Below, one piece after another: positions 1-64,000 of a stretch of DNA of 64,000 bases (position 1 is its first letter; the number at the start of each line of letters is the position of its first letter). The position numbers and the translations under genes are program-made. The notes under the pieces are model-generated. The model had not been told where the DNA came from, did no database searches, and worked only from the letters and a program-made list of their open reading frames with translations. The stretch comes from a bacterium (GTDB taxonomy: Bacteria > Bacteroidota > Ignavibacteria > Kapaibacteriales > UBA7675), in the NCBI GenBank assembly GCA_030430495.1, contig JAUIKM010000027.1, forward strand, positions 1-64,000, written 5' to 3'.

Positions 1-394
1 CAACAATAAACTGACCAGACTGCTCCGGCGCGGCGCGTAGCGGGAGGTCAGGATGATCAAAATCCTCTTTGCCCCAATAGTCATAAGCGGCGATTACAAC
101 ATCAGGTGCGCCGGTCGAAAACTTCCAGGCCAGCGGAGCTTTTATATCGTACAAATGCCACATCCAGCCACGCGTGTGGGCATGATCTGAATGCTCGCGA
201 TTTTCCGGCGTCAACTGGATTTCACTGAAAGGTATGCCCGGCGTCAAGCCGCGGTCGTTCGGCAGCCACTCCGGCGGCGGAGACTGTGAGTTGACTGAAA
301 AAGTTAAACACAGTGACAAACAAAAAGTCAAGAAAGCGAGCCGGGGCAAAGAAGTGCCGCGGCGCTGCAATAGAAGCGTCGAGTTTTTAAGCAT
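1..394 (-). CDS. Subtilisin-like (S8) secreted protease, 5' part only
   Basis: The minus-strand frame opens with ATG at 394 and runs off the left edge, so about 131 N-terminal residues are visible. They begin with a basic, then hydrophobic signal peptide (RLAFLTFCLSLCLTF). From about residue 75 the sequence reads WHLYDIKAPLAWKFSTGA, then VVIAAYDYWGKEDFDHPDL. This is the segment around the catalytic Asp in subtilases, where the usual form is D-T/S-G followed by HPDL. Here the residues after Asp are YWG rather than TG. Known for the family: secreted serine endopeptidases with an Asp-His-Ser triad. His and Ser lie outside the window, so activity cannot be judged. A copy of the dispersed GACAAACAAAAAGTC motif lies inside the signal-peptide codons (315-329). 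Confidence 0.7.
   Translation of the reverse strand, partial: MLKNSTLLLQRRGTSLPRLAFLTFCLSLCLTFSVNSQSPPPEWLPNDRGLTPGIPFSEIQLTPENREHSDHAHTRGWMWHLYDIKAPLAWKFSTGAPDVVIAAYDYWGKEDFDHPDLPLRAAPEQSGQFIV
315..329 (+). repeat. Dispersed motif copy 1 (GACAAACAAAAAGTC)
   Basis: This 15-nt version of the motif has one A fewer in the A-run than the full copies at 24475, 30805 and 56233. It lies within the coding sequence of the partial protease, antisense to the gene. Confidence 0.5.
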
Positions 395-823
395 GATATG
401 TTTAAGTTGAAAGTGTTAAGAAATCGATGACAATGCCGCAGCGTCGATCGATCGCGGGAGTCGCGTGGTTGACGATCGGTCAATGTACGGTGAAGGGACT
501 GGTCATCTTTAGGTTAAAAGAGTGCTGTTTACCTCTTGTTTCGTGCACGATCAGTTTTGGCGGAACGAGCTTCGGCATTAATGGTGCGGCCGAATGTGCT
601 AAACATACACTCGGGAGAATTGAGAAACAATGCATTCGTTGAAATGCAATAAACAGGGGCGGATTACAGACTGATGTTAAAAATGGTCCTGCGAACAGCT
701 TGAGGCGTCGGGAGCTTCCCGAGTAGATTGCCTCAACTGTGTTTAAAGTGGCAGTTTTGCGGTGCGTTATGATGTCAGATGAGGGCGCCGCGCCAGGCAT
801 CCGGAGATTTACATGTTAAGAAG
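395..823. other. Intergenic stretch without a recognised gene
   Basis: This is the region upstream of the minus-strand protease and downstream of the DUF2911 gene. Short open frames exist on both strands, but none has a convincing ribosome binding site, signal peptide or family motif. It presumably holds the protease promoter, which I could not assign. Confidence 0.4.
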
Positions 824-858
824 CACAGGACCGCGAGAGTTCTCTCCGCAGTCCTGTG
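824..858 (-). terminator. Hairpin after the DUF2911 gene
   Basis: The outer arms CACAGGAC / GTCCTGTG pair perfectly and an inner CTCTC/GAGAG segment extends the stem. It sits about 40 nt beyond the stop codon of the minus-strand DUF2911 gene. The T-tract on the minus strand is weak, so termination efficiency is uncertain. Confidence 0.45.
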
Positions 859-894
859 TGTGGTATTGTTTGTGCCGAACGTGTTTTCCTCGAA

Positions 895-1977
895 TCAGGA
901 CTTGGCCGAGTTCAGTTGTTTAAGCAAGTCGTTGATGCGCGGATGCTGAGCTTCCGGCGCCATCGAAAGCGCCTTTTTGTACAGCTCGATCGCCATGGAG
1001 CTCTCGCCTTTCTTGGCATAGGCTTCCGCCAGCGAGTCGTAGACATTCCACGATTCGGGATGGCGCTCGACGTTTAACTTGAAGACATCGATCGCCTTGT
1101 CGACGTCGCCGGCTGCGATGGCCGCATAGCCGAAAGCGTTAACCTGGGCTTCGTTGGCCTGCGCCAGCGCTTCTTTTTCAAACTCGGCGGCTTCCGCACT
1201 TTTGCCCATTCTGTTTAAGAGCAGGGCTTTTGTGCTCAGGTTGTTGAAGTTGCGTTGCAGCTGGATCGAACGATCCACCCAGGCCAGCGTCTGCTCCTGA
1301 TCCATGTTGTTGGACAGGGCCCACGAGGCCGCCTGCATCCAGCCGCGCCAGGTCCAGCCCGCCGAATGGCGCAGTTGGTTGCTCAGGCTCTGCATGACGA
1401 TCGGGTTGGTGTCGAATTCGGCCGTAAAACCGACCATCACTTTTTCCCAGTGCATGTACACCCAGGCGCTGTTGTTGTTCACCTCGTCAAAGCCGTAGAC
1501 CAGCTGCTCGCGGAAGGGCGCTTCCTTTGGCGTCACCTGAACGCGCAGGGCGTCCTCGCTCTTGTCGTAGCTGAAGCTGCCCCAGGAAGTTGAGTTATTG
1601 GAAAAGATAATCGTCCAGCTTGTCTCCGTCGGCGCCATGTGCAGGCCGTATGTGCCCGCTTTCAGCGCTTTGCCTTCGATTTTTACGTCGTGCGAGAAAG
1701 TAATCGTCGTGTTGTCGTTTGCGCCGGCGCGCCACGGGAAGGGCGTCTCGCCCCAGGGTACCAGCGCACCCCAGACTTCGCGGCCGTTGACGGACGGACG
1801 GTGGTAGTCGATGGTGATGTCGCTCAGGCCGACGCGCTGCTGCGACACCGCATGCGGACTCACGTAAGGCACCTGCACCGGTTGCGCCGTCGCCTCATGT
1901 GCGCAGGCGGCGCTCAACAACAGACAAAAAGCAAAAGCCAGGAAATTCCCGCGAACACCATGTCGATAGGAATACAT
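895..1977 (-). CDS. DUF2911 domain protein with C-terminal TPR repeats
   Basis: This is a predicted exported protein of 360 residues. I chose the ATG at 1977 because it has GGAG at the right spacing and leads straight into a signal peptide ending SAACAHEATAQ; an upstream in-frame ATG at 2010 has no such site. SAAC could also act as a lipobox. Residues of about 35-190 match the DUF2911 pattern common in Bacteroidota: an ITIDYHRPSVNGREVWG start, a PWGETPFPWRAGANDNTTI segment and a GTYGLHM segment. The rest is helical, and the last 110 residues contain TPR-type helix pairs (for example SWNVYDSLAEAYAKKGE). The function of DUF2911 is unknown; TPRs suggest protein binding in the periplasm. It is read in the same direction as the acidic T9SS cargo upstream, but a strong terminator lies between them. 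Confidence 0.8.
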   Translation of the reverse strand: MYSYRHGVRGNFLAFAFCLLLSAACAHEATAQPVQVPYVSPHAVSQQRVGLSDITIDYHRPSVNGREVWGALVPWGETPFPWRAGANDNTTITFSHDVKIEGKALKAGTYGLHMAPTETSWTIIFSNNSTSWGSFSYDKSEDALRVQVTPKEAPFREQLVYGFDEVNNNSAWVYMHWEKVMVGFTAEFDTNPIVMQSLSNQLRHSAGWTWRGWMQAASWALSNNMDQEQTLAWVDRSIQLQRNFNNLSTKALLLNRMGKSAEAAEFEKEALAQANEAQVNAFGYAAIAAGDVDKAIDVFKLNVERHPESWNVYDSLAEAYAKKGESSMAIELYKKALSMAPEAQHPRINDLLKQLNSAKS

Positions 1978-2178
1978 AAACACACTCCGGAAAATGGGTA
2001 ATGAATGCACGTGTGTATCAAAGTGTCGGCCCCGGAGAAGAGCATCGGGTCGCTGCGCCGGCGCGTTGGAGGCTTGTCCTGGAGCGGTGGAGCCGGCGGC
2101 GCGATTGAGCGGCGGATGTCTTCGATTGGCGCCCTACGGACGCCGCGGCGACAAGATACAAGAAAGTTGATTGTCCGG

Positions 2179-2222
2179 AAAAAAAGTCGGCGGCCTCGGT
2201 ACAAATGCACCGAGCCCGCCGA
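2179..2222 (-). terminator. Rho-independent terminator of the acidic T9SS gene
   Basis: A 14-bp stem with one mismatch (TCGGCGG.CTCGGT and its complement) has an 8-nt loop. On the minus strand it is followed by a run of seven T. It lies about 60 nt past the stop at 2281 and separates this gene from the DUF2911 gene downstream. Confidence 0.85.
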
Positions 2223-2280
2223 GAGTCATAGAGCGTGTATGTTTGCTGTTACGCAGGAATCGCAAAGAGATGCATCAAAA

Positions 2281-3657
2281 TCACCGCACTTCAATCTTTT
2301 TTGTCGCACCGGCGCCGTTCTGCATCACCGACAGCATGTAGACGCCGCCGGCGTCGTTCGTCAGGTCGATCTGGCGCACAAACTGCTGGTTCGCCTCGCT
2401 CGTGAATTCCTCGCGGAATACCTCGCGTCCCTGCAGATCCACGATTTTTACCGTCGTCGGGCCGGCCTGCGGCAGCGTGAACTCCAGGTTGAACAGGCCG
2501 TCGTTCGGGTTCGGATAGACGTTGAATCCGTTCAGCGGCAGCGCGGCTGCTTCAGCGGCGCGTTTGTCCTGGCTTGCCGCGTCCATTTCGTCCGTGGCGT
2601 TTGCGGCTGGCTCGTCGCTCAGCACGATCACTTCCGCTTCAATCAGGGCATTCGCAAGCTGGTCCGTGTTCGGTCCCGTTTCGCCGTTCGCGCTGACTTT
2701 CTCTGCGTCGACGTAGACAATCACGCGGCGGTTCAGGCCGAACTGTTGACCGTCGTCCGAAATCCAGGTCATGTTGGTCGGTACTTCGCCGTCCGGACCG
2801 AACTTGATAACGACGTCGTCCATCTCCACGGTTTCGCCCGCGGGGCCGTTCGTGCTGATGACTGTCACGTTGCCGTCTTCATCGATCGTTTGCTCGACGT
2901 CCTGGCCGATATTCTTGCGCATGATGACAACTTTGTGCTCGCCGTCTTCGCCCTCGCCGTTTATTTCAATGTCCATCTCGATGTTTTTCATCATTTCCAT
3001 GACTTCGGCCGGCATGCCCGACGCGGCGTCACCGCTGGTCTCGAACTTGAAAACCTTGCTGACGTCGCCGTTGTCGTCGTTGAATCGCATGACTTTGACC
3101 GAGACGCCGCAGTTTTTACCGGCTTTGGCGCTGCAATGCGGCATTCCTTCGCCCGCTTCGATAAACTGGATGGCTTCGTCGCCGTCCATGATTTGCTCTT
3201 CCACCGCGCCGTCGGGCGTCATTTTGCGGATGACGACTTTGGCTTTGGTTACGGGTTCGCCTTCGCCGTTGGCTTCGGTGTCCATCTCGACATTGACGTC
3301 GGAACGGAAAACGTGCACGTCGGCGTCGCCGTCCGTATCCATCATCACTTCGATGTTTTCAGGCGTCAGTTCGTTGTACTCTGCATTCTGCAGTTTCTGC
3401 AACAGCGGTTCCACGGCTTTCAGAATTTCATCGCTGCGTTCGTCGCCGATTGCACTGCGCAGTTTCTGACGCAGTTCGTCTATGTCGAGTTTGGCGTTTT
3501 CTCCGCTTGCATCCGCCATCACGACGCGGCGTACGACGCGCGTGTTTTCCGGAGTGGTTTCGGTGTCGTTTTCCGCTTGCAGAGGCAGTACGAGGCCGGC
3601 CAGGAGCAGTGCGCCCGCGCCCAGGCCAAGGAATTTGGATGTCGTGTTCAATCGCAT
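2281..3657 (-). CDS. Acidic secreted protein with T9SS type A sorting domain
   Basis: The protein has 458 residues. Its signal peptide (about residues 1-28, ending LVLPLQA) is followed by a very Asp/Glu-rich body with many short strands. It contains runs such as MDTDGDADVHVF and DIEINGEGEDGEHKVVIM, with a single CSAKAGKNC pair. The last 80 residues are a typical T9SS type A C-terminal domain: NVYPNPNDGLFNLEF, a KIVDLQGREVF strand and a GGVYMLSVMQNG segment. This predicts export through T9SS and attachment to, or release from, the cell surface. The start has AGGG six bases upstream. I do not recognise the central domain; the acidity suggests cation binding, but no EF-hand or dockerin loop is clear. 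The 323 bp upstream is shared with the divergent AlkD-like gene. Confidence 0.75.
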   Translation of the reverse strand: MRLNTTSKFLGLGAGALLLAGLVLPLQAENDTETTPENTRVVRRVVMADASGENAKLDIDELRQKLRSAIGDERSDEILKAVEPLLQKLQNAEYNELTPENIEVMMDTDGDADVHVFRSDVNVEMDTEANGEGEPVTKAKVVIRKMTPDGAVEEQIMDGDEAIQFIEAGEGMPHCSAKAGKNCGVSVKVMRFNDDNGDVSKVFKFETSGDAASGMPAEVMEMMKNIEMDIEINGEGEDGEHKVVIMRKNIGQDVEQTIDEDGNVTVISTNGPAGETVEMDDVVIKFGPDGEVPTNMTWISDDGQQFGLNRRVIVYVDAEKVSANGETGPNTDQLANALIEAEVIVLSDEPAANATDEMDAASQDKRAAEAAALPLNGFNVYPNPNDGLFNLEFTLPQAGPTTVKIVDLQGREVFREEFTSEANQQFVRQIDLTNDAGGVYMLSVMQNGAGATKKIEVR

Positions 3658-3980
3658 GGTATCACCCTGAATTGCGTTCGGTAAATCTGTGGTCAGCCGC
3701 AGCTGATCGCGTTTTTTTTGTCTGGCAGCAAACTACGGCGGCAGGCGGCGCGGCGTTGTTAATTCGAGCCTAAGGACCGTTAATCAAATGTTAAAATCGG
3801 GCCGAATCCCTGCAAAACCCTTTAAAATCCGCTTCTGTTTACCTTTGTGTTGCAGGCGCAGGGTCCTCGCACTGGTTCGGGTATTTGTGCGTCGGCAGTT
3901 GCCGGTCGGTTTGACGTCGTTCAGCGATTCGCGGCGTCGCGCCCGGCGACGAACAAAAACATCATCAGGAGAAGAGGGAT
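3658..3980. other. Divergent intergenic region
   Basis: These 323 bp separate the minus-strand acidic T9SS cargo from the plus-strand AlkD-like gene, so both promoters should lie here. The region holds A/T-rich patches (3717-3790) but no promoter I could assign with confidence, and no hairpin of note. Confidence 0.4.
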
Positions 3981-4667
3981 ATGTCAGCGAACACAGCAGC
4001 CGAGGCGATCGTCGATGAACTGCGCCGCGGGCTGCGCGCCAATGCCGATGCGGCCAAAGCGCCGGAAATGCAGGCCTATATGAAAACCGACCAGCCGTTC
4101 TGGGGCGTGCAGAAACCCATCCGCGCCGAGCTGTTGAAAGACGCGCGCCGGAATCACCCGATCAAAACCGCCGACGAGCTGCACGCCGCCGTCGCCGAGC
4201 TGTGGAGCGGCCCGAAGCGCGAAGAACAATACCTGGCCATCGATCTGGCCGGTGCGCACAAACGACTGCTTTCGCCCGATTCGGTTCCGCTGTTGCAGCG
4301 CATGCTGCAAGAATCGACCAACTGGGATCTGGTCGACGGCATTGTTTGTGGCCTGGTGAGTCCGCTGATCCTGCGTTTTCCCGAACTGATGTCCCTGCCG
4401 CGCACCTGGATTTCGTCGGAGAATTTCTGGATCCGACGCGCTTCGCTGCTGTGCCACATCAAACACAGGGAGCGCACGGACCGCGATCTGTTGGCGGCGA
4501 GCATTGTGGCGCTGGCGCACGAGAAGGAGTTTTTCATCCGCAAGGCGATCGGCTGGATTCTGCGCGAGTTCGGCAAAACCGACCCGGACTGGGTGCGCAA
4601 TTTTGTGGCGGCGCACGAAGACGAGCTGTCGAATCTGAGCAAGCGCGAAGCGCTGCGCCGCCTGTGA
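3981..4667 (+). CDS. AlkD-like DNA alkylation repair glycosylase
   Basis: This 228-residue protein matches the AlkD family of HEAT-like-repeat DNA glycosylases, which remove N3- and N7-alkylated purines without flipping the base. Key features are NWDLVD at residues 114-119, with the conserved Trp and the catalytic-type Asp119; FWIRRAS at about 150-156, with the conserved Arg; and FFIRKAIGWILRE near 185, with the conserved Trp of the DNA-binding cleft. The length agrees with the family (about 220-240). An AGGAGA site precedes the ATG at good spacing. It appears to be a stand-alone cytoplasmic gene; the next gene starts 270 bp later. Confidence 0.9.
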   Translation: MSANTAAEAIVDELRRGLRANADAAKAPEMQAYMKTDQPFWGVQKPIRAELLKDARRNHPIKTADELHAAVAELWSGPKREEQYLAIDLAGAHKRLLSPDSVPLLQRMLQESTNWDLVDGIVCGLVSPLILRFPELMSLPRTWISSENFWIRRASLLCHIKHRERTDRDLLAASIVALAHEKEFFIRKAIGWILREFGKTDPDWVRNFVAAHEDELSNLSKREALRRL

Positions 4668-4937
4668 GTTTTTGCGGCATCCGGCTTCGCATGCCGCCGC
4701 AATCGCTTCACACAGCCGCGTCGCGGACTCGCATACCGCGGTCCACGTTTCGACAATTTTTCATTTGAAGTGCCGTATATTTCGGCGTCGAAACGGCGTC
4801 TGTCGTGTCGATCCCGCCGAATCGGGTGAAATTTCCGTACCGCGCCCCTGCAAACCGGTGCGGCGACCGAACGGTGAACACCAGTTCCATTTTTAGTCGA
4901 AAGCACTTCCGGAATGCATTGTAACGAGGCTGTATCC

Positions 4938-7340
4938 ATGTTTATGGACAAGATGCAAATGCGCGTTCGCGCCGCCGCACAACTGATCGGACTGTTTATT
5001 ATCGTCGCGCTCGCCGCATGTACGGGCGGCTCCACGGACGACGATCCGGCCAAAGGGGTGGCTGAAACTGTTGCACTTCCGCCCGAACCCGGCCCGGATG
5101 CTTCGGCTTTTGAAAAATACGAGTACGACAAAGCGCTCAAGGATCGCGATTACTGGGCCCAGGAGTTGGAAGCGCAGGCGCACGACCAGACTTTTATTGC
5201 GCTCTGGGACAAGATTCGCAATTCATCGGGCGAGAAGATCGACGTGCTCGGCACGCTGCAGTTTGACGAGATCGTGCTGCCGAGTTTCGGCGAAGACAAG
5301 CCGATCGAATTCGGCATCAGCAAACAGACGTCGCAGGGCGCGGGTAAAACGCTGTCACACGAAGAGTGGACTCAGTACCTGCAGCAGCTGAAAGGCGAGG
5401 GATACACGCTGGTGCAATGTGAGTTTCACCACCAGAACTTCCGCAAGGTCGACGGCGCATACAATTCCGAGTTCTCATCGGAATTCCACATCAGCAACAG
5501 CGTTCAAAAACGGCGCTACATTCTCAAGGGCGTGATCGGCGTCGTCTGGACGGATAAAATCGACAAAGACGGCAATCCCGTGCCGCAAAAACTCGACCTG
5601 TCGAAGTTTTATGTCATGCATCGCGATGGACGCCAGCCCTTTCAGTCGCGCTATCTGCCCGGCGCACTCTCCTCGATGATTACGGCCAACACGCCGCTGC
5701 TGGTCTCCGATCTGAACGGCGACGGCATGTCCGACGTGGTGCTGCCGAATATCAACAAACTGCTGATCAACAAAGGCGGGTTTGATTTCAGCTCGCAGGA
5801 AATTTCGCCCAACATGCCGGATGAAATGTTCAGCGGCGTGCTGGCCGACTTCACGGGCGACGGCCTGGCCGACCTGGTGGTGGGCGGTACTTTTGCCGGC
5901 AAAAAACCGTGGATTGCGGACGGCAAACGCAACAGCGCTGCAACGACCGGTCCGCATCTCTTTCTGTTCGAACGCAAAGCGGGCGACAAATTCGCCGATG
6001 TGGGCGTGTCGATCTTCGGCCCCGACAGCATGCTTGTGCGTCCGACGAGTCTGACGGCGGGCGACGTTGACGGCGACGGCGACCTGGACCTCTTTTTCAG
6101 CCAGTACAAACAGCCCTATCGCCAGGGCCAGCTGCCTTATCCCTATTACGACGCCAACGACGGCGACGCGGCTTTCATGCTGATCAACGAGGGCCGCATG
6201 CAGTTCAGCGACCAGACGGAGGCGCGCGGGCTGGGCGGCAAACGATATCGCCGCACCTACGCCAACTCCCTGGTGGACCTCGACGGCGACTTCGATCTGG
6301 ACCTGCTGGTTGTGAGCGATTTTTCCGGCGTGGACATGTATTACAACGACGGTTCGGGTGTGTTCACGGACGTAACGGACACGAACATCGACGAGCGCTT
6401 TCTCTTCGGCATGTCCCACACCTTCGGCGATTTCAACATGGACGGCGCGATTGATTTTTACGTCCTGGGCATGAGCTCGACGACGGCGCGCCGTCTGGAG
6501 GCGATGGGCCTCGGCCGTCCGGACCAGCCGGACAAAAACGAAAAACGCATGGACATGGCCTACGGCAACCGCATGTACATGGCCGGCGCGGACCACAAGT
6601 TCAACGAGCCCTCGTTCCGCGACGACGTGGCGCGCTCGGGCTGGAGCTGGGGCTGTACGGCTTTTGACTTCGACAACGACGGCGACCAGGATATTTACGT
6701 CACCAACGGGCACGTCAGCCGCGAATCGGCGGTGGACTACTGCACGCACTTCTGGCGCGACGATATTTACCGCCTCGACTCCGATGAAGACCCGGATATG
6801 GCTTCGGCCTATTCGAAGGTCTTTGACCTTGAGAACCAGCAGGGATATTCCTGGAACGGTTTTGAGAAAAATCACCTGTTTGTCAACCGCGACGGCGGTG
6901 GATTTGTCAATGCATCCTATCTGCTGGGCGGCGCGCTGGTGGAGGACTGCCGCGGCGTGATCAGCGAAGATTTCAACGGCGACGGCAAGATGGACCTGAT
7001 GGTGGTGACGTTCCGCTATCCGAACGATCACCGGATAGTCATGCTGCAGAACGAGGCCGAGCTGGACAACAACTGGATTGGCGTGCGCCTGGCGGAACAC
7101 AAAGGCGGACAGTCGGCCATCGGTGCCAGAATCGAGTTGCACACGAGCCGCGGCATCATGCCTGCGGTGATCACGACCGGCGATTCCTTCCTGTCGCAGC
7201 ACTCGTTCAGCAAACACTTCGGCCTGGGCCGGGACATCAAGGTTGAGAAAGTCGTGGTGCGCTGGCTGGACGGCACGCAGGCCGAGTTGGCGGCTCCGGC
7301 GATCAACGAGGTGCACGAGATTCGCACTCCTGCTTTGTGA
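4938..7340 (+). CDS. FG-GAP/VCBS repeat lipoprotein with ASPIC/UnbV domain
   Basis: I start this CRTAC1-family surface protein (about 800 residues) at 4938, where ACGAGG lies upstream; an in-frame ATG at 4914 is an alternative. The N-terminus carries a lipoprotein signal with a lipobox (IIVALAAC). A helical, Lys/Glu-rich segment of about 190 residues follows. Then comes a long series of Ca-binding FG-GAP/VCBS-type repeats with DxDGDGxxD loops: DLNGDGMSDVV, DVDGDGDLDLFF, DFDNDGDQDIYV and DFNGDGKMDLMV. The last 80 residues (NNWIGVRLAEHKGGQSAIGARI and onward, ending VVVRWLDGTQAE) are an ASPIC/UnbV domain. Known for the family: beta-propeller proteins of the outer membrane or surface, with ligand or adhesion roles not established. 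The AraC regulator directly downstream may control it, but this is only positional. Confidence 0.85.
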   Translation: MFMDKMQMRVRAAAQLIGLFIIVALAACTGGSTDDDPAKGVAETVALPPEPGPDASAFEKYEYDKALKDRDYWAQELEAQAHDQTFIALWDKIRNSSGEKIDVLGTLQFDEIVLPSFGEDKPIEFGISKQTSQGAGKTLSHEEWTQYLQQLKGEGYTLVQCEFHHQNFRKVDGAYNSEFSSEFHISNSVQKRRYILKGVIGVVWTDKIDKDGNPVPQKLDLSKFYVMHRDGRQPFQSRYLPGALSSMITANTPLLVSDLNGDGMSDVVLPNINKLLINKGGFDFSSQEISPNMPDEMFSGVLADFTGDGLADLVVGGTFAGKKPWIADGKRNSAATTGPHLFLFERKAGDKFADVGVSIFGPDSMLVRPTSLTAGDVDGDGDLDLFFSQYKQPYRQGQLPYPYYDANDGDAAFMLINEGRMQFSDQTEARGLGGKRYRRTYANSLVDLDGDFDLDLLVVSDFSGVDMYYNDGSGVFTDVTDTNIDERFLFGMSHTFGDFNMDGAIDFYVLGMSSTTARRLEAMGLGRPDQPDKNEKRMDMAYGNRMYMAGADHKFNEPSFRDDVARSGWSWGCTAFDFDNDGDQDIYVTNGHVSRESAVDYCTHFWRDDIYRLDSDEDPDMASAYSKVFDLENQQGYSWNGFEKNHLFVNRDGGGFVNASYLLGGALVEDCRGVISEDFNGDGKMDLMVVTFRYPNDHRIVMLQNEAELDNNWIGVRLAEHKGGQSAIGARIELHTSRGIMPAVITTGDSFLSQHSFSKHFGLGRDIKVEKVVVRWLDGTQAELAAPAINEVHEIRTPAL

Positions 7341-7458
7341 CGTACCGCGCTTCCGCGGTTTCAACATCCTTTACGGTTTTTCATGCAGTTGCGTCGCGCC
7401 CGGCGCAAGGGCCTGAAATCCTCGCAGACGGTTCCCGGGACAAGCTGGAGAGTCAGGT

Positions 7459-8349
7459 ATGAGCTCTACCGACATTCCGACATATCGCGGCGAGTCGCAC
7501 GATATCGATAATCTGTATTTTGCCGTATTGCCGCTGAACCTGCGCAAGGAAGGGTACGACTACGGCAAGCCGCATCGCCACGACTACTACGAGATGTTCT
7601 ACTTTGAAGGCGGCGGTGGTGAACACGAAATCGATTTTGCGCGTTATCCGATCCGCAATTTCTCCCTGCACGCGGTACCTCCCGGGCGCATCCATCAGGT
7701 GCGCCGCAATCCGGGATCCTACGGCTCCGTGATAGTTTTCAACCAGGATTTTTACGCACTCGGCGCGGGTGCGGGCGATCCCTTCCGGGACATGCCTTTT
7801 ATGCGGCCGGACGTGGCCCCGACGATACAGTTGCCCGCGGCGGAACGCGAGCACTTTGGCCAGGTTCTGGGACTGCTGCAGCGCGAGTACGCGGCTTCCG
7901 GACTGGAGCGCGTCGACATCGTGCGCACGTATCTGAGCCTGATTCTGCAGTATGCGCGGCGCGTGTTTGTGGACGAACACGGCAGTGAAGCGCCCGAAGA
8001 CGGCGTCGGTCGTTCGGCGTCGGAGCAGATCAAACGATTCACGGCTCTGGTGGAGGAACACTTCCGCTCGGTGCATTCGGTCAGCCGGTATGCGTCCATG
8101 CTGTTTATTACGCCGAGCCATCTGAACGACCTGTGCCAGAAAGCGCTGGGGAAGTCCGCCGGCGAACTGATTCAGGAGCGCATTATTCTCGAGGCCAAGC
8201 GACTGCTTTTTTATTCGGAGGACAGCGTCAAGGAAATCGCCTTCACGCTGAACTTTGCCGATCCATCGTATTTTGGCCGTTTTTTTCGCAAAAACACGGG
8301 TGCGTCGCCCGGCGACTTCCGGCGTACCATCCGTAAAAAGTACCAGTAA
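7459..8349 (+). CDS. AraC-family transcriptional regulator
   Basis: The 296 residues form two parts. The N-terminal cupin-like sensor (about 20-160) includes HRHDYYEMFYFEGGGGEHEID and the P..IHQV strand. The C-terminal AraC-type DNA-binding domain (about 195-290) has two helix-turn-helix units; the second reads VKEIAFTLNFADPSYFGRFFRKNTG, the family signature. GGAG precedes the ATG. Family members bind a small effector and activate nearby genes. The 118 bp from the FG-GAP lipoprotein gene and the gap to the barrel gene leave both neighbours as possible targets. Confidence 0.93.
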   Translation: MSSTDIPTYRGESHDIDNLYFAVLPLNLRKEGYDYGKPHRHDYYEMFYFEGGGGEHEIDFARYPIRNFSLHAVPPGRIHQVRRNPGSYGSVIVFNQDFYALGAGAGDPFRDMPFMRPDVAPTIQLPAAEREHFGQVLGLLQREYAASGLERVDIVRTYLSLILQYARRVFVDEHGSEAPEDGVGRSASEQIKRFTALVEEHFRSVHSVSRYASMLFITPSHLNDLCQKALGKSAGELIQERIILEAKRLLFYSEDSVKEIAFTLNFADPSYFGRFFRKNTGASPGDFRRTIRKKYQ

Positions 8350-8360
8350 ACTGCGTTAAT

Positions 8361-8411
8361 GTGCTACGGCTGACACCGGTTAAATTTGGTATTTTGTCTG
8401 TCCGGTAGCAC
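8361..8411 (+). other. Long inverted repeat upstream of the CxxCH barrel gene
   Basis: GTGCTACGG at 8361 faces CCGGTAGCAC at 8402 across a loop of about 33 nt with one bulge. It starts 12 nt after the AraC-type gene stops. It may be a weak terminator, or an operator for the regulator upstream; no T-tract follows. Confidence 0.25.
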
Positions 8412-8495
8412 GACGATTTCAACAGACCATGTGAAAAATCCAACGGGAGAGCGCTTCGTTCTTTCCGCTTATATGTAATTTTTCCCTCTGATCGT

Positions 8496-9722
8496 ATGCT
8501 GACATCACTGTCTGGCGCGATGTTTCGCGCCGCCGGAATCCTGCTGATTCTCGTCTGTTCCTCTCCCTCCCTACAGGCGATTCCGCAATTCACACTGCTG
8601 AGCGGCAATCGCTGCATCAACTGTCATGTCAACTTTCAGGGCAGCGGCCTGCGCAATGAGCTGGGCTGGTATGCCTACGAAGGCGTCTCGCTCGTGGACC
8701 TGGAAGCGCTTGGCATGGCCGAGTTCTTTGAGGCGCTGACGCCCGAGTCGAACGCATTGCTGGACGGCTCGCTGACGCTGGGCGCGGATTTCCGTCTGCA
8801 GATGACGCGCGCGCATGACGACCCGGACGCCGAGCGAAAGATCTTTCCGATGCAGGGAGCGTTCTACGCCGCTTACTCGCCGATGGCCGAACTGGTGTTT
8901 GAAGGCACGTACAGCGCCGGACCGCAGGTCTACGACGGCCAGGAAAACTGGGCCGCCTCGGTGCAGTACCAGCCAAACTACAGCCTGCCGCAGCTGCGCG
9001 CCGGCTACTTCCAGCCCTCGATCGGCATGCGCTACGACGACCACACAATGATGGTGCGTTCGCTGGCCTCGACGGAGTTTACGCCGCTGATAGCGCCCAA
9101 CTACGCCGAACTTGGCGCGGAGCTGACCTACTTCGGCCTGAAGGAACTCTCCGTTTCCGCCGGTCTGTTCCAGGCCAAGAACCTGGCCGAACAGACCGTG
9201 CAGAATCTGAACGGCGAAACGATTTCGCTGATCGAGGACGAGAACAACCTTTCGACCGTTGTGCGTGCGGTGCTGTGGCCGCGCCTGCTGGATGGGGAAC
9301 TCAACACCTGGCTGGGCGCTTCGCTGCTGGCCAACGGCGACTTTACACTGAGCAACTACTTTGTTGGAGTCGGCTGGACGGACCGGCTGGCTCTGATGGC
9401 CGAGTACGCCAGGTCGGACAAGGACGGACTGCGGACGACGGATAATTTTTCGCTTGAACTGATGTATCAGTTGCGTCAGTCGCTGCTGCTTTACGCACGG
9501 GCGGAGGATTCGCGCAGTGATCGCGACATAACGGAAGTGGACGGAGCTGCCGCCGTGATCCGCCAGGAGCGTCGCCAGTACGTTTTCGGCGCGCAGGTTT
9601 TCCTGCTGCCCTGGATAGAACTGCGGCCCGAGTATCGCATCGTCGACACGGATCTGACGCCGCGCACGGCACCGCAGTATCGCTCGTCGCGCTGGCATGC
9701 ACAACTGCACTTCTATTTCTGA
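8496..9722 (+). CDS. Outer membrane beta-barrel protein with N-terminal CxxCH heme motif
   Basis: This 408-residue protein has a signal peptide (about 1-28, ending SPSLQA). It then has one heme c attachment motif, C40-I-N-C43-H44, about a dozen residues into the mature chain, within a short segment like bacterial c-type cytochromes. From about residue 90 to the end it alternates hydrophobic and polar residues in strand-length blocks and finishes with an aromatic C-terminus (LHFYF), as in outer membrane barrels inserted by BAM. I infer a porin-like barrel carrying a covalent heme near its periplasmic end. I do not recognise a named family. No clear ribosome binding site favours 8496 over the in-frame ATG at 8520; both retain the signal peptide. 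YceI, Rieske and another CxxCH protein follow. Confidence 0.65.
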   Translation: MLTSLSGAMFRAAGILLILVCSSPSLQAIPQFTLLSGNRCINCHVNFQGSGLRNELGWYAYEGVSLVDLEALGMAEFFEALTPESNALLDGSLTLGADFRLQMTRAHDDPDAERKIFPMQGAFYAAYSPMAELVFEGTYSAGPQVYDGQENWAASVQYQPNYSLPQLRAGYFQPSIGMRYDDHTMMVRSLASTEFTPLIAPNYAELGAELTYFGLKELSVSAGLFQAKNLAEQTVQNLNGETISLIEDENNLSTVVRAVLWPRLLDGELNTWLGASLLANGDFTLSNYFVGVGWTDRLALMAEYARSDKDGLRTTDNFSLELMYQLRQSLLLYARAEDSRSDRDITEVDGAAAVIRQERRQYVFGAQVFLLPWIELRPEYRIVDTDLTPRTAPQYRSSRWHAQLHFYF

Positions 9723-9770
9723 TTCAGAGAGCCGGCGCGAGGGCGTCCCACGGGCTCCGGAGAAAAAAAT

Positions 9771-10067
9771 ATGAACATCTGGAAACTTGTCGCCATGGCT
9801 TCGGTGTTGGTGCTGCTCGCGCTGACGGCGGTCTGGATAGCTCACGGTCGTGATATCTACACTAAAACCTCGGTGGCGGTGGAGACCTACGACGAGTTGT
9901 TCGACGAAACGAGCACCGAGTGGGTCGAGCAATTTGTCCTGGGGCTCCTGCCTTCGGGAACGACACCGAAAGAGATGTGCGGTGTTTTATCACTCGGAGC
10001 GCCGTTCGCCCTGCTCCTGCTGCTTGCGGTCTTCAAACTCAGGCGCCCGGCAGCGGGCCAAACATAA
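9771..10067 (+). CDS. Small membrane protein, two transmembrane segments
   Basis: The 98 residues include a hydrophobic N-terminal helix (about 5-24, VAMASVLVLLALTAVWIA) and a second near the C-terminus (about 73-90). A polar loop rich in Asp/Glu/Thr lies between them. A GGAG site stands before the ATG. It lies 48 bp after the CxxCH barrel gene and about 120 bp before yceI, so it is probably co-transcribed. I recognise no family. One possibility is a membrane partner of the redox proteins around it. Confidence 0.55.
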   Translation: MNIWKLVAMASVLVLLALTAVWIAHGRDIYTKTSVAVETYDELFDETSTEWVEQFVLGLLPSGTTPKEMCGVLSLGAPFALLLLLAVFKLRRPAAGQT

Positions 10068-10186
10068 GAAGGTTTGGGTGGATGTTGCCGCCGTCCGGCG
10101 GAGCGACCCTCTCCCCGCAACACAAACACATCAATACCATTTCCCGGAACGATCTACCAGAAACATTCAACAGCAAAGAGGATGTG

Positions 10187-10852
10187 ATGAAAACGATTTT
10201 AGCGATGGCTGCCCTGCTGATTGTGCTGGCGCCCGCCGTACAGGCCGCGGATATGAGCCAGGAGTTGGGATTGACCGGACCGCAGAGTTTCGGTTTTACG
10301 GACAAAGTCGGCAAAAATGAAGCGAAGTTTTCGAGCAAAGCGCCGCTGGAGGACATCGACGGAACGGCCGACGGGATCAGCGGTCAGTTTACGCTCAATC
10401 CGGCCAATATCGAGATGAGCAAGGGCCAGGTGGAAGTGCGCGTGGCGTCGATGCAGACGGGCATCAAAAAGCGCGACGAACACATGTTCAGTTCGACCTG
10501 GCTGGACGCGGAGGCGCACCCGACGATCAGCTTTGAGATCAAAAAACTGAGCGACGTGAAGGTGAAGTCCAAATCGGACGCGAAGATTGTGCTGACGGCC
10601 AAGGCGCACGGGTCATTCGCCATGCGCGGCGTCAACCGCGATATGGTCACCGACGTGACGCTGACGATCCTGCCCGAGTCCGACAAAACGCGCGAGCGCG
10701 CACCGGGCGACTTTCTGATGGTGAAAACCGCCTTTGCGGTGCCGCTGTCCGAGCACAAAGTTGCGGGCAAGGGCGACATCATCGGCAGCAAAGTGAGCGA
10801 GAAGATCGAGGTGGAAGTCAACCTGTTCGGCACGAACGGAATGGCCAAGTAA
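10187..10852 (+). CDS. YceI-family periplasmic lipid-binding protein
   Basis: The 221-residue chain starts at an ATG preceded by AAAGAGG. It has a clear signal peptide ending VQAADM. The mature part follows the YceI lipocalin-like fold, with ISGQFTLNPANIEMSKGQVEV, GIKKRDEHMFSSTWLDAEAHP and HPTISFEI segments. The motif of strand, K-R-D-xH-(x)n-W/FLDA, P-x-I-x-F is diagnostic. Known for YceI proteins: binding of polyisoprenoid or quinone-like lipids in the periplasm. Its position between a heme-barrel protein and a Rieske protein fits a link to electron transfer; this is inference. In place of the usual short form it carries an added loop around residues 130-170 (KSKSDAKIVLTAKAHGSF). Confidence 0.88.
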   Translation: MKTILAMAALLIVLAPAVQAADMSQELGLTGPQSFGFTDKVGKNEAKFSSKAPLEDIDGTADGISGQFTLNPANIEMSKGQVEVRVASMQTGIKKRDEHMFSSTWLDAEAHPTISFEIKKLSDVKVKSKSDAKIVLTAKAHGSFAMRGVNRDMVTDVTLTILPESDKTRERAPGDFLMVKTAFAVPLSEHKVAGKGDIIGSKVSEKIEVEVNLFGTNGMAK

Positions 10853-10974
10853 TCGACGAAAGGAATGCGGGCGCCGCGGCTGCGACTGCGGACAACAAAC
10901 AGTGCGGCGTCCGGCTTTCAGCGGGATTGAATACGGGCGAGAATCTCCAATCGCGAAGCAAGGATAGGACTGAC

Positions 10975-11535
10975 ATGACAACGGATAATCAATCGCAGCG
11001 CGGACCGAAAGCAGCGCTTCCGACGGCGGAGACGGAGCTGACGGGGCCCGATGCCGAGGCGCAGCTGGACCGGCGCAGCTTCCTGACGCGTTCGGCCGGT
11101 GTTCTGGGACTTGCGCTGGCGGGCGGCAGCCTGGCGACGTTGCTGAACAGCTGTGAGGACGACGCGACGCGCGGGCCTGTCGATACGGACCCCGGCAATG
11201 CAATCACGGTCGAGTTGAACATTGCAGAGGAAGAAAAGCTACAGGCGGTCGGTGGATCGCTCAAACGCAGCTTTGGCTCGAACAACGGCGGTTTTCCTCT
11301 GATTATCGTGCGCACGGCGGAAGACCGCTTCCGCGCCTACACGGCCAAGTGCACGCACCAGGCCTGTCCGGTTGAAGAGGACCTGGTAACCAATCGGATC
11401 TGGTGCGCCTGCCATGACAGCTATTTTGATCCGAATACGGGCATTCCGTTTGAAGGCAGTCAGGCCAGGTTGCCGCTGCAGGAGTTTCAATCGGAGTTTG
11501 ACGCCGAGACACAAAAATTGACGATAACTTTCTGA
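10975..11535 (+). CDS. Rieske [2Fe-2S] lipoprotein with Tat-type signal
   Basis: The 186-residue protein starts at 10975, where AGGATAGG precedes ATG; an upstream ATG at 10927 lacks this site. Residues 33-39 (RRSFLTR) and the hydrophobic stretch ending LLNSC60 read as a Tat signal plus a lipobox. That fits a protein folded around its cluster before export and then lipid-anchored. The cluster ligands are visible: C126-T-H128 and C144-A-C-H147. The first ligand pair is followed by QACPVEE and the second by DSYFDPNTG, as in Rieske proteins. Known role: one-electron transfer in quinol-oxidising complexes or related chains. No cytochrome b partner lies in the window. C146, between the ligands, is an extra cysteine. 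Confidence 0.88.
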   Translation: MTTDNQSQRGPKAALPTAETELTGPDAEAQLDRRSFLTRSAGVLGLALAGGSLATLLNSCEDDATRGPVDTDPGNAITVELNIAEEEKLQAVGGSLKRSFGSNNGGFPLIIVRTAEDRFRAYTAKCTHQACPVEEDLVTNRIWCACHDSYFDPNTGIPFEGSQARLPLQEFQSEFDAETQKLTITF

Positions 11536-11634
11536 CGCGACGCACTGACGCACCGGGTCAGAGCAAGACCTGCGGAGTTATGCTTCACTTCCTGTACGTT
11601 TTCCCTTGTTAAACCAAAACACAGGAGGCTCTGC

Positions 11635-14427
11635 ATGAGGACTTGCTCCTTCAGACCTTCAACGCGGCCTTCCGCCGCAGTCATCTTTGCAGCCATGTGC
11701 TGCATGCTCATGTTCGGCGCACCCGGACTACGGGCCAATTCGACCGGACAGACCGGGCACACACTTGTGGGCGGCACCGGCTGCGGCAATTGTCATGGCT
11801 CCACAAAGAGCGATAATACAACGCTCACACTGACCAGTGAAACGGGCTCTTTTAAGGTTGTCCCCGGCTCAAAAACAAAGTTCACACTTCAGGTGGCGCA
11901 CTCCACGCACGTGCGTGCGGGCTGCAACATCGCGGTCAAGTCAACGGAAACCGGCAACACCGATATCGGTTCGCTCAGCGTGGTATCCGGTTCCGGCCTC
12001 AAACTGGTCGGCAAGGAAATGACGCACTCCGCCAAGAAGGTCATTTCCGGCGGTACCGTCGATTTTGAATTTGAGTGGACGGCGCCGACCGCGCCTGGCG
12101 ATTACTACATTCGCGCCATCAGCAATGCGGTCAACAACAACGGTTCGTCCGACGCCGGCGACGACTGGAACTGGCTGACGCCGGTGAAGGTGACGGTGGA
12201 GGCGCAGCCGAGCGTTACGCTTACCAAACCCACGGGCGGTGTGTTCTGCCCGGGCGATCAACTGACGATCGAATGGGAATCGACCGTCATCGACAACGTC
12301 AAGATCGACTTGTCGAGCAACGGCGGCGGCGCTTACACGCAGGCGATCACCAACAGCACGCCTGCATCGAGCGGCTCTTTTACCTGGACCATTCCGGCGG
12401 GGCAGTCGCCGGGCGATCAGTATCGCATTCGCGTGGCGAGTGCGGCCGACGCCGCGGTCAAGGATGAAATGTCCAACAACTTCTCGATTGCCGGGCCGCC
12501 GTCCATCACGATGGAGCCCACGAGCCTTGAGCGCTGCGAGGGCGGTACGGCCACATTTGAAGTGCAGGTGGACGGCGCCGGCGCCAGCTTCCAGTGGCGC
12601 AAAAACGGGACGCCGATCAGCGGGGCTGAAAACATCATGTTTACGCTGAACGGCGTCGATCCCGATGACGCCGGCAGCTACGACGTCGTCGTCACCGGCG
12701 CCTGCGGGCAGGAAGTCACCAGCCAGAGCGCAACGCTGTCGGTTGACAAAAAACCGTCGATCGTGGCGCCGCCGCAGGCCGCCAATGTCTGCGAAGGAGA
12801 ACAGATAATGCTGGAAGTGGTTGCCGACGGCGCGGACCTGACCTTTGTCTGGGAAAAAGACGGTCAGCCGATCCCCGGCGCAACCGGGCCGATGCTGCAG
12901 ATTGCGAGCGCGGGTCTTGGCGATGCGGGCATGTACAGCGTGATCGTGTCCGGCATTTGCAGTCCCTCGGTTGCCAGCGATCCGGTACAGGTCAATGTAG
13001 GCCTCGATCCCGCGATTGTGTCGCACTCCGAATCGCAGGCGATCTGCGAAGGCGCAAATGTGGTGCTTCAGGTGGAGACCGCGGGCGACTTTAACTACCG
13101 CTGGACGAAGGACGGCAATCAGATTCCGGGTGCGGACCAGCCGCAACTGGCGATCAACAACGCCTCGGCGGCCAATGCCGGCACTTATGTGGTGACGGTG
13201 AGCGGTCCCTGCGGCGCGGATGCCGTCAGCGCTCCGATTGTCATTACAATCACGGATGCGCCGATGATTACGAATGAATCGGGCGGCGGTCAGATTGACG
13301 AAGGGGGTTCCCTGACGCTGAGCGTCACGGCCACCGGCGCGGACCTGATGTACCGCTGGCGTCGCGACGGTCAGGAAATCGTTGAAGCCGTGCAGAACAC
13401 GTACACAATCAGCGAAGCGACTCTGGCCGATGCAGGCGCATATACCTGCGTCGTGTTTAACGACTGCGGTCAGGCGGTGAGCAATGCGATGGATGTCAGT
13501 GTTTCGCCCCTGGCTGAAGGTCCTGCGATTCGCACGTCGTTGACGACGCTGGATTTTGAAGGCGTGCTGACGGGCATGGATCGCACGGAGTCGTTTGTGA
13601 TTTCGAACATCGGCGACGATGTGTTGGAAATCACGGGCATCAAGTCGAATGCCGCCGAATTTACGGTAGCCGATTCGAAACCACTGCCCATTACAATTGC
13701 CCCCGGAAGTGAGGAAACGATCTCGATTCGCTACGCGCCGACATCAGCGGGTGAACACAGCGGACGCATCAGCTTTGACAACAATGCCGTTAACCCCGGT
13801 GCGGGCGTCGCCCTGACTGGTGAAGGTCTGGCGGCTGTCGCCTCCGAAGGCAGCATCGATTTCGGCTCGGCGGACATTGCCGGCGGACCGGTTGAACGCA
13901 TGTTCAATATTCAGGCCGGCTCTGGCGGCGCTACGATCAGTGCCGTGGATTTTGAGGGCGTTGCTCCTGGCGTGTTTGCATTTGTGCAGACCCTGCCCCT
14001 GGGCATCGACGCCGACGCCGGTTCCAGCGTTACGCTGCAGTTCGATCCGCCGGAGGCGGGCGCGTACAGTGCGACGATGCTGCTGACGGTAGACGGTCAG
14101 GTTACGCCGATTGAGATCACGCTCAACGGCGAGGGCCAGGTGGCGTCTTCGGTGCGTTACGACGACAAACTGGCGCGGTCGGTGACGGTGATGCCGAACC
14201 CGCTGCCTGGCGGGCGGGGCGTCTTCGACATCGCTCTGGATGGTCGCGTTGCACTTCGCATTGTCGACCTGCAGGGCAACACGCTGCGCCGTCAGCATGT
14301 GGTCGCGCCAATGCGCTGGGAATGGGACGGCCGCGACGGCAACGGACATCCCGTGGCTGCGGGACACTACCTTCTGCTGATCGACGGCGGTTCGGAGTTT
14401 GCGACGCTGCCTTTGATCGTGCGCTGA
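11635..14427 (+). CDS. Choice-of-anchor-V/Ig-like secreted protein with CxxCH and T9SS domain
   Basis: This 930-residue protein has a strong AGGAGG site. After the signal peptide (about 1-35) comes C50-G-N-C53-H54, a heme-type CxxCH typical of the start of choice-of-anchor-V (Reeler-like) domains, which run to about residue 190. Next is a strand-rich linker module (about 195-285) and then four Ig-like repeats (about 290-625). Each Ig repeat has Y/F-x-W-x(R/K)-x-G and a D-A-G-x-Y-x-V/C strand (VDPDDAGSYDVVV, GLGDAGMYSVIV, AANAGTYVVTV, LADAGAYTCVV). A HYDIN-like choice-of-anchor-D domain follows (about 630-730, SLTTLDFEGVLTG to VALTGEG) with a second partial copy. The C-terminus is a FlgD-like T9SS sorting domain (VMPNPLPGGRGVF, WEWDGRDGNG, GHYLLLIDGG). 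Whether heme is really attached is unknown. Confidence 0.8.
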   Translation: MRTCSFRPSTRPSAAVIFAAMCCMLMFGAPGLRANSTGQTGHTLVGGTGCGNCHGSTKSDNTTLTLTSETGSFKVVPGSKTKFTLQVAHSTHVRAGCNIAVKSTETGNTDIGSLSVVSGSGLKLVGKEMTHSAKKVISGGTVDFEFEWTAPTAPGDYYIRAISNAVNNNGSSDAGDDWNWLTPVKVTVEAQPSVTLTKPTGGVFCPGDQLTIEWESTVIDNVKIDLSSNGGGAYTQAITNSTPASSGSFTWTIPAGQSPGDQYRIRVASAADAAVKDEMSNNFSIAGPPSITMEPTSLERCEGGTATFEVQVDGAGASFQWRKNGTPISGAENIMFTLNGVDPDDAGSYDVVVTGACGQEVTSQSATLSVDKKPSIVAPPQAANVCEGEQIMLEVVADGADLTFVWEKDGQPIPGATGPMLQIASAGLGDAGMYSVIVSGICSPSVASDPVQVNVGLDPAIVSHSESQAICEGANVVLQVETAGDFNYRWTKDGNQIPGADQPQLAINNASAANAGTYVVTVSGPCGADAVSAPIVITITDAPMITNESGGGQIDEGGSLTLSVTATGADLMYRWRRDGQEIVEAVQNTYTISEATLADAGAYTCVVFNDCGQAVSNAMDVSVSPLAEGPAIRTSLTTLDFEGVLTGMDRTESFVISNIGDDVLEITGIKSNAAEFTVADSKPLPITIAPGSEETISIRYAPTSAGEHSGRISFDNNAVNPGAGVALTGEGLAAVASEGSIDFGSADIAGGPVERMFNIQAGSGGATISAVDFEGVAPGVFAFVQTLPLGIDADAGSSVTLQFDPPEAGAYSATMLLTVDGQVTPIEITLNGEGQVASSVRYDDKLARSVTVMPNPLPGGRGVFDIALDGRVALRIVDLQGNTLRRQHVVAPMRWEWDGRDGNGHPVAAGHYLLLIDGGSEFATLPLIVR

Positions 14428-14473
14428 CACAAACCATGTAAAAACAAACCGCAAACGGTCTGTCACACAGAAT

Positions 14474-14509
14474 CCACCGGTGCTGCAAGACGCGCCGGTG
14501 GTTTTTTTT
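14474..14509 (+). terminator. Rho-independent terminator of the choice-of-anchor-V gene
   Basis: CCACCGG / CCGGTGG stem with extra inner pairs, followed by eight T. It lies 47 nt past the stop codon at 14427. Confidence 0.9.
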
Positions 14510-14919
14510 GCAATGATAGAATACAAATTGCGGCAGGCGTGTCACGGAGATACAATGAAGAGAAGCGTGCTCACGGGACTCGGAACAGGCTGAATGGGGT
14601 GCTCACAGAGCGGAAGAATGAGAGTGGACAACCAACGGTGGAATGAGTTGGGGGGAATTCTGTTGCTCGCAAAGATTGATGTGACAAACAAATATCCATT
14701 TGGTCAATTGGACAGCATTTATACGAGCAAAATGCTATTTTGAATACTTTGTGTCCTCAGCCCACCGGACACTGTATCCAGATGTGCGTTAGTTTTCGTT
14801 CATGACTTTACAATCTTTTTGATTCGACTCTAACTGAAATAGACATTTACACTCAACATATCCCATAATACAGTACCGAGGGCGGTGCAATCAGCCCCGC
14901 GCGGACTTGGAGGAAGCTC
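14510..14919. other. AT-rich leader region of the first giant IgGFc-like gene
   Basis: These 410 bp are much richer in A/T than the neighbours. They hold the conserved GGGGGGAATT...CTCGCAAAG box (14650-14674), which recurs upstream of the paralog, and a partial relative of the dispersed motif (TGACAAACAAA near 14682). A GGAGG site sits right before the start codon. A promoter is expected here, but I could not fix it. Confidence 0.45.
14650..14674 (+). promoter_or_regulatory. Conserved upstream box, copy 1
   Basis: GGGGGGAATTCTG, then TTG, then CTCGCAAAG. It recurs with a one-base gap upstream of the second giant paralog (19710-19733) within otherwise dissimilar leaders. It lies about 250 nt from the start codon. 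Role unknown; operator, promoter-proximal element or leader RNA are all possible. Confidence 0.4.
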
Positions 14920-17900
14920 ATGATTCGTAAGTCAGGTTACTTCATTCTTATGGCACTGCTGTTCGGCGTCGTGGACATGCAGGCTCAGTTGAAAGGCAAC
15001 AATGTGCCTACAGCTGAAGAACTGCTCAACAATACGGCGCAGGGGCGTGAATTCTGGATCGCCTACCCACCGAACGAACAGGACGGCGTCGCCATTCAGA
15101 CGCGCGCCATTGAAATTTACGTGACGTCCAGTGTCGACACTGAGGTCACGCTTGAGATGCCCGGTCTCGGCATCGGTCCGATCACAAAGCCGGTCAGAGC
15201 ACTCGATATAACTACTTTCTCCGACGGCTCAGGTGAACTCTCCTGGGCAATGGAGATTCGCGAAGGCGAGCAGATTACCGAAAAAGGTATTCTGATTACG
15301 TCGCCCGACGCCATTTCGGTCTATGTAATGACGGCCAAACAGTTTTCATCCGAAGGTTATCTGGCTTTGCCGGTCAATACCTGGGATCGCCGTTACATGC
15401 ACGTCGGATACTACGACTACCCGGAACCTCAATTCAATTTGTACCGCGGTGGTGGTTTTGTCATCGTTGCATCGGAAGATGAGACGCAAGTGGTCTTCCG
15501 CCTTTCGGGCACGACCGGCGGCGGTACGACGCGCGGCGGAGCCAGCATCGGCAAACCGTTCGGCGTCACGCTAAACCGCGGTCAGACCTACATGGTACGG
15601 GGCAGCGGTCTGGACGCTGCTTTTGACATGACGGGTACGTCCATCACGGCGACCAAACCGATCGGCGTGATTTCCTTCCACGAACGGACAATTATCCCTG
15701 CGGCTGCGGGCGGCGTTCCGCCGATCAGCCGTGACAACCTGATTGCGATGATCCCTCCGCGGACGACCTGGGGTAAACGCTATATCTCGTTGGAGTTGAA
15801 ACGCGAAGACCGCGGCGACTACTTCAGGATTTTGGCATCAGAGCCCAACACGGCGTATGAAGTCCGCTACTACGACAAATCAAATGACAAAGCTCTGCTC
15901 GGCGTCAAAAACGGCACGCTGTCCAATGCCGGCGACTGGGCAGAATTTGAAGAGGTCAACCCCGCCGTCGGCGGCGGCGCTTCTTCGATTCGCGGTACGG
16001 CCATCTGGGAAGCCGACAAACCGATTTTTGTCATGCAGTATTCCTATTCGGCCGTCTGGGACGCCGCGGAAGAATTTGACCCCTTTATGGTGCAGGTTGT
16101 GCCGCAGGAGCAGTTTATTCCGGCTACCGTCTTCCAGACGCCCGCACGCGCTGAATTCAATACCAACTGGTTCAACATTATCGCCGAAGGCGACCCGGAA
16201 GACCCCTCACAGGAAAACCTGCGTTCGATCTTTCTCGACGGAACTTCAATCGTCAGCAAAGATCCGCTCTTTCTGGTCAATCAGATTCCGGAAACGAATC
16301 TGTACTGGGCACGCGTCAATCTTCAGCCGGGCGCACACCGCCTGACCAGCAACGGGAAAACCAAATTCGGTGGATATATCTACGGTTTCAGCCAGTTTGA
16401 ATCTTACGGTTGGCCGGCCGCCATGGCGCTCAACCAGCTCGACAAACTGGACACCGTGCCGCCGCCGCTCGAAATCGTGGAAGATTGCGGTCAATACTGC
16501 ATCACGGCCACCGAGCTGGTCAACGGCGATGCCAAAGACGATCCGCGTCAGGAAGATACAGGCATCAGCGCGATCACGATGATCAAGGGCGAAGACCCGG
16601 ATAATCCCGTCAGCTACAACTACGAACTCGAACTCAAAACGGCGCCCGTGATCAAGCCCGATCCGATGATTACGCGTTTTGAGTTCTGTTTTAATATCAT
16701 CGACCCCACCAAGGACGCCAAGGCCATTTTTGTGGTTCTGGACCGCGCCGGCAACTCCACAATAGACTCGGTCTCCTATACGGCCGACCTGGTCGAGATG
16801 GTGCCCGATCCGGTGCAGTTCGGCAACATCCTGCTGGGCGAAAGCGGCACGCAGCAGGCGATCCTGCGCAACCCGACGACCAAAGTGCTGGAAGTGCGCA
16901 AGGTTGAGCTCGAACGCGGCGATCTGTTTACGATCGTGGGCCCGCAGCGCGTTCTCGACGCCACGGAAGCCGCACCGCTGATGATGGATCCGGGTGAGGA
17001 AATCTCGGTGGAACTGATGTACACGCCGGATACCGAAACCACTGACCTCGCCGATCCTGATGCCGTTGACCGCGACTTCGTCAAGGCTGAAACCGAATGT
17101 CTCGAATTCCCGCTGGCCGAACTGATCGGTCGCGGCGTGACGCCGGCGATCTGGGTGGCCGACTGGAACGTTGGTATCCAGCCGATCAACAAAGAAGTCT
17201 GTGAAGACCGCTCCGGCGCCACGGACCTGCTGGTGCGCAATATCGGTACGGCCGATCTGGTGATTGAAACGATCACGCTCTTCAGCGCTTCGAGCGGCGA
17301 CCTGACCACCGGTCCGTTCCGCTGGAATCCGGGCCCGACTCCGGCTCCGACAGTGACAATTCCGCCGGGCGGCGAGGAGCGATTCGAACGAATCTGCTTC
17401 CAGTCCCCGACATCGGACGACTACGTCTTTGAGGTCGACTTCAATTCGAACGCCAAAGAAGAATACGCCCGCGAATACAAACCGCGTTCGGTCTGGCGCG
17501 GCAGCACGATTGAGTCCTCGCCCTTTGTCGGCAACTACGACTTCGGTCAGGTGCGCGTCGGTGCGACGGTTGAAACACCGGGCGAAACGGTGGTGCAGTT
17601 TATCAACTTCGGTCAGAACCCGGTGCGATTCCGTGCGCCGAACACAAACTGGCAGGGTCAGCCCGAAGGTCAGTGGACCTTTGGACCGTACACAATTACC
17701 GCCATCTACAACCTGGGCAACCCGGGCGTGGACCTGCGTGCGGACAACAACCTGTACACGCTGAACCGCACTGATCCGGACGCCGATCCGTCGACCTGGG
17801 ACCCCGCCAATATCTTTGAGGCGCGCATCTCCTACACGCCGACGGCCGAAGGCGTCATTACCGAAACAATCATCCCGCCGTTCTTCAGCGATCAGGCGGG

Positions 17901-19383
17901 CCAAAACCGCATCGACCGCGGCGGTTACGCCGGTACGGGCGAAGTGACGGGCGAAGGCATCATTCCGAAGATCATTGCCGACGGCTACGACTTTGCGCAG
18001 ATCATGTGCAACACCGAGTCGGAAGAGCGCGGGTTTGTGACGATTACGAGCGACCCGAACGCCAGCGAACCGCTGACGATCTACTCGCTCGAATTCGAGA
18101 ATCAGGGCGCAAATCCGAACTACAGCTGGGAACCGGCCGCCGGTGTGACGATAGCAGGCAACTTGTTGACCTTCGACACGCCGCGCACGCTTCCGATTGG
18201 TCAGTCGATGGAAGTCGACGTGGCCTTTGCGGCCAACGGCGGACCGGACAACGTCGACGTGACGATCAGCCATGACGCGCACGAAAACGATCCGGCAGTG
18301 GTCGATCCGGCTACGACGGTCGTGCAGATCACCGGCTCCTGCGACACGCCGGGCGAGTTGACGGTGACGGACCTCGACTTCGGCGACCGCTTGCTCTGCG
18401 CCACGCCGACGCTGACGATTACAGCAACAACGGATAACCCGTCGGGCGCGACGATCACGGGCATGTACCTGGAGAACAACAGCTCCGAGTTTGTGATTGT
18501 AACGCCGACGCCGATCCAGGTGCCGGGCAACGGCAGCGTGGAAATCGAGATTCAGTTCACGCCGTCGGGCGTGGGAACGTTCACGGATGTGGTGATCCTC
18601 GAGCACAGTCTGGGCGCTGACCTGCGCTCGGTCATCGAAGGCGAAGCTCACACGGTGACGGTCAACTTCGATCTGGAAGACGATCCGACGCTCCTGACGC
18701 CGGGACAGGAAACTGAACTCGACCTGACGATCAACAACACAAACACGGCCTACAACGACACGCAGGAAAGCGGCATCGTCGGCGTGGTTGTGACGCTGAA
18801 CTACGATCTCGGCGCGGCGCGCCTGACCGATGTTCGTCCGGTGGACGGCGCCAACCTGATCGGTACTATCGATCACAGTCGCATCGACGGTTATTCGACC
18901 TTTACGCTGCGCTTCGACGCTCCGATCTCGGCGGAAGGCGTGCTGGCGCGACTGAACTTCCAGCTGTACCTGCACGACGAGACCTCGCTGCCGATCGACA
19001 TGTCGGTCGAGATCCTGGAAGAAAGCCGTCGTGTATGCGTGCTTGATGAAGAGGATCCGGGCAGCCTGCAGATCAACCCGATCTGCCTGAACGACGGGCG
19101 TTTCATCACCTTGTCGGGCACGACCTTTGGACTGCGCAACGTTGCGCCGAACCCCGTAAACGGTTCGACGACGATTGCGTACTCCGTCGGTTTCCGCGCC
19201 TATACAAACGTCGTACTGTACAATTCGATGGGCGAAGTCGTCAAGGTGCTGGTTGACCAGCCGATGGACGCCGGCGTCTACGAAATCGAGCTGGACGCCT
19301 CCGAGCTTCCCGCCGGTGTGTACACGTATAGCATGACAGCCGGCCCCTACAGCCAGGCGCATTCTATGGTGGTGACCAAGTAA
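14920..19383 (+). CDS. Giant IgGFc-binding-like surface protein, T9SS cargo (copy 1)
   Basis: The 1487-residue secreted protein has a GGAGG site and a signal peptide of about 22 residues (ending DMQAQ). Residues of about 35-520 resemble the IgGFc-binding N-terminal domain: GREFWIAYPPNEQ, VTLEMPGLGIGPI, AKQFSSEGYLALPVN and GGGFVIVASEDETQVVFRL. Next come several HYDIN/ASPM-like beta domains (about 610-1235; PDPVQFGNILLGES, ITSDPNASEPLTI and others). A cohesin-like domain follows (about 1240-1390), then a C-L-x-D-G-R-F linker and FGLRNVAPNP, which opens the T9SS type A domain ending AGVYTYSMTAGPYSQAHSM. Known: such proteins are exported by T9SS. The IgGFc label is a family name and does not show that this protein binds antibodies. 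It is followed by a strong terminator and then by a near-identical paralog. Confidence 0.85.
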   Translation: MIRKSGYFILMALLFGVVDMQAQLKGNNVPTAEELLNNTAQGREFWIAYPPNEQDGVAIQTRAIEIYVTSSVDTEVTLEMPGLGIGPITKPVRALDITTFSDGSGELSWAMEIREGEQITEKGILITSPDAISVYVMTAKQFSSEGYLALPVNTWDRRYMHVGYYDYPEPQFNLYRGGGFVIVASEDETQVVFRLSGTTGGGTTRGGASIGKPFGVTLNRGQTYMVRGSGLDAAFDMTGTSITATKPIGVISFHERTIIPAAAGGVPPISRDNLIAMIPPRTTWGKRYISLELKREDRGDYFRILASEPNTAYEVRYYDKSNDKALLGVKNGTLSNAGDWAEFEEVNPAVGGGASSIRGTAIWEADKPIFVMQYSYSAVWDAAEEFDPFMVQVVPQEQFIPATVFQTPARAEFNTNWFNIIAEGDPEDPSQENLRSIFLDGTSIVSKDPLFLVNQIPETNLYWARVNLQPGAHRLTSNGKTKFGGYIYGFSQFESYGWPAAMALNQLDKLDTVPPPLEIVEDCGQYCITATELVNGDAKDDPRQEDTGISAITMIKGEDPDNPVSYNYELELKTAPVIKPDPMITRFEFCFNIIDPTKDAKAIFVVLDRAGNSTIDSVSYTADLVEMVPDPVQFGNILLGESGTQQAILRNPTTKVLEVRKVELERGDLFTIVGPQRVLDATEAAPLMMDPGEEISVELMYTPDTETTDLADPDAVDRDFVKAETECLEFPLAELIGRGVTPAIWVADWNVGIQPINKEVCEDRSGATDLLVRNIGTADLVIETITLFSASSGDLTTGPFRWNPGPTPAPTVTIPPGGEERFERICFQSPTSDDYVFEVDFNSNAKEEYAREYKPRSVWRGSTIESSPFVGNYDFGQVRVGATVETPGETVVQFINFGQNPVRFRAPNTNWQGQPEGQWTFGPYTITAIYNLGNPGVDLRADNNLYTLNRTDPDADPSTWDPANIFEARISYTPTAEGVITETIIPPFFSDQAGQNRIDRGGYAGTGEVTGEGIIPKIIADGYDFAQIMCNTESEERGFVTITSDPNASEPLTIYSLEFENQGANPNYSWEPAAGVTIAGNLLTFDTPRTLPIGQSMEVDVAFAANGGPDNVDVTISHDAHENDPAVVDPATTVVQITGSCDTPGELTVTDLDFGDRLLCATPTLTITATTDNPSGATITGMYLENNSSEFVIVTPTPIQVPGNGSVEIEIQFTPSGVGTFTDVVILEHSLGADLRSVIEGEAHTVTVNFDLEDDPTLLTPGQETELDLTINNTNTAYNDTQESGIVGVVVTLNYDLGAARLTDVRPVDGANLIGTIDHSRIDGYSTFTLRFDAPISAEGVLARLNFQLYLHDETSLPIDMSVEILEESRRVCVLDEEDPGSLQINPICLNDGRFITLSGTTFGLRNVAPNPVNGSTTIAYSVGFRAYTNVVLYNSMGEVVKVLVDQPMDAGVYEIELDASELPAGVYTYSMTAGPYSQAHSMVVTK

Positions 19384-19444
19384 TACCGAGACTGAATCCG
19401 GGCGGGCGCTCGTGACGGGGCGACCCTCCCGGACCGCAATAGAA

Positions 19445-19484
19445 GCGGCGAAGAAGTTCAATACTTCTTCGCCGCTTTTTTTTT
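19445..19484 (+). terminator. Rho-independent terminator of copy 1
   Basis: A perfect 12-bp stem, GCGGCGAAGAAG / CTTCTTCGCCGC, has a 7-nt loop and is followed by nine T. Confidence 0.95.
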
Positions 19485-19934
19485 ACTGAATATTAAGCGT
19501 GACAAATAGACGATGCCGCTGTCTATGCACCTTGAGAACAGGGTGGATACTTTTCTTACTTCCTTGAAAACATTAAATGCGAGATTCTCGGGCGATTTAC
19601 CCAAGTCAATATCCTGGTAATTATTGTTGGGAAATGATTATTAGTATATTGTTTTCTGTGCTCGAGCCACGCCTGTTCTTATTCAAAAGCTAATCGCATC
19701 AAGGTCGGAGGGGGGAATTTGCATCTCGCAAAGCCGACATTGAGTAGCAATTGCACTGTGATAAGTATAGATGTGTGTGGCACTACGGTTTTCCGACGAG
19801 CACTCTGTCGGGTTGTCGCCCTTCAAATCTTCTACCTTTTGTTTTGAAATCGAGATTTCACAAATAATATAATTCTGTATCCTGAGGCGGCAGCGTTCCC
19901 TGCGCTGCCTGCCTGTTCATGGAGGATTTTCTAT
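19485..19934. other. AT-rich leader region of the second giant IgGFc-like gene
   Basis: These 450 bp are A/T-rich like the leader of copy 1, but align with it only in the conserved box (19710-19733). A 7-bp hairpin (GGCAGCG / CGCTGCC, 19891-19911) stands just before the GGAGG site of the next gene. A TATATTG near 19652 could be part of a promoter, but nothing decisive supports it. Confidence 0.45.
19710..19733 (+). promoter_or_regulatory. Conserved upstream box, copy 2
   Basis: GGGGGGAATTTG, then CAT, then CTCGCAAAG. Apart from one gap and two or three bases it matches the box at 14650-14674. It lies about 200 nt from the start codon. In this copy GTCGG and CCGAC flank the box and could close a stem around it. 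Confidence 0.4.
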
Positions 19935-22900
19935 ATGAAGCGAACTATTGGGTACGTTGTTCTTGCATTCCTTCTGGTATGTACCGGAGATCTTTACAGC
20001 CAGTTGAAGGGCAACCGAGCTCCAACCGCCGAAGAGTTGCTGAACAACTCGGCGCAAGGTCGCGAATTCTGGATTGCGATGCCGCCGAACGAAGCGGACG
20101 ATGCGTCGATTCAGACACGCGCGCTGGAAATTTACGTGACTGCCAGTGTCAATACAAAAGTTACGCTGGAGATGCCCGGCCTGGGTATCGGTCCCATTAC
20201 CAAGCCTGTTAATGCTCTCAGTATCACGACATTTTCAGATTTGACCGGTGAACTTTCCTGGGCGATGGAAGTTCGCGAAAGTGAGACCGTGACGGATAAA
20301 GGTATTCTGCTGACATCCGACGACGCCATTTCGGTCTATGTGATGACAGCCAAACAATTCTCGTCAGAAGGTTATCTGGCGCTGCCGACGAATGTCTGGG
20401 ATCGCCAGTACATGCATTGCAGCTACTACGACTATCCTGAAACGAGTCGCTTTCGCGGCGGTGGTTTTGTCATCGTGGCTAAAGAAGATGAAACGCAGGT
20501 TGTTTTCCGCCTCGACGGGAGTTCCGCCGGCGGTACCACTAAAGGCGGCAAATCCATTGGTCAGCCCTACAGCATTTCGCTGAACAAAGGTCAGACCTAT
20601 ATGGTGCGCGGAACGGGTATCGACCGCGCTTTCGACATGACGGGCACCAAGATAACCGCGACAAAACCAATCGGTCTCATAGCCTTCCACCAGCGAACTA
20701 TTATTCCGACGGCCATCGGCCAAACCAGCCGCGACGTTCTTGCGGCCATGATTCCGCCTCTGGCAACCTGGGGCAAGCGTTATATCTCGCTCGAACTCAA
20801 ACGCGAAAATCGCGGCGACTACTTCCGCATTCTGGCGTCGCAACCCAACACCAAGTACGAAGTTCGCTACTACGACAAAGAAAATGACAAAGCACTGCTC
20901 GGCATTAAGAACGGCACGCTTTCGGATGCGGGCGACTGGGCTGAATTTGAAGAAGTCAACCCGCAGCAGGGCGGCGCGGTTTCGATCCGCGGTACCGCCA
21001 TATGGGAAGCCGACAAACCTGTTTTTGTCATGCAGTACTCTTACTCGGCCGTCTGGGACAACGCCCAGGAATTCGACCCCTTCATGGTGCAGGTTGTGCC
21101 GCAGGAGCAGTACATTCCGGCCACCGTCTTCCAGACCCCGTCAAATGCCGAGTTCACTACAAACTGGTTTAACATCATCGCCGAAGGCGACCCGAATGAC
21201 CCCACACAAGAAAACCTGCGCTCGATTATTCTCGATGGCGAATTTGTCGTCAAAAAAGATCCGCTTTTCCTCGTGAATCAGATTCCGGAAACGAATCTGT
21301 ACTGGGCGCGCATCAACCTGCAGCCGGGCGCACACCGCATATCCAGCAACGGCAAAACCAAATTCGGCGGATATATCTACGGCTTCAGCCGCTGGGAATC
21401 CTACGGCTGGCCCGCCGCCATGGCGCTGAACAAACTCGACAAACTCGATACCGTGCCGCCGCCGCTCGAAGTGGTGGAAGATTGCGGTCAGTACTGCATC
21501 ACGGCGACGGAGTTGGTCAATGGCGACTCCAAGGACGACCCGCGCCAGGAAGATACCGGTATCAGCGCGATCACGATGATCGAAGGCGAAGATCCGGACA
21601 ATCCCATCAGCTACAACTACGAGCTCGAACTCAAAACAGCGCCGGTGATCAAGCCGGATCCGATGATTACGCGTTTTGAGTTCTGTTTTAATGTCATCGA
21701 TCCCACCAGGGACGCCAAGGCTGTCTTTACGGTCCTTGACCGCGCCGGCAACGTGACAATAGACTCGGTCTTTTATACGGCCGATCTGGTTGAGATGACG
21801 CCCGATCCGGTGCAGTTCGGCAATGTCCTGCTGGGCGAAAGCGGTACGCAACAGGCGATCCTGCGCAACCCGACGACCAAGATCCTGGAAGTCCGCAAGG
21901 TTGAGCTGGAACGCGGCGATCTGTTTGCTATCGTCGGTCCGCAACGCGTCCTCGACGCAACTGAAGAAGCGCCGCTGATGATGGAGCCGGGCGAGGAAAT
22001 CACGGTGGAACTGCTGTACACGCCGGATACCGAAACCACAGACCTCGAAGATCCCGAGGCAGTCGATCGCGACTTTGTCAAAGCCGAGACCGAATGTCTT
22101 GAATTCCCGCTGGCCGAGCTGATTGGTCGCGGTGTGACGCCGTCGATCTGGGTGGCCGATTACAACGTCGGAATTCAGCCCGTGAACAAACGCATATGCA
22201 AAAGCCAGAGCAATGCGACCGGCGTGCTGGTGCGCAATATCGGTACGGCCGATCTGGTGATTGAAACGATTTCGCTCTTCAGCGCTTCGAGCGGCGACCT
22301 GACCGCCGGTCCCTTCGTCTGGGACGGCGGCAACCCCGACCCGATGCCGCAGGTGACGATCAAGCCGGGCGAAGAGCAGGTGTTCACGACGATCTGCTTT
22401 GAGTCCGCCGTATCGGACGACTATACCTTTGAAGTCGATTTCAACTCGAACGCCAAAGAAGAATACGCCCGCGAATACAAACCGCGTTCGGTCTGGCGCG
22501 GCAGCACGATTGAGTCGGCTCCCTTTGTTGGCAACTACGACTTCGGCCAGGTGCGCGTCGGCGCTACGGTGGAAACTGACGGCGTGACCATTGTGCGGTT
22601 CATCAACTTTGGTGAAAACGAAGTGTTCTTCAGGGCTCCGAGCCTGAACTGGCAGGGGCAGCCCGAAGGCCAGTGGACGTCCGGACCCTACACGATCACG
22701 TCGATCTACTTTGTTGGAGAGGGACGCGATCTGCTCGACGACAGTAACGTCTATTCCATCGGTTCAACCGACCCGGATGCCGATCCGTCGACCTGGGATC
22801 CCGCCAACATTGTGGAAGCGCGTATCTCCTATACGCCGACGGCCGAAGGCGTCATTACCGAAACGATTATTCCTCCCTTCTTCGTCGACCGCGCTGCAAC

Positions 22901-24380
22901 GCAGCGCATCGACCGCGCCGGTTACGCCGGTACGGGTGAAGTGACGGGCGAAGGCATCATTCCGAAGATCATTGCCGACGGCTACGACTTTGCACAGATC
23001 ATGTGCAACACCGAGTCGGAAGAGCGCGGGTTTGTGACGATTACCAGCGACCCGAACGCCAGCGAGCCGCTGACGGTCTACTCGCTTGAATTCGATAATC
23101 AGGGCGCCAATCCGAACTACAGTTGGGAAGCGGCTGCCGGTGTGACGATTGCAGGCAATCTGCTGACCTTCGACACTCCGCGCGTGCTTCCCATCGGTCA
23201 GTCGATGGAAGTCGACGTGGCCTTTGCCGCCAACGGCGGACCGGACAACGTCGAGGTAACCATCAGCCACGACGCGCACGAAAACGATCCGGCAGTGGTC
23301 GATCCGGCTACGACGGTCGTGCAGATCACCGGTTCCTGCGACACGCCGGGCGGTATGACGGTGACGGACCTCGACTTCGGCGACCGCTTGCTCTGCGCCA
23401 CGCCGACGCTGACGATCACGGCCACGACAGACAACCCGTCGGGTGCGACGATCACGGACATGTATCTGGAGAACAACAGCTCCGAGTTTGTGATTGTGAC
23501 GCCGACGCCGATCCAGGTGCCGGGCAACGGCAGCGTGGAAATCGAGATTCAGTTCACGCCGTCGGGCGTGGGGACGTTCACGGATGTGGTGATCCTCGAG
23601 CACAGTCTGGGCGCTGACCTGCGCTCGGTCATCGAAGGCGAAGCCCACACGGTGACGGTCAACTTCGATCTGGAAGACGACCGCACGCCGCTGACGCCGG
23701 GCCAGTCGACCGACCTTGATCTGACGATCAACAACACAAATACGGATTACAACGACACGCAGGAAAGCGGTATCGTCGGCGCCATCGTGACGCTGAACTA
23801 CGACCTCGGTGCAGCGCGCCTGAAAGAAGTTCGTCCGGTGGCCGGCGCCAACCTGATTGGCGAAATTGAGCACAGCCGTGTCGACGGATACTCGTCCTTC
23901 ACGCTGCGCTTCGACGCTCCGATCTCGGCCGAAGGCGTGCTGGCGCAACTGAACTTCCAGCTGTACCTGCACGACGAGACGTCGCTGCCGATCGACTTGT
24001 CGGTTGAAATCCTGGAAGAAAGCCGCCGCGTCTGCGTGCTTGATGAAGAAGATCCGGGCAGCCTGTCGATCAATCCGATCTGTCTGAACGACGGTCGTTT
24101 CATCAGCCTCTCCGGCACGACCTTTGGTCTGCGCAATGTCGCTCCGAACCCGGTGAACGGTTCGACGACGATTGCGTACTCCGTCGGTTTCCGCGCCTAC
24201 ACAAACGTGGTGCTGTACAACTCGATGGGCGAAGTCGTCAAGGTGCTGGTTGACCAGCCGATGGACGCCGGCGTCTACGAGATCGAGCTGGACGCCTCCG
24301 AGCTTCCGGCCGGTGTGTACACTTACACCATGACTGCCGGTCCGTACCAGCAGGCGCACTCGATGGTCGTGACCAAGTAA
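19935..24380 (+). CDS. Giant IgGFc-binding-like surface protein, T9SS cargo (copy 2)
   Basis: The 1481-residue paralog of the preceding gene has the same domain order: signal peptide (ending GDLYSQ), IgGFc-binding-like domain (about 35-515), HYDIN-like domains, a cohesin-like domain and a T9SS type A domain (GLRNVAPNPVNG, AGVYTYTMTAGPYQQAH). GGAGG stands before the ATG. Differences are concentrated in a few patches: DYPETSRFRGGG against DYPEPQFNLYRGGG; NKRICKSQSNATGVL against NKEVCEDRSGATDLL; and a loop around residue 930 (FVGEGRDLLDDSNVY against NLGNPGVDLRADNNLY). These look like exposed loops. Separate leaders and terminators imply independent transcription. The two may be alternative or partner surface proteins. 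Confidence 0.85.
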   Translation: MKRTIGYVVLAFLLVCTGDLYSQLKGNRAPTAEELLNNSAQGREFWIAMPPNEADDASIQTRALEIYVTASVNTKVTLEMPGLGIGPITKPVNALSITTFSDLTGELSWAMEVRESETVTDKGILLTSDDAISVYVMTAKQFSSEGYLALPTNVWDRQYMHCSYYDYPETSRFRGGGFVIVAKEDETQVVFRLDGSSAGGTTKGGKSIGQPYSISLNKGQTYMVRGTGIDRAFDMTGTKITATKPIGLIAFHQRTIIPTAIGQTSRDVLAAMIPPLATWGKRYISLELKRENRGDYFRILASQPNTKYEVRYYDKENDKALLGIKNGTLSDAGDWAEFEEVNPQQGGAVSIRGTAIWEADKPVFVMQYSYSAVWDNAQEFDPFMVQVVPQEQYIPATVFQTPSNAEFTTNWFNIIAEGDPNDPTQENLRSIILDGEFVVKKDPLFLVNQIPETNLYWARINLQPGAHRISSNGKTKFGGYIYGFSRWESYGWPAAMALNKLDKLDTVPPPLEVVEDCGQYCITATELVNGDSKDDPRQEDTGISAITMIEGEDPDNPISYNYELELKTAPVIKPDPMITRFEFCFNVIDPTRDAKAVFTVLDRAGNVTIDSVFYTADLVEMTPDPVQFGNVLLGESGTQQAILRNPTTKILEVRKVELERGDLFAIVGPQRVLDATEEAPLMMEPGEEITVELLYTPDTETTDLEDPEAVDRDFVKAETECLEFPLAELIGRGVTPSIWVADYNVGIQPVNKRICKSQSNATGVLVRNIGTADLVIETISLFSASSGDLTAGPFVWDGGNPDPMPQVTIKPGEEQVFTTICFESAVSDDYTFEVDFNSNAKEEYAREYKPRSVWRGSTIESAPFVGNYDFGQVRVGATVETDGVTIVRFINFGENEVFFRAPSLNWQGQPEGQWTSGPYTITSIYFVGEGRDLLDDSNVYSIGSTDPDADPSTWDPANIVEARISYTPTAEGVITETIIPPFFVDRAATQRIDRAGYAGTGEVTGEGIIPKIIADGYDFAQIMCNTESEERGFVTITSDPNASEPLTVYSLEFDNQGANPNYSWEAAAGVTIAGNLLTFDTPRVLPIGQSMEVDVAFAANGGPDNVEVTISHDAHENDPAVVDPATTVVQITGSCDTPGGMTVTDLDFGDRLLCATPTLTITATTDNPSGATITDMYLENNSSEFVIVTPTPIQVPGNGSVEIEIQFTPSGVGTFTDVVILEHSLGADLRSVIEGEAHTVTVNFDLEDDRTPLTPGQSTDLDLTINNTNTDYNDTQESGIVGAIVTLNYDLGAARLKEVRPVAGANLIGEIEHSRVDGYSSFTLRFDAPISAEGVLAQLNFQLYLHDETSLPIDLSVEILEESRRVCVLDEEDPGSLSINPICLNDGRFISLSGTTFGLRNVAPNPVNGSTTIAYSVGFRAYTNVVLYNSMGEVVKVLVDQPMDAGVYEIELDASELPAGVYTYTMTAGPYQQAHSMVVTK

Positions 24381-24417
24381 GGGACATCTCGACAAAAACA
24401 CAGTAATGTGATACACA

Positions 24418-24449
24418 GGCGGAGAAGGTTATCCTTCTCCGCCTTTTTT
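24418..24449 (+). terminator. Rho-independent terminator of copy 2
   Basis: An 11-bp perfect stem, GGCGGAGAAGG / CCTTCTCCGCC, has a TTAT loop and is followed by six T. It lies 37 nt past the stop. Confidence 0.95.
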
Positions 24450-24474
24450 ATTTACCCGCCGTTTCCAGCGCGTT

Positions 24475-24490
24475 GACAAACAAAAAAGTC
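24475..24490 (+). repeat. Dispersed motif copy 2 (GACAAACAAAAAAGTC)
   Basis: Full 16-nt copy in the intergenic region 180 nt upstream of the first SBBP gene. The 20-nt context differs at a single base from the copy at 30805. TGAC/GTCA form short inverted ends. Confidence 0.55.
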
Positions 24491-24669
24491 ATGAGGCATA
24501 GACGGCCGTGGCAGCGGACGGCTAAATGCCTTGTATTGCGGCAAGTCCCGCCGGGAGGCTGCGACCGAACCGCTCAAGTTGTGTCGCTTACCCTTATCGG
24601 TGTAGATTGCGCCGTTTCCTTCCTTCCGCACTACGCGGGGCCAGTATTAGACAACCTGATGAACTTCCG

Positions 24670-27600
24670 ATGCCTATGCGCCGCTTGATTCCGCTTATGC
24701 TGCTGTGTCTGTGCCTGCCGTTTCTTATCCACCAGGCCGCTTCCGCTTCTCCCCGCCAGTCCGATCAATACTCCACAGCCTCGTTCAACGCCAATGCCGG
24801 CCAGATTTACGACGATGCGGGCCATGTGCGTCCCGACGTGTTGTACCGCAGCCGCGGCTCCCAGTCGGAGATGTACCTGCGCCGCAGCGGTTTCAGTTAT
24901 GTTTTTACGAGTTATGAGCGCGATAATCACGACGACCGCTCGCCGATTGATCTGACGTATCTGACCGAGGAAAACGACGTGATGGTGACGCGCTACCGCA
25001 TGGACATGGAGTTCATTGGCGCTGACCCCATGGCGGTGGTGGACGGCGTCGGCATGTTGGCCGGTATTGAAAACTACTACCGCGGACCGGTGGAAAACGC
25101 CGTTCTGGGCGTGCATTCCTATCGCGAAGTGCTCTACCGCAACGTGTATCCGAACATCGACCTGCGCGTGTATTTTTCCGGGCAGGGGCTTAAATATGAT
25201 TTTCTTGTTTGGCCCGGCGGCAACCCCGCGGATATCAGGTTCAAATACGAGGGCGCGACGGACATCCGCCTGAAAGAGACGGGCGAGCTGGTCCTGCAGA
25301 ATCCGCACGGCACACTGGTGGAAGAGCGGCCCTACACCTGGCAGGGCAGCGGCACTGACGATCTGAGCGCCGAAACGGATGCAAAAAAGCGCAGCGTCGT
25401 GCGCTCCGCCTTCCGCCTGGTCGGCAAAGAAGTGTCGTTTGACATCGGCGATTACGACCGCAAAAAACTGCTGGTGATCGACCCAGGCGTGGTTTGGGGC
25501 ACTTACTACGGCGGCGTCGGCGCCGACTCCTTTGAGGATGTCTACGCCCACGATAACGGCAACGTTTTTGTGGCCGGCACAACCTCCTCCTTTGACTTTC
25601 CGACGACGCCCGGCATTGACAAACAGTCGAGTCTGGCCGGTTCGAGCGACGCCATGGTGGTCTTGTTCAACAAAGACCGCGACCGCGTCTGGGCGACCTA
25701 TTTCGGCGGCGCCAAGCTGGACCGCCTGGCTGGTATCTGGGTGAACGAAGTCGGCTCGGCGCACCTGATCGGCAGCACCACGAGCACCGATTTTCCGCTG
25801 AAACTCGCCTTCCAGGACGAACTCATCAACGATGAAAGCGCGGCGTTTGTCTCGCAGTTGAACGCCACGGAGGGCATCATCCGCTGGTCGACCTACTTCG
25901 GCGGCGGCAACCGCGACGAAGGCATCGATATCACCGGCAGCAACGGCCATCTGATTATTTGTGGCACGACCGGGGAGAAAGGAGCTCTTTTCCCGCTCAA
26001 AGGCGAATACAAAGGGAGCAAGGGCGACTTTGAGACCGACATGTTTCTGGCACGCATTCAGAACGGCGGCGCGCCGCTCTGGTCGACCTTTTTCGGCGGC
26101 AGCGACGACGACTACGCCACGGGCGTGACGATCGACAGCAAGAACAATATCACGCTGGTGGGCTGGACGCGCTCCGACGACATAAAAGACACGGACAACA
26201 ATTATCAGCCGGACAACGCCGGCGGTATCGACGGGGTCGTGGCCAAGTTCTCGCCGACGGGCAATCCGCTGTGGATCACGTATCTGGGTACGGCGGGCCG
26301 CGATCTGGCGATGGACGTGCAGGCGCTGCCGAACAACGACAATATTATGGTGTTCGGCGACACGCATCACACCAGCTTTCCGGTGTTCAACGGTTTCCAG
26401 AGCACGCCGAACAACGTGACCGATGACCCGGCCTTTGCGGACATGTTCCTGTTTGAGTTTACGCCCTCGGGGCGGCGAGCCTGGGCCAGCCTCTACGGCG
26501 GCGACAGCACCGACCGCGCCTTCAAACTTGCGGCCTATGACGACGGCGGCATCCTCCTTTGCGGTCAGACGAACAGCGACATATTCCCGCTCTCAGCCGA
26601 TGCCTGGCGCACCGACGCGTTGGATACCAATGGAGCGGCGGTCGTCGCCAAGATCAGCGCCGACCGCGACCTGATATACTCGACCTATCTCTTCGGCAAT
26701 AAACTCGACTTCGCCTACAGCGTGGCGGCCGTCGGCGCTACGGCGGAAGACGGCAACATGATTGTGGTCGGCGCTTATCAGACCGATACAATGCCGACAT
26801 TAAAGGAATTTCAGAACTTCGTCAAGGGCGGTACGGAAGGTTATATCTGGGAGTACGGTTGCGCCACGTTTACCGAGATTGAGGCCGACGGACCGCTGGA
26901 GTTCTGCGAGGGCGGCAGCGTCATTCTCGATGCGGGCGACGGTTTTGACGACTATACCTGGAACACGGGCGCAAAGACGCAGAGCATTGAGGTCACCGAG
27001 TCCGGCGACTACTTTGTGACGGTCATCGAGGGCGGCGACTGCGAGTTTACGACGCCGCCCACGGCGGTATCAGTCTTTCCGATTCCCGATCCGGTGATTT
27101 CAGCCGACGGGCCGACCGAGCTGTGCAACGGCGAGAGCGTGACGCTTGACGCCGGAGCAGGCTACGAAAGCTACAAGTGGTCGAACGATGCGGAGACGCA
27201 GACGATCACCGTGGACCAGACCGACGAGTACTTTGTCGTTGTGACGGGCGAGGGCGGCTGCGAGGCTGAGGCGAGCATCCAGGTCAATGTACGTCCCACG
27301 CCGCAATTGACGGCCGAGCCGGCCGAGCTGGACTGGGGCGTTCTCGACGGCTGCCAGTCAAGCGTAACACTGCCCCTGACTCTGACCAATACCAACGGTT
27401 TTCCGGTGCGGTTGACGGCGCTTGAATTCAGCAATGCCGATGAATTCGGCGCGACGAACTTTACGCCGGGCGTAGAGGTGGAATCCGGCGCAAACACCGT
27501 GATCAACATCGTGTTCACGCCGGCGACGCTGAACAATGTCGACGCCGAACTGCGCATCAAAATCTCGCCCTGCGACACTGAGATTGTCATTCCGCTCAAG

Positions 27601-29571
27601 GGCGGCAAAGGCGAGCTGTTACTGAGCGCCACGCCCTCAACGATGGATTTCGGCAATGCGCTGCTCTGCGGCGACAGCGCGGAAAAAGATTCGACCATTG
27701 TTTTCCGCAATTCCGGCGACGAAGATATCGTGCTGCAGTCGGCGCAGTTCAATGCGCCCTTCAGCGTGGTGGGCAATCCCTTTCCGCTGACGATTCCGCC
27801 GAACGAGAGTGCGGACCTGACAGTGCGTTTTGCCCCGGCGACGGCGGGCCCGGCCAACACCGAGTTGTCGGTGCGCTACACCAGTGGCAGTTGCGACGAC
27901 AACGTCCGCTTTGCGCTGAGCGGCGCCGGCCGCGACGCTGAAGTGACCTTGCTCAACGGCAATGAACTGCAGTTTCCGCGCGTGGGCGGCTGCGACGATT
28001 TCAGCGATGCCGAGCTTTTACTCGAAGTCAGCGCGGGAGCCGAAGGGCCGATCAGAATTGTGGGTGCGCAGGAGGCCGGCGGCCAGATTGCGACCCGCGA
28101 TGCGGCGCCCTTTGATCTCGCCGTGGCGGATGTCGTTCGTCTGCCGCTGCGATTTACGCCGGGCATGGAAGGCGTGATCAGCGGCACGGGGACGATTACC
28201 TATGAACTGGACGGCTGCACCAAAACGATTGATTTCAACTTTGAAGGTGAAAAGCGCGGAATAAGTATTGTCGTGCCGGACCAGCTTGATTTTGGAACCT
28301 ATTTCAGTTGTCAGGAAGAATCGCGCACCGAACGCGTGCAGATTCAGCACAGCGGCGAACCGGCCGTCGTGGAACGCATACAGATTGAAGGCGACTTTGC
28401 GACCACGCTGCTTGAAGGCGAGGATGTACCCGAATTCTTCGACATCATTTTTGCCACGAGCCAGACTGACGCCACGGGCAGCATGACGATTCGTTTCCAG
28501 CCCTGTGGCATCGAACGCACCATCCAGCTGACGGGACGCCGCGTCGACCTGAGTCTGGGCGGTCCCGCGGCCGAGGACTTCGGCACAGTACAGCCTGCGG
28601 CGTCGGACACGCGTACCATTACCTGGACCAACGACGGTACGGGGACGGTGGAAGTGACGGCCCTCGACTGTCTGCTGGAACCATTTTCGCTGGTTTCGCC
28701 GACGAACTTCCCGATTGAAGTCGCTCCGGGTGAAGACATTCAGATAGTGATTGCATTCAGTCCGACTGCGGCCGGCGACTTCACCGGCGAGCTCTGTGTG
28801 CGCATTCCGGATCCGTGCAACCTGACCTTCCGCACGGCGCTGAGCGGCACGGGCGACCAAGACGTCGTGCTGCCGGGCTCTGTTGACATTTACATTCCCG
28901 ACCTGACGGCCAATCCCAGGTGGTCCGCATTCGAGATACCGATTATCGTGCGATCGCTGGATGGATTCGGGGACAATCCGACCGTTTCGGCGACGGCCTA
29001 CGTGAGCATGAATGCAAGCGTCTTTTTCCCGCAGTCGCTGAGCGCCGGGGCAATTGCCGGCAACACGAAGAATCCGGGCGTGCGCCAACTGGTGTTGCAG
29101 ACCGGCGAGATCATGCTGGCGGCGGGCGAACCGATGACGGTAATCCGCGGCGTGCCGCTGTTGGGCGACGCGGTGACAAGCGAGCTGCTGCTTGACAGCG
29201 TGGTGTTCAGCGGCCGCGAGGTGGATGCGACGCTGCAGGACGGCAGCCTGACGCTGGACAGTCTGTGCGAAGCCGGCGGGACGCGCCTGCTGACGTCGGC
29301 GACCAGTTTCGGGATTCGCGGCATTCAGCCGAATCCGAGCGACGGCGCGGCGGACATCAGTTTCCAGCCGCTCGGAGGTGCGCTGAACGTGATAGAACTG
29401 TACTCGCCGACCGGTCAGGTGATCTTGCGCCGCGAACTTGACGTACCCGCCGGCGACGGCGGACGCGCGCGGCAGCTTCTGCTGCCGGACGATCTTCCCA
29501 CCGGCGTTTACACGCTGACCGTCCATGCCGAATTCCTGCGCGACAGCCGTCGCGTAGTCATTGTTCGATGA
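24670..29571 (+). CDS. Giant SBBP beta-propeller/HYDIN secreted protein, T9SS cargo (1)
   Basis: This protein has about 1633 residues. I start it at 24670, directly before the signal peptide (RRLIPLMLLCLCLPFLIHQA); the frame stays open upstream to 24526, but that part has no signal features. The N-terminal domain (about 35-265) matches the DUF7948 type found before SBBP repeats (FNANAGQIYDDAGHVRPDVLY, YPNIDLRVYF, LVIDPGVVWGTYYGG). SBBP propeller repeats follow (about 270-775), with the recurring W-x-T-Y-F/L-G-G pattern. Two Ig/PKD-like units have a CxGxSVxLDAGxGxxxYxW pattern. Next are about five HYDIN-like domains (890-1390), a cohesin-like segment and a T9SS type A domain (FGIRGIQPNPSDG, TGVYTLTVHAEF). 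The likely role is a surface or released adhesin or fibre; family functions are not established. Confidence 0.82.
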   Translation: MPMRRLIPLMLLCLCLPFLIHQAASASPRQSDQYSTASFNANAGQIYDDAGHVRPDVLYRSRGSQSEMYLRRSGFSYVFTSYERDNHDDRSPIDLTYLTEENDVMVTRYRMDMEFIGADPMAVVDGVGMLAGIENYYRGPVENAVLGVHSYREVLYRNVYPNIDLRVYFSGQGLKYDFLVWPGGNPADIRFKYEGATDIRLKETGELVLQNPHGTLVEERPYTWQGSGTDDLSAETDAKKRSVVRSAFRLVGKEVSFDIGDYDRKKLLVIDPGVVWGTYYGGVGADSFEDVYAHDNGNVFVAGTTSSFDFPTTPGIDKQSSLAGSSDAMVVLFNKDRDRVWATYFGGAKLDRLAGIWVNEVGSAHLIGSTTSTDFPLKLAFQDELINDESAAFVSQLNATEGIIRWSTYFGGGNRDEGIDITGSNGHLIICGTTGEKGALFPLKGEYKGSKGDFETDMFLARIQNGGAPLWSTFFGGSDDDYATGVTIDSKNNITLVGWTRSDDIKDTDNNYQPDNAGGIDGVVAKFSPTGNPLWITYLGTAGRDLAMDVQALPNNDNIMVFGDTHHTSFPVFNGFQSTPNNVTDDPAFADMFLFEFTPSGRRAWASLYGGDSTDRAFKLAAYDDGGILLCGQTNSDIFPLSADAWRTDALDTNGAAVVAKISADRDLIYSTYLFGNKLDFAYSVAAVGATAEDGNMIVVGAYQTDTMPTLKEFQNFVKGGTEGYIWEYGCATFTEIEADGPLEFCEGGSVILDAGDGFDDYTWNTGAKTQSIEVTESGDYFVTVIEGGDCEFTTPPTAVSVFPIPDPVISADGPTELCNGESVTLDAGAGYESYKWSNDAETQTITVDQTDEYFVVVTGEGGCEAEASIQVNVRPTPQLTAEPAELDWGVLDGCQSSVTLPLTLTNTNGFPVRLTALEFSNADEFGATNFTPGVEVESGANTVINIVFTPATLNNVDAELRIKISPCDTEIVIPLKGGKGELLLSATPSTMDFGNALLCGDSAEKDSTIVFRNSGDEDIVLQSAQFNAPFSVVGNPFPLTIPPNESADLTVRFAPATAGPANTELSVRYTSGSCDDNVRFALSGAGRDAEVTLLNGNELQFPRVGGCDDFSDAELLLEVSAGAEGPIRIVGAQEAGGQIATRDAAPFDLAVADVVRLPLRFTPGMEGVISGTGTITYELDGCTKTIDFNFEGEKRGISIVVPDQLDFGTYFSCQEESRTERVQIQHSGEPAVVERIQIEGDFATTLLEGEDVPEFFDIIFATSQTDATGSMTIRFQPCGIERTIQLTGRRVDLSLGGPAAEDFGTVQPAASDTRTITWTNDGTGTVEVTALDCLLEPFSLVSPTNFPIEVAPGEDIQIVIAFSPTAAGDFTGELCVRIPDPCNLTFRTALSGTGDQDVVLPGSVDIYIPDLTANPRWSAFEIPIIVRSLDGFGDNPTVSATAYVSMNASVFFPQSLSAGAIAGNTKNPGVRQLVLQTGEIMLAAGEPMTVIRGVPLLGDAVTSELLLDSVVFSGREVDATLQDGSLTLDSLCEAGGTRLLTSATSFGIRGIQPNPSDGAADISFQPLGGALNVIELYSPTGQVILRRELDVPAGDGGRARQLLLPDDLPTGVYTLTVHAEFLRDSRRVVIVR

Positions 29572-29985
29572 TTTGCCGGTTTCAGCGGCATTCGCATGCA
29601 TGGGGCGATCCTGAGCGCCTGTAATTTGTTGATAACAGATTGGGCGTCCGGGCTGGAAACGACGTTAAAATTGGGGAGCCAAAGGCTCTGAACGGGCGGT
29701 TTTGAACGATTTTTGAGCAGTGAGCCCTTAGAGCTCACAGCTCGTTTCAGCATGACTCCCAAACCGGCCTGAAATCCTGGTAATTCTGCGTCCGCAGTTC
29801 ACGCTGCGCCGCAAGGCTGATGCCGTGACTGCGGTCCGGCAAAAGTTCGTGTGGACATGATATTGGAAATCTGTCGGCGTTGTATCTTGGGCTCCGCCCG
29901 GATCGATCGAGTTGTCGAGCCGAAGGTTCGCCCGCGGTCTCCGGGCGGTAAAAACGCTACCTACTGCTGTCTCTACGGAGTAAAT
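29572..29985. other. Intergenic region between the two SBBP giants
   Basis: It holds the 31-nt hairpin repeat (29715-29745) and a small GGAGCC-AAA-GGCTC hairpin near 29675. GGAG lies just before the next start. I found no gene and no terminator with a T-tract for the upstream gene. Confidence 0.4.
29715..29745 (-). repeat. Intergenic 31-nt hairpin repeat, copy 1
   Basis: Read on the minus strand it begins ACGAGCTGTG, has a TCTAAGGGC core and ends CACTGCTC. It agrees at 26 of 31 positions with 56314-56344 read on the plus strand. It folds as GAGC/GCTC plus GTGAGC/GCTCAC with one mismatch and a 7-nt loop. Confidence 0.5.
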
Positions 29986-32900
29986 ATGCACGTCAAAAAT
30001 GCCGCAATCAGAATGCGACTGACCGCGCTGGCCTGTGCTGCCATTTTGCTGTTTGCCGCACCGAATTCAGATTCGTACGCCGGCCGGCCGACGGGGCTGC
30101 GCATGCAGGCCGACGGGCCGTGGTTTGAACCCAACTACGGTCAGGTGGTTGACTCCGACGGCATGACCAGGCCGGACGTGCTGTACACAAGCAAGGTGGG
30201 CGACGTGCGCATCTACGTCCGCAGCAGCGGGATCAGCTACGTGTTTGTGCGCGGCGTGGAGCCGCCCGTCGATCCCGATGCCGTGCCGGACGAGAATCAG
30301 GTCGACACGCTGGCGGTACCGCTGATCGAGAGCTACCGCGTCGACGTAGAGTTCGACGGGGCACAGCCGCAGCCGCAGCCGCGGACCGATGAGTTCCAAC
30401 CTTTCCGCCACACGAGCAACTACTATCTGGGGCACTGCCGCTACGGCGTCAAAAACGTGCCGCATTACGGCGGCGTGCTGCTGCGCGACATCTATGAAAA
30501 CATCGACCTGCGACTGCACTTTGTCGACGGCCGGTTCAAGTACGATTTTGTCGTGCGTCCGGGCGGCGATTGGCGCACTATCGCGATGCGGATTGTCGGC
30601 GTGGAGCGTCCGAAGATTACAGAAGACGGCAGTCTCTTTATGGACACGCCGCTGGGTTTTTACGTTGAGGAAGCGCCGGTTTCCTGGCTGGAAGCGGCGG
30701 ATGCCAACATCGACCTGCTGGCCTCGGATGTTCACAATCGCATTGAAGTAGCGAGCCGCTTTCAACTCGACGACCACCGTTTGACTTTTGACCTCGAACA
30801 CGCTGACAAACAAAAAAGTCTGGTCATAGATCCGGGAGTGGTCTTTTCAACCTACCTGGGCGGCAGTCTTTCGGATGCGGTCCAGGATGTCACAACAGAC
30901 GACGAGCGCAATATTTATGTGGTCGGCAGCACCGAGAGCAACAATTTGCCGGTGACGGCAGGCGTGATTCAGTCCAACAATGCGGGCACGTTTGATGCTT
31001 ATGTGGCGCGTTATACCGCTTCGGGCGAGCTGGAGTGGCTGACCTATTTCGGCGGCGGCGGACTGGACGAAGGCAAGGCGATCACGATCGACAAATCGAA
31101 CAATCTCGGTGTGGCGGGCACGACGTCGAGCGCCAATTTCCCCGCTACTCCGGGCGCTTATCAGGAGATTCGGCCGGGTCTCCGCGACGGATTTGTCGCC
31201 AAACTCTCCGAGCGCGGGCAGTTGCGCTGGGCCACCTACTTCGGCGGCAGCTTTTCGGACGGCATCAACGGCATCGCTGCGGACAGCTCGAACCACTTTT
31301 GTATTGTCGGCGAGACCAATGCGCGCGGGCAGGACTTTCCGCTCGTCAGCGAAGAATTCAACACCAAGGACAACAGTTTTATCGGCGGCTTTATTGCGCG
31401 GCTGAACAATGCCAGCGGCGATCCGCTCTGGTCGACGTACTACACGGCCAATGAAGTCGACCGCCTGGAAGATGTGGCCGTCGGTCGCAACGGCAATATT
31501 GTGGCGACGGGACAGACGCGCGCCCAGGTGGTGACGCGCGGCACAGGCGTGCTCTTTCCGACCTATCTGAGTTCCAACGACGCGACGATTTCCGTCTGGT
31601 CGCCCACGGGGCGGCTGGTGCGCGCCACGCACTTTGGTACGACCGACTACGAACTCGGCCTTGCCGTGGCGGTACAACCGGAGAGCGGCAATATTGTTGT
31701 GGCGGGAGAGACGGGGAGCACCAATTTTCCGTTGGAAAATCCGCTGCAGGATTTTGGCGGAAGTGAAAACAACTGGGGATTTGTGTCCTCCCTGGACGCC
31801 AATCTGCAACGCATCATTTTCTCCACATATATCAGCAGCAGCAGCACCGCCAGCGTCAGCGGCGTCGATGTCAACGCCCTGGACGGCAGCATTGCGCTGA
31901 CCGGGCCGTGCAATGGCTTCGACATGTTGGTGACCGACGACGCGGAGCAGGACAATCTTGACGACGGCACGGCCGACCGTTACGACGCCTGGCTCTGGCA
32001 GTTGTCCGCCGACGGGCAGGAACTCGTGTTCGGCACATATTACGGAGCGCCGCAGAGCGATATTGGCAACTCGGTGGTCTTTGACAAGGCCGGCAACATT
32101 GTGATGGTCGGCGAGTCCAACAGTACGACCATCGACATGTTCAACGCCGAGCAAATGACCAGCAATGGCGGCAATGAAGGATTTATTCGCAAATACGGCT
32201 GTGAAATCAGCACGGAAATAACACCTGACGGGCCGCTGGAGTTTTGCGACGGCGGCAGCGTTGAGCTCACCGCGGGCGACGGCTTTGAATCTTATGTCTG
32301 GAGCAACGGCAAAACCACGCAGTCGATCCTTGTCAACGGCACGGGCGATTACTCCGTGACGGTGCGCGACGCCGGCGGCTGCGAGTACACCACGCCGCCG
32401 ACGGCGGTCTCGGTGTTTCCCGTTCCGGATCCCGTGATCATTCCCGACGGTCCCACGGAGCTGTGCAACGGCGAGAGCGTCACGCTGGACGCGGGCGCGG
32501 GCTACGAGACATACAAGTGGTCCAACGATGCCGAGACGCAGACAATTACGGTGAACACCAGCGCTGAATACTTTGTGAAAGTGACCGGCGTGGGCGGCTG
32601 CGAAGCTGAAACGAGCATCGTGGTAAATGTGCGGCCGACGCCGACACTGACCCTGGATCCGGTCGAGCTGGACTGGGGCGTCCTGGACGGTTGCCAGTCG
32701 AGCGTATCGCTGCCGATCACGCTGACCAACAACAACTCCTTTCCCGTGCGGCTGTCCGATCTCGAATTCACGAACGATGTGGAATTTGCCGCGTCAAGTG
32801 TTCTGCCGAACCGGGCATTAGCTCCGGGCGAAGCCATTCGGCTTGACATTGTTTTTACGCCGGCAAGCACCAATCCTGTGAATGCCGAGATGCGCATCAA

Positions 32901-34911
32901 GATGTCGCCATGTGACACAATCGTCACGATCCCGCTGAAGGGCGGCAAGGGTGAACTGCTGGTGTCGGCCAGTCCGTCGAACATCGACTTCGGCGACGTG
33001 CTGTTGTGCGGTGAGTCGCAGCGCGACACAACGATCGTTTTCCGCAATTCCGGCAACGAAGATGTGGAAATCAGGTCGGCGCTCTTCACGGCGCCGTTCA
33101 GCGTTGTGGACAACAACCGCCTGCCGCTGACAATTGCGCCGAACGAGAGCGATTCTCTGCGTGTGCGTTTTGCTCCGGTGCAGGCCGGCGGCGCGAATAT
33201 CGAACTGACCGTGCAATACGTGAGCGGCAGTTGCAACGACAATCTGCGCCTGCCGCTGGCGGGGCTGGGACGCGACGCCGAGGTGACGTTGCGCGATGCG
33301 GCGGCACTTGCCTTCCCGCGTATAGGCGGCTGCGATGAGACCTCCGATGCGGAACTGCTGTTGGAGTTGCCTGACGAGGCCGTCGGCCCGCTGCGCATTA
33401 CGGCCATCGACGACGCATCGGGTCAGGTGGGCGGACAGGCCGCGCTGCCGATTGAACTTCCCGCTGCCGAGCTTGTGCGCCTGCCGTTGCGTCTGACGCC
33501 GACGAGCGAGGGCGTCATTGCCGGCAGCGCGACCATCACATATGAACTTGACGGCTGCGAAAAAACGCTTGTTTTCGACTACAGCGGTGAAAAACGCGGC
33601 ATCAGCATTACGATTCCATCTACGGTGGACTTCGGCTTCTACGTGAGCTGTGAGGTGCAGTCGCTGGTGGAGCGCGTGCGCATCGAGCACAGTGGCGACC
33701 CCGTCGTGGTGTCCCGCATCATGATCAACGGCGACTTTGCCACCAGTCTGATCGAAGGCGAAGAACCGCCCGAATTTTTTGACATCATTTTTGCGACGGA
33801 CCAGGCCGACGACGTACGCGGCAGCATGATCATTCGCTTTGATCCCTGCGGCATCGAACGCGAGATTCTGCTTATCGGCCGGCGCATCGACCTGAGTATG
33901 AACGGGCCGGCGGATCGGGATTTCGGCGTTGTTGCGGTTGCCGGCAGCGACACGCAGACTATCACCTGGACCAACGACGGCACGGGGCCGATTCGCATCG
34001 AATCAATTGATTGCCTTGTCGCGCCGTTCAGCCTGGTTTCGCCGGCCGCCGCCGAGTTTCCGATCGAAGTGGGCGAGGGCGAAGAACTGGAGCTGGTTGT
34101 AGCATTCAGTCCGACGGCCGCCGGTGCGTTTGAAGGTGAGCTCTGCCTGCGCAGTCCGCTGCCCTGCGACCTGACGTTCCGGACGACCTTGAGCGGCCGC
34201 AGCGATGAAGAAGTCGTGCTGCCGGGCGAAATCGATCTGTTTATTCCCGATCTGACAGCCAATCCACATTGGGACTCATTTGACATCCCGATAGTGGTCC
34301 GTTCCGTATCTGCCCTGGAAGACGGGGCTATCGTCAACGCTCGCGCTTACGTGCGGATGAACGGCAGTGTATTTTTTCCGCAGTCGCTGGAGCCGGGCGC
34401 AATTGTTTCGGCCAATCGCGCGGCGGGCGAGCGCAGCCTGGTGCTGGATATCGGCCCGGTGCAGCCGGTGGCGGGGCAGGCTCTGGGCGTACTGCGCGGC
34501 GTGCCCTTACTGGGCGACGCGGCGACGAGCAGCATTTTCCTGGACAGCGTTGTGTTTGTGGATCGCGACATGGACGTGACGCTCGCAGACGGCAGCCTGA
34601 CGCTGGACAGCCTGTGTGAGGCCGGCGGCACGCGTCTGCTGACGAGCACGACCGCTTTTGGCATCCGTTCGCTGCACCCGAATCCGGCGGGCGATGAAGT
34701 GGAGCTGGAGCTGACGGGCATCGACGCGCACGGCGCAGAAATTGAGGTACTGGATATGAGCGGGCGCAGCCTGCTCAACCGCACTGTTGAAGCCGAAACC
34801 GAACAGACGCTGCTGAAACTTTCACTGCGTGAAATACCGGCCGGATCGTACTGGATCATAGTGCGTTCGGAGTTTCGCAAGGACATTCGGCAATTGCTGG
34901 TGATCGAGTAG
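29986..34911 (+). CDS. Giant SBBP beta-propeller/HYDIN secreted protein, T9SS cargo (2)
   Basis: The 1641-residue paralog of the preceding gene starts at 29986, where ACGGAG precedes ATG; an upstream in-frame start at 29851 has no such support. It shows a signal peptide (ending SDSYAG), a DUF7948-like N-terminus (YGQVVDSDGMTRPDVLY, YENIDLRLHF, LVIDPGVVFSTYLGG) and SBBP repeats (about 285-735). Two Ig/PKD-like units, HYDIN-like domains, a cohesin-like segment (SVFFPQSLEPGAIV) and a T9SS type A domain (FGIRSLHPNPAGDEV, AGSYWIIVRSEF) follow. The Ig-to-HYDIN part is more alike between the two paralogs than the propeller part. A dispersed 16-mer lies inside the gene (30805-30820, coding ADKQKS), where the paralog has an unrelated sequence. 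No terminator is evident before the OmpA gene, which starts 64 bp later. Confidence 0.82.
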   Translation: MHVKNAAIRMRLTALACAAILLFAAPNSDSYAGRPTGLRMQADGPWFEPNYGQVVDSDGMTRPDVLYTSKVGDVRIYVRSSGISYVFVRGVEPPVDPDAVPDENQVDTLAVPLIESYRVDVEFDGAQPQPQPRTDEFQPFRHTSNYYLGHCRYGVKNVPHYGGVLLRDIYENIDLRLHFVDGRFKYDFVVRPGGDWRTIAMRIVGVERPKITEDGSLFMDTPLGFYVEEAPVSWLEAADANIDLLASDVHNRIEVASRFQLDDHRLTFDLEHADKQKSLVIDPGVVFSTYLGGSLSDAVQDVTTDDERNIYVVGSTESNNLPVTAGVIQSNNAGTFDAYVARYTASGELEWLTYFGGGGLDEGKAITIDKSNNLGVAGTTSSANFPATPGAYQEIRPGLRDGFVAKLSERGQLRWATYFGGSFSDGINGIAADSSNHFCIVGETNARGQDFPLVSEEFNTKDNSFIGGFIARLNNASGDPLWSTYYTANEVDRLEDVAVGRNGNIVATGQTRAQVVTRGTGVLFPTYLSSNDATISVWSPTGRLVRATHFGTTDYELGLAVAVQPESGNIVVAGETGSTNFPLENPLQDFGGSENNWGFVSSLDANLQRIIFSTYISSSSTASVSGVDVNALDGSIALTGPCNGFDMLVTDDAEQDNLDDGTADRYDAWLWQLSADGQELVFGTYYGAPQSDIGNSVVFDKAGNIVMVGESNSTTIDMFNAEQMTSNGGNEGFIRKYGCEISTEITPDGPLEFCDGGSVELTAGDGFESYVWSNGKTTQSILVNGTGDYSVTVRDAGGCEYTTPPTAVSVFPVPDPVIIPDGPTELCNGESVTLDAGAGYETYKWSNDAETQTITVNTSAEYFVKVTGVGGCEAETSIVVNVRPTPTLTLDPVELDWGVLDGCQSSVSLPITLTNNNSFPVRLSDLEFTNDVEFAASSVLPNRALAPGEAIRLDIVFTPASTNPVNAEMRIKMSPCDTIVTIPLKGGKGELLVSASPSNIDFGDVLLCGESQRDTTIVFRNSGNEDVEIRSALFTAPFSVVDNNRLPLTIAPNESDSLRVRFAPVQAGGANIELTVQYVSGSCNDNLRLPLAGLGRDAEVTLRDAAALAFPRIGGCDETSDAELLLELPDEAVGPLRITAIDDASGQVGGQAALPIELPAAELVRLPLRLTPTSEGVIAGSATITYELDGCEKTLVFDYSGEKRGISITIPSTVDFGFYVSCEVQSLVERVRIEHSGDPVVVSRIMINGDFATSLIEGEEPPEFFDIIFATDQADDVRGSMIIRFDPCGIEREILLIGRRIDLSMNGPADRDFGVVAVAGSDTQTITWTNDGTGPIRIESIDCLVAPFSLVSPAAAEFPIEVGEGEELELVVAFSPTAAGAFEGELCLRSPLPCDLTFRTTLSGRSDEEVVLPGEIDLFIPDLTANPHWDSFDIPIVVRSVSALEDGAIVNARAYVRMNGSVFFPQSLEPGAIVSANRAAGERSLVLDIGPVQPVAGQALGVLRGVPLLGDAATSSIFLDSVVFVDRDMDVTLADGSLTLDSLCEAGGTRLLTSTTAFGIRSLHPNPAGDEVELELTGIDAHGAEIEVLDMSGRSLLNRTVEAETEQTLLKLSLREIPAGSYWIIVRSEFRKDIRQLLVIE
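30805..30820 (+). repeat. Dispersed motif copy 3 (GACAAACAAAAAAGTC)
   Basis: Full 16-nt copy inside the coding sequence of the second SBBP gene. The aligned region of the first SBBP gene (about 25453) lacks it. Confidence 0.55.
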
Positions 34912-34975
34912 TTTTTGTGGCGCGGGGACAGATACGTTGACCGCGCGGTGCATTATTGTGGGGAATGTACGCCTT

Positions 34976-37006
34976 ATGACTCGTAGAATACTGATTTGCT
35001 TCGTTTGCGGCCTCGGCGCCGTACTGCAGCTGACTGCCCAGGACAATCCGGCGGATGCTGAGCGCTCGGCGCGGATAGGTCTGTTTGTCGGTCTGCAGGC
35101 CAATCAGCACAGTCCCGATTTCAGTGAATTGCCGGGCGTGCCGAGTTGCTGTCCGCTGTTCACTGAAGGCAGCGGCACGGCGCCCACGTTCGGCGCGCTG
35201 TTTTCCATGCCGCTGGCGGCGCAGATCGACTTTGAACTGGGCGTTGGTCTGGCGGCGCTGGACGGCGATCTGTCTGAAAACGAAGTCATCGGCAATGCCG
35301 AGTCAAACGGCCAGGTGGTGGATGCCGAAGTAGAGCACATTCTTGAATCTAGTTTCGGCCTGCTCAGTATCGAGCCGCGTATCGCCTGGCGTCCGTTTCA
35401 GTCGTCCAACCTGCCGCTCAGCATTCGCGCCGGGCTGGAGTTCGGGCTGATCAATTCCTCGACGTTCAACCAGGAAGAGCGCCTGATTTCGCCCTCGGAT
35501 GCGCGTTTCCCCGAAGGGGGCGTGCTGCGCAACGACGTAGCCGGCGACCTGGATGACGCTGCTTCAACGCATCTGGCGCTGGGGCTGGGACTGGCCTATG
35601 AGATTCCACTGGCCGAGCGTCTCAACGCCGTGCCGCAGGCCAGCTACTACATCGGCCTGAGCGACATGGTCGACGGCCTCGACTGGAAGGTAAACAGTCT
35701 GCGCTTCGGCGTGGCTTTGACCTATGATCTCTTTGGCGAAGAAGAGGAAGTGGTTGTACCAGAGCCGGAACCGGAACCCACGCCCGAACCGGAGCCCACG
35801 CCCGAACCTGCTCTGCCGGTTATCAGCGCCGCCCTCGACCTGGAGGCGATCGATGTGCTGGGACGCTCCAGCGACGACGTGTCGATCACCATTGAGGAGG
35901 TCGAGATCACAGAGAGTTATCCGATCCTTTTTTATGTGTATTTCCCGAAATCGTCTTCGGATCTGACGCAAACGCGCCAAATCATGATCGATAAAAATCA
36001 GGCGAACAACTTTGACGAGAACGAGCTGCCCGGTTCCACCATGGACATTTACCGCAACATGCTGAATGTCCTCGGCCTGCGCATGCGCAACAATGCAGGC
36101 AGCAGAATTGAGCTGACCGGAACGAACGACAATGTCGGCACAGAGGAAAACAATACGGCCCTCTCCGAGCGCCGCGCCGAATCGGTCAAGTCCTATCTGG
36201 TGAATACCTGGGGAATTGAGGCCGACCGCATTTCCGTCAAACGACGCAATCTGCCGGCACTGCCGAGTAATAATGAATCGAACGACGGCCGCGCCGAAAA
36301 CCGCCGCGTGGAAATCAACAGCAATGTTGCCGCACTGCTCGAACCGGTCAACCTGGAGAATGTCGTGCGCAACACAACGCCGGACGTTATGCGCGTTAAA
36401 CCCGACATGAATGCCGCCGGCGGACTGGAAGAGTGGAATCTGACCGTTGCGGACAACGGCAAAGTCCTGCAGGGGCGCAACGGCAGCCGTCCCGTCGAAA
36501 CCGTCGACTTTAATGTGGTCGATCTCGGCGTCACGCCGAAGATGAAAGAAATCAGTGTCGACCTGAAAATCCAGGACAAACGCGATCAGTCTGCGACGGC
36601 CTCCGCAACGGTGCCCATCAACTACATCTCACTCAACCAGAAGCGGTCGGAAACGCGCAACGATGTACGCTTTGACCGCTTCTCCCTGGTGCTCTTCGGT
36701 TTTAACTCCGCCGAGCTGAATGACAATCACAGGGCCATTCTGGAAGAAGTTAAACAGGCCTGGTCGCCCAACGCACAGATTACCATCGAGGGCTACAGCG
36801 ACCGCGTCGGCGACCCGGCGTACAACAAACAACTGGCCGGACGGCGTATCGAAAATGTGCGCCAGTACCTGTCGGGCGACATCCCGGCGAGCGCAATTGA
36901 AACAAACGCCATCGGCAGCGAGCGCCTGCTATACGACAACACCTATCCTGAAGGCCGTAACTACTCGCGTACCGTGCGCATCATTGTGGCGACGCCGGTG
37001 AATTGA
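34976..37006 (+). CDS. Outer membrane barrel protein with two OmpA-type domains
   Basis: The chain has 676 residues starting at 34976 (GGGGA upstream). The signal peptide ends VLQLTAQ. Residues of about 25-265 look like a small barrel (alternating strands, GLFVGLQANQ to FGVALTYDLFGEEEEV). A Pro/Glu linker (EPEPEPTPEPEP) follows, and then the first OmpA-type domain (about 305-460, with NTALSERRAESVKSYL and GRAENRRVEI). A beta domain comes next (EEWNLTVADNGKVLQG to TVPINYISL). The second OmpA-type domain is C-terminal (about 560-676, VLFGFNSAELNDNHRAIL, YSDRVGDPAYNKQLAGRRIENV, NYSRTVRI). Both have the Asn/Arg-rich helix that binds peptidoglycan in OmpA/Pal proteins. It probably tethers the outer membrane to the wall; some OmpA-like proteins also take part in T9SS, which I can only suggest. 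Confidence 0.88.
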   Translation: MTRRILICFVCGLGAVLQLTAQDNPADAERSARIGLFVGLQANQHSPDFSELPGVPSCCPLFTEGSGTAPTFGALFSMPLAAQIDFELGVGLAALDGDLSENEVIGNAESNGQVVDAEVEHILESSFGLLSIEPRIAWRPFQSSNLPLSIRAGLEFGLINSSTFNQEERLISPSDARFPEGGVLRNDVAGDLDDAASTHLALGLGLAYEIPLAERLNAVPQASYYIGLSDMVDGLDWKVNSLRFGVALTYDLFGEEEEVVVPEPEPEPTPEPEPTPEPALPVISAALDLEAIDVLGRSSDDVSITIEEVEITESYPILFYVYFPKSSSDLTQTRQIMIDKNQANNFDENELPGSTMDIYRNMLNVLGLRMRNNAGSRIELTGTNDNVGTEENNTALSERRAESVKSYLVNTWGIEADRISVKRRNLPALPSNNESNDGRAENRRVEINSNVAALLEPVNLENVVRNTTPDVMRVKPDMNAAGGLEEWNLTVADNGKVLQGRNGSRPVETVDFNVVDLGVTPKMKEISVDLKIQDKRDQSATASATVPINYISLNQKRSETRNDVRFDRFSLVLFGFNSAELNDNHRAILEEVKQAWSPNAQITIEGYSDRVGDPAYNKQLAGRRIENVRQYLSGDIPASAIETNAIGSERLLYDNTYPEGRNYSRTVRIIVATPVN

Positions 37007-37015
37007 TTGACATTT

Positions 37016-37050
37016 CCGACCCGCCGGCTTGTAACGCTTTGGCGGGTCGG
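37016..37050 (+). terminator. Strong hairpin after the double-OmpA gene
   Basis: A perfect 10-bp stem, CCGACCCGCC / GGCGGGTCGG, lies 10 nt past the stop with a 15-nt loop. No T-tract follows, so it may be a weak or Rho-aided terminator, or a 3'-end stabiliser. Confidence 0.6.
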
Positions 37051-37151
37051 CGGTTCAGGTGGCTATGCAAAAACCAGCTTCGGTTTGTTTTGTAGTGATC
37101 AATCCGGTGTCGGGCGTCGGGCTTCTGTCATGGCAGCGTTGTTCAGCACGA

Positions 37152-39401
37152 ATGCGCATGCTGTTACTTGCGCTGCTGGTCTGTACCGGCTTGTCCTTTG
37201 TGCATAGCTCTGCACGGGCTGACGGGACGTCGGACTCGCTGATTGTCGGGCGCACTGCGTTCTGTTCAGGCGATGCCTTCCAGGTGGCGGCATCCGTTCC
37301 TGCAACCGCGCGTTTACCAGTGAGCCTGGTCTTTTATCTGGAAGGTACGCTGGACGTGCCGGGTACGGTGCTCGACTCACTCGACACGCTTACTTTTGTG
37401 CCGACAGGCTCGCCAGAGCCTGTTGATTTGACACTTCCGGAAAATCTGATTGACTTCTTTGGCCTGAGTCCCAACCAGACGCTGGCGAACGACACGCTGT
37501 TCTTATACTTTGAATACCTCAATGATGATCGGCAGCTCTGCACATCCAACCGCGTTTTGCTTACTGTCACTCAAACACTCCACATCGACATCGATCAGGC
37601 GATGACCGACCAGACTTTCTGCCTGGGACAGTCAGATTCAGTCTTGCTGCGCGTACGGGCTTCGATTCGCGAGTCGGAGTTTCAACGGGAGCAGCTGGAA
37701 TACGTTTGGTCGAATGATCAGGGGACGATCCAGACTCCGCCGACCGCCGATTCACTTGTGCTGGTCAATCCTTCCGGTCGTGGTGTGGTGCGCTACACCG
37801 TCACCATCTCAGCGCCGGGTAATCCCTGTTCGACGCCGGTACAAAGTTCGGCCGACATTACCTTTGCTGAACCGCCCATGATCAATGTCATCGGGCTGAA
37901 TCCCTCCGGTTTCTACTGTCCCAATGAGACGATTTCAGTTACAGTCGAGGCTGGGGCCCTGGGGCCGGATGACGTCATCTGGCGCGATCCCAACGGAGAC
38001 CCGATGCCCAATTTCAGGGGCAGCCTGATGCTGACTTTTCAGCGCTTCAGCGCGGCGCAGGCCGGCGAATACTCGGTTGAAGCGCTCGTGGGCGAATGTT
38101 GGTCGGAGCCGGAGAAATTCAGGCTGGATATCGGCGAGACGGTGGCGATCCAGTCGGTGCAGACGGAACAACCGGCCTATTGCGTCGGCGAGGATGTCAA
38201 AGTAAACTTCAGCTACAGCGGGACCGCTACGCAAATCCGGGTGGTAAACGGCGGACAGCTGGTCACATCTTCGCCGGGTGGCGCGAGTCAGTTATCATTG
38301 CCGGCCGGCGCCATCTTTTCCGGGGCGACTTACAATCTGGAAGTTGAAGGCTCCTGTAACACGGATACAACGCCTTTCAGCATCAATGTCGTCGAGCCTT
38401 CGAACCTAGCGGTGATGCCGGATCCGTCCAGCTTTCCGGTGCAGCTTGCCGACGGCGATAGTTTTACCATTCAGGTGACGGGCGCAGCTCCTGGGGCAAC
38501 TTTTCAGTGGATGCTGGACAATGTGTTGCTGCCGAATGAAACAAACGACACGTATCGGATCGTCTCCATGCGTCCCGACCAGGCGGGTGAGTACGGCGTG
38601 CGCATCATGGAGCCGGTCGGCTCGCCCTGTCCGGACATTGTGATCGGCCCGCTACAGGTCGACTATCTCAATCGCGCCGGCATTGTTATTCAACTCGGAG
38701 TACCGGACACAATCAGGGCCCGCCTTGGCAGTGTCTTTGACCTTCCGGTTCAGATACTCAACGTGGACGAAGTTGGACGGCAGATCCAGCAGGGCATCGA
38801 CTTTGATTTTCAGCTTGAGGTGAATGCAACGCTGGCCATACCTGAAGCGCCTTTGGACAACGGTACAATTGAGCAAGGTATTCGAACAGTAAATTGGGGC
38901 GGCAGCGCTACAGTGCCGTTGGACGCCGAATTGGGGCGCATGCAGTTTACGGCGGCGCTGGGAAATGCAATCGCTACGCGAATCGACCTTATCCCGGTAT
39001 CCGTCACTGCGCGAGGACAGGACGTCACAATCCAGCCCGACAGTTTGTCCACAGTGCTTCTGATAAGCGATGTTCCCGTCGACGGCGACGGCAATCCCAT
39101 CCTGATTAATCCATTCAGTGCGGGACTCGAAATTGTTCTTTCGCCGAATCCAGTTACGGCCGGCGAGCAGATAACCCTCGAACTGCGCAATCTCGATCCC
39201 GCCGGCGATGTCGCACTTGAATTGTTTGACGTAATGGGCAATCGCATGGCGGACTGGTCCCAGGTATTTGCCGGCGGTGCAACATCGGCAAATGTTAACC
39301 TTAACGACTACGATCAATTGAGTGAGCACGGCGTGTATTACGTACGGCTTGTACAAGGCCGCCGCAGTGTGACGCGTTTGTTAACAATTTCCGGTAAATA
39401 A
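37152..39401 (+). CDS. Ig/cohesin-like secreted protein with T9SS domain
   Basis: The protein has about 749 residues when started at 37152, which places a clean signal peptide (MRMLLLALLVCTGLSF) at the N-terminus. In-frame GTG 37059 and ATG 37065 would add about 30 polar residues. The body contains Ig-like units without the strong signature of the choice-of-anchor-V gene (VEAGALGPDDVIWRDPNGDP, SAAQAGEYSVEALV, ATFQWMLDNVLLPNETNDTY, DQAGEYGVRIM). A cohesin-like domain follows (about 520-650, VIQLGVPDTIRARLGSVFDL). The C-terminus is a T9SS type A domain (VLSPNPVTAGEQITLEL, ELFDVMGNRMADW, HGVYYVRLVQGRRS). Binding partners are unknown. It lies between the OmpA gene and its degenerate relative. Confidence 0.78.
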   Translation: MRMLLLALLVCTGLSFVHSSARADGTSDSLIVGRTAFCSGDAFQVAASVPATARLPVSLVFYLEGTLDVPGTVLDSLDTLTFVPTGSPEPVDLTLPENLIDFFGLSPNQTLANDTLFLYFEYLNDDRQLCTSNRVLLTVTQTLHIDIDQAMTDQTFCLGQSDSVLLRVRASIRESEFQREQLEYVWSNDQGTIQTPPTADSLVLVNPSGRGVVRYTVTISAPGNPCSTPVQSSADITFAEPPMINVIGLNPSGFYCPNETISVTVEAGALGPDDVIWRDPNGDPMPNFRGSLMLTFQRFSAAQAGEYSVEALVGECWSEPEKFRLDIGETVAIQSVQTEQPAYCVGEDVKVNFSYSGTATQIRVVNGGQLVTSSPGGASQLSLPAGAIFSGATYNLEVEGSCNTDTTPFSINVVEPSNLAVMPDPSSFPVQLADGDSFTIQVTGAAPGATFQWMLDNVLLPNETNDTYRIVSMRPDQAGEYGVRIMEPVGSPCPDIVIGPLQVDYLNRAGIVIQLGVPDTIRARLGSVFDLPVQILNVDEVGRQIQQGIDFDFQLEVNATLAIPEAPLDNGTIEQGIRTVNWGGSATVPLDAELGRMQFTAALGNAIATRIDLIPVSVTARGQDVTIQPDSLSTVLLISDVPVDGDGNPILINPFSAGLEIVLSPNPVTAGEQITLELRNLDPAGDVALELFDVMGNRMADWSQVFAGGATSANVNLNDYDQLSEHGVYYVRLVQGRRSVTRLLTISGK

Positions 39402-39515
39402 CTGTTGTCGCGCAGAGCAGAAAAAGGTGGAATTCCAACATCGCCTGTCTGTCAAACGCGATAAACACCCGTTTGGGTATGTCTAAGAGTCACGGCTTGC
39501 GTATATTGCGCGAAT

Positions 39516-41579
39516 ATGAACTTCCGCCGATGCGCATTTTGGCTGTGTGTTTTCCTGCTGTTGCGCTGTGCGATTCCGGCCGGTTTGCGCTGTGCCGAAC
39601 CGCGCGATACATCAGCATTACGGCTTGCTGTTTACTCCGGTGCGTCGCTGTTGCTGACGCGGGCGGACTTTAACAGTTTGCCCGGAATCGAACGCTCAAA
39701 CAGCCTCGGCGCTCAGGCCTACAACAGCGGTTCGGGTTACGTTTTTGCTCTGGGAGCGGCGGCGGAATTCGATCTGACGCGGGATCTGGCGCTCTACGCC
39801 GCGCTGGAATACAACCGGCTCGACGGAACGCTGGACGCTACCGAGAGTTTTGTTTATGCGACGGAAACCGGTCGCGGTGAAGGACAATTCAACTACGCCC
39901 TGGTTCACAATCTGCAGTTTTTTGCGCTGCGGTCCGGGCTGCGTTTTTATCCGTTTACAAGTGGTTTGCTTAAACCGCTGAGTTTGTCGGGCGGTGTTAA
40001 CGCGGGTTTTATTTTGACGTCGTCGGCGCAGCAGCAAATTGACCTGGCGTTTCCCACCGACATCGACCTTGTTAACGGCCAGCCGGCCGACTCGCCTGAA
40101 GTCAGTTTTCAGAATCCGTCCGGAATTGTTGCCGGTCTGCAAGCGGGCCTGATGTACGATTTTGTCGTCGGCGACAATATCTGGTTGTCGCCGGGCATCT
40201 CTTTTGACTACGGGCTCAATTCCTATGAGGCTTCCGTCGACTGGAAAAACTCGGCTTTCAGATTCACACTGCAATTCAGTCGTCGTGAGACCGAGCCCTG
40301 GCCGCTGGAGATCGAGCGGTTTTATCAGCGCGACACGTTAATAGACATTGTCGCCGGCATTGAGTCTGAAGACATTGTGCTGGACAGCCGCCGCGTCGAC
40401 AGCGTTGAGCGAGTTGAACAATCGCTGCGCCGTCGTGTGCGCCGCCTCGACATCAGAGAAGTGTACAAGCGCCGCATTCCCGCCCCGCAGCCGCTGCTGT
40501 CGGCTTCCATTGAGTCGCGTTTTATCCTGGCCGACGGCGCGGAGGCCGCCAATGCCGACCTGCCCGTGCGCGCGGTTGAAGTCCTGCACGCGCGCCGTCT
40601 GCTGCCGCTGCTCGATTGTGATGTTAACACCGCCGCCGCGCCGCCGCGCCTGGCGCAATTCAACAACTCACTTGTGTTTTGTCCTCCCGATGTTTCGCTC
40701 GACACGCTGGCGGATCGACTGGCTGCGGTGGATGACGTCTCGGATGCCGTACTGACCGTGCATTCAAACTGTCCTGCCGCCGCGTCGCAGACATGGCGCA
40801 TGGCGCAGGCTGCAAATGTTAAGCGCCGTCTCAATTCTGATGTACCTCTGGTGTTTGACGCATTGTTTAATTCCGATCCCGCCCGGCCGCCGCTGCAAAT
40901 CGAGATGCCTGTGGTGGAGCTGGCTGCGCGTCCGGCGGCGCTGGTTGCGCCGGCCCTGATGCGCGACGTGCGGCGCTACGTTCAGGCTCCGCACATTCGT
41001 TTTGCCATCGATGTTGTCAGCGAAGCGGGCATCGCCGCATGGAAACTCAGCATTAAACAGAACGACCGCCTGCTTAAGCTGTTTGCCGGTTCATCGACTC
41101 CGCCGCCGACGCTTGAGTGGGACGCCTCTGCGCCCGGTGAAGTCTGGTTCGGCGATGAGGCCGACCTCGTCTTTGTTTTATCGATCAGCGACAGGGACGG
41201 ACAGTCGTGGACGTCGGACGCAGGACTTATTCGCATCGGTGCACGCGCCGTCGACGGTCGCCCGGAGGAGTTAAACGCCGCGGCCCGTGTCCTGCGTTTC
41301 CCGCTTAATCGCATCGCCGCGGACCGCGGCGACATTCCTTTGTTGACGGACATTTTCGGCGCATTGCCGGGCCTCAACATCGATCGAGTTGCGGTGTTTA
41401 GTTACGACAGGCTCGATACGGGGGCGATCAGCGCTGCGCTGGCGCGCTTGCTCGGCATAGAAACGGATCAGATTTCGATTGTCGTGCAGGCTGACCCATA
41501 TCAGGGCGACGGGCGTCCCGCCGCAATTTCAGCGCTTGAACGCGAATTTCTTCTGGTTGAAATCTGGGCGCCGCGTTAG
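39516..41579 (+). CDS. Outer membrane protein, degenerate OmpA-like relative
   Basis: The 687 residues start with a signal peptide (FWLCVFLLLRCAIPAGLRC). A barrel-like region follows (about 35-255, GYVFALGAAAEFDLTRDLALYAALEYNRLDG to FRFTLQFSRRE). The rest parallels the OmpA gene two genes upstream, domain by domain. AAWKLSIKQNDRLLKLF matches EEWNLTVADNGKVLQG, and VLSISDRDGQSW matches DLKIQDKRDQSA. VLRFPLNRIAADRGDIPLLTD lies where VLFGFNSAELNDNHRAILEE stands. In this copy the peptidoglycan-binding Arg/Asn helices of both OmpA domains are not recognisable. I infer a paralog that kept the scaffold and lost wall binding. Alternative: an independent family with the same architecture. Confidence 0.6.
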   Translation: MNFRRCAFWLCVFLLLRCAIPAGLRCAEPRDTSALRLAVYSGASLLLTRADFNSLPGIERSNSLGAQAYNSGSGYVFALGAAAEFDLTRDLALYAALEYNRLDGTLDATESFVYATETGRGEGQFNYALVHNLQFFALRSGLRFYPFTSGLLKPLSLSGGVNAGFILTSSAQQQIDLAFPTDIDLVNGQPADSPEVSFQNPSGIVAGLQAGLMYDFVVGDNIWLSPGISFDYGLNSYEASVDWKNSAFRFTLQFSRRETEPWPLEIERFYQRDTLIDIVAGIESEDIVLDSRRVDSVERVEQSLRRRVRRLDIREVYKRRIPAPQPLLSASIESRFILADGAEAANADLPVRAVEVLHARRLLPLLDCDVNTAAAPPRLAQFNNSLVFCPPDVSLDTLADRLAAVDDVSDAVLTVHSNCPAAASQTWRMAQAANVKRRLNSDVPLVFDALFNSDPARPPLQIEMPVVELAARPAALVAPALMRDVRRYVQAPHIRFAIDVVSEAGIAAWKLSIKQNDRLLKLFAGSSTPPPTLEWDASAPGEVWFGDEADLVFVLSISDRDGQSWTSDAGLIRIGARAVDGRPEELNAAARVLRFPLNRIAADRGDIPLLTDIFGALPGLNIDRVAVFSYDRLDTGAISAALARLLGIETDQISIVVQADPYQGDGRPAAISALEREFLLVEIWAPR

Positions 41580-41715
41580 TCGGCATGCCGCCGCCGTGTT
41601 AACGTCCAATCCTTCGGCACGTCCCTCGTTGTTGCCCGGCACCTGGAACTCTGTGTTTTGCGCGTTCTTCTCGCCGCCCCACTGTTAACCTCAACCTCGA
41701 TGCCTGCTTCAGGCC

Positions 41716-41752
41716 AAAAAAAATCCGCGCCGGGTATTAAACCGGACGCGGA
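41716..41752 (-). terminator. Rho-independent terminator of the sigma/anti-sigma operon
   Basis: On the minus strand, TCCGCG(T)CCGG pairs with CCGGCGCGGA (one bulge) and is followed by eight T. It lies about 30 nt past the stop of the anti-sigma gene. Confidence 0.9.
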
Positions 41753-41782
41753 CATGTGTATTTGTCAGGAGTATTGTATGAC

Positions 41783-42808
41783 TCAGAGGCCTGCGCGCTC
41801 CGCTTGCCAGCGGGAAAGTTCAGAGCTGTTGAGGCGGCGCAGAATATCGATGCAGCCGTCGAGCAGTTGTCTGGCTTCCGCCTTGCGGCCCAGCGATGCC
41901 TGCAGCCGGGCGTACTCGCCCATGATTTCCGCCTGATAGGACTCGGCTCCTGCGCGCTTCGCCAGCTCAATCGCCTCGCGGAACTTGGCGCCGCTGTTTT
42001 CGGCGTATTGGCTGCCGCGCTCGCGCCAGAAGATGGCCAGTTTGCGCGCGTGCATTGCGCCGTTCAGCACATCGCCTGCATTGAGGCTGGACTTCAGGCT
42101 GTCTTCCATCAGTTTGAGCTCGCGTTGCAGGTCGTCCGGCGGGTCTTCTCTGTCGGCGCGGTTTGACATGTCGACCTGTGCGTGGCCGCTTTGCGTCTCG
42201 CTATTCAACGCGGTCGACTCCGGTTCGTCCTTGTTGTCGTTCTGCGCGACAGGACCGGCGGTATTTGTCGCTGCGTCTGTGTTTAAGTCGCCGTTTGCCG
42301 TTTCGTCGGCCGTGTGGGTGTCCGCCGTTTCCGCGTTTGCGTCTGCGCTTACTTCGATGTTGTCGTCAAAGGCGGTGTTAACATCGTCGGCATGGTTAAA
42401 CGCATTTCCGTCGAATGTTTCCACGATTGCCGCTTCCTGCAGCGCAGGTTGATCGTCGCCTGACTTGAACAGCAAAGCCGTTCCGGCAATGCCGACGAGC
42501 AGAGCCAGAGAACCGACAAGGTATACGGCGGAGCTGAACGACGAACGTGCCGCAAGCGCCGGCGCAACTTTGGACGGCCCCTGTTTGGCCAGAACATTCG
42601 CCACGCGGTCTTCCACGCCTTGAAGAAATTCGTCGGCCTGTTCGCCGGCCGGCAGACCGTTGTCGCGCAGGGACCGCTCCAGAGCTCGCAGCTCCTGGAG
42701 TTCCTCGGCGGCATTCGGCTGATCGGCCAGGAGGTTTTTCAGCTCGCGCCACTCCGCCGGACTCAGTCCGTCGCTGAGGAGTTTCGCGAAGAGTTGATCC
42801 TGTGTCAT
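41783..42808 (-). CDS. Anti-sigma factor-like membrane protein
   Basis: The 341-residue protein has a helical N-terminal cytoplasmic part (about 1-90) that contains LSPAEWRELKNLL and ELRALERSLR. A single transmembrane helix follows (about 94-114, AVYLVGSLALLVGIAGTALL). Next is an Asp/Asn/Ala/Thr-rich low-complexity stretch (about 120-210) and then a helical C-terminal domain with TPR-like pairs (AREAIELAKRAG-type, EYARLQASLGRKAEARQLL). Its ATG overlaps the stop codon of the upstream sigma gene (ATGA), so the pair is probably translationally coupled. That layout is typical for an anti-sigma factor holding an ECF sigma at the membrane. No ZAS zinc motif (HxxxCxxC) is present. The periplasmic domain would sense the signal; what it detects is unknown. 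Confidence 0.75.
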   Translation of the reverse strand: MTQDQLFAKLLSDGLSPAEWRELKNLLADQPNAAEELQELRALERSLRDNGLPAGEQADEFLQGVEDRVANVLAKQGPSKVAPALAARSSFSSAVYLVGSLALLVGIAGTALLFKSGDDQPALQEAAIVETFDGNAFNHADDVNTAFDDNIEVSADANAETADTHTADETANGDLNTDAATNTAGPVAQNDNKDEPESTALNSETQSGHAQVDMSNRADREDPPDDLQRELKLMEDSLKSSLNAGDVLNGAMHARKLAIFWRERGSQYAENSGAKFREAIELAKRAGAESYQAEIMGEYARLQASLGRKAEARQLLDGCIDILRRLNSSELSRWQAERAGL

Positions 42809-43347
42809 TGTATTTCTTGCATTATTGGGTTGATGTCTTTCTTCAGCATTTTTTTAGCCCGGAAAACGCGGACCTTTGCCAGGGACACGCTGCAACCAAG
42901 TCGTTCCGCTATCACGTCGTAGGTATGTCCGTCGACGTATTTCATCAGCAGGGGCTGTCTGAATTCGGGCGGCAGCTGCTCAATCGCTTTGTACAGATGT
43001 TCCTTCATCAGCACATCGTCGTCAACGTGATCGCGCTCCGTCCGCAATTGATACTCGATCGATTCGAGGTCCGTCGTCGGACGTTGTTTCTTGAGCGCTT
43101 TTATCGTCTCGTTGCGCGCTATCGTAAACAGCCAGCCGGCAAAATGGCCGCCGGAGAAGGAGTTGCGATGCTCGAACACTTTCATAATGATCGACTGAAA
43201 CGTGTCCTCCGCATTCTCGCGGTCGCCGAAAGCCCGAAAACAATACGCAAAGAGCCGCCTGTCGTAGCGTTTGTACAGGGTGCGGAACGCTGTATCATTC
43301 CCCGCCTGTACCCTGGCAAATAACTCCTCGTCACTCAAGTCGTGCAT
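42805..43347 (-). CDS. ECF-type RNA polymerase sigma factor
   Basis: The 180-residue form starts at 43347 (AGGG before ATG, then HDLSDEELFARVQAGNDTAF, a typical ECF start). In-frame ATGs at 43380 and 43428 would extend it. Region 2 is visible as LYKRYDRRLFAYCFRAFGD, ENAEDTFQSIIMKVFEHRNSF and FAGWLFTIARNETI. Region 4 follows as LPPEFRQPLLMKYVDGHTYDVIAERLGCSVSLAKVRVFRAKKML, with the helix-turn-helix in the AERLGCSVSLAKVRVFRA part. Known role: directs RNA polymerase to a specific regulon, often envelope stress. It is followed by the anti-sigma gene with a 4-nt overlap. Confidence 0.92.
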   Translation of the reverse strand: MHDLSDEELFARVQAGNDTAFRTLYKRYDRRLFAYCFRAFGDRENAEDTFQSIIMKVFEHRNSFSGGHFAGWLFTIARNETIKALKKQRPTTDLESIEYQLRTERDHVDDDVLMKEHLYKAIEQLPPEFRQPLLMKYVDGHTYDVIAERLGCSVSLAKVRVFRAKKMLKKDINPIMQEIQ

Positions 43348-43798
43348 CGTACCCTGGTCGCTTGTATCGTGTCGTCTCATGTGTGTTCCGGCCTTGCCGC
43401 AGCGGGAACAGGACCAAGAACCGGGCATGCCGTGAACCGTTACAGCCCACTTCCGGCCCGCTCCATTTTACGCCGATTTCTGCCGGGATGCATTTTTTTC
43501 CGGTCGAAGCGTTAACGTTTTTTGCTTTCGGTGGTTTTCTGGATGGCGGCGCCGCTCAGGCTGCGTCGTTTTGGTCCCGATTGCGGCCATCGAGGGGGTA
43601 TCGGTGGCAACCGGATATTGGGCCATGACAGTCAGGTTCATTTGACACAGGTGTCCGACCCGTTCCAGGCTCAAAACCCGGGACGGGTCGGCTGCTTTAA
43701 AGCACTGCGGCGCGGCGTGGTTCGGTGCTGCTCCACTGTTACCGGCTACTTTTAAAAGGCCATTTTTGTTTGTCGTGCAGAGATCAGCTCACAGCCGG
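43348..43798. other. Intergenic region between metG and the sigma gene
   Basis: About 450 bp with no supported gene. It should hold the sigma operon promoter (minus strand). It also contains a variant of the dispersed motif (43759-43774) and the palindrome CTTTTAAAAG next to it. No convincing terminator for metG is visible. Confidence 0.4.
43759..43774 (-). repeat. Dispersed motif copy 4, variant (GACAAACAAAAATGGC)
   Basis: Read on the minus strand it shares the first 12 bases with the full copies, but its end differs (ATGGC in place of AAGTC). It lies 25 nt beyond the metG stop codon. Confidence 0.4.
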
Positions 43799-45964
43799 TC
43801 ACCGCACGACCATGCCGTCGGGAATGCCGGCGTCTGGTGAAATCAACACAATGCCGCCGCCGGGCGTGTCCGCGCAGAGGATCATGCCCTGTGATTCGAC
43901 GCCGCGCAGTTTGGCCGGTTTCAGGTTGGCCACCACGATGACTTTGCGGCCGACCAGTTCGTCAGGTTTGTAGTGCTGCGCAATCCCGGAAACGATCTGT
44001 CGCTGTTCAAAACCGAGATCCACCTGCATGCAGAGCAGTTTGTTGCTCTTTTTGATCTTTTCCGCCGAGGTCACCGTGCCGACGCGTAGCGCCGTCTGCT
44101 CAAACGCCGTGATATCGATTTCTTCCGGCAGCGCTTCGTACTCCACCTTTGCCGCGGCGGCCTGTGCGGCCTGGCTGCGCGCCACCAGTTTGTTGACCTG
44201 CGCCTCGATGACGGCGTCCTCAATTTTGCTGAACAGAATTTCGGGCGTCTCAATCGCGCTTCCCGAGGGCACGCCCGGCAGTCCGATCTGCTCCCAGTTC
44301 GCATCGTCAATTTTCTGTCCCAGGCAGCCGAACACACGACCGGAAGCGGCGGGGATCACCGGTGCAAATGCCACGGCCAGTCCACGCACGAGCTGGAGGC
44401 AGACATAGAGCGTGCAGCCGGTGGCTTCCATATCTGTTTTACTCGTTTTCCAGGGCTGCCGGTCGTTGAAGTACTTGTTGGCGGCTTCGGCCAGGCGCAT
44501 CGTTTCCGCCACGGCATCCTTAAAGCGGAAAGCGTCGTACTTGGCGGCCGCCAGGTCGCCGCCCTGCGCAAAAGCGCTGATGACGTCCAGCTCGTCGCGG
44601 CCGATGCCGTGACCTTCAAACTGATCATCCAGTTGTTTAAGCAGTTCTTCGGCTTCCGGCGCGTCGCCGGCGCGAACGACCCTGTTCAGGTGCGCCCAGG
44701 CGTCGTTAAACGCGTCCGGTACCGCGGGCACGACGCCGTCAAAGGTGCTCTGTAAAAATTTGATCGATCGATTAATAAAGTTGCCGAGCTTCGCGGCCAG
44801 TTCATTATTGACGCGCGCCTGAAAATCTTTCCAGGTGAAGTCGGCGTCCTTGGTTTCCGGAATACTCAGCGCCAGGGCGTAGCGCAGGGCGTCGACGTCA
44901 CGCTCATGCGGGAAATCCTGAAAATAATCGCGCAGGTCGATACCCCATTTGCGCGACTTGCTGAACTTCTGGCCTTCCAGGTTGAGGAATTCGTTGGCGG
45001 GTACGGCGGAGGGCAGGATGTAGTTGCCGCGCGCGTGCAGCATGGCCGGGAACATCAGTGTGTGGAACCAGATATTGTCCTTGCCGAGAAAGGCGAAGTA
45101 GGCGGTGTCTTTGTCCTGCCACCACTCTTTCCAGGCATCCGGTTTGCCCTGCGTCCGCGCCCATTCCTTGGTGGCGGTGATATAGCCCAGCAGCGCTTCA
45201 AACCAGACGTAGATGACCTTGCCCTCGGCTTCTTTGAGCGGCACGGGCACGCCCCAGCTCAAATCGCGCGTCACAGGGCGATTGCTCAGTCCGGCGTTCA
45301 GCCAGGAATACGACTGCTGGATGACATTGTCTTTCCAATCGTTTTTGTGCGAGCCGATGTAGTTCTCCAGGAACTCCTGGTATTCGCCGAAGCGGAAATA
45401 CCAGTGTTTTGTCTTGCGCAGCACCGGTGTTTCACGGCTCAGCAGGGAGACGGGATTGCGCAGTTCGAGTGGTTCGTACTTGGCCAGACAGTTGTCGCAT
45501 TCGTCGCTGCGGGCGCGCTCAAAGCCGCAGTTGGGGCAGGTTCCCTCCACGTAGCGGTCGGGCAGAAAGCGCTGAAACTTGTTGTCGAAGAACTGTTCTT
45601 CTTCCTGTTCAACGAGCAGCCCTTTTTTGAGGAAGTCAGTAAAAAACTCCTGCGCGGTTGCAACGTGCGCAGGGTTGGAGGTGCGCGAATAAATATCAAA
45701 ACTCATGCCGAAGCGCTCCAGCGCTTCCGCATTGGCGCTGTGGTAAGTGTCGGCGATCTCGCGCGGAGTGATGCCTTCTTTGTCCGCTTCAATGGCAATG
45801 GCCGCGCCGTTTTCATCTGAACCGCAGACGTAGAGCATCGGCATGCCGCGCAGGCGCATATGGCGCACGAAGAGGTCGGCCGGCAGGAAAGATCCGGCGG
45901 CATGGCCAAAGTGGATGTAGCCGTTGGCGTAGGGCAGGGCGGAAGTGACCAGGATGCGTTTCAT
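43799..45964 (-). CDS. metG: Methionyl-tRNA synthetase
   Basis: This 721-residue class I synthetase charges tRNA-Met. The catalytic domain opens immediately (MKRILVTSALPYANGYIHFG, with the HIGH motif as HFGH at 18-21). The zinc knuckle CPNCGFERARSDECDNC is at about 143-159. The KMSKS loop appears as KFSKS at 333-337. The anticodon-binding helical domain follows, and residues of about 615-721 form the C-terminal tRNA-binding/dimerisation domain (LRVGTVTSAEKIKKSNKLL, QIVSGIAQHY, KLRGVESQGMIL). The frame stays open for 108 codons upstream of the chosen ATG, but that part has no resemblance to synthetases and the HFGH segment fixes the start. No Shine-Dalgarno site is evident. It is an unlinked housekeeping gene. 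Confidence 0.97.
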   Translation of the reverse strand: MKRILVTSALPYANGYIHFGHAAGSFLPADLFVRHMRLRGMPMLYVCGSDENGAAIAIEADKEGITPREIADTYHSANAEALERFGMSFDIYSRTSNPAHVATAQEFFTDFLKKGLLVEQEEEQFFDNKFQRFLPDRYVEGTCPNCGFERARSDECDNCLAKYEPLELRNPVSLLSRETPVLRKTKHWYFRFGEYQEFLENYIGSHKNDWKDNVIQQSYSWLNAGLSNRPVTRDLSWGVPVPLKEAEGKVIYVWFEALLGYITATKEWARTQGKPDAWKEWWQDKDTAYFAFLGKDNIWFHTLMFPAMLHARGNYILPSAVPANEFLNLEGQKFSKSRKWGIDLRDYFQDFPHERDVDALRYALALSIPETKDADFTWKDFQARVNNELAAKLGNFINRSIKFLQSTFDGVVPAVPDAFNDAWAHLNRVVRAGDAPEAEELLKQLDDQFEGHGIGRDELDVISAFAQGGDLAAAKYDAFRFKDAVAETMRLAEAANKYFNDRQPWKTSKTDMEATGCTLYVCLQLVRGLAVAFAPVIPAASGRVFGCLGQKIDDANWEQIGLPGVPSGSAIETPEILFSKIEDAVIEAQVNKLVARSQAAQAAAAKVEYEALPEEIDITAFEQTALRVGTVTSAEKIKKSNKLLCMQVDLGFEQRQIVSGIAQHYKPDELVGRKVIVVANLKPAKLRGVESQGMILCADTPGGGIVLISPDAGIPDGMVVR

Positions 45965-46377
45965 GTTGTATTCTGCTGAAATCGGCGTTTTGCATTTAAA
46001 GAACGCGCAAACTACGGATTTTCGGCGAAGCGACCATCCGATTCGGCTCCGCGTTGCGGCCGCGGGCGACGCACGGGCTTTGCTCGTATTCCAATCGCTC
46101 CTCTCCGCATAACTAACAAGAGAATCAGGCAAGGGGCAGTTTGAAAATGGAGTAACAAAAGTAGTGGGATTTGCGATAATTGTGGGGCGAAGCCGAAATT
46201 CGACGGCGTCCGGGGAGCGTCGGAAGGGCGAAAAACTGACGGGAAAACGATCCTGATAATATTCTTCAGCTTGTGCCCGTAAGTTCAATTAAATGCGCAG
46301 GTTGACCTTTGGGCGGCTGTGGGCGGTCCGCGAAAATTACAAGTTCATGAAAAAAGTTTCATTCGAGTAATCCGGCG
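45965..46377. other. Divergent region between metG and the lytic transglycosylase
   Basis: The promoter of metG should lie here. The part next to metG has low G/C with T-rich blocks; further on it is mixed. No supported gene and no terminator were seen; a long metG-frame extension is read as non-coding. Confidence 0.4.
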
Positions 46378-46406
46378 TTGTTTTGCGCCTTATCACATTG
46401 TATATT
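46378..46406 (+). promoter_or_regulatory. Possible promoter of the LysM transglycosylase gene
   Basis: TTGTTT and TATATT are separated by 17 bp, 50 nt before the start codon. The fit to the general sigma consensus is fair. Bacteroidota often use a different -33/-7 pattern, so this is tentative. Confidence 0.3.
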
Positions 46407-46455
46407 CACACTTTCTGAAATTATAGCAGCATATCAAGAAGAGAACCGACAAACG

Positions 46456-48819
46456 ATGACAACTTTGCCAGCGCGGCGATTGGCGCAGATTCTGCTTACA
46501 GCGTTCTGCTGTTTAACCGTGATTTCCTGCTCGGCTTTGTACACGGACAAGTCCGTGCAGGAGACCAAGGACGAGGCGGGCATCGGCCTGCCGTACATCC
46601 AGGACGACTTTGCCGAACTCGACGATACCACCGCCAACCCTTACGTCAACGACTACTACGTCAATTCCACGCTGGAGCTCGGGCGCCAGCACTACATCTC
46701 GGCTTTAACGCACATTGACCACGGCGACACAACGCTGGCGGCGCGGTCATTTGAGCGATCCATTGAAGTCCTGAACGGGCTGATCAACTTCCCGCACATC
46801 GAGCGCAACGCCGAATTCGGCGACCTGATGCAGTCGGTGATCGACGACTACGAAAGTTTTATTCAAAGCATTGACGACCTGGATGAGAATTCGCCGATCT
46901 TCATCCTGCGGGACAAGTTGTTCCAGGTGGTGGAAGGTCAGTTCGCAACGCCGGGCGATGCGGAGCAGATCACACAGGTGAGTCTGCTGGAGATGCCGGA
47001 TCCGGAGGAGCACCACGAACCGGTGCTGCCGCCGGCCGAAAACCTGCAGATTCCGCTCGACGTCAACGAATACGTGCAAAATGCGATCACCTACTTTTCG
47101 AACAGCAAGGGGCGCAAGTTCATGCAGAGCTGGCTGGAGCGCTCCGGCCGCTGGTTCCCGATGATGCGCAATATTGCGCGCGAAGAGGAAGTGCCTGAAG
47201 AAATTGTGTTTCTGTCGATGATCGAGAGCGGCCTCAATCCCAATGCCGTCTCGCGCGCGCAGGCCGTCGGCCTGTGGCAGTTCATCAAATCGACAGGTGA
47301 ACTCTATGGACTGGACGTCAGCTACTGGCACGACGAGCGCCGCGACCCCGAGAAGGCGACGCGAGCGGCGGTGCGCCACCTGCGCGACCTGTACAATGAC
47401 TTCGGCGACTGGCACCTGGCGATGGCGGCTTACAACTGCGGTCCGGGCGGCGTCCGTCGCGCCATCCGTCGCTCCGGCCTGAGCGATCCGGACTTTTGGC
47501 AGATTCGCCGTTTCCTGCCGCGCGAAACGCGCAACTACGTGCCGCTCTATATTGCGACAACGACGATCTGCCTCTACCACGAACAATACGGCTTCAGCGA
47601 GATTGAGTACGAGCCGCCTTTTCGCTACGAAACGGTGGAAATCCCCGAAGCTGTCGACTTTGAAGCACTTGCGACGAACGCCAACCTGCAGACCAGCGAA
47701 ATTGCCGATCTCAACCCCGAGCTGCTGCGCGCCTGCACGCCGCCGGACCAGACGTACAATCTGAAAGTGCCCCTGCACATGGGCGGAACGGTACAGACGG
47801 CTTATGAGCAAATGCCGGATTCGGTCAAGCGCTCCTGGGTTTTGCACACGGTTGAAAGACGTGAGACGCTCAACTCGATTTCCCGCAAATACGGCGTGGC
47901 AACTTCGCTGATCGCCGCTGCAAATGACATGACCGGCACGCGCATGCGGCTGAGTGACGGTCAGCTGCTGCGGATTCCCATGCCGAACGTGAGCGAGGAA
48001 CTGGAGCAGCAACTGGCGAGCAGCCAGGACGACGGCGGCCAGCGTGCAGCCGGAGCCCAGGCGGGCGGCAAGAAGAAAATCTATCACAAAGTCGGCCGCG
48101 GCGAGACCTTGCTGGGCATCTCCAAGCAGTACGGCGTCCGCATTGCCGACCTGCGCAACTGGAACAACATTCCCTACAACTCCAACTACATCCGCGCCAA
48201 CTCGACGCTGACAGTCTACCTGAACGGCGAAGGTGAAAGCGTGGCGGTGGCTTCGAGTTCACAGCCGGCGAGCAGCGGCGCGCCCGAAATCGTCGAGCAC
48301 CGCGTGCGCCGCGGCGAGACGGTCGGCAAGATTGCGGACACCTACGGCGTCAACATTGCGTCGATCCGCCATCACAACAAGCTGAATCGTCGCAACACGA
48401 TTTATCCCGGCCAGCTGCTGCGCATCCCGGTAAGCGGCGATGCCCGTCGCACGGTCGCATCGACGCAGGCGCCGACGCGCAACAAGGTAATCCACCGCGT
48501 GCGCCGCGGCGAAACGATTGGTGAAATTGCCGAACTCTACGGCGTGCGCACACGCGAAATCCGCTCCTGGAACAGCTCCAAGGTGCGCGGCACGCGCATC
48601 ATTGCAGGCGACGCGCTGACGATCTACACGGCCAATGTTGCCAAAGGCGGCGGTGCCACAGGCGGCGGCAGCGCTCCCAAGATCTACACCGTGCGCCGCG
48701 GCGATACCTTCGCTTCGATTGCGCGCAAGTTCGGCGTGAGTGTTAACACGCTACAGCGACTTAACAGCAACGTTAACGCCCGCCGGATGCAGATCGGACA
48801 GAAGATTCGCATTCAGTAA
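46456..48819 (+). CDS. MltD-type lytic transglycosylase lipoprotein with five LysM repeats
   Basis: This 787-residue envelope enzyme starts at 46456, which gives a lipoprotein signal (RRLAQILLTAFCCLTVISC) with the lipobox VISC. After a helical region comes the SLT (goose-lysozyme-like) domain, about residues 235-360. EEIVFLSMIESGLNPNAVS carries the catalytic Glu; AVGLWQFIKSTGELYGLDV and AMAAYNCGPGGVRRAI complete the signature. Five LysM repeats follow (about 480, 540, 610, 675 and 740 to the end), each with the R/E-R-G-E/D-T, I-A-x-x-Y/FGV and N pattern. Known reaction: cleavage of the MurNAc-GlcNAc bond with 1,6-anhydro ring formation. LysM repeats bind glycan chains. E. coli MltD has two LysM repeats, so five is an expanded count. 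A strong terminator follows. Confidence 0.93.
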   Translation: MTTLPARRLAQILLTAFCCLTVISCSALYTDKSVQETKDEAGIGLPYIQDDFAELDDTTANPYVNDYYVNSTLELGRQHYISALTHIDHGDTTLAARSFERSIEVLNGLINFPHIERNAEFGDLMQSVIDDYESFIQSIDDLDENSPIFILRDKLFQVVEGQFATPGDAEQITQVSLLEMPDPEEHHEPVLPPAENLQIPLDVNEYVQNAITYFSNSKGRKFMQSWLERSGRWFPMMRNIAREEEVPEEIVFLSMIESGLNPNAVSRAQAVGLWQFIKSTGELYGLDVSYWHDERRDPEKATRAAVRHLRDLYNDFGDWHLAMAAYNCGPGGVRRAIRRSGLSDPDFWQIRRFLPRETRNYVPLYIATTTICLYHEQYGFSEIEYEPPFRYETVEIPEAVDFEALATNANLQTSEIADLNPELLRACTPPDQTYNLKVPLHMGGTVQTAYEQMPDSVKRSWVLHTVERRETLNSISRKYGVATSLIAAANDMTGTRMRLSDGQLLRIPMPNVSEELEQQLASSQDDGGQRAAGAQAGGKKKIYHKVGRGETLLGISKQYGVRIADLRNWNNIPYNSNYIRANSTLTVYLNGEGESVAVASSSQPASSGAPEIVEHRVRRGETVGKIADTYGVNIASIRHHNKLNRRNTIYPGQLLRIPVSGDARRTVASTQAPTRNKVIHRVRRGETIGEIAELYGVRTREIRSWNSSKVRGTRIIAGDALTIYTANVAKGGGATGGGSAPKIYTVRRGDTFASIARKFGVSVNTLQRLNSNVNARRMQIGQKIRIQ

Positions 48820-48845
48820 TCGCGGCGACAAAACAACAGCAATCA

Positions 48846-48876
48846 AAAAGCCCGTTCAGTTGAGCGGGCTTTTTTT
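48846..48876 (+). terminator. Rho-independent terminator of the transglycosylase gene
   Basis: AAGCCCG / CGGGCTT stem with a 10-nt loop, followed by a T-run, 26 nt past the stop. Confidence 0.9.
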
Positions 48877-49057
48877 GTATCCGGAAACGGCGGCGGCGGC
48901 ATGCTGCTGTTTCCGGCGTGGTCAAAAATCCGGTCGGTATTTGTGTTATCAAGATATTATTGACAACTTGGAAAATGCACCGGGTAGCGGGGGAGTGTGT
49001 TTGTCGGGCCAGATTCAAACTCGCAATAATACATTGAAGAAGTCTCAACGGAGCGCT

Positions 49058-50497
49058 ATGCAAACAGTGCAACCAATTTTCCGGGCTATTGTAGGGGCCG
49101 TCTGTTTTGTTGGAACCTGTCTGGGGCTACAGTCGCAGGAGTTTACGGCACGTCCGTTGGCGGGCGGGCTTGAGGTACCCTGGGAGATTTTGTACGGCCC
49201 GGATGCGCATATCTGGGTGACGGAGCGCCCCGGCAGAGTTGTGCGCATCGACCCGCAAAACGGCGAAGTCAAGCCGCTTGCCGCCATTGACGAGGTCACG
49301 TCCGTCGGCGAGTCGGGATTGCTCGGTATGCAGGTTTTGTCGGGTTTCTCGCAGGACCTGTCCGTTTTCCTGGCTTACACCTACGTGGAGAATGGATTTG
49401 AGTTAAAGCTGCGCATCGTGCGCTACACGTTTGCGCCCGGCGCAGATGGAGAAGAGGATCGGTTAATCGATCCGCTTGTTTTGCTCGAAGACATCCCTGG
49501 TGCGCAGATTCACGATGGCTGCCGCCTTTTGTTAAGTCAGGACAATCTGTATCTCTTTGCCACAACGGGCGATGCCGGCAGTTCAGCCATGGCGCAGAAT
49601 CTGGAGAGCCTGAACGGCAAAACGCTGCGCATGTATCTGGACGGCTCCGTGCCCGAAGACAATCCTTTCCCCAACTCCCTGATCTGGTCCTACGGCCATC
49701 GCAACGCGCAGGGGCTCGACTGGGGGCCCAACGGCGAACTCTACAGCTCCGAACACGGTCATACAACCGACGACGAGTTTAACATACTTACGCGCGGCGG
49801 CAATTTTGGCTGGCGCGACGTTCAGGGTTTCTGCGACGAACCGTTTGAGCAGAACTTCTGCGATCAGAACGACGTTGTAGAACCGCTGATGATCTGGACG
49901 CCGACGGTTGCGCCCTGCGGCATTACATACTACAACTCGGATCACCTTCCCGCACTTAAACATTCGGTTATCATGACGACGCTGAAGGAGCGCCGCCTGA
50001 TTGCGCTGCATCTTTCCGATGACGGCAAGCAGGTGGAGTCGACGACTGAACTGTTTGCGAATGAATACGGCCGTATCCGCGACGTTTGCGTCAGCCCGGA
50101 CGGCCGTCTGTTTTTTGCCACGTCCAATCGCGACGGCCGCGCGCAGGCCGGCGAAGCGCACGAAGACGACGACCGCATTATGGAAGTTGTGAACCCGACG
50201 AGTGCGGTCGATTCCAAGGAGCCCGACACTCGGGGCGCGCTGAGTCTGCATCCCAATCCGCTGGTGTCCGAGTGTTTTATCCATGCCGATACGCCGCAGC
50301 CCGGCATTTATACTCTGCAGATTCTCGACGTGCTGGGGCGCCCGCTGCGCACGGAAAAAATTGAGTCCCGGGGTGGTGAAATCAACTGGCGCTGGGACGG
50401 AAGAGACGATCGAGCAGTTAATCTGCCGAGGGGAACGTATTTGGTGGTCATTGGAGGCAATGGCGGCCGCCTGCAGTCAACTCTTGTTAAACACTGA
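49058..50497 (+). CDS. PQQ-type glucose/sorbosone dehydrogenase-like secreted protein (1)
   Basis: The 479 residues start at 49058, where AACGGAG precedes ATG. A signal peptide (ending GLQSQ) leads into a six-bladed propeller of the GSDH family: LEVPWEILYGPDAHIWVTER at the N-terminus, IHDGCRLLLSQD with the active-site-type His152, YGHRNAQGLDWGPNGELYS, and DEFNILTRGGNFGWRDV around residues 240-255. These correspond to the PQQ and calcium pocket of soluble aldose dehydrogenases. A short T9SS domain closes the chain (LHPNPLVSECF, WRWDGRDDRAV, RGTYLVVIGGNG). The likely reaction is PQQ-dependent oxidation of aldoses outside the cell. PQQ binding is inferred, and no electron acceptor is visible nearby. 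It is the shortest of three tandem paralogs and has no extra beta domain. Confidence 0.87.
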   Translation: MQTVQPIFRAIVGAVCFVGTCLGLQSQEFTARPLAGGLEVPWEILYGPDAHIWVTERPGRVVRIDPQNGEVKPLAAIDEVTSVGESGLLGMQVLSGFSQDLSVFLAYTYVENGFELKLRIVRYTFAPGADGEEDRLIDPLVLLEDIPGAQIHDGCRLLLSQDNLYLFATTGDAGSSAMAQNLESLNGKTLRMYLDGSVPEDNPFPNSLIWSYGHRNAQGLDWGPNGELYSSEHGHTTDDEFNILTRGGNFGWRDVQGFCDEPFEQNFCDQNDVVEPLMIWTPTVAPCGITYYNSDHLPALKHSVIMTTLKERRLIALHLSDDGKQVESTTELFANEYGRIRDVCVSPDGRLFFATSNRDGRAQAGEAHEDDDRIMEVVNPTSAVDSKEPDTRGALSLHPNPLVSECFIHADTPQPGIYTLQILDVLGRPLRTEKIESRGGEINWRWDGRDDRAVNLPRGTYLVVIGGNGGRLQSTLVKH

Positions 50498-50695
50498 GTT
50501 GCAGACTTGAAGTGAATAAGTGAATTCAGGAACGACGCGTTGTCCGGGCGTCTGTTTCCCAACCCTGCTGTATGATGTGCGCCATTCTGCCGGAGCAAAT
50601 GCTTGACTGACAAGTCAATGCGCTCAGGATTTACCTCCCGCACTGCTCCTGCACTTTCAACTTGTTTAATACTCCTTCTACACGCGGGGTATCTT

Positions 50696-53368
50696 ATGGT
50701 ATTGGTTCAAAACGGTCGGCGGCGACGGTTTGCGGCGCGCTGGTGTTCAGCGGCATTTCTCTTTTGGGCTTTCTTCACCCCAGGTCAGGCGCAGGAAGGC
50801 GTTGACCACATCACGCGCGATGTTGCATCCGACCTCAACCGGCCCTGGGAGGTCGTCTGGGGACCGGACGAATATTTGTGGTTTACCGAGCGACCGGGTC
50901 GCATCAGCCGCGTGCAGCCGGAGACGCGCGACCGCAGCGTTATTCTGGATATCAGCGACCGCGTCTCGCTGACGCACGAAGGCGGAATGATGGGGATGGC
51001 GCTCGACCCGGACTTTGACAACCGGCCCTTTGTCTACGTTGCGTATTCACAGTACTCCGAACTTAAACAACGCGACGCGCTGTACGTCACGCGTTGGCGC
51101 TACGATGCGGAGGCGAATGTACTGCGCGACGAGGAGGAATTGCTGCCGCCGTCAAGCACATGGAATATTCACCTGGGGTGCCGACTGTTGGTCGGCCCGC
51201 AGCGCACGCTGTTTATTTCCATCGGCGATACCGGTGATCAGACGCGCCCGTTGGATCCCGGCCAGATGCAGGGCAAGATACACCGCATCAATCTGGACGG
51301 CAGCATCCCGGCCGACAATCCGGATCCGGCCAGTTCGGTCTGGAGCATCGGCCACCGCAATCCGCAGGGCCTGGCGTTTGGGCGGGAAGGCCAGTTGTAC
51401 AGCAGTGAACACGGCACGGACGACGACGACGAGTTTAATATCATCGTGAAGGGCGGCAACTTCGGCTGGCCGCGTGTGATCGGTCCCTGCGACAATGTGC
51501 TGGAAGAAGCCTACTGCGACGAGTTTAATGTCGTTGAGCCGATTTACAGCTGGACGCCGACAATCGCTCCATCCGGCATCGAGTTTTACGACCACGATCT
51601 CTTCCCCGAGTGGCGCAACAGCGTCCTTATTTCCACGCTCAAAAATCAGCGCATCTATCGCATGGAAATGTCGCCCGACGGCAATCAGGTCGTCGCCGAA
51701 CACCAGTTGTTTAAAGGCATCTGGGGGCGTCTGCGCGACTTCGCGATTTCGCCGGAGGGCCGCCTGTTTATTTCTGCCACCAATCTGGAGCGCGACCTGC
51801 CGTTTCCCGATCGAGTATTTGAGGTTCTGCCCGTGTCGGCCTCCACGCTGGAACAGCCTGTCGACAAACTGACATTCGCCGGTGCTGAACTTGTCGAGAG
51901 CGCAACCAAACAGATCGTGCTGCGCAACCAGGGCGACGAGCCGCTGATAATCTATGACGTTTTCATCGACGGTCCCGACGCCGCGGCGTTTGTCGTCGGC
52001 GCGGCGGATCGCCGTTTAACACTCGATGGTAAACAAGAAAAGGCTGTTGCAGTGGAATACGCGCCTTTACAAGGCGTGGAGCACAATGCCGTGTTGCACT
52101 TTTCAAGCAATCAGGCCGGTGGGGCATCCTGGCAAGTGGAGTTGATCGGGAGGGTTAACGGTCCCGGCGTAGTGGTGAGACGCGCGTATCTGCACAGTGA
52201 TAATCTGATCGATGACAGTGACGTTGTTGTCCGCATCCCGCTGGAAGAGCGTCTCACCGGCGTGTTAAACACGGAGCTGGAAGAAAACCCTGTGTTTAAT
52301 CTGAAGGCGGCAAGTATTGCCGGCGCGAACATCTTGGTGCGGCTCGGCCGTTCTGACTCTGACGATCCGGTTCTGGCGGACCTCAGGATACAGGTTGACG
52401 GCCGCGACATTGAGAGTTTGCAGCTTGCGGCCAATGTGTCGCGACTATTGTGGACCGACGAAACTGGACGATTGCTTCGCGATGTGGACCAACTGATTCG
52501 GCTGAATGTTAAACGGGAGTTTAATCGGCTTTTGCCCGTGTTTCTGGTCAATCTGGAAAAAGCAGAACGCCGCGTTATATCGTATTATTTTGAAGCCGAG
52601 CAGGCGCCCGAGCTTGAACTACTACAGGGAACGCCGATCCTGCCGCCGCGTATCAATACGGAGCTCGACCTGGAACTGCGCGCCTTGCGTGCGGGCGGAG
52701 TGGATACACAATTGGGTCTTGTCACGGATGATGGACAATTGATTGAACGGGATGTACGAGTCAACGTTCTGGACTGGACGCCGACATCGGCCGACGAAGT
52801 GCATTTCACTTCCGCTGCTTTCCCCGCCCTTGTAGACACCGTTGTGTTTGTTCCAGGGTCTGTCGGCGGTCAGGCGGCTGAGGCGCACGCGCGCCTGGAA
52901 GGCAGTGAGTTTGTATCGATACAGTTTGTCGACGGTTCTCTGGCCGCCGGCGATACGCTGTGGATTGGACTGCGGGCAGAGCTGAGCGACAACGCATACA
53001 GAACGGCCGACCTGATTATTGAATACGAAAAAGCGCTGATGAGAACTGTCCGGCTGTTCGCCAACGAAAATCCAAGTTCGGTCGGGGAAGCTCCGGCGGA
53101 AATCAGTCTGCGCGTCCAGCCGAATCCCGTTCGCGATGTGTTAATACTGGCGGCGGAATTGCCGCGCGCGGGCGAGTGGAGTTTACGGGTCTTTGACCAG
53201 GCCGGTCGGCTGGTGATGCAACAGGCCGGCAGGTCTGCCGCGCCCGCCCTGCAGTTAAACGTCGATCTGCGGTCGGCGCTGTCGAAGATGCCCCCCGCCG
53301 GCATGTACGTAGCCGAACTGCGCAGCGGAGGGCGAACGCTTTCCACGTCATTTATCCTGCTTAATTAA
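50696..53368 (+). CDS. GSDH-like secreted protein with HYDIN-like insert (2)
   Basis: The 890 residues start at 50696 (GGGG upstream); a start at 50603 would add an unlikely N-terminus. A signal peptide ending TPGQAQ is followed by the GSDH propeller (about 25-385): LNRPWEVVWGPDEYLWFTER, IHLGCRLLVGP with His159, IGHRNPQGLAFGREGQLYS and DEFNIIVKGGNFGWPRV. A HYDIN-like domain follows (about 395-485, LTFAGAELVESATKQIVL to VELIGRVNG). Next is a region of about 300 residues of beta structure I do not recognise, with a LRADLSDNAY-type core. The C-terminus is a T9SS type A domain (RVQPNPVRDVLIL, VFDQAGRLVMQQ, AGMYVAELRSGG). It lies 198 bp after paralog 1 and 51 bp before paralog 3, so the last two are probably co-transcribed. 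Confidence 0.87.
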   Translation: MVLVQNGRRRRFAARWCSAAFLFWAFFTPGQAQEGVDHITRDVASDLNRPWEVVWGPDEYLWFTERPGRISRVQPETRDRSVILDISDRVSLTHEGGMMGMALDPDFDNRPFVYVAYSQYSELKQRDALYVTRWRYDAEANVLRDEEELLPPSSTWNIHLGCRLLVGPQRTLFISIGDTGDQTRPLDPGQMQGKIHRINLDGSIPADNPDPASSVWSIGHRNPQGLAFGREGQLYSSEHGTDDDDEFNIIVKGGNFGWPRVIGPCDNVLEEAYCDEFNVVEPIYSWTPTIAPSGIEFYDHDLFPEWRNSVLISTLKNQRIYRMEMSPDGNQVVAEHQLFKGIWGRLRDFAISPEGRLFISATNLERDLPFPDRVFEVLPVSASTLEQPVDKLTFAGAELVESATKQIVLRNQGDEPLIIYDVFIDGPDAAAFVVGAADRRLTLDGKQEKAVAVEYAPLQGVEHNAVLHFSSNQAGGASWQVELIGRVNGPGVVVRRAYLHSDNLIDDSDVVVRIPLEERLTGVLNTELEENPVFNLKAASIAGANILVRLGRSDSDDPVLADLRIQVDGRDIESLQLAANVSRLLWTDETGRLLRDVDQLIRLNVKREFNRLLPVFLVNLEKAERRVISYYFEAEQAPELELLQGTPILPPRINTELDLELRALRAGGVDTQLGLVTDDGQLIERDVRVNVLDWTPTSADEVHFTSAAFPALVDTVVFVPGSVGGQAAEAHARLEGSEFVSIQFVDGSLAAGDTLWIGLRAELSDNAYRTADLIIEYEKALMRTVRLFANENPSSVGEAPAEISLRVQPNPVRDVLILAAELPRAGEWSLRVFDQAGRLVMQQAGRSAAPALQLNVDLRSALSKMPPAGMYVAELRSGGRTLSTSFILLN

Positions 53369-53419
53369 GATTGAGCAACCGGAAAAACTTCAGACTATTC
53401 CTGACTTAACAATCGAGAT

Positions 53420-56095
53420 ATGATCATGTTATTGCGCTCATTCTGTCTCCTCGTCCTTGCCTTGTTTTACACAGCGATCACGTTAAACGCACAGACCGAC
53501 GAAACACAATACACGCATTGGGATCTGACGCCCGAGCTGGATCGTCCATGGGAAATCATCTGGGGGCCGGACGACTGGATCTGGTTTACGGAGCGTGTCG
53601 GCCGCGTGAGCGCCGTAAATCCGGAGAACGGCGAGATCAGGCAACTGCTGGATATTCGCGACCACGTGGCCGTGACACATGAAAGCGGCATGCTGGGTAT
53701 GGCGATTCATCCGGACTTTGAAAACGAACCTTATGTGTTTATCTCCTATTCGTTTCTGGACGAGAATGAGATCCCGTTTTTAACTGTCGGCAAGTTTCGC
53801 TACGACGCGGAGCTGGATCAGCTGGTGGATGAAGTGCGCATTGTGCCGCGCTCATCCATTGCGAATATTCACGCCGGCAGCCGTCTGCTGATCGGTCCCG
53901 ACAATTTGCTGTACATTACCATCGGTGACCGCGACGACATCGGCAAGCCGCAGGATCTGGATGAATTGCAGGGTAAAATTCTGCGCACAGATCTGGACGG
54001 CAACGTGCCCGAGGACAATCCTTTTCCCGGCAAGCGCGTGTGGTCGCTGGGTCACCGCAACCCGCAAGGATTGTGCTGGGGGCCGAATGGTCAGCTATAC
54101 AGCACGGAGCACGGCACGTTTAACGATGACGAGTTTAATATCATTGTTAAAGGCGGGAACTACGGCTGGCCGACGGTGCAGGGTTATTGCGACAATCCGA
54201 TTGAGGAAGCGTTCTGTGAGGCCAACGACGTCGTGGAGCCCATTACCGCCTGGACGCCGTCGATCGCTCCTTCCGGCACCTTGTATTACAATGGCGACGC
54301 GTTCCCCGAGTGGCAGCACTCCGTCTTTGTTTCCACACTGAAAAACGAAAGGATTTACCGCATGCACATGACGCCTGACGGCAACGCGGGTGAGTCCGAA
54401 GAACAGATGTTTAACGAGCGCTGGGGGCGCCTGCGCGATTTCGCCTTTTCTCCGGAGGGCCGCATTTTTGTGGCCACGACCAACTCCGAGCGCAACATTC
54501 CCAAGCCGGACCGCATTCTCGAGATTCTGCGCATTGTCGAAGGTGAAAATCTCCTTGCCGTTGAAAACGAGAAAAACCGCCTGCAAGCCGATATTGCGGC
54601 ATCGGATAAAACGCGGATCACGGTTAAAAACACAGGCGACGAAGCGGTCCGCATCTTTAACATTCGTCTGGAGAACAACACGCGCCGCGGTTTTTTCATG
54701 GCGGAACAGCCTCGTTCGATTGTCATTGAGCCGGATGAGCAGATCGAATTCGACGTGTACTTCGCGCCGCGTCTGGTGCAGGAATACGTCGCGACGTTTA
54801 TTTTCGATTCCAATACGGAGAACGGCGAACACCAGGTTACTCTGATCGGCACGGGTGAATCCATCCGGCCCTTTGACGATTTGTATGTAGCCAATTTTGG
54901 TTTTGTTGAAGAGCCGAAGGACAGCGTTTTTACCTTTGACATCGGTGCGGCCGATTTCAGCGACATAGAAAGTTGGTTCCTGACCGGGACGGATGAAATT
55001 GTGCTTGAGTCGGTCGAAATCGAGGGTCAGGATGATGACAGAACTCTGCGCCTCGGTCTGAAGTACTTAAACAGCGATCTCTCGGCTTCACATCTCGGTT
55101 TGTTGACAGTACAGAGCGACAGTGAAGAGGATCCGCTCAACGTCGTGGTGGCGGCGCGGCAGGCCGACGCCATCTGGCTGCAGGATGACTGGGTGCCTGT
55201 AAACACCTTGCAGCTGGGAGAGTTTTCCCAGTGCCGCCCTTTTGAATTCAGCGCCGACCTGTTAAACATTTCCGACCGCGATATTAAACCGGGGCGTCCG
55301 GCCTTTGATCTGGAGCACGGCAAAGAAGTGGAGATAATCGGCAACATTATCACGCCCGACCTGGTGTTGCCCTCGCTGGGGCGCGTGACGGTCGACTTCA
55401 AAATGGCCAGTATTGGTTTTGGCCCACAATCCGCGGAACTTGTCTGGCCTGAATCGACCCCGAATGCCGGCGCCGTCAGTAGTTTAACCGTTGCATTTGA
55501 AGGCCTGGAGGTTGAAGCGCAGCACGAGGACCCCGTCGTGTTTCCGGATACTTACGTCGACGAAGGCAGTGAGGTGGTTTACACCTACATCAACGAGATA
55601 CTCGATACGGCGCGGATTTCCAGCGTAACAATCGTCGGCGGCGATGCGGATCAGTTTAACCTTGTTCACTGGATTGGCGATAAAGTGCCGCAAGCTGAAT
55701 CCATGTGTGCGATACTGGCATTTAATCCGACGTCGGAAGGCCAGAAACTCGCGACGCTTCAGATTCATATCAAGGATGTTTTTGCACCTGTTGAGATTCA
55801 ACTGATTGGCAACGTCGTGAGTGATGTTAACATGGGTGTGCCGCATTCCGGTTGGAGTCTGGATGTGAGTCCAAATCCTGCACACTCCGAGTTCAGTGTT
55901 AACATGACGCTGGATCGTCCGCGCAGTTGGCAGCTGAGTTTAATCGATTTGCGCGGCAATGAGGCTGTTTTACGTCGCGGAGTCGGCGCGGAGGAACACA
56001 TCCGCATAACGGACCTGGAGCGTCCGGCGGGCGTATACATTCTGCGTCTGCGCTCGGGCGACGCGGTGTTTGACCGCAGCCTGATCGTTGAATGA
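53420..56095 (+). CDS. GSDH-like secreted protein with HYDIN-like insert (3)
   Basis: The 891-residue protein has a signal peptide (LLRSFCLLVLALFYTAITLNAQ) and a GSDH propeller (about 28-375): LDRPWEIIWGPDDWIWFTER, IHAGSRLLIGPDNL with His151, LGHRNPQGLCWGPNGQLYS and DEFNIIVKGGNYGWPTV. One clear HYDIN-like domain follows (about 385-475, IRLENNTRRGFFMAEQ to VTLIGTGES). Further beta domains that I cannot name come next (a second HYDIN-like pattern at about 700-795). The C-terminus is a T9SS type A domain (VSPNPAHSEFSVNM, LIDLRGNEAVL, AGVYILRLRSGDA). Two start codons, 53420 and 53426, are possible. Domain order and length closely match paralog 2, so one probably arose from the other; paralog 1 would be the minimal form. 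A strong terminator ends the array. Confidence 0.87.
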   Translation: MIMLLRSFCLLVLALFYTAITLNAQTDETQYTHWDLTPELDRPWEIIWGPDDWIWFTERVGRVSAVNPENGEIRQLLDIRDHVAVTHESGMLGMAIHPDFENEPYVFISYSFLDENEIPFLTVGKFRYDAELDQLVDEVRIVPRSSIANIHAGSRLLIGPDNLLYITIGDRDDIGKPQDLDELQGKILRTDLDGNVPEDNPFPGKRVWSLGHRNPQGLCWGPNGQLYSTEHGTFNDDEFNIIVKGGNYGWPTVQGYCDNPIEEAFCEANDVVEPITAWTPSIAPSGTLYYNGDAFPEWQHSVFVSTLKNERIYRMHMTPDGNAGESEEQMFNERWGRLRDFAFSPEGRIFVATTNSERNIPKPDRILEILRIVEGENLLAVENEKNRLQADIAASDKTRITVKNTGDEAVRIFNIRLENNTRRGFFMAEQPRSIVIEPDEQIEFDVYFAPRLVQEYVATFIFDSNTENGEHQVTLIGTGESIRPFDDLYVANFGFVEEPKDSVFTFDIGAADFSDIESWFLTGTDEIVLESVEIEGQDDDRTLRLGLKYLNSDLSASHLGLLTVQSDSEEDPLNVVVAARQADAIWLQDDWVPVNTLQLGEFSQCRPFEFSADLLNISDRDIKPGRPAFDLEHGKEVEIIGNIITPDLVLPSLGRVTVDFKMASIGFGPQSAELVWPESTPNAGAVSSLTVAFEGLEVEAQHEDPVVFPDTYVDEGSEVVYTYINEILDTARISSVTIVGGDADQFNLVHWIGDKVPQAESMCAILAFNPTSEGQKLATLQIHIKDVFAPVEIQLIGNVVSDVNMGVPHSGWSLDVSPNPAHSEFSVNMTLDRPRSWQLSLIDLRGNEAVLRRGVGAEEHIRITDLERPAGVYILRLRSGDAVFDRSLIVE

Positions 56096-56126
56096 CGCAC
56101 TGACAACTTGTTGACGCTTTTGTTTA

Positions 56127-56157
56127 ACACCCGTGCTTCCGGCGCGGGTGTTTTTTT
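56127..56157 (+). terminator. Rho-independent terminator of the GSDH array
   Basis: ACACCCGTGC pairs with GCGCGGGTGT (one G-U) around a short loop, followed by a run of T. It lies 32 nt past the stop. Confidence 0.93.
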
Positions 56158-56232
56158 GTTTTGGGCGGGGCGCTCACCGACGTGAATACTGATCGCTTTG
56201 AGGACTGCGCTGCGCTTGCCCTCAGGCTCTAT

Positions 56233-56248
56233 GACTTTTTTGTTTGTC
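56233..56248 (-). repeat. Dispersed motif copy 5 (GACAAACAAAAAAGTC)
   Basis: Full 16-nt copy on the minus strand in an intergenic region. It matches the copies at 24475 and 30805 at all 16 bases. Confidence 0.55.
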
Positions 56249-56313
56249 GTTGAGTGCGCGGTTGGGGGCAGCCTGGTGGGTGTTGAGTTGGCTGCTACCA
56301 GCTAAAACTACGT

Positions 56314-56344
56314 ACGAGCTGTGCGGTCCAAGGGCACACAGCTC
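56314..56344 (+). repeat. Intergenic 31-nt hairpin repeat, copy 2
   Basis: It begins ACGAGCTGTG, has a TCCAAGGGC core and ends CACAGCTC. GAGCTGTG/CACAGCTC form a perfect 8-bp outer stem. It agrees at 26 of 31 positions with 29715-29745 (minus). TTTT follows, so it could also terminate transcripts. Confidence 0.5.
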
Positions 56345-56654
56345 TTTTGGTTAGTCACCGAGACAAATTTCCAACAACACCATCATTTGCGGCACAGATT
56401 ACGAATAGACGATTACCGCTCAGTCTGGTAAAATATCAAACACGCCTTGCACTTTTGACAGTGTTTGCTATTTTTGTCTTCGTTGTTTGTGCCTCTCGCA
56501 ATATTCTCAAACCGATTCGCTGACAGAACCTGACGGAATTTTGCGAGCGGTTGTCCGCTGTTATCGCGTAGTGTGAGGGAAATGGCTCAACCGCCAAAAA
56601 AATTGGAGCCATTTTTGGAGTTGTGTACCTATTCACTAAAATCAGGCTGTCGCG

Positions 56655-57005
56655 ATGTCTTGCAAATCATTGATTCTTTGCTCAGCTATTCTCGTGTTGA
56701 TGGCCGTTTCCAGCGCCGACGCCAGATTCACACGTGTGACAAGGGACGGCGGTCCACACGGATTCAAAGACACATGGGTGGAACGCGACGGTGATGAAAC
56801 CTACATTGAATGCTCTGGACCCGGGTGGACCAAGTGTCCGGATAAGTCCGTTGTGCCGGTTGAACAGGACCTGGTGGACTACGCTGTTTTGCAGATCGAA
56901 CTCGGCAATCTCAATGGTCTGTTGACAGATCCCGGATCCGGACTGACTGTCTCCTGGGATTCCGACGATGTTGAAATGAGTAATTCCGATATTGTCGTGG
57001 AATGA
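56655..57005 (+). CDS. Small secreted two-cysteine protein
   Basis: This 116-residue protein has a signal peptide (LILCSAILVLMAVSSADA). The mature chain contains FTRVTRDGGPHGFKDTWVER, then ECSGPGWTKCPDK with its only two cysteines eight apart, and a polar C-terminus (DSDDVEMSNSDIVVE). I recognise no family. Small exported Cys proteins of this kind precede 6-bladed-propeller genes in some Bacteroidota (the NVEALA group). The NVEALA motif itself is absent, so that comparison is only by size and position. It is followed after 25 bp by the propeller gene. Its ATG has no strong ribosome binding site. Confidence 0.6.
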   Translation: MSCKSLILCSAILVLMAVSSADARFTRVTRDGGPHGFKDTWVERDGDETYIECSGPGWTKCPDKSVVPVEQDLVDYAVLQIELGNLNGLLTDPGSGLTVSWDSDDVEMSNSDIVVE

Positions 57006-57030
57006 TTTCTCACCTGCCCGGTATTGCCAT

Positions 57031-58275
57031 ATGGTCGATCCAGCTTTGTTTAAGTTAAAGCTCTGTATCTTTCTGGGCGTCGGCTGTTTGTTGTGCCCGG
57101 CGTTTAGTGCGGCGGGCGATCTTCGCGAAGTGATTGATTACCGGGCTTCCATCGTCCTTCCCATGCAGTTCGAGTACCCGCAGAAATTTACGGGCTTGTT
57201 GCATGATAACACCTTGTATCTCTATCTCGATCAGGTACGTCAGGACGCTGTCGACTTTTGTGTTGTAAACTTGGAGTCGCGGACCGCCGAGCTCGTGCCC
57301 GGCCGCTTCGAGTCTGCTCCCGGCGCGGATGAAGACAACGTGGTTGTTACGTACATGGCCGACATGGCAATGTGTAACAATCAGTTGTTTCTTCTTTCAG
57401 CCAACGAGGTTGTGATTGTCTTTGACGTGGACGCCGAGTCCGGCATCCGTTTTAATCGGTCAATGCCCGTGCGGCGCCCGTTCAACTCAATTGCCGCGGC
57501 CGGAGAGAATATTCTCGCGTCGTTTATTTACGACTATCATCCAAAAACGAGCACGGTGAAAAAGCTTGTTCAGTTGCTCAGTCCTGACGATCTGAGTCCG
57601 ATCGGTGAATTCACGCCGGCGTTTTATCCGATTGAGTTGAGTCTGTTTAAGCCGAATCACTGGGTCGACGTACATTCAACAAAAATAGCCGTCGCCAACG
57701 CGGCCACCTACGACATTGCAGTTCTGGATCTGGAGTTTCAACCACGGCACAGAATTACACGCCGTCCGCCGTACTGGCGGCAAATCGACACGACTGAGCT
57801 GCTCAACAAAACCACGGGCATCCCGCCTGAAGAAGTCCGCGCCAAAATCAATGTTATCACACCAATGGTCGATGCGGCATCCATGTTGTCCAGTGTGCGT
57901 TTTCTTGCACCCGACCTGTTAAGTGTTGAAGTCATTGATGGCCGGGATGAATCGGGCCTGCTGCGGGTTCTGCACGACTTCTGGAAATTTGACGGCAAAG
58001 AGTGGATTCTGTTTAAGTCGGACCTGCAACGCACGGCCTATGCCGCCAACGACGGAGGCCTGATCGACTCGGCCTCTTTTCCAATAAAAGACTATCGCAA
58101 TATGCGCTTCAGCAATCAGGAGTATTTTCTGACGCTGCGTTATGGTTCGGGCGAAAGTCCCATCGGATGCACGGCGGCGCATTTCCAGGAGCGTGAAGAT
58201 TCATTGCTGTCCGTCAATTCACCACGACTGATTGTCGACGTATTTACGTGGAAGTGGTCCAATGCGGCGAAGTAA
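57031..58275 (+). CDS. 6-bladed-propeller-like secreted protein
   Basis: The 414 residues start at 57031, which leads into a signal peptide (FKLKLCIFLGVGCLLCPAFS). The in-frame TTG 56992 would give a start that overlaps the previous gene. The body shows repeated strand units of the 6-bladed propeller type seen in Bacteroidota DUF4221/5128-like proteins: LHDNTLYLYLDQ, AMCNNQLFLLSANEVVIVFDV and VHSTKIAVANAATYDIAVLDL. I see no catalytic motif. The stop overlaps the next gene by 14 nt, so the pair is likely translationally coupled. The role is unknown; ligand binding or a partner for the small Cys protein are possibilities. Confidence 0.6.
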   Translation: MVDPALFKLKLCIFLGVGCLLCPAFSAAGDLREVIDYRASIVLPMQFEYPQKFTGLLHDNTLYLYLDQVRQDAVDFCVVNLESRTAELVPGRFESAPGADEDNVVVTYMADMAMCNNQLFLLSANEVVIVFDVDAESGIRFNRSMPVRRPFNSIAAAGENILASFIYDYHPKTSTVKKLVQLLSPDDLSPIGEFTPAFYPIELSLFKPNHWVDVHSTKIAVANAATYDIAVLDLEFQPRHRITRRPPYWRQIDTTELLNKTTGIPPEEVRAKINVITPMVDAASMLSSVRFLAPDLLSVEVIDGRDESGLLRVLHDFWKFDGKEWILFKSDLQRTAYAANDGGLIDSASFPIKDYRNMRFSNQEYFLTLRYGSGESPIGCTAAHFQEREDSLLSVNSPRLIVDVFTWKWSNAAK

Positions 58276-58846
58276 ACATCTGCCGGCCGTGTTGTTCGCG
58301 CTGCTGTGTTATTCCGCGCCTGGCGGAGAAAACCATGCGGAACAGATTACCACGCTGCCCACAGTCAATCTGGCCCGCGACACCGTCGATCTCATGCAGT
58401 TGCCGTTTGAGCGTATCCTGGCTGTTGCAGTTAAACGCAACAGTTGCAAACTGTGTTTTACCGAACTGGAGTCGTTTCTGATTGACTCTCTGCGCTGCCC
58501 CGAAAAAGGCATCTTTTTGTTGGCCATCGTTCAATTCGGCGACCGGTCGCTGAGTCGGCGTGAAGGCGCCGCATTTGTACGCACATATCTGCCGCGATTC
58601 GACACAACCTTGTTTGCTGCCGAGAATCCGTCAAACGTCGAAAAAGAGGCTGACAGTCTTTTGCAGGATATCCATTTAACTCCCGCTGTGATGATTTTAG
58701 AGCCGAACGACACGTCGCCGGTGAAATGGCTGAAATACGCCGAATTGTTCGGCGGGGCCGAATTGCAGTCCGCCACTGGAGACCTGTCGCAATCCGCGAA
58801 GCGCCGTCTGACAGAAATCCTGGTCGACGCTTCCGACTGGAAGTAA
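58262..58846 (+). CDS. CxxC thioredoxin-like secreted protein
   Basis: The 194-residue protein starts at 58262 within the end of the propeller gene. The N-terminus is a signal peptide (KHLPAVLFALLCYSA). The mature chain has FERILAVAVKRNSCKLCFTELESF, with a C-x-x-C at the point where thioredoxin-fold proteins carry their active site. It then has GIFLLAIVQFGD and, near residue 155, LTPAVMILEPND, which resembles the cis-Pro strand (TPAVMIL). I infer a thioredoxin-like oxidoreductase or peptide-modifying partner acting outside the cytoplasm. It ends the presumed three-gene operon. A third Cys (C89) lies after the CxxC. Confidence 0.6.
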   Translation: MRRSKHLPAVLFALLCYSAPGGENHAEQITTLPTVNLARDTVDLMQLPFERILAVAVKRNSCKLCFTELESFLIDSLRCPEKGIFLLAIVQFGDRSLSRREGAAFVRTYLPRFDTTLFAAENPSNVEKEADSLLQDIHLTPAVMILEPNDTSPVKWLKYAELFGGAELQSATGDLSQSAKRRLTEILVDASDWK

Positions 58847-58931
58847 ATGACATTGGTTCATCCACAGCTGTCCCGGTCGGGAAGAAAAGGGCTCCGGATT
58901 ATACTGAACGACAAGGAGATTCAGATGACCA
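58847..58931. other. Gap after the trio, with a strong ribosome binding site
   Basis: It contains AAGGAGATTCAG followed by ATG at 58925, an almost ideal site. The frame it opens is only nine codons (MTSVKHREP). The next GTG (58932, other frame) opens the 69-codon reading frame. Confidence 0.3.
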
Positions 58932-59141
58932 GTGTTAAACACAGAGAGCCGTAAACCTGCCAGGCTCTCGGCTCTTGTAGTTTCCGGTGCGCTGTGCGTT
59001 TCTCTCCCGCCGACAAACAAAAAGGCATTTAAAGGCCAGGCGCAGCCTGAAGCCGCTCAGTCAGAAGTGTGGCGCGATGTGATCAGCAAAACAATCAAAA
59101 AGCGCTCAACCATGCACCCGGCAAAGAAACCAGCCAGGTGA
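58932..59141 (+). CDS. Possible small exported protein, 69 residues
   Basis: A GTG start follows a strong AAGGAG at wide spacing. The N-terminal stretch RLSALVVSGALCVSLPP could be a weak signal or membrane segment; the rest is basic (TIKKRSTMHPAKKPAR). It sits where fliO is often found ahead of fliP, but it is too short and unlike FliO. It may be a decayed gene or a chance frame. Confidence 0.2.
   Translation: MLNTESRKPARLSALVVSGALCVSLPPTNKKAFKGQAQPEAAQSEVWRDVISKTIKKRSTMHPAKKPAR
58944..58969 (+). terminator. Weak terminator-like hairpin after the trio
   Basis: GAGAGCC/GGCTCTC 7-bp stem with a 12-nt loop, about 100 nt past the last gene of the trio. The T-tract is poor (GGCTCTTGTAG). Confidence 0.4.
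59012..59026 (+). repeat. Dispersed motif copy 6, variant (GACAAACAAAAAGGC)
   Basis: It shares the first 13 bases with the 15-nt copy at 315, then GC in place of TC. It lies in the region before fliP. Confidence 0.4.
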
Positions 59142-59222
59142 GCGGCAAAACCACCAGCCGCAAATTCGGCACGATAGTTGCGCAGTGATCGGCGGAGCCT
59201 GTGTACTATCTGCGGCGATTCC

Positions 59223-60050
59223 ATGTGGCAAAAACTCATTCAGCACGTCAAAATCCATAAGCGCGGGGCGATCGTTCTGGTCGTGCTGCTGGGCGTTTTT
59301 GCGGCCCTCGGGGCGGTCGAAATGTGGGCCCAGAACAGTACCGGCGGCGGTGCGGGCGGCACAAGCTTCGGTCTGCCGTCGATCTCGCTGGGGATTGACG
59401 AAGCCGACTCGCCGGATGATTTTGTGACGACGATCCAGCTGTTGATGATGCTGACGGTGCTGACGCTGGCCCCGTCCATCCTCGTCATGATGACGTGTTT
59501 TACGCGCATGATCGTGGTTTTCCACTTCCTGAAACAGGCGCTGGCCACGCATACCCAGCCGCCCGCACAGGTGCTCGTCGGGCTGGCGCTGTTCCTGACC
59601 CTGTTTGTGATGACGCCCGTGCTGGACGAGGCCAACACCAACGGCCTGCAGCCCTACCTGAACGAGGAAATTACCCAGGCCGAAGCGGTCGACAGAATGA
59701 TTGAACCTTTCCGCGAGTTCATGCTGAAACACACGCGGGAAGAGGATCTGGCGCTTTTTGTCAAGCTGCAGAGCGGCGAAAAACCGGAGTCGATTGACGA
59801 CGTGAGCCTGCTGGCGATTATTCCGGCGTTTACGATCAGCGAGCTGCGCACGGGCTTCCAGATTGGCTTTGTGATTTTTATTCCGTTTCTGATAATCGAC
59901 ATGATTATCGCAAGTATTCTGATGTCGCTCGGGATGATGCTCCTGCCGCCGCAGCTGATTTCGCTGCCGGTGAAGGTGCTGCTGTTTATCCTGGTCGACG
60001 GCTGGTATCTGATAGTTTCGTCGCTCATGGAAAGTGTGGCGGCGGTGTAG
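59223..60050 (+). CDS. fliP: Flagellar export gate protein FliP
   Basis: This 275-residue integral membrane protein of the type III export gate forms a FliP-FliQ-FliR complex in the basal body. It starts at 59223; an earlier start at 59178 would add a non-hydrophobic stretch. After a first membrane segment (AIVLVVLLGVFAALGAV) come a helix with MMTCFTRMIVVFHFLKQALAT and the family signature PAFTISELRTGFQIGFVIFIPFLIIDMIIASILMSLGMMLLPP near residues 200-245. It is the first gene of the fliP-fliQ-fliR-flhB-flhA cluster. A 376-bp gap separates it from the trio upstream, so it probably has its own promoter. Confidence 0.97.
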   Translation: MWQKLIQHVKIHKRGAIVLVVLLGVFAALGAVEMWAQNSTGGGAGGTSFGLPSISLGIDEADSPDDFVTTIQLLMMLTVLTLAPSILVMMTCFTRMIVVFHFLKQALATHTQPPAQVLVGLALFLTLFVMTPVLDEANTNGLQPYLNEEITQAEAVDRMIEPFREFMLKHTREEDLALFVKLQSGEKPESIDDVSLLAIIPAFTISELRTGFQIGFVIFIPFLIIDMIIASILMSLGMMLLPPQLISLPVKVLLFILVDGWYLIVSSLMESVAAV

Positions 60051-60098
60051 GCGCGGTCCGGGCGGACCAGCCATTATCAACTCTGACGGGGACTCAAC

Positions 60099-60365
60099 AT
60101 GACCGAGGAAATGGTCGTTTTTCTGGCGCGCGAATCGTTTTACTACGTGCTGCTGATCGCGGGGCCGCTGCTGCTGCTGTCGCTGATCGTTGGTCTGACG
60201 GTCTCGATTTTCCAGGCGGCGACCTCGATTTCAGAGCAGACGCTGACCTTTGTACCCAAGTTGATTGTCGTGTTTATTGTGACGGTGGCGGTGATGCCAT
60301 TCATGATTTCCAATCTCAAGACCTTCACCATTGAGTTGTTCAATATGATACCGGAACTGGGTTAG
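60099..60365 (+). CDS. fliQ: Flagellar export gate protein FliQ
   Basis: The 88-residue protein has two transmembrane helices (about 14-36 and 50-75) and the family features FYYVLLIAGPLLLLSLIVGL and SIFQAATSISEQTLTFVPKL. It helps form the export channel with FliP and FliR. It starts 48 bp after fliP and ends 68 bp before fliR. Length is typical (about 89). Confidence 0.97.
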   Translation: MTEEMVVFLARESFYYVLLIAGPLLLLSLIVGLTVSIFQAATSISEQTLTFVPKLIVVFIVTVAVMPFMISNLKTFTIELFNMIPELG

Positions 60366-60433
60366 CGCCGTGCGCGGCAAGCTGACTGCGAACAATCCAC
60401 AAAAGTGTTATAACTGGACAATATTGACCAAAA

Positions 60434-61237
60434 ATGCCTGTGCCCGACGGACTGACGATGGAAATGTTGACGGAGCGCTTTCTTGTGGGCGTTCTGTTTT
60501 TTGTGCGCGTCACGGGCATGATGATGGTTGCGCCGTTTTTCGGCAATCCGGCAATTCTGACGCAGATAAAAGTCATCCTGGCGGTGATTATCGCGATCGT
60601 GATGACGGCGGCATTTGGCGAGGGGCAGGCGCCGCTGATACTGGAACCGATGTTTTTGCTTGTCCTCGTGTTCAAAGAGGCATTCGTCGGCATCGTGATC
60701 GGCTATTCGTCGAACCTGCTGTTTCAGGCGGTGCGTTTTGCCGGCGGCCTGGCCGACTTCGACATGGGGTATCAGACTTCCGCGCTGTTCAACCTGAACC
60801 TGAACGCACCGACGCTGGTCGGCGAGATTCAGTGGCTGGCGGCGCTGATGCTGTTTCTGGTGCTGAACGGGCATCACTTCCTGATCGAGGCGGTCTATGC
60901 CAGCGTGGAAGCCGTGCCCGTGGGGCATTTTGCGTTTTCCGGTCCGACGATAGAACTGCTGATCCGGCTGGTGACGCAGATGTTCCTGATAGGCACCAAG
61001 ATTGCGGCTCCGGTGATTATCGCGCTGTTTATCACCAACCTGGCGCTGGCTTTGCTGGCGCGCGTGGCGCCGCAGATTAACATTTTTGTGCTGAGCTTTC
61101 AGTTTAAAATCATCATCGGTCTTTTGACCCTGATGATAACAACGCCGGTGTTTATCTACGTGATGAAAAACGCGCTGGAGTTGTTTGAAGGCTACATCCT
61201 TGAAGTCATACTCAGTTTGCAGGCCGCGGCAACATAA
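60434..61237 (+). CDS. fliR: Flagellar export gate protein FliR
   Basis: The 267-residue protein has several membrane helices. FFVRVTGMMMVAPFFGNPAI and FIGVVIGYSSNLLF-type segments match the family, as do DFDMGYQTSALFNLNLNAPTL and the C-terminal LALLARVAPQINIF. It completes the export gate together with FliP and FliQ. Two starts are possible (60434 and 60458), neither with a clear ribosome binding site. The following flhB is preceded by a hairpin (61268-61286). Confidence 0.95.
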   Translation: MPVPDGLTMEMLTERFLVGVLFFVRVTGMMMVAPFFGNPAILTQIKVILAVIIAIVMTAAFGEGQAPLILEPMFLLVLVFKEAFVGIVIGYSSNLLFQAVRFAGGLADFDMGYQTSALFNLNLNAPTLVGEIQWLAALMLFLVLNGHHFLIEAVYASVEAVPVGHFAFSGPTIELLIRLVTQMFLIGTKIAAPVIIALFITNLALALLARVAPQINIFVLSFQFKIIIGLLTLMITTPVFIYVMKNALELFEGYILEVILSLQAAAT

Positions 61238-61267
61238 ACGCCGCCCTGTGTGTTTTTGGGTGTTAAA

Positions 61268-61286
61268 CGGCGTCGCCCCGACGCCG
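61268..61286 (+). other. Hairpin immediately upstream of flhB
   Basis: CGGCGTC/GACGCCG 7-bp stem with a 5-nt loop, ending just before the GGAGG site of flhB. It could modulate flhB translation or stabilise the transcript; no T-run follows. Confidence 0.4.
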
Positions 61287-61302
61287 GCGGAGGCAAAGTC
61301 CG

Positions 61303-62394
61303 ATGGCTGAAAACGCCGACGGCCAGGAGAAGTCCGAACAGGCCACCCCCAAGCGCCTCGAACAGGCGCGCGACCGCGGGCAGGTGGCCAAGAGCGTCGA
61401 CACAACGACGGCGGCGTTACTGCTGCTCGGCATACTCGTGGTCTATCTTTTCAGCGGCCGCCTGGTGGATCAGTTGCGCGCGTTTTCACAGGCGCTCTTT
61501 GTCAACTCCGGCTTCATTCAGATCAACGACAGCACCACGCCCGAATACTTCATGCAGCTGGCCTTTTTTATCGCCTTTACGATTTTACCGGTGCTGGTAA
61601 TCATTTACGCCGTGGCGCTCGGTGCGGAAATCATGCAGGTCGGCGTTCATTTTGCGTCCAAAAAGTTTACCGAGGGCGTCGACTTCAAACGCGTGTTTAA
61701 TCCGTTTACCGGTATAAAAAACACCTTCTTTTCCTCGCGTACGGTCGTCGAGTTCGTCAAAGGGCTGTTCAAGATTCTGATTATCGGTACGGTTGTGTAC
61801 TCGGTGCTGGCGCCGCGCGCCTCGTCGATCATGGTGATTATGACGATGCCATTTGTCGAGCTGGGGCCGTTCATGACGGAGCTCGCGTTTGAGTTGGTGT
61901 ACAAGGTGGGGCTGGCCTATATCATTATCGCCCTGGCGGACTTTTTCTACCAGAAATGGAAGTTCCGCAAGGACATGATGATGACCAAGCAGGAAACTCG
62001 CGACGAAAACAAACAGATGGAAGGCGATGTGCGCATGAAAGCGCGCATACGCCAGATGGGTCGCAATCGATTGCAGCGCCTGATGTTACAACGCGTCAAG
62101 GACGCCGACGTGGTCATCACCAACCCGACGCACTACGCCGTGGCGCTCAAGTACGACATCGAGACGATGGACGCGCCGCGCGTGCTCGCCAAAGGCGCCG
62201 ACTTCCTGGCGTTGCAGATCCGCAAAATTGCGACGGAAAACAATGTGCCGATCGTGGAAGAAAAAGCTTTGGCACGAAGCTTGTACGCTATGGTCGACAT
62301 CGATCAGGTGATTCCCGAGTCCCTGTTCACAGCCGTGGCGCAGATTCTGGCCACGGTGTACCGCGCACGGCAGGACGCCGCGCAACAAAGTTAA
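61303..62394 (+). CDS. flhB: Flagellar export switch protein FlhB
   Basis: The 363 residues have four membrane helices in the first 220 residues and a cytoplasmic C-terminal domain. The start is preceded by GGAGG. It opens with EKSEQATPKRLEQARDRGQVA, the family start. The self-cleavage motif N-P-T-H lies at about 274-277 (DVVITNPTHYAVALKYD), between Asn and Pro. Known role: switches export from rod/hook-type to filament-type substrates after cleavage. FlhB and FlhA usually stand in one operon, as here. Confidence 0.97.
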   Translation: MAENADGQEKSEQATPKRLEQARDRGQVAKSVDTTTAALLLLGILVVYLFSGRLVDQLRAFSQALFVNSGFIQINDSTTPEYFMQLAFFIAFTILPVLVIIYAVALGAEIMQVGVHFASKKFTEGVDFKRVFNPFTGIKNTFFSSRTVVEFVKGLFKILIIGTVVYSVLAPRASSIMVIMTMPFVELGPFMTELAFELVYKVGLAYIIIALADFFYQKWKFRKDMMMTKQETRDENKQMEGDVRMKARIRQMGRNRLQRLMLQRVKDADVVITNPTHYAVALKYDIETMDAPRVLAKGADFLALQIRKIATENNVPIVEEKALARSLYAMVDIDQVIPESLFTAVAQILATVYRARQDAAQQS

Positions 62395-62408
62395 AAAGCA
62401 GAAGTTTC

Positions 62409-62438
62409 ATGGCTGAGGTAGAGCGACAGAATGGCTGA
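62409..62438 (+). other. Nine-codon leader frame overlapping flhA start
   Basis: ATG at 62409 opens MAEVERQNG and stops at 62436-62438, overlapping the flhA ATG (62431) in another frame. Its first residues (MAE) resemble the FlhA and FlhB starts. It could couple translation, or be chance. Confidence 0.25.
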
Positions 62439-64000
62439 AAATCGACAGTTGGCTCCCGCCGGCGGCGCACCCGCCGCTTCGACCGGTGCGATGGCGTCGG
62501 GTCTGCTCGCGCGCCTGGAATTTTTGCGCGGTAAATCCGACGCGTTGATCGCATTCGGCATTATCGCCATCATGGGGCTGCTGCTCATTCCGCTGCCGCC
62601 TTTCATGCTGGACGTGATGCTCTCGGTCAGCATCCTGCTCTCGGTTTTGATCCTGATGACCTCGCTGTACATTCGCAGCCCGCTCGACATCTCGATCTTT
62701 CCGACCATTCTGCTCGTTATGACGCTGTTCCGCCTGGGGCTGAACATCGCCTCGACGCGCCTGATTTTAAGCGAGGCCACGGCGGGCGACATCATCGCCG
62801 CTTTCGGCAGTTTTGTCATAGGCGGCAATTTTGTGGTCGGGATCATCATATTCATCATTCTGGTGATCATCAACTTTGTGGTGATTATCAAGGGCTCCGG
62901 TCGTATCGCCGAAGTGACGGCGCGATTTACGCTCGACGCCTTGCCCGGCAAACAGATGAGTATTGACGCCGACCTGAATGCGGGTTTCATCGATGAAGCC
63001 TCGGCGCGCAAACGCCGTTCCGAACTCAATCAGGAGTCGGAATTCTACGGGGCGATGGACGGCGCCGCCAAGTTCGTGAAAGGGGACGCGATTGCGGGCT
63101 TGATTATCACGGCGGTCAACATAATTGCCGGTATTGCCATCGGCGTGTTCCAGCGCGACATGGACGTCAGCTCGGCCATGTCGACCTACACAATTCTGAC
63201 GATCGGCGACGGTCTGGTTTCTCAGATTCCGGCGCTGTTGATTTCAGTGGCCGCCGGCCTGGTCGTGACGCGCTCGGCTTCGGGCGAACAGCTCGAGACG
63301 GAACTCGGCGATCAATTTGCCAACAACCCGCGCACCTTGTACTTCACTGCCGGCGCAGCCGGTCTTTTCTCGCTTTTACCCGGTTTCCCGATGCTGCCCT
63401 TTCTCGTACTGGGTGCGGGTATGGGCGCGCTGGGTTACTACCGTCAGCGCACGATACAACAGGAAGCCGAGGAAAACTTGCGGCAGGAGCTGGCAAAGGC
63501 GGACTCCGCCAAAAAGCCGGAGGAAAAACCGGTCGAAGATCTGCTGACCATCGATCCGATCGAGCTGGAGCTGGGCTACAGTCTTATCCCGCTGGTGGAC
63601 GAGGTGCAGGGCGGCGATCTGTTCAAGCGCATTACCAATATCAGGCGGCAGCTCGCGACGGAGCTGGGCATTGTTATTCCGCCCGTTCGCGTGCGCGACA
63701 ACCTCCAGCTCGAAGCCGAGCAGTACATTCTGAAGGTGCGCGGCAACCAGGTGGCGGCCAACAAGGTCTATCCGGGCATGCTGCTGGCGATGAATCCCGG
63801 CTCGGCGCAGGGCGAGGTGCAGGGCATCCGCGTCACCGAACCAGTCTTTGGCCTTCCGGCTACCTGGCTGCCTTCGTCCGAACGCGAGAATGCGGAAATC
63901 ATGGGCTTTACGGTTGTTGAACCGGAGGCTGTCATTTCGACGCATTTAACGGAAATGCTGCGCAACTACGCGGATCGCATTCTGGACCGTCAGGCGGTAA
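62431..64000 (+). CDS. flhA: Flagellar export apparatus protein FlhA (3' end cut)
   Basis: About 523 residues are visible before the right edge. FlhA lengths of about 690-700 mean the last quarter is missing. The N-terminal half holds eight expected membrane helices. The FHIPEP-family signature appears as SPLDISIFPTILLVMTLFRLGLNIASTRLIL near residues 75-110 and as ARFTLDALPGKQMSIDADLNAG near 165-190, with SEFYGAMDGAAKFVKGDAIAG after it. The cytoplasmic domain starts near 330 (VEDLLTIDPIELELGYSLIPLV). It forms the export ring that receives substrates and chaperones. No stop codon is reached in the window. Confidence 0.97.
   Translation, partial: MAENRQLAPAGGAPAASTGAMASGLLARLEFLRGKSDALIAFGIIAIMGLLLIPLPPFMLDVMLSVSILLSVLILMTSLYIRSPLDISIFPTILLVMTLFRLGLNIASTRLILSEATAGDIIAAFGSFVIGGNFVVGIIIFIILVIINFVVIIKGSGRIAEVTARFTLDALPGKQMSIDADLNAGFIDEASARKRRSELNQESEFYGAMDGAAKFVKGDAIAGLIITAVNIIAGIAIGVFQRDMDVSSAMSTYTILTIGDGLVSQIPALLISVAAGLVVTRSASGEQLETELGDQFANNPRTLYFTAGAAGLFSLLPGFPMLPFLVLGAGMGALGYYRQRTIQQEAEENLRQELAKADSAKKPEEKPVEDLLTIDPIELELGYSLIPLVDEVQGGDLFKRITNIRRQLATELGIVIPPVRVRDNLQLEAEQYILKVRGNQVAANKVYPGMLLAMNPGSAQGEVQGIRVTEPVFGLPATWLPSSERENAEIMGFTVVEPEAVISTHLTEMLRNYADRILDRQAV

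What the first reader, a model, noticed from the sequence alone, without database searches (positions are those of the whole stretch)
24475..56248. A 16-base motif, GACAAACAAAAAAGTC, recurs across the window
Three perfect 16-base copies (24475-24490 plus, 30805-30820 plus, 56233-56248 minus) and three near copies (315-329, 43759-43774 minus, 59012-59026) occur in 64 kb. A random 16-mer is expected far below once. The copies lie both between and inside genes; one is inside the second SBBP gene where the paralog lacks it. The ends GAC/GTC form a short inverted repeat around an A-rich core. It could be a protein binding site, a nucleoid or segregation signal, a DNA uptake signal, or debris of a short mobile sequence. 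I know of no described motif with this sequence in this group.
Basis: seen in the sequence. Interest (0 to 1): 0.6.

Follow-up and report, generated by a model that had tools for sequence, protein, structure and literature searches.

The report
Genome-wide uptake-sequence-like DNA motif
The 16-base word is the core of a roughly 45-base DNA signal that occurs about 1,300 times, evenly spread, in this one bacterial genome and in no relative examined; it behaves most like the "self" tags that some bacteria use to recognise their own DNA during uptake, which I could not find described in this group.

Summary
The motif is real and far above chance. The whole genome has 104 copies at up to one mismatch against 2 for the reversed control. 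The relatives examined (including both held members of its family) and 396 phylum genomes show no enrichment. The 16-mer is only the core of a ~45-bp directional motif, roughly CNNNNNN-CTTCNAAC-YCG-NT-GACAAACAARA. A weight matrix gives 383 sites in 1.63 Mb (about 1,300 per genome). The GAC/GTC "inverted repeat" is not its essence. About 68% of sites are intergenic and 32% lie in genes, on both strands, in several frames; the SBBP copy aligns without gaps to its paralog. Single-mismatch variants fall at tolerant positions only. Sites are spaced more evenly than occupancy-matched random sites (0 of 500). Close pairs are mostly inverted, A-runs outward. A subset carries conserved modules to about +60; near-identical copies of these within 15 kb share orientation (25:1), like mobile elements. 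No REP-type transposase, reverse transcriptase or PilB/PilT-type ATPase was found; ComEC and DprA are present. Best reading: a DNA-uptake-sequence-like genome signature (0.4); rivals are REPIN-like repeats (0.27) and an architectural binding site (0.2). Terminator and RNA-hairpin readings were tested and are weak.

The parts
24454..24490 (+). Motif copy (exact 16-mer at 24475), intergenic, 95 nt after one ORF and 35 nt before the ATG of the SBBP ORF at 24526
   Evidence: 35.1 bits; exact match
30784..30820 (+). Motif copy (exact 16-mer at 30805) inside the second SBBP gene, coding ...FDLEHADKQKS
   Evidence: 33.6 bits; paralog aligns without gaps; at the end of the DUF7948 match, aa 92-328
56233..56269 (-). 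Motif copy (exact 16-mer at 56248-56233), intergenic
   Evidence: 29.1 bits
56187..56237 (-). Class A downstream module AGAGCCTGAG...CTCAAAGCGATCAG attached to the 56248 copy
294..330 (+). Near copy at 315 (one A shorter), 30.4 bits; lies at the edge of a low-scoring predicted ORF, so probably intergenic
331..366 (+). Class B'-like module AAAGCGAGCC...GGCGCTGCAAT downstream of the 315 copy
   Evidence: sequence, compared with the class defined
43759..43795 (-). Near copy (class C, GGCCTTTTAAAAG downstream), just after the stop of the methionyl-tRNA ligase gene metG (43799-46288 -)
   Evidence: 28.1 bits; metG
58991..59027 (+). Near copy (class C), intergenic, upstream of the fliP homologue (59223-60050 +)
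   Evidence: 34.7 bits; FliP
59028..59058 (+). Imperfect inverted repeat GGCCAGGCGCAGCCTGAAGCCGCTCAG downstream of the 59012 copy
3927..3963 (+).
   Evidence: 30.3 bits; 3-mismatch match
52007..52043 (+). Further copy inside the gene 50696-53368 (GGTAAACAAGAAAAGG)
   Evidence: 28.0 bits
60649..60685 (-). Weak copy in coding DNA (GACAAGCAAAAACATC)
   Evidence: 20.3 bits

Best explanation
The motif is a genome-wide, lineage-specific DNA recognition signal of the DNA-uptake-sequence kind. A protein recognises the ~45-bp directional sequence centred on TGACAAACAARA. Shown: abundance, both strands, coding as well as intergenic sites, gapless coding copies in the cases that could be aligned clearly, position-specific tolerance of mismatches, even spacing, and absence from relatives. 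Inferred: that recognition happens during uptake of DNA, so that fragments carrying a copy enter more often and recombine back, and biased uptake gradually spreads the sequence by point substitution wherever protein sequence allows. Inverted intergenic pairs and the attached modules would be secondary accretions, some of them copied locally.
For: Density and specificity: 104 against 2, and 576 against 14 for a wider pattern, in the own genome; at most 11 in any of 79 relatives, whose controls are similar. 383 sites at 14 bits or more in 1.63 Mb against 11 in a Markov control. Equal strands. Coding DNA away from gene starts: 40 sites at 20 bits or more against 0 for the mirrored or complemented matrix, in several frames on both strands. 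Substitution rather than insertion: the SBBP copy aligns gaplessly with its paralog; a copy inside a T9SS sorting domain covers 68 residues on 68 profile positions. Copies in T-orientation fall in signal peptides (28 within 130 nt of a gene start against 3 in the other orientation), and copies in A-orientation in hydrophilic DKQK stretches, that is, in permissive frames. Mismatches to the 11-mer core concentrate at positions 1, 3 and 8 (43, 75, 26) and spare 4 and 7 (7, 4), unlike neutral decay. Even spacing: CV 0.703 against 0.891 +- 0.051, and 10% against 20% of gaps below 1.5 kb, 0 of 500 simulations each. Motif-free stretches are lower in GC and tend to less native codon use. Published uptake sequences share even spacing, no orientation bias, 35% (Neisseria) in ORFs, more copies than expected in non-coding DNA, about 10% inverted repeats and origin by point mutation (PMC1939737). 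comEC and dprA are present, and Riemerella (Bacteroidota) is competent without pilus homologues (PMC8459023).
Against: No PilQ and no PilB/PilT-type ATPase in the 95.6% complete genome; ComEC and DprA are widespread and prove nothing. The motif is longer than known uptake sequences. A subset carries conserved modules to about +60 and is copied locally as a unit, which uptake drive does not predict. In the YceG gene the copy sits beside a 7-residue insertion, and other coding cases are not clearly gapless. No relative shares the motif, so no dialect series can be seen. Nothing shows competence in this organism.
Confidence: 0.4

Rival explanations
1. A REPIN/BIME-like family of small non-autonomous mobile repeats. 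The full unit is an inverted pair (module-TTTTGTTTGTC ... GACAAACAAAA-module, about 140-190 bp), moved by an unidentified enzyme acting on one DNA strand at the replication fork; single copies are half-units or remnants.
For: Within 400 bp, 47 pairs have A-runs outward, against 11, 8 and 2 for the other arrangements. Near-identical 60-190 bp copies end sharply near +57 to +62 with unrelated flanks. Near-identical copies within 15 kb are in the same orientation 25:1, against 272:280 for all elements, which is what strand-bound, fork-local copying would give. Intergenic and convergent regions are enriched.
Against: No Y1 (RAYT/IS200) transposase and no reverse transcriptase. About a third of sites are in genes, and the clearest ones have no indel. 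Sites are spaced more evenly than random, while REPINs are reported as randomly spread in extragenic space (PMC3116915). Most sites lack the modules. The modules are not unusually stable hairpins. No clear target duplication was seen.
Confidence: 0.27
2. A binding site for a chromosome-organising, replication or repair protein that needs sites every few kilobases. The C residues at -28, -20, -13, -6 and +2, spaced 7-8 bp, suggest an extended multi-contact site.
For: Even spacing with avoidance below 1.5 kb; long information-rich directional site; inverted pairs; position-specific tolerance.
Against: No strand bias, so a directional replication signal is unlikely. About 1,300 sites is far more than known segregation or occlusion sites (own knowledge). 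Depletion from low-GC, atypical stretches fits uptake drive equally well. No candidate protein was identified.
Confidence: 0.2
3. Intrinsic transcription terminators whose U-tract is the motif read as TTTTGTTTGTC, paired between convergent genes.
For: Convergent intergenic regions are enriched (84 sites; 64-92% of those over 300 bp occupied). Read as T, the sequence often has an inverted repeat followed by a T-rich run.
Against: In tandem regions there is no orientation preference (63 against 70). Downstream folding is no stronger than shuffles (mean z -0.23 for the module classes). Covariation is minimal. Sites also lie inside genes and signal peptides.
Confidence: 0.05

Closest known systems
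DNA uptake sequences of Neisseriaceae and Pasteurellaceae (DUS/USS)
   Same: Over a thousand copies, both strands, coding and intergenic, intergenic excess, frames and places that proteins tolerate, gapless coding copies, even spacing, some inverted pairs, restricted to a lineage
   Different: Longer (~45 bp), attached modules to about +60 with local copying, a Bacteroidota-type genome, no type IV pilus genes found, uptake preference untested
REPINs / REP-BIME repeats with RAYT (TnpA_REP)
   Same: Short imperfect inverted repeats, inverted doublets 27-150 bp apart, intergenic excess, unit-sized near-identical copies
   Different: No RAYT found, a long linear core rather than a palindrome, a third of sites in genes, even rather than random spacing, modules not thermodynamically unusual
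Correia elements and other MITEs
   Same: Inverted-repeat-bounded units of 100-200 bp in some copies
   Different: Most copies are single motifs without a module; no target duplication seen; coding copies without indel

Membership tests
DNA uptake sequence | Strong genomic over-representation, lineage-specific | tested here: met
DNA uptake sequence | No strand bias; present in coding and non-coding DNA | tested here: met
DNA uptake sequence | Arises by substitution in existing sequence rather than insertion | tested here: inconclusive
   Gapless in SBBP and a T9SS sorting domain; a 7-residue insertion adjoins the YceG copy; several other alignments have gaps
DNA uptake sequence | More even spacing than random | tested here: met
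DNA uptake sequence | Preferential uptake of DNA carrying it | not testable with these tools
   needs a laboratory assay
DNA uptake sequence | Type IV pilus type uptake machine (in the known cases) | tested here: not met
   No PilQ or PilB/PilT-type ATPase found; Riemerella transforms without pilus homologues
REPIN / REP | RAYT (Y1) transposase in the genome | tested here: not met
   genome 95.6% complete
REPIN / REP | Extragenic location | tested here: not met
   260 intergenic against 123 in predicted genes; about 40 strong sites deep in genes
REPIN / REP | Inverted doublets over-represented | tested here: met
REPIN / REP | Doublets randomly distributed | tested here: not met
   Spacing more even than the null
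Intrinsic terminator | Stable hairpin followed by U-run, oriented after genes | tested here: not met

The most novel reading that the evidence does not exclude
The first DNA uptake signature in the phylum Bacteroidota: a ~45-bp, ~1,300-copy self-recognition tag read by a pilus-independent uptake machine, with inverted, locally copied versions in intergenic DNA.
Probability: 0.3. Interest if true: 0.8.

Novelty: new variant of a known kind. Interest (0 to 1): 0.6.

Why it matters
Sequence-tagged DNA uptake is known from two proteobacterial families. A genome signature of this type in a Bacteroidota-type genome without type IV pilus genes would mean that self-tagging arose independently, and would give a handle on the unknown uptake machine proposed for Riemerella. 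If it is instead a mobile repeat, it is one with about 1,300 sites, no recognisable transposase, even spacing and same-orientation local copying, which is also unexplained.

Tried and rejected
Rfam families: none at gathering score in the window, only chance-level matches at 20 loci. RNA-structure reading of the modules: few compensatory changes and ordinary folding energy, so the fixed-distance "hairpins" are reported only as imperfect inverted repeats. RAYT/IS200 and reverse transcriptase, i.e. retron, DGR or group II intron: not found. Dialect in the two family members: over-represented words in G002 are tandem repeats inside genes, G001 shows nothing. Phage origin: viral contigs carry single matches only. 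Genome-contig hits look like isolated matches, not a repeat family. Sigma-70 promoter reading: set aside by inspection, since no -10 element is conserved and neighbouring genes are not preferentially downstream. The over-represented word TTGTTTAAG looked like a sister motif but is mostly antisense codon context and lacks flanking conservation.

Full report
Observation. In the 5.6-Mb genome that contains the window (contig C41), the 16-mer occurs 104 times at up to one mismatch against 2 for the same word read backwards, evenly on both strands. The 60 nearest relatives, including the two held members of its family, have 0 or 1 each. Of 396 phylum genomes only this one is enriched. A wider pattern gives 576 against 14 here and background everywhere else among 80 genomes.

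What the unit is. From 1.63 Mb of the genome, alignment of 104 core matches shows conservation from about -28 to +20, with C at -20, -13 and -6 (weaker at -28), CTTC at -13 to -10, CG at -4/-3 and the core TGACAAACAARA. A weight matrix over -21 to +10 finds 383 sites at 14 bits or more, against 11 in a third-order Markov control, that is about 1,300 per genome by extrapolation. The matrix was trained on this sequence, so the whole-genome pattern counts are the independent support. The terminal GTC is typical of only some copies.

Where it sits. About 260 sites are intergenic and 123 in predicted genes (genes were called with a simple dicodon model). Convergent intergenic regions are the most occupied and short divergent ones the least. 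In coding DNA, after dropping the first 150 nt of each gene, 40 sites score 20 bits or more while the mirrored and complemented matrices give none. Frames differ: DKQK in one orientation, LLFV or FCLS in the other. In the T-orientation 28 copies lie within 130 nt of a gene start, mostly in hydrophobic leader sequence. The SBBP copy of the window aligns without a gap to its paralog, FDLEHADKQKSLVIDP against FDIGDYDRKKLLVIDP. A T9SS sorting-domain copy covers 68 residues on 68 profile positions. In YceG the first half of the motif overlies conserved SDS residues, but a 7-residue insertion relative to the 24 orthologues aligned follows it. So substitution is clear in two cases and not general proof.

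Constraint. One-mismatch versions of the core are concentrated at positions 1, 3 and 8 and nearly absent at 4 and 7. Neutral decay of dead repeats would not do this. Even spacing survives a null that keeps the occupancy of each class and length of intergenic region. Motif-free stretches tend to lower GC and less native codon use.

Mobile features. Three families of conserved sequence follow the core at fixed distances (+18 or +20/21), almost always next to a core match (88 of 95). Inverted pairs with A-runs outward dominate. Near-identical 60-190 bp copies have sharp ends at about +57 to +62 and unrelated flanks. Within 15 kb they are nearly always in the same orientation (25:1), although elements in general are not (272:280); the pairs are not all independent, since some loci contribute several. 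This is what local copying along one strand at a fork would give, but no transposase of that type and no reverse transcriptase was found. The modules do not fold better than shuffles and show little covariation.

Interpretation. The distribution matches the published description of uptake sequences: even spacing, no orientation bias, about a third in ORFs in Neisseria, an excess in non-coding DNA, and origin by point mutation (PMC1939737). It departs from REPINs, which are extragenic, randomly spread and tied to RAYT (PMC3116915). ComEC and DprA are present; PilQ and PilB/PilT-type ATPases were not found, which weakens the classical machine but not necessarily uptake in Bacteroidota (PMC8459023). 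I therefore put a DUS-like signal first at 0.4, with REPIN-like repeats and an architectural site as serious rivals.

Noticed in passing
whole genome sample (L056-L135): The words TTGTTTAAG and TTGTTTAAC are strongly over-represented, mostly antisense in genes (CTTAAACAA); probably a codon-context bias. The word TGTTTAAG is also enriched in G002.
   Followed up: partly
L099-L102 (contig C58, 78623-124829): A single predicted gene of about 46 kb (15,402 aa) with repeated units; several units carry the motif.
   Followed up: no
L122 (contig C80, about 122557-139969): A 17-kb stretch without the motif, GC 0.489 and low codon score: probable genomic island.
   Followed up: no
window 59223-60050: A flagellar FliP homologue in a genome with T9SS sorting domains; flagella are unusual in Bacteroidota.
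   Followed up: no
L096-L097 (C58 18757 and 28018): A 171-bp unit, 94% identical in two places 9 kb apart, same orientation, unrelated flanks.
   Followed up: partly
L298 (yceG): A 7-residue insertion relative to 24 aligned orthologues lies directly beside a motif copy.
   Followed up: partly
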